In this document: piece by piece, positions 1-32,546 of the stretch
Layout: each line of letters starts with the position of its first letter
How positions within the stretch are numbered: position 1 is the stretch's first letter
From: an uncultured Methanobrevibacter sp.
Lineage (GTDB): Archaea > Methanobacteriota > Methanobacteria > Methanobacteriales > Methanobacteriaceae
Direction: 5' to 3'
Length of the DNA stretch: 32,546 nt
Assembly: GCA_902794475.1 (NCBI GenBank)
Contig: CADBHR010000008.1
Location: forward strand, 1 to 32,546
Made by a program: the position numbers and the translations under genes
Notes under the pieces: generated by a model
What the model saw: the letters and a program-made list of their open reading frames with translations, nothing else
The model's database searches: none
Told to the model about the DNA's origin: nothing

Positions 1-1
1 A

Positions 2-979
2 ATAATTAACTGTAATTTTACAAACAATACTGCAAGATATAATGGTGGTGCAATTTACGGAGGAAGTGCAATTAACTGTATTTTTAATAATAACAAAGCC
101 GGTAATACTGGGGACAATACTTATAATGTTATTACTCCTAAATTGTTTTTAAATACTTCTAATTTCAGCTCTATTTATAATTACGGTGCTAAAATAATTG
201 CAACATTAACAACTGTCAAAGGAATTGAAATAACTAATGTAATAATTACACTCAGAGTTTATCAAAATAATGATATTATAAATACATATTCGTTAATTAG
301 TGGAGAATATTGTATGGTAAACTTTGACGTTGGTTTTTATAGGCTCGTATTTAGTGTTGAAAATCAGTCATATGATGTCGATTCCATAAATGCAACTTTG
401 ACAATCAGCAAGGATACTAGCAAATTGACTGCTTCAGCGGTCACTACTGCCTATAATGGTGGCAAATATTTGGTTACAAACTTAAAAGATAGTTCCGGAA
501 GGCCAATTAAAGGTGTTAAAATCACTATCAAACTTTCAAATGGCAAAACTTCAACTCAAATCACTGATAAAAATGGTCAGGTTAAGTTTTCAACCAACGG
601 TTTGGCTCCTAAAACATACACTGCAACAATAACATTTGCAGGAAACACTATCTATAAACAGTCAACTACAACCGCAAAAGTCACTGTCAAAAAAGCAACT
701 CCAAAACTAACTGCGGCCAAAAAGACATTCAAAAAATCAGTTAAAACCAAAAAATACACAGTAACACTAAAAGACAATAACGGCAAGGCAATGAAAAAGG
801 TTAAGCTCACCTTGAAGATAAAAGGCAAGACCTACAAGGCCAAGACCAACGTCAAAGGTAAAGCTGTCTTTAAGATCAAGAAGCTGACCAAGAAGGGCAC
901 TTTCAAGGCTAAAGTTAAGTTTGCGGGAAACACCTATTACAATGCTGTAACCAAAACAGTTAAAATTAAGATTAAGTAA
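2..979 (+). CDS. Adhesin-like protein, C-terminal part (5' end outside window)
   Basis: The frame is open from the first bases of the window, so the gene starts upstream; the first in-frame start-like codon is a TTG at 143, which has no ribosome site and is not a convincing start. The first ~35 residues carry Asn/Gly-rich beta-helix repeat signatures (NGGAIYGGSAINC type). They are followed by Ig-like/Big-type domains with repeated pattern KGVKITIKL...GKTSTQITDKNGQVKFS and FAGNTIY, then a very Lys-rich last domain (about 90 residues) ending in KIKIK. This architecture is typical of the large surface 'adhesin-like proteins' of Methanobrevibacter, where Lys-rich Ig-like domains are thought to lie against the pseudomurein wall; that role is inference. 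From about 780 codon use turns GC-richer (AAG, ACC, ATC) than the upstream part. Confidence 0.8.
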   Translation: MINCNFTNNTARYNGGAIYGGSAINCIFNNNKAGNTGDNTYNVITPKLFLNTSNFSSIYNYGAKIIATLTTVKGIEITNVIITLRVYQNNDIINTYSLISGEYCMVNFDVGFYRLVFSVENQSYDVDSINATLTISKDTSKLTASAVTTAYNGGKYLVTNLKDSSGRPIKGVKITIKLSNGKTSTQITDKNGQVKFSTNGLAPKTYTATITFAGNTIYKQSTTTAKVTVKKATPKLTAAKKTFKKSVKTKKYTVTLKDNNGKAMKKVKLTLKIKGKTYKAKTNVKGKAVFKIKKLTKKGTFKAKVKFAGNTYYNAVTKTVKIKIK

Positions 980-1013
980 TTGCTTCGCAGTTACTTACTT
1001 TTTTTCTTTTTTG
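974..1013 (+). terminator. Hairpin plus T-tract terminator after adhesin-like gene
   Basis: Arms AAGTAA..TGC (974-983) and GCA..TTACTT (987-996) enclose a TTC loop and are followed by an interrupted T run to 1013. The gene's TAA stop (977-979) lies inside the 5' arm. Confidence 0.6.
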
Positions 1014-1140
1014 CCCAATTTAACACCTATCATTATATTGAACCCAGCTTCGATATATTCGCCATTTCTTCGATTTAAATTTATTATATTAATCATTTCC
1101 TTCAGTAGATTAATCTGCCATTAGTCGGTCAAGACTTTTC

Positions 1141-1206
1141 GCAAGTTCGTGTGTACGAGGTTCGGAAATTATGGTCGGAATTTTTATATACATATGATTG
1201 ACACAA
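1141..1206 (+). promoter_or_regulatory. Duplicated promoter block, copy A, with palindrome and TATA box
   Basis: This 66-nt stretch matches 6050-6115 at 58 of 66 positions. It contains an imperfect palindrome AAGTTCGT-GTGT-ACGAGGTT (1143-1162), the conserved string GGTCGGAATT-like spacer, and a strong archaeal TATA box TTTATATA (1183-1190) followed by CATATGATTGACACAA. Expected transcription start is near 1212, giving a leader of roughly 35 nt before the ATG at 1249. The remaining 1014-1140 is AT-rich with no gene that I can see. Confidence 0.7.
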
Positions 1207-1248
1207 TATTAATTATAATTTAAAACAAGATAGGTAGGATTTGAGTGT

Positions 1249-1857
1249 ATGGAAAACAGAAATATTATCATAATTTTAGTTGCAATAGTTATCGTTCTTG
1301 CAGTTGTTGCAGGAGCAATGTTTTTACAATCATCCAATGCAAAAGAACCTACAAAAATTAAAATTACAAGTGATAAAGAACAGTACGAAAAGGACAGTAA
1401 ACTGTCAATTGAACTGAAAGATTTAAACAAGACTCCAATATCAAAGGAGATAGTTAATGTCACAATCACTGACAAGAAAGGTAAAGTGGTTGTTGATGAT
1501 GTCGTTAAAACCAATTCCAAAGGTAAGGCAAAGCTTGATTTGAAATTGAAGAAAGGAAAATACACAGTCAATGTCACTTATGGTGGAAATGAAAACTACA
1601 CAGGAAACAACACCACACAAAAGTTAACAATTAAAGAAAAAGAAAAAGTTGCAGAGAGACAATATTCTTCAGCTTCCACTTCAGGTGCCACCTATGTTGA
1701 AAGAACGGAAGGGAATATTAAATATGGTTATAAAGATGGAAGATATGGTTTTTGGACTCCAACTGGAATGTTTCATGAGGATAAAAGTCGTGCGTTAAGC
1801 GGACAGGATTCACCTGAACCATTTATGGAAGATGGGTCATTTTATGATCAGATTTAA
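1249..1857 (+). CDS. Membrane-anchored protein with one Ig-like domain
   Basis: A 202-residue protein. Residues 5-25 form an N-terminal hydrophobic helix (signal anchor), followed by Ser/Asn/Ala and then an Ig-like domain (about residues 35-130) with ITSDKEQYEKDSKLSIELKD, TNSKGKAKLDLKLKKGKYTVNVTY and GGNENYTGN signatures related to those of the upstream adhesin-like gene. A Ser/Thr-rich linker leads to a C-terminal segment of about 60 residues rich in Tyr and Gly (KYGYKDGRYGFWTPTGMF), ending in acidic residues. It is probably exported, membrane-tethered and facing the cell wall; function is unknown. Transcription is from the duplicated promoter block at 1141-1206 and is probably monocistronic, since a strong terminator follows. 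The start ATG is preceded by GGATTTGAGTGT, a weak ribosome site. Confidence 0.75.
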   Translation: MENRNIIIILVAIVIVLAVVAGAMFLQSSNAKEPTKIKITSDKEQYEKDSKLSIELKDLNKTPISKEIVNVTITDKKGKVVVDDVVKTNSKGKAKLDLKLKKGKYTVNVTYGGNENYTGNNTTQKLTIKEKEKVAERQYSSASTSGATYVERTEGNIKYGYKDGRYGFWTPTGMFHEDKSRALSGQDSPEPFMEDGSFYDQI

Positions 1858-1898
1858 TTGGAATTTTAACTGAATGCTCCAAACTATAAATAATATGA

Positions 1899-1929
1899 TG
1901 TAGGTGCAACTTCCACCTACAACTTTTTT
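1899..1929 (+). terminator. Perfect hairpin plus T-tract terminator
   Basis: Arms TGTAGGTG (1899-1906) and CACCTACA (1914-1921) pair perfectly around a 7-nt loop and are followed by a T run from 1924. It lies about 40 nt past the stop of the Ig-like protein gene. Confidence 0.75.
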
Positions 1930-2201
1930 CTTTTTATATCCTGGCCTTAGACCATTCCATTACTTCCTGTCTTCCTGCACCAGTTCCTGAATCCTATTTT
2001 AATCATGGCTTAGCTGGCCAGCTCGGCCAAGGCATATTAAACTTCACGTATATATGCAACTGCATGAATTGGACAAGTTTTAATGTCATTGGCAGCGGAG
2101 GAAGGGTATAGCTGCGGGCCTTAGACCATTCCCTTCCGAAAGAAGTATTGCAAGCCGCCAACATGTAAAGAAATTCTAAAAATATATTTAATTAATAGTA
2201 G
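1930..2201. repeat. Non-coding spacer with direct repeat and diverged copy of 5960-6050 spacer
   Basis: No credible gene. The 16-mer GGCCTTAGACCATTCC occurs twice in direct orientation, at 1943-1958 and 2117-2132. The stretch 1955-2025 (TACTTCCTG, AATCCT, GGCCAG..CGGCC) resembles 5965-6038 upstream of the zinc-ribbon gene in the same order, so the spacers of this region seem to descend from a common sequence. Base composition is higher in GC than other spacers here. Confidence 0.5.
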
Positions 2202-2233
2202 TTATATAAATGATATTAACGGTGGTGTTTGCA

Positions 2234-2524
2234 ATGGGTTTCTTGGATAAGGTTAAAAAGGCTTTAGGGTCTAAAAAGGAAGATGTTGAATCTCAAAATA
2301 GTGTAAATGATGAAGTAATTGATGAACCAACATTTACAGAAAGCGTTGAAAATGATAATGGAAATTTTAATGATGATGAAGAGATTCAATCAAGTGATTC
2401 GGAAGAAACTCCTGCAAATGATGAAATAAGTGAAAAACCAACACCAACTGAAAAAATTAGAAACTTCAAATATTTGGATGATTTAATTCACAGTGGTGCA
2501 AAAGGGAAATGGACATACTATTGA
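2234..2524 (+). pseudogene. 5' fragment of the broken beta-helix repeat gene
   Basis: The start at ATG 2234 is preferred because GGTGGTG (2221-2227) sits 6 nt before it; an in-frame ATG at 2210 overlaps a TATA-like TTATATAA. The product begins MGFLDKVKKALGSKKEDVES (amphipathic, no signal peptide), then runs through about 60 very acidic, Ser/Thr/Pro-containing residues to RNFKYLDDLIHSGAK. The last part matches the module that opens the second half of the following frame (FGYLDKKIHESNTKE, near 4500), but here the frame is lost at about 2500 and ends in TGA. About 34 residues that should link IHSGAK to NGHTID are missing. It is therefore the N-terminus of the gene that continues at 2493, separated by a frame-shifting deletion. 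Confidence 0.75.
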
Positions 2525-5500
2525 TGCTAAAGGAAAAACAAGAATGTTTTACTGCACAGGAAAAAACATTACTATAAAAAATATCACATTAAAAAACGGA
2601 TACGCGGAATTTTTTGGTGGAGCAATATACAACAGCGGTAGTCTAACAATAACCGAATCCCCATTAACAGAAAACACCTCAAAGTTTGGAGGAGCAATAT
2701 ACAACAGCGGTAGTCTAACAATAACCGAATCCCCATTAACAGAAAACACCGCAGAAGAAAATGGCGGAGCAATATGCAACGATGAGGGCGAGTTAACAAT
2801 CACTGAGTCCACACTCAACAACAACACCGCAGAAGAAAATGGGGGAGCAATGCACAACGAGAGTGGTAAGTTAACAATAACCAAATCTGTACTCAACAAT
2901 AACACCGCAAAGTTTTGTGGAGCAATATTCAACAATAAGGGTGAGTTAACAATAACCGAATCCACACTCAACAATAACATTGCACAATATGATGGTGGAG
3001 CAATATTCAACAATAAGGGTGAGTTAACAATAACCAAATCCGTACTCAACAATAACACCGCAAAAAGAGATGGTGGGACAATATACAACAGTGAAGGTGA
3101 ATTAACAATAACAGAATCCACACTAAAAGAAAACACCTCACAAAAATCCGGTGCAGTAATATACAACAGTGAAGGCGAATTAACAATAACAGAATCCACA
3201 CTAAAGGAAAACACCGCACAATATGATGGTGGAGCAATATACAACAATGATGGAAAGTTAAGAATAACTAAGTCAACACTCTACAACAACATCGCGAAAG
3301 GAATATATGATTCTAATGGTGGAGCAATATACAACAGTGGTAGTTTAGCAATCACAGAATCCACACTAAAAGAAAACATCACAAAGGATAATGGTGGAGC
3401 AATATACAACAGTGGTAGTTTAACAATCACTGAATCCACATTAACAGGAAACACCGCAGAAAGGGAAGGTGGAGCAATAGACAACGATGATGGAAAGTTA
3501 AGAATAACAGAATCCACACTCAACAACAACACCTCAAAAGGAAATGGTGGAGCAATAGACAGCAGCAGCGATTATGAGTTAACAATAACCAAATCCACAT
3601 TAACAGGGAACACCGCAGAAAGGGGAGGTGGAGCAATACACAACAGCAGGGGCGAGTTAAGAATAACAGAATCCACACTCAACAACAACACCGCACAATG
3701 GAGCGGCGGAGCAATACACAACAGTGGTGAGATAACAATGGTTGAATCTGCACTAACAGGAAACACCGCGAAAATGGATGGTGGAGCAATAGACAACAGT
3801 AGGGGTGAGTTAAGAATAACAGAATCCACACTCAACAATAACACCGTAGAAGGAAATGGTGGAGCAATAGTCAACAGCAGCGATGGTGAGTTAAGAATAA
3901 CAGAATCCACACTCAACAACAATGCCGCAGAAGGAAATGGTGGAGCAATATACAACAGCAAGGGCGAGTTAACAATAAAAGAATCCGCACTCAACAATAA
4001 CACCGCACAAAAAGATGGTGGAGCAATAAAGAATAGTGAAGGTAATTTCAAGATTTTTAATTGTGAATTTTCAAGTAATACGTCTCCAAATAATATTATT
4101 TTAAATAATGATTCTTTACAAATCCATAATGCCATTTTTAAGGACAATCAATCAAAATACATTGTATTGAATAATGGTGATTGGGCCAATTCAGGTATTT
4201 TCAATGGAGAATTTAGCGAAAATAATATTGAAGAGTCCGTACTATGCAATACTGGAAGATTCTGCAGTGTAGACAAAACAGTACTTCAAAATAATATTTC
4301 AGACAATACAATGAATATCATAAATAAAAGTGAAATGACATTAATCCGCCCTAAAATAAAAGATAAAGGAAAAAGCATACTAAATCAAAGTTACATACTC
4401 CTAAGAAAATCACCAGCGGAACTTCAAAACAAAATATATGGAGAAGGTACAGTTGAAACTACTGAAAATAGGATTCCTCAAGGAGAAAATTTTGATTTTG
4501 GATATCTAGATAAAAAGATCCATGAAAGCAACACTAAAGAAATAATATTAGGTCACGACATAACCTTTGAAAATTACGAAAGAGATTTTTATGAAGGCGG
4601 AATAGAACTAGATATAAATGATTTAATTATAAATGGTAATGGACACACAATTGATGGAACTGATAAATCACGAATCTTCATCATAACAGGAAAAAATATC
4701 ACACTAAAGAATATCATATTTAAAAACGGACACTCACACAAAAATTATGAAAACCCCTTAAATAACAATGGGGGAGCAATCAAGATTAACTATAATGCAA
4801 ATATAACTATAGAAAATTGTGATTTCATAAATAATTCTTCAGAAAAAGACGGCGGAGCAATAAATAATCATGGTAGTTTAACAATCACCAGTTCCACACT
4901 AAAAGAAAACACCGCAGAAAAAAATGGTGGAGCAATACACAACAGCGGCAATGGTGAGTTAACAATAACAGAATCCATATTCACAGAAAACACCACACAA
5001 CATAATGGTGGAGCAATACACAACAGTGCTAGTTTAACAATCACCAGTTCCACACTAAAAGAAAACACCGCAGAAAAAAATGGTGGAGCAATACACAACA
5101 GCAGTGATGGTGAGTTAACAATAACAGAATCCATATTCACGGAAAACACCACACAACATAATGGTGGAGCAATACACAACAGGGGTAGTTTAACAATCAC
5201 TGACTCCAAACTCAACAACAACACAACGAAAGCATATAATTCTAATGGTGGGGCAATACACAACGAGAGAGGTAAGTTAACAATCACCAGTTCCACACTA
5301 AAAGAAAACACCACACAATATGATGGTGGAGCAATATATAATAATTATGGTGAGTTAACAATCATTGAGTCCACACTCAACAACAACACCTCACATAATG
5401 GTGGGGCAATACACAACAGTAGTAGATTAATAATCGCCAGTTCCACACTAACCGGAAACGCAACAAAAGGGATATTTAGTGAGGGTGGAGCAATACACAA

Positions 5501-5891
5501 CAGCTTTAATGGTGTATTAACAATAACAGAATCCTCATTAACAGGAAACACCGCAGAAGACCATGGAGGAGCAATATACAACAGGGGCAGTTTAACAATA
5601 ACAGAGTCCACACTCAACAACAACACCGCACAATGGAGCGGCGGAGCAATACACAACAGTGGCGAGATAACAATAACTGAATCCACATTAACAGGAAACG
5701 CTGCAAAAGGGTTTGGCGGGGCTGTACGTAACAATGGAGAGTTAACAATTGCCGAATCCACATTAACAGGAAACACCTCACAAGGACAGGGTGGAGCAAT
5801 ACACTTAAGTAAATTTACAAAAAAATATGAATTAAACGACTGCACTTTCAAAGACAATAAACCTGATGATGTCTATGAAGAAAAAGATTAA
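2493..5891 (+). CDS. Large Chlamydia-Pmp-like beta-helix repeat protein, frame-shifted from its N-terminus
   Basis: The open frame of 1132 residues starts only at a GTG (2493) directly after an in-frame stop; real translation probably began at 2234 before the break. The protein has about 33 tandem repeats of roughly 24-27 residues with the pattern GGAI-x-N-(S/N)-G-x-LTITES-x-L-x-x-NTA, i.e. GGAI plus LxxN signatures like those of chlamydial polymorphic outer membrane protein repeats, predicted to form a right-handed beta-helix. About 19 repeats form one half; a linker (residues about 520-770) containing YLDKKIH..NGNGHTIDG..GKNITLKNI precedes about 14 more, so the whole protein is an internal duplication of linker plus helix. 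No transmembrane segment or sortase-like tail is visible. It is usually labelled adhesin-like; with no signal peptide on the joined N-terminus, export is uncertain. Confidence 0.75.
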   Translation: MVQKGNGHTIDAKGKTRMFYCTGKNITIKNITLKNGYAEFFGGAIYNSGSLTITESPLTENTSKFGGAIYNSGSLTITESPLTENTAEENGGAICNDEGELTITESTLNNNTAEENGGAMHNESGKLTITKSVLNNNTAKFCGAIFNNKGELTITESTLNNNIAQYDGGAIFNNKGELTITKSVLNNNTAKRDGGTIYNSEGELTITESTLKENTSQKSGAVIYNSEGELTITESTLKENTAQYDGGAIYNNDGKLRITKSTLYNNIAKGIYDSNGGAIYNSGSLAITESTLKENITKDNGGAIYNSGSLTITESTLTGNTAEREGGAIDNDDGKLRITESTLNNNTSKGNGGAIDSSSDYELTITKSTLTGNTAERGGGAIHNSRGELRITESTLNNNTAQWSGGAIHNSGEITMVESALTGNTAKMDGGAIDNSRGELRITESTLNNNTVEGNGGAIVNSSDGELRITESTLNNNAAEGNGGAIYNSKGELTIKESALNNNTAQKDGGAIKNSEGNFKIFNCEFSSNTSPNNIILNNDSLQIHNAIFKDNQSKYIVLNNGDWANSGIFNGEFSENNIEESVLCNTGRFCSVDKTVLQNNISDNTMNIINKSEMTLIRPKIKDKGKSILNQSYILLRKSPAELQNKIYGEGTVETTENRIPQGENFDFGYLDKKIHESNTKEIILGHDITFENYERDFYEGGIELDINDLIINGNGHTIDGTDKSRIFIITGKNITLKNIIFKNGHSHKNYENPLNNNGGAIKINYNANITIENCDFINNSSEKDGGAINNHGSLTITSSTLKENTAEKNGGAIHNSGNGELTITESIFTENTTQHNGGAIHNSASLTITSSTLKENTAEKNGGAIHNSSDGELTITESIFTENTTQHNGGAIHNRGSLTITDSKLNNNTTKAYNSNGGAIHNERGKLTITSSTLKENTTQYDGGAIYNNYGELTIIESTLNNNTSHNGGAIHNSSRLIIASSTLTGNATKGIFSEGGAIHNSFNGVLTITESSLTGNTAEDHGGAIYNRGSLTITESTLNNNTAQWSGGAIHNSGEITITESTLTGNAAKGFGGAVRNNGELTIAESTLTGNTSQGQGGAIHLSKFTKKYELNDCTFKDNKPDDVYEEKD
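2619..2750 (+). repeat. Exact 60-nt tandem repeat, 72-nt period, within repeat gene
   Basis: The 60 nt at 2619-2678 recur without change at 2691-2750. The period of 72 nt equals one 24-residue beta-helix turn, so unequal exchange here would add or remove a turn without changing frame. Confidence 0.85.
4875..5186 (+). repeat. 156-bp near-identical tandem duplication within repeat gene
   Basis: Positions 4875-5030 and 5031-5186 are nearly identical (a handful of differences). The unit is 52 codons, i.e. two beta-helix turns, and the duplication keeps the frame. The next AGTTTAACAATCAC begins exactly one period later at 5187 and then diverges. Confidence 0.85.
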
Positions 5892-6049
5892 TTTCATTCA
5901 TACTTTCGGCATTTCTTTCCTGACCTCTGAAATCATGTCATTTACTTCAATGTTCCCTCCATAATTCCGATACTTCCTGCTTGCCTGCCTTCTTAAATCC
6001 TGCCTTTCCTGCAGATTCTCCTGTGGCCAGTACGGCCGAACTGCTTTTT

Positions 6050-6115
6050 GCAACTTCGTGTGTATGAAGTTCTGGAATTTGGGTCGGAATTGTTATATAC
6101 ATATGATTGACACAA
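6050..6115 (+). promoter_or_regulatory. Duplicated promoter block, copy B, with palindrome and TATA box
   Basis: This is the second copy of the block at 1141-1206 (58/66 identical). The palindrome here is AACTTCGT-GTGT-ATGAAGTT (6052-6071), better paired than in copy A. The TATA box TTATATAC (6093-6100) and the following CATATGATTGACACAA are retained. Expected start is near 6122, so the leader before ATG 6136 is only about 14 nt. The spacer 5892-6049 upstream has no gene and resembles 1955-2025. Confidence 0.7.
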
Positions 6116-6135
6116 ATTAAAACAAGGTGATAACT

Positions 6136-6252
6136 ATGATAACTTGTGATGTTTGCGGCCACTTGAATGACCCTTCCGCAGCAATATGTGAAAACTGCGG
6201 ATCAGACTTATCAGACAGTCCTGACTGGGGATATAACTACTATGATGAATAG
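6136..6252 (+). CDS. 38-residue zinc-ribbon protein
   Basis: A complete tiny frame starts at ATG 6136 after the ribosome site AAGGTGAT and ends at TAG 6250-6252. It encodes two CxxC knuckles, C4-DV-C7-G and C20-EN-C23-G, spaced by 12 residues: the double zinc-ribbon pattern (CxxCG...CxxCG) common in small archaeal proteins. The tail is acidic and aromatic (DWGYNYYDE). Its own copy of the duplicated promoter block lies directly upstream. The GIY-YIG gene follows 18 nt downstream, probably on the same transcript. A nucleic-acid or protein-adaptor role is likely for such a minimal ribbon, but nothing in the sequence names a partner. Confidence 0.75.
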   Translation: MITCDVCGHLNDPSAAICENCGSDLSDSPDWGYNYYDE

Positions 6253-6270
6253 AGTATTTGTGTTGATGTT

Positions 6271-6540
6271 ATGCCTGATAAAGGAGTATTTATTATAAGA
6301 AATAAAATATCTAAAAGAGTTTATGTTGGCAGTTCAGATGATAATGTAGATGAACTTCTAAGGAGTTATTGGCAAAAGTTAAAGAAAGGAACTTTTCGTA
6401 ATGCTGAATTACAAGATGATTTTACTAAATTTGGAGCAGATAATTTTGAAAAAAAGATAGTCAACAGGACATTTAAACACGAAAGTGAAGTTCAGAAATA
6501 TCAATTACAATTGAAGAAAAAATACAAAATGAATTTTTAG
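6271..6540 (+). CDS. Stand-alone GIY-YIG nuclease domain protein
   Basis: Eighty-nine residues that amount to a single GIY-YIG module. The GIY/YIG pair is degenerate, GVF (residues 5-7) and YVG (18-20) in the context GVFIIRNKISKRVYVGSSDD. A helix LLRSYWQKLKKGTFRNAELQ supplies the Arg and Asn positions typical of the family, and DNFEKKIV near residue 70 supplies the candidate metal-binding Glu. There is no additional DNA-binding domain, unlike phage homing endonucleases or UvrC. The spacing downstream of the zinc-ribbon gene is short, so the two could act together, the ribbon providing DNA or RNA contact. No clear ribosome site precedes the ATG. Possible roles are a homing-type or restriction-like nuclease; function is unproven. 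Confidence 0.65.
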   Translation: MPDKGVFIIRNKISKRVYVGSSDDNVDELLRSYWQKLKKGTFRNAELQDDFTKFGADNFEKKIVNRTFKHESEVQKYQLQLKKKYKMNF

Positions 6541-6568
6541 ATCAACACTGAAATCTTTTAGTTTCGGA

Positions 6569-6617
6569 TTAGATTATTTTAATGATATTATAATTTTTAA
6601 TAATCTAATTTTTTCTT
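6569..6617 (+). terminator. 10-bp hairpin plus T-tract terminator
   Basis: Arms TTAGATTATT (6569-6578) and AATAATCTAA (6599-6608) are perfectly complementary and followed by T6CTT. It ends the zinc-ribbon/GIY-YIG unit. The rest of 6541-6739 is AT-rich and holds the L40e promoter (TATA-like CTTTAAATA near 6641). Confidence 0.65.
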
Positions 6618-6739
6618 AATTTAACTCATTTTAACTAAACCTTTAAATACTATTAAATCAAAATAATTAATTAATAGTTATGTATAGCATAACAATTTAG
6701 TTTTATTCAATTTTCACGATTATTAAGGAGGAGTTATTA

Positions 6740-6867
6740 ATGGCAAGATTTGAAGAAGCAGAAAACAGAATGTTCAATGTTAAAATCTGCTTAAAATGTA
6801 ATGCTCGTCTTGTAGAAAATGCGGTTACAAAGGTTTAAGATTCAAAGCAAAAGAACAAAGAGGATAA
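6740..6867 (+). pseudogene. rpl40e: Ribosomal protein L40e, frame broken by a ~19-nt deletion
   Basis: A strong ribosome site AAGGAGG (6725-6731) leads ATG 6740 and a product starting [20 protein letters not shown], the recognisable N-terminus of archaeal/eukaryal L40e, a zinc-ribbon protein of the large ribosomal subunit of about 48-50 residues. After NAR the frame runs into a stop at 6836-6838. In the +1-shifted frame the expected second half follows: [18 protein letters not shown] then TAA at 6865-6867. The segment expected between NAR and CRKC (about NPAxATT) is lacking, equal to about 19 nt. As written, the second zinc knuckle cannot be translated. Since L40e is normally single copy and conserved, a sequence error or a second intact copy elsewhere is more likely than true loss. 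Confidence 0.85.
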
Positions 6868-6946
6868 ACATATTCTCTTTTATTTTTACTATTTTTTTCT
6901 AAAACATTAAATATTATTTTATACAAAACTATTTTTAGGTATTCTT

Positions 6947-7699
6947 ATGAAAGACGTTGAAAATTACATTAGAGATATTTTGAAAACAAGAAAACTTCAT
7001 TTTACTTTAATCGATCCTGACGAACAGACACCTGAAGAGGCTTTGGATATTGCTACTCAGGCCATTGAAGGTGGCAGCGATGGAATCATGATTGGAGGAT
7101 CCACTGTCGACGGGGATGATGTGGATAACACCTGTAAAATTCTGTCTGAAAACATTGCAGTCCCAATAATTATTTTTCCAGGAAACACAAGCAGTGTAAG
7201 TAGTTATGCTGATGCAATCTTTTATATGAGTTTTGTCAACTCCAGAAATCCTTATTGGATTAACGTCGCTCAGGCATTGGCTGCACCTGCTGTGAAAGCT
7301 TCCGGATTGGAAATATTGCCAATGCATTATATGGTGATTTCTCCAGGAGGAACTGTCGGTTGGGTTGGAGACGCCAATCTGGTGCCTAGAAACAAGCCTA
7401 AAATACCTGCAGTCTATGCGATGTCTGCAGAACTTTACGGAATCAAGTTCTTCTATCTTGAAGCGGGTTCAGGTGCACAGGAACCGGTTCCTGCTGAAAT
7501 GGTTGCCTATTCCAAAAAGGCCGCTCCTAAAAATATTCTTGTTGTTGGAGGAGGAATCCGTGACGGCAAGGCAGCTTATATGGCAGCAAAGGCGGGCGGA
7601 GACATTATCGTTACCGGTACTGTTGTGGAAGAAGTTGATGATGTCAAATCCAAAATTCAAGAAATTACCGGAGCCATCCTAAAGGCTTCAAAAGAGTAG
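6947..7699 (+). CDS. Geranylgeranylglyceryl phosphate synthase
   Basis: A TIM-barrel prenyltransferase of 250 residues that joins geranylgeranyl diphosphate to sn-glycerol 1-phosphate, the first committed step of archaeal ether-lipid synthesis at the membrane/cytosol interface. Diagnostic segments are HFTLIDPDEQTPEEA (residues about 19-33), IMIGGSTVDGDD (about 46-57), VPIIIFPGNTSSVS, YLEAGSGAQEPVP (about 173-185) and the phosphate-binding VVGGGIRDGKAA (about 199-210). The length is normal for the family. A TATA-like TATTTTATA (near 6912) and the short AGGT (6936-6939) precede the start. It lies downstream of L40e after T-rich DNA that may terminate that gene. Confidence 0.93.
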   Translation: MKDVENYIRDILKTRKLHFTLIDPDEQTPEEALDIATQAIEGGSDGIMIGGSTVDGDDVDNTCKILSENIAVPIIIFPGNTSSVSSYADAIFYMSFVNSRNPYWINVAQALAAPAVKASGLEILPMHYMVISPGGTVGWVGDANLVPRNKPKIPAVYAMSAELYGIKFFYLEAGSGAQEPVPAEMVAYSKKAAPKNILVVGGGIRDGKAAYMAAKAGGDIIVTGTVVEEVDDVKSKIQEITGAILKASKE

Positions 7700-7728
7700 T
7701 CCATACTGCTCTTATTAAACTTTTTTTT
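7693..7728 (+). terminator. Hairpin plus T8 terminator overlapping stop codon
   Basis: AGAGTAGT (7693-7700) pairs with ACTGCTCT (7705-7712, one wobble) and T8 follows at 7721-7728. The TAG stop of the GGGP synthase gene (7697-7699) is inside the 5' arm. Confidence 0.65.
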
Positions 7729-7732
7729 CTTA

Positions 7733-7769
7733 GATTAGTTTTCAAATGCTCTCTCATTTGATTTAAATA
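7733..7769 (+). promoter_or_regulatory. Repair-regulon element plus TATA box, nurA-herA promoter (site 1)
   Basis: TTTTCAAATGCTCTCT occupies 7739-7754, preceded by GATTAG. The TATA-like TTTAAATA (7762-7769) begins 8 nt after the element's last base, predicting a start near 7792, 10 nt before the chosen nurA ATG. The same element lies at 10458-10473, 22938-22953 and, inverted, 22727-22742. In this copy CAAATG is also mirrored by CATTTG (7755-7760), which the other copies do not preserve. Confidence 0.75.
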
Positions 7770-7801
7770 ATTTAATGCTTATAATTATACTTAGTGATAT
7801 T

Positions 7802-8875
7802 ATGTTAAATTCATTGTATGAAAAGGCCATCGCCAAAAGAGGATTCAATTTTGATATCGAACCGACAGCAGATATTGAATCCCAGCTAGAACATAAATGG
7901 TTTGACAGGGCAATCGGTGAAAGCAAAGATGATTTTTCGATTGCCGCAGGTGACGGTAGCTTCAACAAAAAGAAGTTTCTCACCACAAATTTCTGTGCAG
8001 TTGGTGCCGAGTCCATTATTTACGATGGCGAAATTAAAAAAATTGACGATTCGGATATTTTTGATATTCCGCACGTATCCTTTCTGGATGAACTTTTAAG
8101 CAATTATATGGCTATATATGAGTTGAAATGTGCCTTGAGAACACTTAATGATTATAACGTTGACTATTATATGTTTGACGGATCCATTCTTGGGGATTTG
8201 CAGAATGCATTTCCAAGAGGTGCAAAGCTGCCTTTGAAACTTAAGGAACACTTGGATGATTCCCTGCTTGAGGAGTTTCGCTCAAGGCTTAAGGTCAGGC
8301 ATTATGGCCTCTTGTTTCCAGGCATCAGAGATGACTTTAAACTGATGGAAATGCCTAAAAGTGAAGATTCAAACATTCTGAATGAAACCAATCTTCATCT
8401 TGCATCCGTTGAAAAGATAATTCTTTTAAATGAGATTTTGCAGTTCAGAAAAAAAATCATTTCAATTTCTAAAACTTCATCTGACAATGACCTGTTTCAT
8501 TGGAACATTCCGGACATTGCATTTTTGGACAAGTTCACCAAGAAGCAGGGAATGACATTCATAAAGTATAGGCAGGTTCATGATAATGCTGCCTTTCCGT
8601 ATTTCAATGACTTTTTCAAAAGTCTGACTTTTACGGTATTTTATGTTCGTCTGCAGGACAACAAGAATGTTTTGAAAGTGGAATTGCCGTACAGGGCCAC
8701 AAAGGAAGAGGTTTTTGAAATCATCAGAAAGATTAACGTATTGTCGGTTCAGGGCTATCCTTACCTTTTGAACAAGGCTCACAATGATGTTGTGATAACC
8801 GACAGGAACATGAAGGAATTGATGAAAATAGCTAAGATTTACGAGACAACAAATAGGGAAGTGATGTCATGGTAG
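7802..8875 (+). CDS. nurA: NurA 5'-3' nuclease
   Basis: NurA is the nuclease that works with the hexameric HerA translocase to resect DNA double-strand breaks. The protein has 357 residues from ATG 7802, chosen over ATG 7775 because AGTGAT lies just upstream and 7775 touches the TATA-like box. The first catalytic motif AAGDGSFNKKKF carries the metal-binding Asp (about residue 47); FDGSILGDL (about residue 130) is the second conserved Asp region; the C-terminal DVVITDRNMKELMK matches the family end where an Asp/His region is expected. It overlaps herA by 7 nt, a translationally coupled pair as in most archaea. The repair-regulon element lies 48 nt before the start. Confidence 0.85.
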   Translation: MLNSLYEKAIAKRGFNFDIEPTADIESQLEHKWFDRAIGESKDDFSIAAGDGSFNKKKFLTTNFCAVGAESIIYDGEIKKIDDSDIFDIPHVSFLDELLSNYMAIYELKCALRTLNDYNVDYYMFDGSILGDLQNAFPRGAKLPLKLKEHLDDSLLEEFRSRLKVRHYGLLFPGIRDDFKLMEMPKSEDSNILNETNLHLASVEKIILLNEILQFRKKIISISKTSSDNDLFHWNIPDIAFLDKFTKKQGMTFIKYRQVHDNAAFPYFNDFFKSLTFTVFYVRLQDNKNVLKVELPYRATKEEVFEIIRKINVLSVQGYPYLLNKAHNDVVITDRNMKELMKIAKIYETTNREVMSW

Positions 8876-10371
8876 TAGGAATCTGCGTAGGGGAGACTAA
8901 TTTAAACGAAGTAACTTTTATTTCAAATAAAATGCCACAGGTTGGCCAATATGTAACAATAGAATATGATGGAAAAAAGGTATTGGGGATGGTGGAAAAT
9001 CTTGTCAGGGGAAACGATGCATTGAATGTTGATATCAATGACTTCAATGCAATCCAGAAAATCTCCAAAATTGGTGTTGAGGATAACTACATAAGGGGAA
9101 AGGTCAAAATACTTGGAGATGTCAATGATGATTTGAAGCTTCCAAGAACTCCTGTGCTTCCCGGAACAGAAATCCAGCTTGCTGATGCAGATATGTTGAA
9201 TGAAATATTCAAGGTAAAAAATCCAATCAAACTTGGATCATTAGTCAATCAAAGTGAAGTGGACGTGAATGTTGATGCTAATCCAATACTCTCAAGACAT
9301 TTGGCAATTCTTGCAATGACTGGAGCGGGCAAATCAAACACGGTATCAGTTCTGATTGACCAATTGCTGTCATATCATGTGCCTGTATTCGTATTTGATA
9401 TGCATGGGGAGTATAAGGGAGCAGAATTCCCAAACGGTAATGTCAATGTGATAAAGCCTAAAATCAATCCGAAATACATGTCATTTACTGAAATCAAAAA
9501 GCTTGTCAATATTCCAAGCAACGGATACATTCAGGAAAGGCACTTCAGAAGAGCATTCAAGGAAGCTAGAAAAAGAATTGAAGACGGCATTGCCCAGGAA
9601 AACAATTTCCTAAAATTGATATATGACATATTGGAAGCCGATTCTGAGGTTGAAGGGTCTGACAAGCAGATTGTGGATGTAATGAATAAAATTGATGATT
9701 CAATGGACAGATATTCCAATCTCTTCGACCAGTACACTGGAAATATATTGACCAGCATCAAGAAGGCTCATGTCAATGTCTTGGACTTAAGTCAGGTTGA
9801 CGAATCGGTTGCAAGTGTGCTTGTAAGCCACATCTTAAGGAATTCACTAAACCGCTCTAAAAAGGCAGCCCATAGTGGAAACAGAGATGAATTGCTTGAA
9901 AACTCTGTATTCTACATTCTTGAAGAGGCTCACATTTTAGCTCCGAACAAACGCGACAGCGATTCCAAACGCTGGATTCAGAGGGTTGCAAGAGAAGGCC
10001 GTAAGTTTGGTTTGGGCCTGTGTCTGGTAAGTCAGTCACCGAAAACAGTTGACCATGATGCATTATCACAGATGAACAACATGATAATCCTTAGGCTTGT
10101 GGAACCTGAAGACCAAAGGCATGTCCAGTCAGCAAGCGAAAGCCTGTCACAGGATCTGGTTAATCAGCTTCCTTCTTTAAATGTTGGGGAAGCTATTGTC
10201 TTGGGTTTGATGACAAAAGTGCCTACTCTTGTCAAGATTGACAAATTCCAGGGACGCAGTCATGGTGATGACATGGATATTGTCTCTTTCTTTAAGGATT
10301 CAGTGAAAAAGGAAGCTGAAGAAATTGAAAGGCAGGAAGATGAGTTGATGGATATGGGATATGATTACTAA
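8869..10371 (+). CDS. herA: HerA DNA-end translocase/helicase
   Basis: HerA is an FtsK/HerA-superfamily ATPase that forms a hexameric ring on DNA ends and drives NurA for end resection with Mre11-Rad50. The protein has 500 residues. The N-terminal HAS-barrel (about residues 1-100) is followed by Walker A MTGAGKSN (about 150-157), DMHGEYKGA, Walker B FYILEEAHILAP (about 345-356), and the RVAREGRKFGLGLCLVSQSP sensor/arginine-finger segment with the downstream QMNNMIILRL. The C-terminus is acidic. The start overlaps the end of nurA, so both products come from the mRNA made at the promoter at 7733-7769. A terminator hairpin formed over the stop codon closes the operon, so mre11-rad50 has its own promoter. 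Confidence 0.92.
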   Translation: MVVGICVGETNLNEVTFISNKMPQVGQYVTIEYDGKKVLGMVENLVRGNDALNVDINDFNAIQKISKIGVEDNYIRGKVKILGDVNDDLKLPRTPVLPGTEIQLADADMLNEIFKVKNPIKLGSLVNQSEVDVNVDANPILSRHLAILAMTGAGKSNTVSVLIDQLLSYHVPVFVFDMHGEYKGAEFPNGNVNVIKPKINPKYMSFTEIKKLVNIPSNGYIQERHFRRAFKEARKRIEDGIAQENNFLKLIYDILEADSEVEGSDKQIVDVMNKIDDSMDRYSNLFDQYTGNILTSIKKAHVNVLDLSQVDESVASVLVSHILRNSLNRSKKAAHSGNRDELLENSVFYILEEAHILAPNKRDSDSKRWIQRVAREGRKFGLGLCLVSQSPKTVDHDALSQMNNMIILRLVEPEDQRHVQSASESLSQDLVNQLPSLNVGEAIVLGLMTKVPTLVKIDKFQGRSHGDDMDIVSFFKDSVKKEAEEIERQEDELMDMGYDY

Positions 10372-10397
10372 TCATATCTTATTTTCACTATTTTTTT
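10358..10397 (+). terminator. Perfect 9-bp hairpin plus T-tract terminator overlapping herA stop
   Basis: GATATGATT (10358-10366) and AATCATATC (10370-10378) pair perfectly with a 3-nt loop; T7 occurs at 10391-10397 and further T runs follow to about 10432. The herA TAA (10369-10371) is in the hairpin. Confidence 0.7.
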
Positions 10398-10451
10398 AAA
10401 GTAATCTATTTTTTTATCCAAAAATTTTTTTCACACTCTCAAATCAATATT

Positions 10452-10490
10452 GATTAGTTTTCAAATGCTCTCTTGGCAAACTATTAAATA
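10452..10490 (+). promoter_or_regulatory. Repair-regulon element plus TATA box, mre11-rad50 promoter (site 2)
   Basis: TTTTCAAATGCTCTCT at 10458-10473, preceded by GATTAG exactly as in site 1. The TATA-like ATTAAATA (10483-10490) starts 9 nt past the element's end plus one, inside a small palindrome ACTATT-AAAT-AATAGT (10480-10495). The predicted start near 10513 gives a leader of about 60 nt to the mre11 ATG. Confidence 0.75.
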
Positions 10491-10544
10491 ATAGTTGATA
10501 ATATACTATTACACATTAAATGCTTAAAATAGTGTTTAAATTGG

Positions 10545-10552
10545 TTATATAC
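10545..10552 (+). promoter_or_regulatory. Second, proximal TATA box before mre11
   Basis: TTATATAC lies about 26 nt before the mre11 region start, which would give a nearly leaderless transcript beginning around 10575. Together with the distal TATA at 10483 it suggests two promoters, one linked to the repair element and one not. Confidence 0.4.
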
Positions 10553-10575
10553 ATAAAATAAAAGAAGGTAATATA

Positions 10576-11817
10576 ATGAAATTTGCACATTTGGCAGACA
10601 CTCATTTGGGTTACCGTCAATACGGATTGTTTGAACGGGAAAAGGACTTTTATGAAGTGTTTGATAAGGTTATTGATAAAATAATTGAAGAAAAAGTAGA
10701 TTTTGTAATACATAGTGGCGACCTATTTGAGACCGCAAGACCTTCACCTATGGCTCTTCTAACCTTCCAGAAAGGTTTGCTGAAGCTGAAAGGTGCAGGA
10801 ATCCCTATGTATGCAATAGCTGGAAATCATGACGTGGTAATGAGAAAAGGTTCCATTCCTCCACATGTTATTTTTAAGAAAATGGGCCTAAAGGTCATCA
10901 GTACCATCAACCCCACCTATATGCATGGGGACATATTCATAGCAGGTCTTCCTTATTATCCTGCCTCACACGGAAAGGCCTTAAAAAGCAAATTGGCCGA
11001 GCTGTCCGAAAAGGCGGCTCATCATGAAAAATCCATTTTGGTCCTTCACCAGGGTATTGACAAATATTTCAGTATGAACTATGAATTGGAGATTGGTGAA
11101 ATTCCGGATAACTTTGATTACTATGCCTTAGGACATATTCACAAATATGTCAATGATGCATATGGTAAAGGAAGACTTGTCTATCCGGGTTCCGGTGAAA
11201 TTTGGAAAACATCCGAATTGCCTGACTACAAAAAGAATGGTAAAGGATTCGTTGTTGTTGATTTTGACGGTTCAAAGCCTATTGTAAAAAGAGTAACTGT
11301 TGATGTTCCTCGTGAATTCATTGATAAAAAGATTAACTATAACGATTTGGAAAGCGGCATTGCAGGCATCAAGGAAATTATTAAAGACTTTGATAAAAAG
11401 CCTATTCTGAAAATCACAATCAATGGTGTTGAATCAGATACAAGTCGGGTGTATGAAATTATTAAGGACGAACTCGGAGATCTTGCTTTGATGATAAGGC
11501 CTACCTTTATAATGGCAGGTGAGGAAATCGAGATTAATGAAATTGAATCCAAAAGATTAGGTCCTGAACAACTCTTGGAAAGCCAGCTTGAAGGATATGG
11601 CAATGGTGATGTCACAACTCTTGCAATTGATTTGTATCATTTGCTTTCAAAAGAGAAACTCGATGAATCCCAGGAGTTAATTAATCAGTACTTTAATGAC
11701 CATTTCTCTTATGAGATTGAAGATGATGGGTTGGAAACTGATGAATTTATAATGGAACAACCTCCAAAAGAAAAAGAGGATATACAGATAACATTTGACA
11801 AGAGGGGTTCAGAATGA
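10576..11817 (+). CDS. mre11: Mre11 double-strand-break nuclease
   Basis: Mre11 is the Mn-dependent exo/endonuclease subunit of the Mre11-Rad50 complex, which tethers and trims broken DNA ends. The protein has 413 residues. All phosphoesterase motifs are present: D8-x-H10 (ADTHLG), D49 (HSGDLFE), G83-N84-H85-D86, H158 (LHQG) and H187-x-H189 (GHIHK). The capping domain follows to about residue 330, and the C-terminus (about 345-400) should bind the Rad50 coiled-coil base. The ribosome site GAAGGTAAT precedes the ATG. It overlaps rad50 by four bases (ATGA), so the two are translated together. Its promoter carries the repair-regulon element (site 2). Confidence 0.94.
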   Translation: MKFAHLADTHLGYRQYGLFEREKDFYEVFDKVIDKIIEEKVDFVIHSGDLFETARPSPMALLTFQKGLLKLKGAGIPMYAIAGNHDVVMRKGSIPPHVIFKKMGLKVISTINPTYMHGDIFIAGLPYYPASHGKALKSKLAELSEKAAHHEKSILVLHQGIDKYFSMNYELEIGEIPDNFDYYALGHIHKYVNDAYGKGRLVYPGSGEIWKTSELPDYKKNGKGFVVVDFDGSKPIVKRVTVDVPREFIDKKINYNDLESGIAGIKEIIKDFDKKPILKITINGVESDTSRVYEIIKDELGDLALMIRPTFIMAGEEIEINEIESKRLGPEQLLESQLEGYGNGDVTTLAIDLYHLLSKEKLDESQELINQYFNDHFSYEIEDDGLETDEFIMEQPPKEKEDIQITFDKRGSE

Positions 11818-14561
11818 TTTTCACAAGATTGATATTAAATAACTTCAAATCACATGAACATAGTGTAATCTCATTTGATAAAGGAATAAGCGTTATTGTT
11901 GGAGAGAATGGTGCTGGAAAATCAACAATATTGGAAGCAATCAGCTTTGCATTATTCAAACAGCACACAGCTAAGAAAATTGATGATCTGGTTAGAAATA
12001 ATGCGAATACAATGTCAATAGAGTTGGAATTCACTTCCAATAATAGGGATTACAAAATTGTTCGCGAAAAGAAATCCAATTTAAAATCATCCCTGTTTAA
12101 GAGAACCTCCTCCGGTGGAGGATATATGCATGTCTGCACAGGCGATAAGGAAGTTGCCAGTGAAATTCGCCAAATTCTTGACATTGATTCAGATTTATTC
12201 CTAAATGCGATTTACATCAGGCAGGGAGAAATTGCAGAATTGGTTGACAAGACCCCTGCTGAGAAAAAACAACTGATTGGTAAGTTATTGGGAATTGATT
12301 CTTTGGAAAAGGCATGGAAGAACCTGCTGCCTTTCATCACTGACTATGAATCTCAGCTTGCTGAACTTAGCGGTAAGTTATATAATTCCGATGAGCTGAT
12401 GGAGAATTATAAGAAGAAAAAAGATGAGCTCGAAAGCCTTAAGAATAGGGGTCATGAACTGGAAGAGCAAATTAATGAAGTTGATGACTTGCTTAAGGAG
12501 ATTTCTGAAAGCAAACGTACTATGGAAAGAGAAAAAGAAATCTATGAAACACAAGTAAACAATTTAGAAATGGAAGAAAAAACATTTGCTAAATTGGAAG
12601 AAGATAAACGCAGAGTTCAGGAAGAATTAGATAAAATCAGGGAAGCAGAGGAAGAAATTGCAAGGCTGGAGAAATTTGTTTCCAAATTGGAAGTTTATCT
12701 TGACTTTGAAAAGTCCGTTACAAGTATTCAAAGACTGAAAATAGATGAAGAAGAAATTCAAGAAAAATTGGATTCAATTGCTGAGCAAAAGAATATTGTA
12801 TCCACTAAAAAAGATGGATATAATAAGTATCTTTCATCTGATGAAGAAATCAACAAGTTGTCTGATCAAAAAAATAACCTTGAAAAAGAGTTGGCAGCAA
12901 TGGCTAAGCTTGAAAAGGATAAAAAGGAATTGTTGAAAAACATTGAGGATGAAAGAAATGACATTGACAAATTTTTCTCAAAATCTAAGGATAACTTATA
13001 TGATTATGGTTTGGACCAAGACAAGTTAGCTAAAATTGATGATTTTAACCATCTTGAACAGTCCACCAACGATTTCATCAATGAAACTTCAGTCAAAATT
13101 GATGATTTGGCAAAGGAAATCATTACTAAAAATGAGGATATTGTCGTATACAATCAGAATATAAAAGCTTGTGAAAAACCTTTAAACGATTTGGAAGGTA
13201 TTGATAATAAATGTCCGGTTTGTAAATCTGACATTGATTCTGATAAGAAAAAAGAATTGACAAATCAGTATACTGGAGAAATTAATGAAAATAAAAAATT
13301 AATAGTCCAAAATGAGGAAGCAGTTCGTTTGCTGACTAAAAATAAAATCAGTTTTGAAGAAAAATTTCAAAAGCTCAGTAATTTGTCTAAAAGCATTATT
13401 GAGTATAAGCAGAAATTTGAGCATTTGCAGAATGAGCTTATCAGATTAAATAAGATGGATGAGGACCTTGAAGGTAAGGAATATGTCAGCAATAAACTTG
13501 GTGAGCTAATTTTACACATTGCAAATAAAAAAGAAGAACGTGAATCATTCAAACAGGACCATGATTCTTATATTCAATCTAAAGGTGCTTTAGAGGTTTT
13601 GGGCAGTGAAACTGAAATCCAATATAAATTGAAACAAGTTCAAAATGAAATCGATAATCATGTGACTAACATCAAATTGGCCATAAATCAAGACCCTCAT
13701 TTGAGTGGTGACATTAGCACTAGTGAACTTAAGAATCGTATTGATGATTTAAAACAGAAAAACGAACAATTCAATCAATTAAAAGGTTTTGTTCAAAATA
13801 AAAATTCATACATGACTCAATTGGATTCAATTAAAGAGGATATTGGTGTTTCAATTAATCAAAAGGACATTATCGAAAATAAGATTAAGGCATCATTGTA
13901 TGATGAGGAAAGGTATGAACAAATTTTGTATAATTTTGAACGCTATGAAAGAAGGAAAAACACTTTCAATGAAGAGCTTTTCGAGATTAAAGGAAGGGCA
14001 AAAGAGTCAATTGTAAGTCTTCAGGATTTGACTGACAAAATAAAGATGGCAACTCAATTCAAACATGAATATGACAATATTGATGAGTATATTGGTATTC
14101 TAAAACATATTCGTGAGTTATACAGTCGTGGAGGTATTCAAAAAGATTTGAGAAATATTTCACGCCCTGCCATACAGAAACATACAAAGGAATACTTTAA
14201 GGAGTTTAATTTCAACTATTCTGATTTGACAATTGATGATGATTATGAAGTGACTGTTTATGGCCCTGAAGGTGAATCATCAATGAGCATGGTGAGCGGT
14301 GGTGAAAAAATTGCCATTGCACTTGCTTTAAGGTTGGGTATTACTCAAGCGATGGCCAATGGTGAATTGGACACTATCCTATTGGATGAGCCTACTATTC
14401 ATTTGGATGCTTCAAGAAGACATGAATTAATCAACTTATTAAAAGAGATGTCTTCATTGCCTCAGATGATTATTGTAACCCATGAAGCTCAACTTGAAAA
14501 TGCGGCTGATAATCTGATAAAAGTCGAAAAAGAGAATGGTATTTCAAAAGTAATAATGTAG
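11814..14561 (+). CDS. rad50: Rad50 ABC-type ATPase with zinc hook
   Basis: Rad50 is the SMC-like ATPase that clamps DNA and controls Mre11. The protein has 915 residues. Walker A GENGAGKST is at residues 30-38. Two long heptad-rich coiled-coil arms (about 170-440 and 500-760) flank the zinc hook C467-PV-C470. The ABC signature MVSGGEKIA (about 826) and Walker B ILLDEPTIHLD (about 855) lie near the C-terminus, followed by the H-loop region IIVTHEAQ. The order and length are normal for the archaeal family, with no break. The start overlaps the mre11 stop. The stop codon is embedded in a strong terminator hairpin shared with the convergent TIR-like gene. Confidence 0.94.
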   Translation: MIFTRLILNNFKSHEHSVISFDKGISVIVGENGAGKSTILEAISFALFKQHTAKKIDDLVRNNANTMSIELEFTSNNRDYKIVREKKSNLKSSLFKRTSSGGGYMHVCTGDKEVASEIRQILDIDSDLFLNAIYIRQGEIAELVDKTPAEKKQLIGKLLGIDSLEKAWKNLLPFITDYESQLAELSGKLYNSDELMENYKKKKDELESLKNRGHELEEQINEVDDLLKEISESKRTMEREKEIYETQVNNLEMEEKTFAKLEEDKRRVQEELDKIREAEEEIARLEKFVSKLEVYLDFEKSVTSIQRLKIDEEEIQEKLDSIAEQKNIVSTKKDGYNKYLSSDEEINKLSDQKNNLEKELAAMAKLEKDKKELLKNIEDERNDIDKFFSKSKDNLYDYGLDQDKLAKIDDFNHLEQSTNDFINETSVKIDDLAKEIITKNEDIVVYNQNIKACEKPLNDLEGIDNKCPVCKSDIDSDKKKELTNQYTGEINENKKLIVQNEEAVRLLTKNKISFEEKFQKLSNLSKSIIEYKQKFEHLQNELIRLNKMDEDLEGKEYVSNKLGELILHIANKKEERESFKQDHDSYIQSKGALEVLGSETEIQYKLKQVQNEIDNHVTNIKLAINQDPHLSGDISTSELKNRIDDLKQKNEQFNQLKGFVQNKNSYMTQLDSIKEDIGVSINQKDIIENKIKASLYDEERYEQILYNFERYERRKNTFNEELFEIKGRAKESIVSLQDLTDKIKMATQFKHEYDNIDEYIGILKHIRELYSRGGIQKDLRNISRPAIQKHTKEYFKEFNFNYSDLTIDDDYEVTVYGPEGESSMSMVSGGEKIAIALALRLGITQAMANGELDTILLDEPTIHLDASRRHELINLLKEMSSLPQMIIVTHEAQLENAADNLIKVEKENGISKVIM

Positions 14562-14587
14562 ACACATTATTACATTTTATTTTTTTT
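14550..14587. terminator. Perfect 10-bp terminator between convergent genes
   Basis: GTAATAATGT (14550-14559) and ACATTATTAC (14564-14573) pair perfectly around AGAC, followed by a T-rich tract to 14587. On the minus strand the same stem is followed by TTTT, so it may stop both rad50 and the gene at 14586-14981. Confidence 0.7.
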
Positions 14588-14981
14588 ACATGGTTTGTGG
14601 TGCGTCTTTGATTGAATCCAGGATGCAATTTGCATTCCATCCAACAATGGTTGCAGCATGTTCTTCCAATACTTCTGGAACTTCTTCTAATCCATATGGT
14701 CTTACAAGAACGATTGGTATGTTATATTTTTCACTGGCATCTAATAAATCATGGAACAGTTCTTTATTGTCATTGTAAAGGCCGGCTAACATGATGATCC
14801 TATCTACTTTTTTGTAAAATTTTTCGCTAGCTGTTGCATATGCGCCTGATACAGATTCTTTCCATCTAAAATCAACTTTTGAGTATAATTTTTCTGTAAA
14901 TTGGCCGTATTCGTTGTTTTTATCAAAACCGTTAGTGATTATTAAATTGTAAATTTTGTCATCCCGTTCATCTTCAAACAT
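14586..14981 (-). CDS. TIR-like (MTH538/DUF1863 family) protein
   Basis: A protein of 131 residues from the ATG at 14981, which has AAGGTG six bases upstream; a GTG at 14990 is inside that ribosome site. The fold pattern is a flavodoxin/TIR-like alternation of strands and helices: IYNLIITNGFD (first strand), VDRIIMLAGLYNDNKE, helix LFHDLLDASEKYN, strand IPIVLVRPYG, and the closing VGWNANCILDSI. The segments IPIVLVRPYG...VGWN are what I associate with the MTH538 TIR-like family, which also includes Thoeris ThsB proteins. In Methanothermobacter, as I recall, MTH538 also lies beside rad50/mre11, supporting orthology. Whether it has NAD hydrolase activity cannot be judged; I do not see an unambiguous catalytic Glu. 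It is convergent with rad50. Confidence 0.6.
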   Translation of the reverse strand: MFEDERDDKIYNLIITNGFDKNNEYGQFTEKLYSKVDFRWKESVSGAYATASEKFYKKVDRIIMLAGLYNDNKELFHDLLDASEKYNIPIVLVRPYGLEEVPEVLEEHAATIVGWNANCILDSIKDAPQTM

Positions 14982-15081
14982 GTCATTCACCTTGCTTTAA
15001 TTATAACTCTTATGGTATAAAAATATTTATTAATTCTAAAAATTAAGAATATATTATTAGAATTATAAGGAATTATTTTTT

Positions 15082-16362
15082 ATGAAAGCGGCAGTAATTG
15101 GATTGGGTGTAGAAGGTAAAAAGGCGGTAAACTCTCTTTTAAACCATGGTTGGGAAGTTTATGCTACTGATTTGAATATTAATGTTGATTTGTCCGGTTT
15201 GGATTTGCCAATGTTGTCCATGAATATGATTGAGGATAAGGAAACTGTTTCAATAGTCGGTGAAAATATCACTGTTGATTTGGGATTCACCAACTCATAT
15301 GCTATTGAAAATTGTGATGCAATAGCAATTAGTCCCAGCATGTTTGGAGGAGCATTTGCCGAAAGATTGCTTGAGGATGGAGAGCTTTTGAGTGATGTTA
15401 TAACCGAACACAGAGACATTTTTACAATTGGAATCACAGGAACCAACGGTAAAACCACCACTGTACACATGCTAAAAAATATTTTAGAGGATGCAGGCAA
15501 GAAAGTATTGGTAGGTGGAAACGGTGGAGGAGGCTTTTCAGGTTATTATGACCTGATTCTTGATGCCCGTGAGGGGGATTATGACATTTTACTTGTTGAA
15601 GTATGTGACATGACCCTTGACTTTGCAAATTATTGCTTTGACTTTGACATGGTCGGATTAACTAATATCGGCAATGACCATATGGACGTTCACAAAACCA
15701 TTGCCAATTATAAGAATTCCCTGGTAAGATTTTTTTCAGATAAAACCATTTTCACATCATTCGATCAGGATTTCAACAGTGACTTTAAGGAAGCTGCTAG
15801 AACTGCAATCCCTTATTTTGCCTATCAGGATGAACTGCAATTGGTTGGAAAATTCAATTTGCTCAATGCAGGCCTCGCCACTGCCATTGCGCGGGAGCTT
15901 AAGGTTCCAAAGGATGTAATCAAATCATCACTTGCGGATTTCAAAGCTGTTGAAGGCAGATTGGATGTTTACAAAATCAATGATGCGGAAGTTTATGTGG
16001 GCAAAACTGACAATTCAGATGCATTGGCATCAGTTTTGTCTGAAAAGAACTTTTATGCACTGTTCATTGGCACCCCTAGACATAATGAAGCGCATAGGCT
16101 GGATATATTGGATGTTGCTGTAAAGTACAATCCAGAAGTGATAGTTCTGTTTCCGGGTTTGGATGATACATTGGACATTGCAATCTATAGGCTTAATTCT
16201 TTAGGTTACATGGGAAATATAATCACTGTAAACACGCTTGATCAGATAATAGAGTTGGTTGCGGAATATTCTCATGAAGATGCTATTCTTATAGGTGGCA
16301 ATGGTCAAGATGTGATTATAGAAATTCAAGAAAGGATTAAACAAATTTCAGAAAAACTATAG
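15082..16362 (+). CDS. Mur ligase family protein, probable pseudomurein-type amino acid/peptide ligase
   Basis: A protein of 426 residues with the three-domain Mur ligase plan: an N-terminal Rossmann-like domain (AVIGLGVEGKKA, residues 3-14), a central ATPase domain with P-loop TGTNGKTTT (about 119-127) and GLTNIGNDHMDVH (the conserved Asn/His region), and a C-terminal domain with EGRLDVYKINDAEVYVGKTDNSDAL (ligase C-terminal motif). Bacterial relatives add amino acids to UDP-linked cell-wall precursors in an ATP-dependent step; in Methanobacteriales such homologues are assigned to pseudomurein peptide synthesis. The exact substrate is not readable. It is slightly closer in layout to MurC/MurD than to CfbE, the F430 synthase, which is the main alternative. 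AAGGA upstream is the ribosome site; divergent from the TIR-like gene. Confidence 0.75.
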   Translation: MKAAVIGLGVEGKKAVNSLLNHGWEVYATDLNINVDLSGLDLPMLSMNMIEDKETVSIVGENITVDLGFTNSYAIENCDAIAISPSMFGGAFAERLLEDGELLSDVITEHRDIFTIGITGTNGKTTTVHMLKNILEDAGKKVLVGGNGGGGFSGYYDLILDAREGDYDILLVEVCDMTLDFANYCFDFDMVGLTNIGNDHMDVHKTIANYKNSLVRFFSDKTIFTSFDQDFNSDFKEAARTAIPYFAYQDELQLVGKFNLLNAGLATAIARELKVPKDVIKSSLADFKAVEGRLDVYKINDAEVYVGKTDNSDALASVLSEKNFYALFIGTPRHNEAHRLDILDVAVKYNPEVIVLFPGLDDTLDIAIYRLNSLGYMGNIITVNTLDQIIELVAEYSHEDAILIGGNGQDVIIEIQERIKQISEKL

Positions 16363-16428
16363 TGAATCAATAACCTTTTTATAATAGTATATGTATATTT
16401 ATTAATGTATTATTATTAGGTGTATTAT

Positions 16429-17613
16429 ATGAGTCAGGGTTGGAGAAAAATTTCTATTGTATTATTTATCGCATTAATTGCTTTAAGTGTTATGCTTGCA
16501 GTATTTGGTTCTGCAAGTACTAATTATACAGCAGAATCCGTAGCTAAAGACTATAGTCTTCCTATTGGCCAATCAATGTTTGAAAATCAATCAATTACAG
16601 GTACTACAAATCCGGTTCAGGTTCCTTTGATTACTAATTTCGGATTTTTAGTTCATCAGCTTCAGGCATTTGATTTACATGGTATTTTAATGGCCTTGTC
16701 AACAGGTGTTGTTCCATTTGATTTTAGCACTGTTGCAGGAAAAGGTATAGATTCCTACGGAAACGTGGTTGATGTTAAAGGTCCTGGGTTTTTAACTTAT
16801 GCTGGGGACAAATTGTCTGTAAAAGAGCCAGATCATTATGTTTGGGCATATAGTGCTCCATCTAAATGGTTGCAAAAAACAAAATCTGGTGTTGATGTTT
16901 ATGATAATGGTAAAAAAGTAAAATCTGTTCCTGCAAGTGAAATTAAGAATTTGGAATATAAAAATGAGTATTATAATGCTTCCACAATTGCTGATTGGTA
17001 TAATTATGATGCACATGAAGGTTCCCAATTCACTTTAGAAAAAGGAATGGTTGGCTTTTCAGATGGAAGAAATAATATCAGTGCTGAAGATGTGCCTAAG
17101 ATATTCGGTCAGGATGTGGTGGACTATGCATCTGAATATCCAACAGGATCTCCTATTTTATTATATGCAGGTAATTACACCCAACAGGCTGGAGAGGCTT
17201 ACGGAACTGATTTAGGTTCCCACCCTGAGTATGGTGATGACATTAGGGAAGTTAATGCTAAACAATTTGTTGATGCATGGAATGGAACCGTTATCCCGCC
17301 TCAAACATCCGCTAGTGGTAAAGATTATGTTTACTTTGAATCTGCCAGTGATGCACAGGCACCTGGTGGAAGTGCAGCACACGGTGTATGTCCATCTGCA
17401 AGAGCTTTAAGGGCAGCTGTTACTTCTGAAGGATTTGACCTTCCAGTTGGTATGTGTTGGGATGAAGATGCAGTTCTATTTGGTTATAACCCTGCACAGG
17501 ACATTACAGTCTATAACAACCATACTTATCCGGTAAAAATTAACATGTGGACTGAGGGTGATGGTACCGGAATGGGTATATATGGTCAAATCGTAAGATA
17601 TGTTCCTAACTGA
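16429..17613 (+). CDS. Exported protein with C-terminal VanW-like region
   Basis: The start is ATG 16429, six bases after AGGTG; an in-frame GTG at 16420 overlaps that ribosome site. The protein has 394 residues. Residues 8-28 form a hydrophobic signal anchor (ISIVLFIALIALSVMLAVFG), so the rest is outside the membrane. The middle (30-300) is rich in Tyr, Gly and Asp and is not recognisable to me. The last 80 residues resemble the VanW family: GGSAAHGVCPSARALRAAV corresponds to the GGGICQ.ST.LYNAA motif, and DITVYNNHTYPVKINMW to the closing strand pair. VanW-like domains occur in bacterial cell-wall proteins of unknown function. A role in the pseudomurein wall fits the neighbouring Mur ligase but is inference. 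Confidence 0.6.
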   Translation: MSQGWRKISIVLFIALIALSVMLAVFGSASTNYTAESVAKDYSLPIGQSMFENQSITGTTNPVQVPLITNFGFLVHQLQAFDLHGILMALSTGVVPFDFSTVAGKGIDSYGNVVDVKGPGFLTYAGDKLSVKEPDHYVWAYSAPSKWLQKTKSGVDVYDNGKKVKSVPASEIKNLEYKNEYYNASTIADWYNYDAHEGSQFTLEKGMVGFSDGRNNISAEDVPKIFGQDVVDYASEYPTGSPILLYAGNYTQQAGEAYGTDLGSHPEYGDDIREVNAKQFVDAWNGTVIPPQTSASGKDYVYFESASDAQAPGGSAAHGVCPSARALRAAVTSEGFDLPVGMCWDEDAVLFGYNPAQDITVYNNHTYPVKINMWTEGDGTGMGIYGQIVRYVPN

Positions 17614-17637
17614 ACATGTCTTTAATTTTCTTTTTTT

Positions 17638-18291
17638 ATGTCAGTTTCAACAATAATTACTGCTGCTGGTAAAAATTCCAGAATGAGGAAAGACCAGATT
17701 TCACGCGGTATGGAATTAACAAATAAACTTATTTTACCGTTCAACAATAAAACGGTTATAGAGACCACCATTGACAATGCATTATCATTGAATATAGATG
17801 AATGCATTGTGGTGCTTGGACATTATGCCCGTGAAATAAGGGAAGCTATTTATGATAATTATAAAAGTGATGTAAAATTCATCGAAAATAATCCTGTTGA
17901 TGTAGGTTTGTCGACCTCGTTATATAATGGTTTATCGAATATCTCTTCTGATTTTGCATTATGCATTACTGCCGATCAGCCTACCGTTTTACCTGAAACT
18001 TTCGAAAAAATGATAGAGGTAAGTCAAACATCTCAAAATCCTTATAGAACAATATCAATTTTGCGCAGAAGAAAAACAGGATTGTTGGATACTGCTGAAG
18101 GCCTTGGCATGCCTTTTGTTGCACCAAGGGAAAACCTGATGGAATATTTGAAAAATGAAGATGATAACCTGAATCCTATATTGAGAAAGATATTTGATGA
18201 TGGGTATGTCTTTTATGGAATAAAAGAAAAAAATGAAAAAGAGTTATTAAATATTAATCATTATGATGATTATCTAAAACTCTTAGATTGA
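17638..18291 (+). CDS. MobA/MocA-like nucleotidyltransferase
   Basis: A protein of 217 residues with the NTP-transferase signature TAAGKNSRM (residues 8-16), the CIVVLGHYAREI strand-helix, GLSTSLYNGL and the metal-binding ITADQPTVLP, as in MobA/MocA-type enzymes that attach CMP or GMP to molybdopterin-like cofactors. Other members are sugar-nucleotide pyrophosphorylases, so the substrate is open. The start codon sits directly after a T-rich tract (17626-17637) with no ribosome site, so translation may be leaderless or coupled to the upstream gene. It converges with the DUF169 gene and overlaps it by 9 nt. Confidence 0.7.
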   Translation: MSVSTIITAAGKNSRMRKDQISRGMELTNKLILPFNNKTVIETTIDNALSLNIDECIVVLGHYAREIREAIYDNYKSDVKFIENNPVDVGLSTSLYNGLSNISSDFALCITADQPTVLPETFEKMIEVSQTSQNPYRTISILRRRKTGLLDTAEGLGMPFVAPRENLMEYLKNEDDNLNPILRKIFDDGYVFYGIKEKNEKELLNINHYDDYLKLLD

Positions 18292-18960
18292 TTCAAGACC
18301 TGAAATGACTTCATCGATTTTGGCCTTGCTGATTCCGACTGTCATTTCATTATCTTTAATGTCAGCCGCTTTTCTTGAGCCGTCACATCCTAATGTGAAA
18401 TTCACGCCGTCGGAAAGATATGGGTTTGAAAATGCATCACCGCATAATGATTGGATACCTGCAAATGAAGGAGTGATTTTCTCACCGGTTTTGTAGACAA
18501 TGCTTTGTGCAAGTTTCATTCCGCCAACAGGTTCGGTAATGACTTGAATGACGTCAGCTTCAAAATCAGCTTCATCTAAAGGTGAATATATTATTCCCCA
18601 ACTAATGTCTTTAATGATTGAAAGTTTGCTGGTTAATTTTTTAGCGGTTTCCAAATCTTGGAATCTTCCTAATGAAAAGTATTTTTCACCGTTTGCTAAC
18701 TTTTCCGGCATGTCCCTAAGTCCTATTGCTCCTGCTCCACCCAGGCATAACTGTTGGTCAATTGTTGAATAGAACTTGTTTCCGAGGGAAGCTTTCCGGA
18801 CCATTTCACAATGCCTTATTTTTTCATCAATTAGATCAATGCCTTCTGGCAAATCATCTTCAGTTTTGATTAATTTCATTGCAACAGGCTTTGCATCAAG
18901 CTTTATTTTACTTTCAATGGCTTCACAATATTTTTTGTTTTTTTCTAAATAATCAGTCAT
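18283..18960 (-). CDS. DUF169 family protein
   Basis: A protein of 225 residues beginning MTDYLEKNKKYCEAIESK, with the family hallmark KPVAMKLIKTEDDLP (residues about 24-38), Cys-containing RHCEMVRKAS and QQLCLGGAGAIGL (about 87-99), and the later SLCGD and LGCDGSRKAAD. DUF169 proteins are widespread in methanogens and anaerobes; conserved Cys residues suggest a metal or redox cofactor, but no activity is established to my knowledge. AAGGTGAT is the ribosome site. It follows the minus-strand nuclease gene on the same strand but with its own spacer of 26 nt, so cotranscription with the helicase-nuclease operon is possible. Confidence 0.75.
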   Translation of the reverse strand: MTDYLEKNKKYCEAIESKIKLDAKPVAMKLIKTEDDLPEGIDLIDEKIRHCEMVRKASLGNKFYSTIDQQLCLGGAGAIGLRDMPEKLANGEKYFSLGRFQDLETAKKLTSKLSIIKDISWGIIYSPLDEADFEADVIQVITEPVGGMKLAQSIVYKTGEKITPSFAGIQSLCGDAFSNPYLSDGVNFTLGCDGSRKAADIKDNEMTVGISKAKIDEVISGLESI

Positions 18961-18986
18961 ACAATCACCTTGGTTAATTATTTGGA

Positions 18987-20219
18987 TTATGGAATTTTAA
19001 TATCTTTTGTTTTAACGCTGTTATTTTTACAAAATGTTCTGAAATCGCATGCATTGCATGTTCTCTCATCTGAATCTGCTTTCCATGCCTCTTGGATTTT
19101 ACAACCTTTTATTTCTTTAATTAAAGAGCTTTCAATCTTAAAAACAACGTTATCAAATTTGTTAAGGGAATCTTTAATCTCTTCATCATCAATATTGATT
19201 ATGCGTATTGATCTGGCAATTTTAAATTCTTCACTTAAATTGGGGGCCTTGTCATCTTCGCTCCAATTCATGATCAGTTCAACGTCGCTGGCAAATTTTC
19301 CATAGTCGATTGCATTGTCAGTCATGTCATGTGCGATTTCCTCCTGAATTAAAATCAGGTCCTCCTTTGAAGGTACAAGTTCATTTAGATAAAATATTAT
19401 GCCTGCAAAAATGGGTTTTGCATCCTCCTGTTGACTTCTAAGCCATGAATATGTTAATATTTGCTGCTTATGATTTTCCCAGGGGTTGTTGAATTTATTG
19501 TTGCTTATTTCGGGAGGCCTTTTCATGCCCTTATAATCAATTATGATTTCATACTCATCGCCATGTGAATAATTGGATATTTTCTTGCGAAATTCAGGGT
19601 CTTTTTTAAGAAATTCGATGATTTTATTATTATAGTTATCCAAATTACTCTGATTGATGTTCTTGTTGATTTTCATGGAACTCAAAACATCCACTACACC
19701 ATTGATTCCATAATAATTGGATCTGCTAATCTTCTCATCGTAGTTAGGCATATTCCTAATCCCTTTTATCAGAAGCTCTGTGGAATCAATCAAAGGAAAG
19801 AGATGAGGTCCCCAAACATTAATTGCCTTTTCAGCCCTTGCACTGGCTAATTTCTTATGGTCGTGCTCGTTTAAATCCTCAAAAGACAATTCACTGTTCA
19901 ATAAACTGTAGAACAAGTCCTCATCATAAGGGTATAGGCCATCCACTTGCAATCTTATGTCAATCATATCCTCAATAGGTCGGATATCGTTTTTCCAATT
20001 CCAAGGGAATTGCTTCTTGTCGGAATCCCATTGAAGATAGGCTTCTTCCATCACTCCATGAATGAACTCTCCAAACCATCTCTGGACAGGTTTAGAAGGG
20101 GGAAGAGTGCCCTTATTCTGATATCGGTATTGCAGATTGCATGTTAAAAAGGACAATAGGTCTCCAGTCAGGCTGTACTCTGGAATCATGTATGCTTTTG
20201 ATCTTGATGGTAATTTCAT
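18987..20219 (-). CDS. PD-(D/E)XK nuclease with Fe-S cluster (Cas4/AddB-like), partner of UvrD-type helicase
   Basis: A protein of 410 residues. Cysteines C27, C388, C391 and C397 have the Cas4/AddB/Dna2 arrangement (one N-terminal, CxxCx5C at the end) for a 4Fe-4S cluster that pins the nuclease fold. Nuclease motifs are visible in order: GEFIHGVMEEAY (motif I His), GVVDVL (GxxD, about 170), EIIIDYKG (D-x-K, about 227-234) and QILTYSWL (QxxxY). The gene begins 8 nt after the helicase stop, with AGGTGA as ribosome site, so both are one operon. A helicase plus Fe-S nuclease pair resembles bacterial AddAB in composition, though the nuclease is not fused to a helicase-like domain here. Likely role: DNA end resection or repair. 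Defence is the alternative. Confidence 0.75.
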   Translation of the reverse strand: MKLPSRSKAYMIPEYSLTGDLLSFLTCNLQYRYQNKGTLPPSKPVQRWFGEFIHGVMEEAYLQWDSDKKQFPWNWKNDIRPIEDMIDIRLQVDGLYPYDEDLFYSLLNSELSFEDLNEHDHKKLASARAEKAINVWGPHLFPLIDSTELLIKGIRNMPNYDEKISRSNYYGINGVVDVLSSMKINKNINQSNLDNYNNKIIEFLKKDPEFRKKISNYSHGDEYEIIIDYKGMKRPPEISNNKFNNPWENHKQQILTYSWLRSQQEDAKPIFAGIIFYLNELVPSKEDLILIQEEIAHDMTDNAIDYGKFASDVELIMNWSEDDKAPNLSEEFKIARSIRIINIDDEEIKDSLNKFDNVVFKIESSLIKEIKGCKIQEAWKADSDERTCNACDFRTFCKNNSVKTKDIKIP

Positions 20220-20227
20220 TTTTTCAC

Positions 20228-22666
20228 CTATATTAAATAAATCTCATTAAATCCCACATATTTCTCATCCCGGCTCCATCCAAGAGCAACATTAGGGATA
20301 TTGAAATGGTCTTTCTTACGAGGATATCCTTCGATTGCTGAATTAAGGCCAACTAACAATAATACACTTTCAGCTCTTGAAAATGCTACAAAATAAAGGC
20401 GTGTCAAATCGTCAAATGACCTGTCTTTTTCGCTCCTTTGCGATTCTCCAAGTTCACTGAACTGCCGTATGCTGTCTTCAATTGTAATGTTTTTAGGCGG
20501 CTTTTTAGGGAATCTCAGTTTTTGTGTTTTTATATTGTTGTCCCTAAATTTGGAACCCACGTCAACGATCACCAGCGGAAATTCCAATCCCTTTGACTGG
20601 TGGATTGACAGAATGTTTACCCTATCATCCGGCAGAGTCTCAAGAAGGGACTCGTCAATCTGTATTCCTCCTGTTGAAAGGGGTATGAATATATTCCAAA
20701 TGGCCTCCAGGATTGATTCTTTTTCGGCTTGCTTGTTTGCAAAGGATATGTTTGAATAGTATTTGCTGAAAAAACCTGTTTGTGTTATGGATTTTGTGAT
20801 TGCTTCCAGGTAAACAATTCCCTCAACGTCCTCCTGCAGCTCTTCAATCCAGGTGATTAATTTATATGCAAGTTCCATTAAGCTTGCCTTTTTAGGCCAG
20901 TATTTTGTTCCTCGTGGCATTCTATTTTGCCAGTAGAGTACAAACTGACTTAGATTTATAGGTTCATGGGGTTCCGGATTAAGTTTAATATATTCCCGTG
21001 CTCTTACTCTCCATCTTGTCATGGTTACCTTCGCCAGATTTGGAATGGTCTTGTCACTCAGTTGAATTTTGCCTTCAGGGTCAATGCACTCAAGCATCAG
21101 TCCGCAGAATATCTCCACAACCTCAACTTTTTGAAGCTCTATTCCTCTCGGATTGAACACTTCAATAGGCTTTCTCTGTTTTTTCAGATTCCTTCTTAAG
21201 TAATATAATAATGAATTGTTTCCGAATTGTTTTTCCTTTGGTGAATATGATAATATTGCAATATCTGAAGCGGAACCGTATTCGCTGTCTAATTTCAGTG
21301 TTAATCTATCAATGTGTTTTCCTTGCCTTTCTCGCTCTTCATTAATCTGCTGGAATTTGGCAATATCGATTTTTCCATTCAACTGTTTGAAGTAGTCCTC
21401 ATCAAGAACCTTTAGGACTTTTGGCTTAACTTCACCCTCGTTTATCAGTTTTGAAATCAGATTGGCCAATGATTTGGAAAGCATTTCAACATTGTTCCTA
21501 AACATTCCAAGCACAGGCATTTTGTCCTTGTCAAAATCAGGTGCAATGATTTTAGGTTTGTTCTTTACTCTTGCCAACTGATATTCGTCATCTATTTCAA
21601 CAAACTGGTTGCAGTGATTGATGATGTTTTCAGTTGAACGGTAATTTGTTTTTAAATTTATTTCGACCACATCAATTCCCAACTTGTCTTTAACGCGCTC
21701 TTTATAATTGGTAAACAGATCTACTGTTGCCCCTCTGAATCTGTAAAGTGATTGGTCGTCATCGCCTACAACGGTAATGTTTCCATTATTTTTCAGGGCG
21801 GATTTGGCAATTGTAAAGTAGATGTCCTCCTGAATAAGGTTAGTGTCCTGATACTCGTCAATTAATACGATTCTGATATTATCAAGGAATAAATCGAGTT
21901 TATCATGTTTGAGTAAGTCTAAGAATCTTGATTCTAGCATTGCAAAATCCATTGTATTCCTTCTGATTAGGATGTTTTCATATTCCTGTATGCAATCAAG
22001 GATTACGCACATGCCTTTATCGCTTTCAAATTCCTCATATAATTTTTCCATTTCAATCTGGTCGTGAAAAATTCTGTCTTTAATTTCAAGCAAGATTCCA
22101 CTCATTTTTGATGGCTCATCAAGTTTTTCCAAACCAGTTAATCTTTTAAGACATTCCTGCAGATTTTCATCCTTATATCGGTCATTTTCACTAAGTATCT
22201 TTATCATTGCGGAATTTGAAACAAAGTTTTCAATTATGATTGGATGATTTGTTCCGGGTTCCTTGTGTTGTCTCATAATTTCTTCAGCTAATTTATCAGT
22301 TGTACCAACTTGAATTTGATTGAAATCTATTTTAGCTATTCTTTCAAAGATTTCAAAGTCATCTGATTCGTCTATTATGTGGTTTTTAATTTCATCTCCC
22401 CATCCTAAGATTCTGGAATATAACTCTTCAGCGGCCTTTTTGGTGAAGGTTGTTGCCAGTATCTCATCGGGATGAATGTCGTCGACAAAAATGAATTTCA
22501 ATATTTTAAGCACCATTACGGTTGTTTTACCACTTCCAGGGCCTGCAACTAAGAACAATGACTGATTGGGTTGGGATAAAATAGCGTTTTTTTGGTCTTC
22601 ATTTGAGGAAATGTCTCTTTCAAGAACATTCACTACAATCTCTTCAAATTCTTCATTTGAAATCAT
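20228..22666 (-). CDS. UvrD/Rep-type superfamily 1 DNA helicase
   Basis: A protein of 812 residues with the full SF1A motif set: Q-motif NEDQKNAI, Walker A AGPGSGKTT (41-49), motif Ia TTFTKKAAEEL (72-82), motif II LIDEYQDTN (268-276), motif III GDDDQSLYRFRGA (301-313), motif IV LKTNYRSTENI, motif V NILSIHQSKGLEFPLV and motif VI YFVAFSRAESVLLL. There is no nuclease domain on the chain, which is instead supplied by the next gene. It translocates 3'-5' on single strands if typical of the family. AGAGGG is the ribosome site. The promoter carries the repair-regulon element in the minus orientation (22727-22748) and a TATA-like box, giving a leader of about 23 nt, which ties the operon to the nurA-herA and mre11-rad50 set. 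Confidence 0.88.
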   Translation of the reverse strand: MISNEEFEEIVVNVLERDISSNEDQKNAILSQPNQSLFLVAGPGSGKTTVMVLKILKFIFVDDIHPDEILATTFTKKAAEELYSRILGWGDEIKNHIIDESDDFEIFERIAKIDFNQIQVGTTDKLAEEIMRQHKEPGTNHPIIIENFVSNSAMIKILSENDRYKDENLQECLKRLTGLEKLDEPSKMSGILLEIKDRIFHDQIEMEKLYEEFESDKGMCVILDCIQEYENILIRRNTMDFAMLESRFLDLLKHDKLDLFLDNIRIVLIDEYQDTNLIQEDIYFTIAKSALKNNGNITVVGDDDQSLYRFRGATVDLFTNYKERVKDKLGIDVVEINLKTNYRSTENIINHCNQFVEIDDEYQLARVKNKPKIIAPDFDKDKMPVLGMFRNNVEMLSKSLANLISKLINEGEVKPKVLKVLDEDYFKQLNGKIDIAKFQQINEERERQGKHIDRLTLKLDSEYGSASDIAILSYSPKEKQFGNNSLLYYLRRNLKKQRKPIEVFNPRGIELQKVEVVEIFCGLMLECIDPEGKIQLSDKTIPNLAKVTMTRWRVRAREYIKLNPEPHEPINLSQFVLYWQNRMPRGTKYWPKKASLMELAYKLITWIEELQEDVEGIVYLEAITKSITQTGFFSKYYSNISFANKQAEKESILEAIWNIFIPLSTGGIQIDESLLETLPDDRVNILSIHQSKGLEFPLVIVDVGSKFRDNNIKTQKLRFPKKPPKNITIEDSIRQFSELGESQRSEKDRSFDDLTRLYFVAFSRAESVLLLVGLNSAIEGYPRKKDHFNIPNVALGWSRDEKYVGFNEIYLI

Positions 22667-22711
22667 TTTTTTCCCTCTTGTTAATATAATTTAATTTATG
22701 AACGGTTATCA

Positions 22712-22748
22712 TTAATAAAGTAATTGAGAGAGCATTTGCAAACTAATG
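22712..22748 (-). promoter_or_regulatory. Repair-regulon element plus TATA box, UvrD/PD-(D/E)XK promoter (site 4)
   Basis: Read on the minus strand: ATTAG then TTTGCAAATGCTCTCT (22742-22727), one base different from the other three copies, then 7 nt, then TATA-like TTTATTAA (22719-22712). The predicted start is about 22689, 23 nt before the helicase ATG. Confidence 0.75.
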
Positions 22749-22823
22749 CAGTTAAAAATATTTTTTTATAAAATGATTATTTTTAAATAACATTTATTTA
22801 TAAAAAAAATATAATTTATATTA

Positions 22824-22886
22824 TGGGAGGAAGTTTCTTCCATAATATGCATAAGTTAGAAACAATTTTGTTTCTAACTTTTTTTT
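22824..22886 (+). ncRNA. Candidate ~60-nt small RNA with two hairpins
   Basis: A TATA-like TTTATAAA (22797-22804) predicts a start near 22824. The transcript would contain a first hairpin (GGAAG-TTT-CTTCC, extended by ATATTAT/ATAATAT with a bulge) and a second, perfect hairpin GTTAGAAACA-ATTT-TGTTTCTAAC (22855-22878) followed by T8 (22879-22886), a textbook terminator shape. A 21-codon frame starting ATGGGAGGAAG is also possible (22823-22888), without a ribosome site. Expression is not shown by sequence. Confidence 0.4.
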
Positions 22887-22931
22887 GAAATATTTTTTTT
22901 TCGCTCTTTAATTTTATGTTTAAACTTTGAA

Positions 22932-22968
22932 TATTACTTTTCAAATGCTCTCTGATGAACTTTAAATA
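22932..22968 (+). promoter_or_regulatory. Repair-regulon element plus TATA box, MrfA-like helicase promoter (site 3)
   Basis: TTTTCAAATGCTCTCT at 22938-22953, then 7 nt, then TTTAAATA (22961-22968). The predicted start is near 22990, which leaves a long leader of about 240 nt before the helicase ATG at 23233. Confidence 0.75.
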
Positions 22969-22990
22969 TCATCAAGGTCTAACATAATAA

Positions 22991-23026
22991 ATGTCAATGA
23001 CAAAAGTTTAATTAAAACTTTTTTTT
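22991..23026 (+). other. Six-codon mini-frame followed by terminator-like hairpin in helicase leader
   Basis: At the predicted start an ATG opens MSMTKV-stop (22991-23011). AAAAGTTT-AATT-AAAACTTTT (23002-23023) overlaps its end and continues into T8. This has the outline of a leader with an early terminator. The rest of the leader (23027-23232) shows no gene, only weak hairpins such as ATCTT/AAGAT near 23147-23163. Confidence 0.35.
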
Positions 23027-23232
23027 CAACGATAACCAAGTTTTTAAAAAAGTAAAACCATTAGCACTGGTAAATAATTGCCATGACTGTTGGATGATGT
23101 TGCAGTAAAAAATCTTCCAAAAAAACTATAATTTGGTTTGCGAATCTTCTTCTACAAGATGGGGAGGGATTCAAATTATTATAATTAAAAATATGATTTA
23201 ATTAAAATTGGAACGGAAATTTAGCTGATATT

Positions 23233-26091
23233 ATGTCTGATGTTAACAAAATTGATATGTTTAAAAATGATGTGAGGTATAGGGAAAACATTGCCCATAT
23301 TGAGACAATACCAGCTAAAAAGGCAAGTTTTAAAAAAGTAGATAATTTAAATGAAAAAATCATTGATTATCTTTCATCAAAGGATGTAAAGCTTTACAAA
23401 CACCAGGCTGATACATATGAAGCTATTAAAGATGGTGAAAACGTAATCATAACCACTCCAACTGCATCCGGAAAGACATTGGCATTTAATCTGCCGATTA
23501 TGGAGACTATGATTGAGGACACGGATGCAACGGCGCTATACATTTATCCTGCAAAGGCTCTTTCAAATGATCAATTGCATGTACTTGAAGGTTTGGAAAG
23601 CGAACTGGGTATCAAAATCAGACCTAAAACCTATGATGGTGATACTCCAAGGGAAGATAAGCGTGGTATTCGTGAAAAATCAAGAATTGTATTAACTAAT
23701 CCCTATCAGTTGCATTTGATTTTGTCATGGCATCATCAATGGTCAAGATTTTATAAGAACCTGCGATATATCGTTATTGATGAATCACATTATTATAAGG
23801 GAGTATTCGGTTCAAATGTTGCATTTCTGATTAAAAGATTGAAAAGAATAGCTAATTTTTATGGGTCATATCCTCAATTTATTTTATCTTCTGCAACTCT
23901 TGCAAATCCATTGGAACTGGCCAATAGACTGACAGGTGAAGAATTCGTGCTTGTTGATGATGATTCCTCTCCAAGCGGCGAGAAGGATTTTATATTATAC
24001 AATCCATTCAAGAATTATGTCAGGAAAAAGGTCAACATGCAAAATGCGCCTTCAGTTCACATGGAGACGGAAAACATATTCATGTATATGATGCTTAAAA
24101 ACATCCAGACTTTGTGCTTCACTGTTTCAAGAAAAACAACTGAACTGATTGCAATGTGGGCCAAAAATGACATGACTCAAGTCAAGGGACAGCTTGCCCA
24201 TAGGATTGCAGCTTATCGTGCAGGTTATCAGGCAGCTGAAAGGCGGGAGATTGAAGAGGGTCTTAAAAGCGGAAAATACCTGGGAGTGACATGCACCAAT
24301 GCATTGGAATTGGGAATAAATATAGGATCACTTGATGCGGTTATCATTTCAGGTTATCCTGGCACAATGATTTCGACTTGGCAACAGGCGGGAAGAGCAG
24401 GGAGAAGCAATCAGAAATCCCTTGCAGTGCTGATTGCTTTTGAAAACCAGCTTGACCAGTATTTCATGAACAATCCAAAATTCTTCTTTGATAAGCCTCA
24501 TGAAAATGCAATTATTGATTTGACAAATCCGATTCTTCAGGAAGCTCACATTCTATGTGCTGCCAAGGAACTGCCCCTTCAAAGGGGAGAGGCTGAAAAA
24601 TACTTTGACATCTCACAGAATGTGATTGATGAGCTGGTTTTAAAAAAGGATTTGCATGAAAATCAGAGAGGAGATTTCATCTATCCGTATGATGACAATC
24701 CGGCAATGGATCATTCTCTTGACCAAATTTCATCTGAAGAGTTCAAAGTTATGAACAATGGGGCATTGCTTGAAACCATGGAACGTTCACAGGTTTACCG
24801 TGAAGCCCATGAAGGAGCTATTTTAATCAACAAGGGGGACACCTATGTTGTCAACAGCGTTAATTTAAAAAACGGATTTGTCAATGTGTCTAAGGAAGCT
24901 GTAGATTATCATACGGTGGTATTAAACCAGACAGACATTAGCATCAGAAAGAAACTGTCAAAAACCAAATACGGAAAGCTAACAATACATTTCGGTGAGC
25001 TGACTGTAAGCGAAGATTACTTCAAATATAAAAAGATGCAGTTTTCAAAAGCGATAGGCACATATCCTCTTGAATTGCCTCCTTTGAAATTCAATACCAG
25101 GGGATTATGGTTCACAATACCAAAACAAGTAAAGGATACTCTTGAGGATATGTTTCCGAATGAGGAAGAAGTCTTTGCAGGAGGCCTTCATGGTGCAGAA
25201 CATGCTTTGATTGGCCTATTCCCATTGCATACCATGTGTGATAGGTTTGATATTGGGGGATTGTCCACCAATTATCATGAGGATACTCAGGAAGCTACCA
25301 TCTTTATCTATGATGGTTATGAGGGCGGAATTGGAATATGCGAGAAGGCAGTTGAGGTATTTGTTGAACTTTTAAATTCAACAATTGATCTTTTAGATAA
25401 CTGTCAATGCCAAAGCGGATGTCCTGCATGTATCTACTCTCCAAAATGCGGAAACGATAACAAGCCACTGCACAAAAATGCCACAAAGTATATTCTGGAA
25501 TATATGTCCAAATTGATATCAAAAGATGATTTGGAAGTTGAAGGTGAGATAATCGTTGAAAACGAGGTAATTCCTGATGAATTTGATGAAGCTTATGAAT
25601 TGTATAAGAAAGGAGATTATTCCTCATCAAAGGATGTTTTAAATGGTATTTTGGCTAATGACAAGAAACACTCAAAAGCGCTTGCATTAATGGCTCAGAT
25701 ATTATATGAACAGGACCAAAAGGACATAGCATTGCTGTTTACTAAAAAAGCCCTGTCCTGTGACAGGTCAAACATGATGGCTAATGAATTGGAAGTATTG
25801 CTCACCAGCAAACCTAAAAAGGAAGAGGTCGAGTTGAGCTCTTTGGATGATATTGACACATTATACGAAGAAGCCTATGACTTGTATCAGCAGGGGGACC
25901 TGGCAACCTCTTCTGAAATATTGGAAAAGCTCCTGGATTTTGATGACAAAAACTCTGAGGCACTTGCATTGATGGGGCTGATTTATTATCAGTCAGGAAT
26001 GTTTCCAAAGGCAATTGAATATTATAAAAAGGCCTCAAAAATAAATAAGAATGGTGAAATGGTTCGTGAGTTGAAGATGAGGGTGGCTTAA
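23233..26091 (+). CDS. MrfA/Hrq1-like DEAD-box repair helicase with C-terminal TPR repeats
   Basis: A protein of 952 residues. The superfamily 2 core has Q-region YKHQADTYEAI, Walker A TTPTASGKT (about 74-82), motif II IDESHYYKG (about 182-190), SSATLANP and the motif VI QQAGRAGRS (about 382-390). A zinc-binding Cys cluster C724-x-C726-x3-C730-x2-C733-x5-C739 marks the DUF1998/MrfA Zn-binding domain. In bacteria MrfA (YprA) takes part in repair of mitomycin C damage, and yeast Hrq1 is a crosslink-repair relative. From about residue 780 two TPR blocks are appended (DEAYELYKKGDYSSSKDVL; EEAYDLYQQGDLATSSEIL), which the usual family members lack. Transcribed from the repair-element promoter (site 3). 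No clear ribosome site; the stop overlaps that of the convergent reductase by four bases. Confidence 0.87.
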   Translation: MSDVNKIDMFKNDVRYRENIAHIETIPAKKASFKKVDNLNEKIIDYLSSKDVKLYKHQADTYEAIKDGENVIITTPTASGKTLAFNLPIMETMIEDTDATALYIYPAKALSNDQLHVLEGLESELGIKIRPKTYDGDTPREDKRGIREKSRIVLTNPYQLHLILSWHHQWSRFYKNLRYIVIDESHYYKGVFGSNVAFLIKRLKRIANFYGSYPQFILSSATLANPLELANRLTGEEFVLVDDDSSPSGEKDFILYNPFKNYVRKKVNMQNAPSVHMETENIFMYMMLKNIQTLCFTVSRKTTELIAMWAKNDMTQVKGQLAHRIAAYRAGYQAAERREIEEGLKSGKYLGVTCTNALELGINIGSLDAVIISGYPGTMISTWQQAGRAGRSNQKSLAVLIAFENQLDQYFMNNPKFFFDKPHENAIIDLTNPILQEAHILCAAKELPLQRGEAEKYFDISQNVIDELVLKKDLHENQRGDFIYPYDDNPAMDHSLDQISSEEFKVMNNGALLETMERSQVYREAHEGAILINKGDTYVVNSVNLKNGFVNVSKEAVDYHTVVLNQTDISIRKKLSKTKYGKLTIHFGELTVSEDYFKYKKMQFSKAIGTYPLELPPLKFNTRGLWFTIPKQVKDTLEDMFPNEEEVFAGGLHGAEHALIGLFPLHTMCDRFDIGGLSTNYHEDTQEATIFIYDGYEGGIGICEKAVEVFVELLNSTIDLLDNCQCQSGCPACIYSPKCGNDNKPLHKNATKYILEYMSKLISKDDLEVEGEIIVENEVIPDEFDEAYELYKKGDYSSSKDVLNGILANDKKHSKALALMAQILYEQDQKDIALLFTKKALSCDRSNMMANELEVLLTSKPKKEEVELSSLDDIDTLYEEAYDLYQQGDLATSSEILEKLLDFDDKNSEALALMGLIYYQSGMFPKAIEYYKKASKINKNGEMVRELKMRVA

Positions 26092-27236
26092 GGGGAGCCT
26101 GCATACGGTGTAAAACCTTGCTCAAAATGTTCGCAGACTTTTTCCAGTTCATCTGGAATGTCAATATGCTGTGTGCAGTAGTCCAGACATGTTCCGCAGT
26201 ATGTGCAGTCTTGTGCTGAAACCTTTTCGTCAGCTAACTTATCGAAATATAATCTGTAGATGTTTGATTCGGGACGGTTTTTGCTGAGGTTATATATGCT
26301 GAAGTATTCAGGAATAGGTATCATTTCAGGACATGCGTCAACGCAGTATCCACATTCGCTGCATGGCACTGCAACACTTGAATTGAGTTTGTCAGCCATT
26401 TTTTCTAAAAATTCATTTTCTTCACTTGTCAATGGTTCAAAATTCTCGTAAGTATCGCAATTGTCAAGCATATCTTCCATTTTGCTCATTCCGCTCAATA
26501 CAATTTTGACATGTTCAAGTGAGGCGCAGAATCTTATTGCAAAGCTTGCTATTGACTTGTCCGGATTGAATTGCTTGAAGTCATTTTTAATCTCATCGTT
26601 TGGATTTACAATGACTCCTCCTTTCAATGGTTCCATTACATAAACGTCAAGCCCATGTTTTACGCATAAGTCATAGCATTTGTGAGCTTCTATGGCAGGG
26701 TCTTCCCAGTCAAGATAATTCAGCTCCAATTGGACAACATCCAGAAAATCTCCGTATTTGTCCAGAACCTTTTCAAGCAAGCTTGCGTTGTCATGGAAAC
26801 TGAAACCGATTTTTTTGGCGGTTCCTTCTTCTTTCATCTTTTTAATATATTCAAATGCATCATGTGCTTCAGCTAGTTTGAGCCATGGAGTATTGATGTT
26901 GTGTATGAAAAATACGTCAAAATAATCAATGTTTAATCTTTCAAGCATTTCATTGACAAATTTTTCATTGTCTTTTTCACTTGTAAGTGCCCATGTTGGC
27001 ATTTTATCACAAATTTGGTAGGATTCGCGAGGATATCTCTCAACTACCGCTTTCCTGATTGCCAATTCGCTTGTTCCGTTATGGTATGCATAGGATGTAT
27101 CGAAGTAGTTGAATCCCTTTTCCATATAAATGTCAACCATTTGGTTGAATAATTCCTGATTGATTGATGTAGGGTCCTTTTCGTCGGTTAGCGGAAGCCT
27201 CATACAGCCAAAACCGAATTTTGATTTGTAAGTCAT
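26088..27236 (-). CDS. Aldo/keto reductase with C-terminal ferredoxin-like 4Fe-4S domain
   Basis: A protein of 382 residues from ATG 27236, which is preceded by AAAGGAG; an upstream in-frame start at 27299 would overlap the promoter. The TIM-barrel reductase part begins FGFGCMRLPLT and has catalytic Asp/Tyr (NYFDTSYAYHNG), Lys (QICDKMPTW) and His (VFFIHNI). After EEN..MADKLN come two clusters, CSECGYCVDACP and CTYCGTCLDYC, which hold iron-sulfur centres. This is the family often labelled 'predicted oxidoreductase of the aldo/keto reductase family' in clostridia and methanogens; substrate unknown. The promoter is bracketed by three copies of TTACTCAA, suggesting specific regulation. Divergent from hypA. 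Confidence 0.87.
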   Translation of the reverse strand: MTYKSKFGFGCMRLPLTDEKDPTSINQELFNQMVDIYMEKGFNYFDTSYAYHNGTSELAIRKAVVERYPRESYQICDKMPTWALTSEKDNEKFVNEMLERLNIDYFDVFFIHNINTPWLKLAEAHDAFEYIKKMKEEGTAKKIGFSFHDNASLLEKVLDKYGDFLDVVQLELNYLDWEDPAIEAHKCYDLCVKHGLDVYVMEPLKGGVIVNPNDEIKNDFKQFNPDKSIASFAIRFCASLEHVKIVLSGMSKMEDMLDNCDTYENFEPLTSEENEFLEKMADKLNSSVAVPCSECGYCVDACPEMIPIPEYFSIYNLSKNRPESNIYRLYFDKLADEKVSAQDCTYCGTCLDYCTQHIDIPDELEKVCEHFEQGFTPYAGSP

Positions 27237-27249
27237 AATACTATCTCCT

Positions 27250-27318
27250 TTGAGTAATATTTTTATTGAACTTGAATATATAAATGTTGTTTTACTCAAC
27301 AGTTTTAGTATTACTCAA
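27250..27318 (-). promoter_or_regulatory. Reductase promoter with three TTACTCAA sites around the TATA box
   Basis: TTACTCAA occurs at 27292-27299 and 27311-27318 (plus orientation) and as TTGAGTAA at 27250-27257. The reductase TATA box, TTTATATA on the minus strand (27284-27277), lies between the first and second. The two upstream copies are 19 bp apart, close to two helical turns; the downstream copy falls near the expected transcription start. Confidence 0.5.
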
Positions 27319-27397
27319 ATAATGTCGCTATATTAAATAGTTTTATATGTAAACAAAACTAAACTTAAAATATTAATATTTATAGAGGAGTAATAAG

Positions 27398-27775
27398 ATG
27401 CACGAATTATCAATGGCTCAGGGCATTATCAATGCAGTTCTCGAAACTGCAGAAGCAAATAATGCAACTGAAGTTAATGAAGTCACTGTTGAAGTTGGAA
27501 GATTAGCAATGATTAATCCTGAACAATTAGAGTTCATTTTAGGCGTTTTGATTGAAAATACTATAATGGAAGATGCAAAGATTGTCTTTGAGGAAATTCC
27601 GGCGGAAATCGAATGTAACGATTGTAAATTCCATGGTGAGGCCATTCTTGATGACAGCGATCATTATGCTCCACTTGTAAAATGTCCTGAATGTGACAGT
27701 CTGAATGTAGAAACTTTAAACGGTAAGGACATTGTTGTTAAAAATATTGTTATTGAAAAACCTGATGATGCTTAA
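27398..27775 (+). CDS. hypA: Hydrogenase nickel-insertion protein HypA
   Basis: HypA hands nickel to [NiFe] hydrogenase large subunits in the cytosol, working with HypB. The protein has 125 residues: the N-terminal M1-H2-E3 nickel site (MHELSMAQGI), the VEVGRLAMINPEQLEF core, and the zinc site C73-x2-C76 and C96-x2-C99. AGAGGAG is the ribosome site. hypB follows 17 nt downstream, so the pair is one operon. In a hydrogenotrophic methanogen the likely clients are the F420-reducing, Mvh and energy-converting hydrogenases, none of which are in this window. Confidence 0.94.
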   Translation: MHELSMAQGIINAVLETAEANNATEVNEVTVEVGRLAMINPEQLEFILGVLIENTIMEDAKIVFEEIPAEIECNDCKFHGEAILDDSDHYAPLVKCPECDSLNVETLNGKDIVVKNIVIEKPDDA

Positions 27776-27792
27776 ATAATTGAGGTGAAAAT

Positions 27793-28443
27793 ATGCACCA
27801 AGTAGCTGACGTGGAAGTAGCAAAAAATATTATGGATGCTAATAAGAGATTAGCGGATAAAAACTTAAAAAATTTAGAAGAAAAAGACATTTTCTGTGTT
27901 GATTTTGTAGGAGCAATCGGTTCCGGTAAAACAACACTTGTTGAAGAAATCATTGACAATACTGATTATAAGATTGGTGTTTTGGCAGGGGATGTAATCT
28001 CCAAATTCGATGCAGGACGTATAGAAAAGCATGATGTTCCGGTAGTTGGCCTTAACACTGGTAAAGAATGTCACCTGGATGCACACTTGGTGGGCCATGG
28101 TCTTGAAGATTTGCCATTGGATGACTTGGATATGGTTATCATTGAAAACGTAGGAAACCTAATCTGTCCGGTGGACTTTGATTTAGGTTCCCATTTGAGA
28201 ATAGTCGTTGTAAGTGTTACTGAAGGTGACGATACTGTAGAAAAACATCCAATCATTTTCCAAACATCAGACGTTGTTGTAATAAATAAGGTTGACCTTG
28301 CAGATGCAGTAGGCGCTGATGCGGATAAGATGGTTGCTGATGCTCAAAAATTAAACCCAAATGTTAAGGTAATCAAATCAAGCCTTAAACAAGGCACTGG
28401 ATTGGATGAAATTATTCAAGTCATTGAAGAAGCTATGAACTAA
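27793..28443 (+). CDS. hypB: Hydrogenase maturation GTPase HypB
   Basis: A protein of 216 residues, the GTPase that drives nickel insertion together with HypA. P-loop GAIGSGKTT at 40-48, switch/metal region DVISKFDAGR and GKECHLDAHLVGH (Cys and His of the dimer metal site, as in archaeal HypB), G3 region IENVGNLICP, and G4 motif NKVDLAD. There is no N-terminal His-rich extension of the bacterial type. AGGTGA lies upstream. The DUF354 gene starts 22 nt after the stop with its own AGGTGG, and so may be cotranscribed. Confidence 0.94.
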   Translation: MHQVADVEVAKNIMDANKRLADKNLKNLEEKDIFCVDFVGAIGSGKTTLVEEIIDNTDYKIGVLAGDVISKFDAGRIEKHDVPVVGLNTGKECHLDAHLVGHGLEDLPLDDLDMVIIENVGNLICPVDFDLGSHLRIVVVSVTEGDDTVEKHPIIFQTSDVVVINKVDLADAVGADADKMVADAQKLNPNVKVIKSSLKQGTGLDEIIQVIEEAMN

Positions 28444-28465
28444 TTAAATTAATTTAGGTGGTAAC

Positions 28466-29497
28466 ATGAAAGTATGGATTGATATCTCAAATGCGCCCCA
28501 TGTAAGGTTTTTTAAAGATGTAATTAAATATTTGGAAGCGGAAGGCGAAGATGTAATTGTTACAGCAAGACAATTTGGGGATATTCATAAATTACTTGAA
28601 ATGTATGATATAGACTTCATTTCTGTTGGAAAACATGGAGTGAGTCTTTATGACAAATTGAGGGAAAGTACTCAAAGAGTATATAATCTGGTGGACATTA
28701 TACATGACGAAAGGGTTGATGTCGCCCTTAGCAAGCATTCTATAGAACTTCCTAGAATCTCATTTGGTTTAGGAATTCCTAGTTTGTATGTTTTGGATAA
28801 TGAAAAAGCTTTGGCCGCCAATAAGTTGACTCTTCCTTTATGTGATAGAATCATTGCCCCTAACAGCATTGATTTTTGGCAATTGATGAAGTTTGGTGCT
28901 GATCCCAACACTATCATTCCATATTACGGTACCTCTGAATTAATGCATTTTAAAAGTTTTGAATATAATGATAATATTTTTGATGATTTGAATCTAAAAT
29001 TAAAACATTCCAAAACCATATTGATGAGACCTGAACCTTCACTCGCATCATATCTTGATGTTGACTGCAGAAAGTCAGTCCTGTCACCTATTGTTGATGA
29101 GCTGAAGAATGTGGCTAATATTCTGATATTGCCAAGATTCAAGGAACAATCTGAAATATTTGAGGGAATTGAAAACGTCCATATATTAAAGCCTCCTGTA
29201 GACACATCAAGTATCATTAAAAAATCAAATCTTGTCATTGGTGCTGGTGGAACAATGAATAGGGAAGCTGCAATCCTTCAAACTCCAGTCATATCATGTT
29301 ATCCTGGTGAAACTTTATCAGTTGACCAATATTATGTAAATAAAGGTCTTATGTATAGGTCTAATGATACTGATGATGTTATTGAAAAGGCATTGGAGTA
29401 TATTGTCAATCCTCATGAAAAAGTTGAGGTCAAGACTGATGATTTATTCCAGGTGATTTTGGATAATTTGTATGATTTGGCAAAAAATAGTAAATAG
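28466..29497 (+). CDS. DUF354 family protein, GT-B glycosyltransferase/epimerase-like
   Basis: A protein of 343 residues starting MKVWIDISNAPHVRFFK, the recognisable N-terminus of DUF354 proteins. The family has a two-domain GT-B-like fold with similarity to MurG and UDP-GlcNAc 2-epimerase. Visible segments are VTARQFGDIHKLLEM, SKHSIELPRISFGLGIPS, the interdomain MRPEPSLASY and the C-terminal GAGGTMNREAAILQTPVIS, which is the nucleotide-sugar binding type. A role in surface glycan or pseudomurein precursor processing is plausible; substrate unknown. Lies behind hypAB on the same strand. Confidence 0.75.
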   Translation: MKVWIDISNAPHVRFFKDVIKYLEAEGEDVIVTARQFGDIHKLLEMYDIDFISVGKHGVSLYDKLRESTQRVYNLVDIIHDERVDVALSKHSIELPRISFGLGIPSLYVLDNEKALAANKLTLPLCDRIIAPNSIDFWQLMKFGADPNTIIPYYGTSELMHFKSFEYNDNIFDDLNLKLKHSKTILMRPEPSLASYLDVDCRKSVLSPIVDELKNVANILILPRFKEQSEIFEGIENVHILKPPVDTSSIIKKSNLVIGAGGTMNREAAILQTPVISCYPGETLSVDQYYVNKGLMYRSNDTDDVIEKALEYIVNPHEKVEVKTDDLFQVILDNLYDLAKNSK

Positions 29498-29550
29498 ATT
29501 TTTATACTAAAAATATCATATAGTTATATGATACTCATTATTGATTTTTT

Positions 29551-29623
<73 letters not shown>

Positions 29624-29659
29624 TTTTATTATTTTAAAAAATTAAATTGTGATTATAAT

Positions 29660-30742
29660 ATGTTGTTAATTGCTCAAAACCACTTACAATTAATTGTTGA
29701 AGTAGGAATAATGCTCTTTGTTGCATGGGTATTTGCATTAAACTTAATTCCATTGTCCTTAAGTGTTGTAACCTTCTTATCATTGTTTATTATGGGTGGT
29801 TTTACACTTATTTTTGGAGCAGATATTGCGCTTTTGGTATTGTCTTCAAGTCAGGCGGAATTTACTCACCCATTTGGACCGATTGCTCTTTTGGGTACGG
29901 TTGCAGCTTTGGCATCCCTTAAGGTAATGAAGGAATCGGGTGTAGATATACGGCCTTTAAGAAGATTTGTAATATTGTTCCTTGCAGGAATTACCATATT
30001 TGGTGGATTAATGCACAGGTCCTTTTTAATTTTATGGTTAATTGGATTATTCTTCGGTTATCTGATGATTTCCAAATCATTCAGAGAAAAATCTGTATTT
30101 ACCATGAAGAGGATCGGATTGTTTTTAGGTGTTGCAGGAGTAGGTTTCGTACTATTGGAAGCCGTCTCTAGAGTAACCGGTATGACAATTTTCTCACCTA
30201 TGCTGAGGTTCAGCAGGATTGAACAATACTCATTATCAAGTATCAAAACAGTATTGCATAATATTCAATTAATTGGTCACAATGCATCAGCTTCCTATTG
30301 GGGGGCGGAAGGTACGGCCTTTGCTGAAGGTTATATTACCTTGCCGATGCAGTTAGTTTTATTCTTTGGTCTTCCTTTCCCTATGTTCTTTGGTATACTT
30401 GTAAACCAAAAGGATACAATCGATTATATGCTTCCGGGTATCTTCGGATACGGTTTTGACTTTGGTATATTGGGACTTGCAGGATTAGTCGCATTTGTTC
30501 TCGGAACAATACTTATCGGATTTAAAGTATTGAACATGTACCGGGAGAAAAGGGAGAAAAACAATAAAAAATACCTTGGAAGAGAAGTATTGTTGACAGG
30601 AGCATTGGCTTCATTCTGTGCACAGGCTTTAATCGGTTTATTTGTATTCAACAGGACAATTAACGGTATGGCTTTGTTAACATTCATATTTGTCGGCACA
30701 TTGATTTTAGCTAATGTAGTTACACTCAAAACCAGATCATAG
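29660..30742 (+). CDS. Polytopic membrane protein, function unknown
   Basis: The start is ATG 29660 with GTGAT upstream; an in-frame ATG at 29588 and a further start inside the tRNA are excluded because that DNA is transcribed as tRNA. The protein has 360 residues and about eight or nine hydrophobic helices (for example VGIMLFVAWVFALNLIPL, FVILFLAGITIFGG, IGLFLGVAGVGFVLLEA, LVLFFGLPFPMFFGILV, ILGLAGLVAFVLGTILIGF). A loop RIEQYSLSSIKTVLHN...GAEGTAFAEGY is conserved-looking and lies outside or between helices 5 and 6. This layout recalls polysaccharide polymerases or flippases, but I cannot name a family. It precedes DUF1890 by 10 nt and is probably cotranscribed with it. Confidence 0.65.
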   Translation: MLLIAQNHLQLIVEVGIMLFVAWVFALNLIPLSLSVVTFLSLFIMGGFTLIFGADIALLVLSSSQAEFTHPFGPIALLGTVAALASLKVMKESGVDIRPLRRFVILFLAGITIFGGLMHRSFLILWLIGLFFGYLMISKSFREKSVFTMKRIGLFLGVAGVGFVLLEAVSRVTGMTIFSPMLRFSRIEQYSLSSIKTVLHNIQLIGHNASASYWGAEGTAFAEGYITLPMQLVLFFGLPFPMFFGILVNQKDTIDYMLPGIFGYGFDFGILGLAGLVAFVLGTILIGFKVLNMYREKREKNNKKYLGREVLLTGALASFCAQALIGLFVFNRTINGMALLTFIFVGTLILANVVTLKTRS

Positions 30743-30752
30743 AGGTAATTTT

Positions 30753-31211
30753 ATGAAAGCTTTAGTATTACTTGGATGTCCAGAAACTCCATCTCAAACT
30801 CCGATGGCTGTTTATGTTTTTAATAAATTAACAAAAATGGGTTATGATACAACTATAGCTGCAAATCCAGCTGCTTCCAAGCTTGTAAAAATATCAGACC
30901 CTGAAGGACTTTACAATCTTAATATAGTAGATTTGGAAAGAACATTGGGAGATATCAATAAAGGGGATTATGATTTGCTGGTAGGTTTTGTTCACAAGGA
31001 TGCGGCAGCATCATTTTTCGTAACATTTGACCAGATATTGCAGACTAAATCATTGGCATTGGTATTTTCAAGAGATGCAGATGAAGTAGCGGAATTTGTG
31101 ACAATGATTGAAGAAAGTGGAAGTGATGCTTTAATCGCTGCTGTAAGAGCTTTCCATAATCCTTCACCAATCAAAGTTAAATTTGACAGAGCAATTAAGG
31201 AGTTTGAATAG
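30753..31211 (+). CDS. DUF1890 family protein
   Basis: A protein of 152 residues, soluble, with a Rossmann-like start MKALVLLGCPETPSQTPMAVYV and KMGYDTTIAANPAASKLVKI. I recognise this as DUF1890, a methanogen-restricted family. No catalytic motif is obvious apart from the N-terminal GCPE with its Cys. The neighbour DUF1894 begins one base after the stop, and metE overlaps that gene, so the three are one tight operon. The association with methyl-group metabolism is by position only. Confidence 0.65.
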   Translation: MKALVLLGCPETPSQTPMAVYVFNKLTKMGYDTTIAANPAASKLVKISDPEGLYNLNIVDLERTLGDINKGDYDLLVGFVHKDAAASFFVTFDQILQTKSLALVFSRDADEVAEFVTMIEESGSDALIAAVRAFHNPSPIKVKFDRAIKEFE

Positions 31212-31212
31212 A

Positions 31213-31524
31213 ATGTCTTTTTGTTTAGATACTTACCTACAACAGTCTGATAATTATGAAATCCATGCTTCCAAAGCAGGGTTTAAGGATTGTGCAATGA
31301 TTATAAGATTCAAAGCCGATGATTTGGTATACATCAAACCGGGCGATGAAGTTTTAGGTGTTCGTGTTATTGGAATTCCTCCAATACCAATTGGATTTGA
31401 CCATGAGAAAGGGACTGTTTTTTTACCTTACACCAAACCTTGTCATGGAACTTCAGTTGTGGAACTTCCAATCGATGAAGAAGAAGTTGAAAAAATCAGA
31501 AAATTAGATACTGGGAATAAATAA
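31213..31524 (+). CDS. DUF1894 family protein
   Basis: A protein of 103 residues from ATG 31213 (an upstream start at 31183 would sit within DUF1890); AAGGAG near 31198 is the ribosome site. Sequence MSFCLDTYLQQSDNYEIHASKAGFKDC, then a beta-rich DLVYIKPGDEVLGVRVIGIPPIPIGFD. I take it as DUF1894, found with DUF1890 in methanogens. Two Cys (residues 4 and 27) and a His near the N-terminus could bind metal. The stop shares one base with the metE start, so translation is coupled. Confidence 0.65.
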   Translation: MSFCLDTYLQQSDNYEIHASKAGFKDCAMIIRFKADDLVYIKPGDEVLGVRVIGIPPIPIGFDHEKGTVFLPYTKPCHGTSVVELPIDEEEVEKIRKLDTGNK

Positions 31525-32403
31525 TGAAATCTACTGTTGTCGGAAGCTTTCCAGTTGAAGTAAAACAACCTTCTTCAACTAAAGATAAATTATTAAATGC
31601 ATTTGGTGCATATGATCCTTTTAAAGAAGCTATTAAAAGTAGTGTAATAGCTCAGCTTGATTCAGGAGTTGATATAATCTCTGATGGTCAGGTTAGGGGA
31701 GATATGGTTTCTATTTTCACTGAGTATATTCCTGGAATGAAGATTGTTGACGGAAACACTGAAATCATTTCAAAAATCAGGAATCCCACTCAGGAAATTT
31801 CAGTTAAGGACTTGCAATATGCAAAAAAGGTCATGAAGGAATACTTTAATGGCAGCATTCCAGAAGGTAATGGAGTTAAAGGAATCATTACAGGTCCGAA
31901 TACCATTGTGCACTCTTCAAGGATTGCCGGTTTTTATAAAAACAAGGAGGACGCAATTATTGATTTGGCCCACTCTCTGAAATTTGAGGTTGATGCAATA
32001 GCCAAGAAGGTCGAGCCGGTTTATATTCAAATAGATGAGCCATTCCTGTCTACCGGAATGGTGGATATGAAAACTGCTCGTGAAGCTATTGGCATATTGC
32101 ATGATGGCTTGGAAATACCATTGGCAATGCATGTTTGCGGAATCCTGAAGGATGCATTTAAAGATATTTCCAATTTCAGTGTGGATATCTTGGATTTTGA
32201 ATTTGCAGGAAATAATGTCAATCTTGATGTTCTTGAAAAGAATGCTAATTTAGTTTCTGATAAGAAAATTGGCTTTGGCTATTGAAATTGTTGGAAAAGA
32301 CAATCTAATCTTGGATCCTGATTGCGGATTAAGAAGAGCGCCAAAAGATGTTGCATTTGAAAAATTAAGATTAATGAACGAAATCAAAGATAAATACAGT
32401 TAA
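31524..32403 (+). pseudogene. metE: Core methionine synthase (MetE/MesA-type), frame broken near the 3' end
   Basis: The product starts MKSTVVGSFPVEVK and matches the short archaeal methionine synthase that corresponds to the C-terminal barrel of MetE and takes its methyl group from a corrinoid or corrinoid protein rather than folate. Visible are IISDGQVRGDM, GVKGIITGPNTI, IQIDEPFL and the zinc ligands in MHVCG (His, Cys) and DFEFAGN (Glu). After KKIGFG (about 32276) the frame meets TGA at 32283. The rest, EIVGKDNLILDPDCGLRRAP with the last zinc Cys, ends at TAA 32401-32403 in another frame. About 20 residues are missing at the joint, judged against a family length near 305-310. As written the enzyme lacks its fourth zinc ligand. 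Sequence or assembly error must be excluded. Confidence 0.8.
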
Positions 32404-32449
32404 ACTTTTAAACATTTCTTTTTCCACCCAATCATCACTGGTGTTTAAA

Positions 32450-32546
32450 ATGAGCGAATATTGCAGTAAATGCGGCGAAAAATTAAAGGAAGATGCAGTG
32501 TTTTGTGCTAATTGCGGCGAGAAAGTTGCCAGTAGGCATAACAGAT
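32450..32546 (+). CDS. Zinc-ribbon protein, N-terminal part (runs off the window)
   Basis: ATG 32450 follows GGTG by 6 nt. The 32 visible residues are a double zinc ribbon, C5-SK-C8-GEKL..FC-AN-CGEK, the same CxxCG...CxxCG plan as the 38-residue protein at 6136 but a different sequence. Such ribbons often head membrane proteins of unknown function in methanogens; the rest is outside the window. Confidence 0.75.
   Translation, partial: MSEYCSKCGEKLKEDAVFCANCGEKVASRHNR

Follow-up and report, generated by a model that had tools for sequence, protein, structure and literature searches.

A conserved 20-nt promoter element with SOS-like targets in Methanobacteriales, and the Orc1/Cdc6 paralogue Cdc6-2 as its candidate regulator

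In an uncultured Methanobrevibacter sp., an asymmetric element of about 20 nt, without dyad symmetry, lies directly upstream of the BRE/TATA region of DNA-repair genes. The same element is kept throughout Methanobrevibacter, and its fixed place before repair, viral and transposon genes suggests a common SOS-like response to damage. It appears to be undescribed so far, as no description was found in the literature searched. We regard it as somewhat probable that an activator of an SOS-like regulon in Methanobacteriales binds at the element, the most likely activator being the second, non-initiator Orc1/Cdc6 paralogue, Cdc6-2. The window analysed is the whole 32,546-nt stretch of contig CADBHR010000008.1 (assembly GCA_902794475.1), with the following features.

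7734..7754, plus strand: element ATTAGTTTTCAAATGCTCTCT before nurA-herA; the same site precedes nurA in L142 and L191
7762..7769, plus strand: TATA box TTTAAATA of the nurA-herA promoter, spaced as genus-wide
7802..8875, plus strand: nurA, with the start MLNSLYEK matching relatives
8869..10371, plus strand: herA, named from its sequence and the first-pass annotation
10453..10473, plus strand: element ATTAGTTTTCAAATGCTCTCT before mre11-rad50, kept in L142, L144, L167 and L205
10482..10490, plus strand: TATA box TATTAAATA of the mre11-rad50 promoter
10576..11817, plus strand: mre11
11814..14561, plus strand: rad50
18987..20219, minus strand: PD-(D/E)XK nuclease, partner of the UvrD-type helicase, named from the first-pass annotation
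20228..22666, minus strand: UvrD-type helicase
22712..22719, minus strand: TATA-like box TTTATTAA of the UvrD-type helicase promoter
22727..22747, minus strand: element ATTAGTTTGCAAATGCTCTCT before the UvrD-type helicase and PD-(D/E)XK pair
22933..22953, plus strand: element ATTACTTTTCAAATGCTCTCT, left end of a transposon-derived unit
22933..23174, plus strand: IS200/IS605 (TnpB)-type mini-element with the element promoter and a right-end hairpin (23142-23174)
22961..22968, plus strand: TATA box TTTAAATA of the transposon-derived unit
23233..26091, plus strand: MrfA/YprA-like helicase (TIGR03817, 734 bits, under its cut-off)

The four 16-mer sites reported in the first-pass annotation were all recovered at their positions with zero mismatches to TTTKCAAATGCTCTCT. 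Two further matches in the window, each with three mismatches, correspond to the chance level (expected 1.72), and a count of 6 was reached in none of 100 shuffles. The 2.27-Mb genome to which the window belongs holds 20 exact sites, 43 at up to one mismatch and 55 at up to two, against 4 matches for the reversed pattern. Recurrence by chance in AT-rich DNA, for which we found no supporting point, is already refuted by these shuffle and reversed-pattern controls and has a negligible probability. The 16-mer is only the core of the conserved block of about 20 nt, ATTA(C/G)TTTTCAAATGCTCTC. The upstream flanks, described earlier as alike with ATTAG in three of the four sites, read ATTA(C/G) in all four window sites and belong to the element itself. 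A TATA box lies downstream of each of the four, and genus-wide 92 of the 111 sites that could be scored have it starting 9-12 nt past GCTC. In other families of the order, the element reads TTA(C/G)TTTTCANNNGCTCTC. In a function-blind sample of an 84,980-species collection, all 20-mer matches among those listed came from Methanobrevibacter except two, one from a Methanobacteriaceae MAG and one from a MAG labelled Ureaplasma. Rfam families in the window were limited to one tRNA.

Genome scanning placed the element before many more repair genes than those of the window, and it is kept before orthologous genes in related species, including the orthologue of the UvrD-type helicase in G014 (L091), G010 (L116), L171 and L215. 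The downstream genes in three genomes were mostly those of repair and replication, and 37 of the 87 readable sites in the function-blind sample preceded replication, repair or RNR genes (P about 3e-25, with the baseline assumed to be 5%). The repair and replication targets comprise RPA, NurA-HerA, Mre11-Rad50, UvrA, UvrD, Hjc, Hel308, Hef, Topo VI-B, MutS-like and DinG-like proteins, RfcS, MCM and NrdD. Other targets are a small single-TM membrane protein, YdjM, TnpB transposons, provirus integrases, RhuM, Panacea-type genes and proteins without known function; an AlphaFold model of one 111-aa target protein (pLDDT 66) had no reliable structural match. The element also occurs in 21 IMG/VR viral contigs, with an integrase next to it in at least 15. 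The target set is SOS-like in content. The idea put forward in the first-pass annotation, of a repair regulon under one shared regulator, therefore stands at its core, and its restriction to repair does not, because provirus integrases, TnpB, RhuM, Panacea-type genes and the membrane protein make the regulon wider. Since RPA, RfcS, MCM and NrdD are targets, as is Topo VI-B, and the candidate regulator is a paralogue of an origin protein, a cell-cycle regulon, with the element timing fork-gene expression and the response to damage not its main purpose, fits too. We consider this unlikely, as the UvrA, Hjc, Hef, Hel308, MutS-like and DinG-like repair genes and the 21 viral contigs with mostly integrases suit stress sensing better.

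The element had been taken to serve four unrelated repair promoters; three are host repair promoters, and the site before the MrfA-like gene is of another kind. The site at 22938 is part of the remnant of a TnpB transposon that inserted upstream of that gene. The unit at 22933-23174 is repeated over about 230-240 nt in L008 and L042 with 82-87% identity, its right half resembles the 3' ends of the tnpB loci L046, L095 and L155, and its right-end hairpin is common to tnpB elements, with several copies in the genome. It is like IS200/IS605 TnpB elements and their deletion derivatives in this hairpin and in its repeated copies, and unlike them in lacking tnpB and in having the host damage element as promoter. 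The insertion is absent at the orthologous place in L116 and L091, and three MrfA-like orthologues, two from Methanobrevibacter genomes and one from a g15 genome, lack an element of their own. A conserved MrfA promoter at 22938 was thus rejected, and control of the MrfA-like helicase by the element probably came with the insertion. Several genomic repeat families carry the 16-mer, including that of the fourth window site, and the genome matches cluster near contig ends, as expected if transposons had spread the 16-mer and the repair link were a by-product. That explanation is very improbable, given that the host sites are single-copy beyond the element of about 20 nt and the TATA box, and that the same genes keep the site across genera and families without transposon sequence. 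No transposon ends were seen flanking the nurA, mre11, RPA or hjc sites.

To our knowledge, LexA is lacking in Archaea, and we know of no archaeal counterpart of RecA-type filament-triggered derepression. The regulon resembles that of LexA/SOS in comprising repair genes, ssDNA-binding protein, UvrA, a DinG-like helicase, YdjM, a small membrane protein and proviral genes, and differs in that the element is non-palindromic and upstream of the core promoter, unlike a LexA-type operator, and our proposal involves no LexA. The first-pass annotation, which knew of no described factor for this site, was right about LexA, yet a comparable damage regulator is known in Sulfolobales: Orc1-2 with the DDRE ANTTTC, an asymmetric element upstream of the core promoter (PMC9738581, PMC5817253). 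The asymmetric site bound by Orc1-2 is located upstream of the BRE, and herA-mre11-rad50-nurA is induced by NQO (PMC9738581, PMC5817253, PMC10470591). The present system is like Orc1-2/DDRE in its asymmetric site just upstream of the BRE/TATA, in the presence of a non-initiator Orc1/Cdc6 paralogue, in having herA, mre11, rad50 and nurA among the targets, and in that Orc1 relatives (here, short Cdc6-2 relatives) are targeted by their own site. It differs in that its site is about 20 nt and highly specific, in contrast to the Sulfolobales hexamer; its core is made up of repair genes, as opposed to genes for pili, DNA import and cell division; there is no autoregulation of full-length cdc6-2, whereas Sulfolobus orc1-2 carries its own site; and it belongs to a euryarchaeal order and is strongly linked to proviruses and TnpB. 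ANTTTC has no exact match in Methanobrevibacter, where ACTTTTC has one extra T, and ACTTTC or AGTTTC is present at mutS-like promoters of family f2.

A candidate factor for the element can be named, namely Cdc6-2, which almost all of the 67 Methanobrevibacter genomes encode at high identity. It was missing or present only as a fragment in G081, G009, G097, G012 and G023; as these five also lack mptE next to it, true loss was not accepted, and assembly gaps are the simplest reading. Cdc6-2 has an AAA+ domain with the Walker A motif GSCATGKT, a Cdc6 lid, a weak Cdc6_C and a diverged winged helix, with YRR and SRGRGKGR of Cdc6-1 replaced by SYASFNR and TGKGVRGNSR; a single-sequence structure model was poor (pLDDT 41) and was left unused. 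The best-conserved target is the neighbour of cdc6-2, the element-driven small-TM gene; the two genes are convergent in Methanobrevibacter and also in other genera and families. Furthermore, short, AAA-only Cdc6-2 relatives in other genera have the element upstream at a match of at least 13/17 in 15 of 16 cases (null P 0.0076 each); viral contigs were scanned for such relatives and none was found. Lineages that keep the element also keep the recognition helix SY(A/S)(S/T)FNR, and in g14, g18, g19 and g8, which have a changed helix, the element is altered or was not found. This covariation is imperfect and confounded, because g18 has Cdc6-2 without the element, g9 keeps the helix without a strict element match, and in the lineages with an altered helix Cdc6-2 is mostly more divergent overall.

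The same damage regulon may instead be run by another transcription factor, with the links to cdc6-2 being neighbourhood and coincidence, a possibility to which we give limited credence. In its favour, full-length cdc6-2 has no element in its own promoter. Origin recognition boxes (ORB), which in Methanobrevibacter read TTACACTTGAAAT..TCTCT, also resemble the element weakly: both have a TTTCA/TGAAA half-site and a CT-rich tail, the element has GCTCTC in place of the right half-site, and the column-shuffle P of about 0.0035 concerns the left block only, the whole element not being significant. The element may thus be, at most weakly, a variant origin box. Another factor is at odds with the 15 of 16 short relatives as targets, the order-wide adjacency of cdc6-2 to the small-TM target and the recognition-helix pattern. 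In addition, the recurrent targets include no classical autoregulated transcription factor. PafBC and DriD are bacterial WYL-domain activators of DNA-damage genes (PMC6789036, PMC12340889), and the activator logic proposed here is similar; unlike in those systems, the WYL domain (PF13280) was absent from all 139 family genomes, the same search being positive in 7 control bacteria, and a WYL-domain regulator was thus rejected as the factor.

Returning to Cdc6-2, we propose the following scenario, in which induction by damage, activation instead of repression and Cdc6-2 as the factor are inferred. Upon DNA damage or stalled replication, ATP-bound Cdc6-2 may bind the asymmetric 20-nt site adjoining the BRE and TATA box, its winged helix contacting the left half TTA(C/G)TTTTCA and its initiator-specific motif also binding. 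Cdc6-2 would then aid assembly of TFB and TBP at otherwise weak promoters, raising repair, recombination and nucleotide-supply enzymes along with the small membrane protein, which may delay division. The same site would let proviruses and TnpB transposons sense host damage; in an M. smithii provirus, the switch between lysis and lysogeny is predicted to be governed by an Orc1/Cdc6 homologue that the provirus itself encodes (PMC12134362). The short, element-driven Cdc6-2 relatives of other genera, which lack the DNA-binding domain, probably tune or block Cdc6-2. For the whole of this, an order-wide SOS-like regulon of euryarchaeal methanogens run by Cdc6-2, used by proviruses and TnpB and countered or tuned by DNA-binding-deficient copies, we see an even chance.

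We know of no coordinated SOS-like DNA-damage response established for certain in euryarchaea. The site is now precisely defined, its targets are listed, and a candidate regulator and a link to viruses are at hand; all of this can be tested in cultivable methanogens. If Cdc6-2 is the true regulator, there would be a case beyond Sulfolobales of an origin protein turned into a damage regulator, which would suggest that this route is ancient or was taken repeatedly, and this would also account for how proviruses of gut methanogens sense when it is time to leave.

All four copies of the 16-nt element that the first-pass annotation had placed before nurA-herA, mre11-rad50, the UvrD-type helicase pair and the MrfA-like helicase were found at their coordinates with 0 mismatches, and all four share the flanked form ATTA(C/G)TTT(T/G)CAAATGCTCTCT, followed by a TATA-like box. 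The window's own genome (2.27 Mb in 210 contigs, the window being contig C8) contained 20 exact copies, 43 at ≤1 mismatch and 55 at ≤2, compared to 4 matches to the reversed pattern. Across 143 distinct sites from the fetched loci, the conserved block was A-T-T-A-(C/G)-T-T-T-T-C-A-A-A-T-G-C-T-C-T-C-(T/G), and the TATA box started 9–12 nt past GCTC in 92 of the 111 scorable sites. Fixed spacing and a single orientation thus make the element a putative promoter-proximal regulator site, immediately upstream of the BRE. Genome G018 has a pair of elements (G018:C34:52107-52287) that lie on opposite strands, some 150 bp from one another, and point away from each other, resembling the UvrD/MrfA intergenic region of the window.

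A scan of relatives found the element in 102 of 139 family genomes, with almost no control matches, and genomes of the window's genus mostly carried 2–31 copies. Orthologue promoters in which the strict pattern is missing showed diverged forms, among them ATTACTTTTCAAATGCTATAGG, ATTACTTTTATATTGCTCTC and ATTTCTTTTCACACGCTCACC in genera g14, g19 and g21, respectively. The generalised pattern TTASTTTTCANNNGCTCTC occurred in 98 of 152 phylum genomes, with one control match in total; it was present in 7/8 genomes of family f2, nearly always as a single copy, in 3/4 of family f3, and in none of the 20 genomes of genus g18.

The gene following the element was recorded in the own genome and two well-assembled relatives, G014 and G010. 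Targets in these three genomes comprised RPA, NurA(-HerA), Mre11(-Rad50), UvrD-type helicase, UvrA, Hjc, Hel308-type helicase, Hef, topoisomerase VI B, RfcS, MCM, a MutS-like protein with HhH, a DinG/YoaA-like helicase, anaerobic RNR (NrdD) and DUF763; PfkB kinase, YdjM, a SocA/Panacea protein, RhuM, 111-aa and 115-aa proteins of unknown family, a 618-aa protein and a 62–80-aa single-TM protein; and, among mobile genes, tyrosine integrases and TnpB. As a function-blind sample, 84,980 species genomes were scanned with the 20-mer; among the matches listed, all were Methanobrevibacter except two MAGs, one from Methanobacteriaceae and the other labelled Ureaplasma, probably through contamination. 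Among these listed matches, the next gene at 87 readable sites was a replication, repair or RNR gene in 37 (P ~3e-25 against an assumed background of 5%), the small-TM gene in 12 and tnpB in 8. We regard the existence of a regulon as very likely, and its control by damage or replication stress as likely; the sign proposed for this putative control is activation rather than repression.

The small single-TM gene, the commonest target, encodes 62–80 aa with the motif DLRKK..CMVxxVVxAxLLLSxxSV, is convergent with cdc6-2 (L043, L089, L105, L053, L055 and other loci), and is possibly a damage-induced division inhibitor. Another recurrent target (L035, L106, L188, L120 and others) is a conserved protein of ~111 aa with the motif NW..I-DP-I-FRA-GGW-KT..GLYLDCNKE, which had no match in Pfam, NCBIfam or PHROGs and whose structure model was too weak for a fold to be assigned. 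The element also drives a ~618-aa protein without a family match (L212, L011).

Among 21 IMG/VR contigs with the element, an integrase was the next gene in at least 15 and lay within ~560 nt in two more; PHROGs named 7 of 8 integrases tested, and Pfam matches were weak yet consistent. TnpB transposons also have the element, as do several deletion derivatives that occur as repeats. Such use argues against a plain S-phase regulon, and would be expected of mobile elements that sense a damage signal from the host. The fourth window site (22938) lies in a stretch, 22933 to ~23174, that has copies of 82–87% identity in the own genome (L008, L042) and further copies in related genomes (L078, L147, L163); in its right part this stretch is similar to tnpB loci at their 3' ends, and the similarity takes in the hairpin ..CTTCTACAAG... 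In G010, whose MrfA-like protein is 91% identical, and in G014, the MrfA-like gene has neither this unit nor an element of its own, and only the divergent UvrD gene has one. The repeats, the tnpB-like right end and this absence mark the fourth site as a transposon-borne copy, which may be how the MrfA-like helicase came under the element's control in this lineage; as a promoter of that gene, the site proposed earlier is present but not conserved in these relatives. In a separate repeat family (L016, L021, L026, L029, L032, L033), often at contig ends, most copies start with the variant element TTTTCAAATGCTCCCT, and several have an IS605-like right end.

A WYL regulator was ruled out (0/139 genomes). 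In Sulfolobus, the damage regulator Orc1-2 binds upstream of the BRE, at a site that is asymmetric (PMC9738581, PMC5817253), and NQO induces herA-mre11-rad50-nurA (PMC10470591). A provirus of M. smithii codes for an Orc1/Cdc6 homologue that is predicted to control its lysis/lysogeny switch, and vesicle-enriched proteins in the same study include UvrA and an XPF-type helicase-nuclease (PMC12134362). Nearly all genomes of the genus have Cdc6-1, encoded at the origin, as well as the divergent Cdc6-2; the five in which cdc6-2 is missing or fragmentary (G081, G009, G097, G012, G023) also lack the neighbouring mptE, so that assembly gaps are the simplest reading. Next to cdc6-1, the Methanobrevibacter origin carries 5–7 origin boxes TTACACTTGAAATNNANNTCTCT (L352, L354, L355). 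The ORBs of the genus read TTACACTTGAAAT..TCTCT, and their comparison with the element reached significance for the left block only, post hoc.

Four lines, namely small-TM convergence, AAA-only relatives, the recognition helix and precedent, make Cdc6-2 a candidate. The small-TM gene, itself driven by the element, is convergent with cdc6-2, and in 24 of 33 genus loci the element lies 335–384 bp from the stop of cdc6-2; the same arrangement occurs in genera g10, g12, g15, g16, g17, g21 and g23 and families f2 and f3, the small protein itself having been read in the genus and f3, and the element position alone in f2 and g21. Of 16 Cdc6-2 relatives that have AAA and lid and lack the winged helix (Pfam Cdc6_lid, no Cdc6_C), all except the g18 copy had the element at 13–17 of 17 positions, within 50–125 nt of the start (P 0.0076 for a random 250-nt window reaching 13/17). 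In other genera (L472–L487) these relatives have ~275–290 aa, often with several per genome, and could act as decoys for an Orc1-type regulator or modulate it. Full-length cdc6-2 lacks the element in its promoter and is not autoregulated. The helix SY(A/S)(S/T)FNR and wing TGKG.RGNSR are largely constant in lineages keeping the element; they differ in g14 (FGR), g19 (KYHKFNS), g8 (YDR) and g18 (mostly YNR, TGSG), four genera with an altered element or none found. This apparent tracking is only a correlation, since the proteins of these lineages are mostly more divergent and g9 retains the helix but gave no strict match to the element.

On this sequence evidence, Cdc6-2 is moderately probable as the factor acting on the element, and we put the full proposed mechanism at slightly better than even. 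The regulon is real, SOS-like in content and order-wide, with a good candidate regulator, and has probably not been described before.
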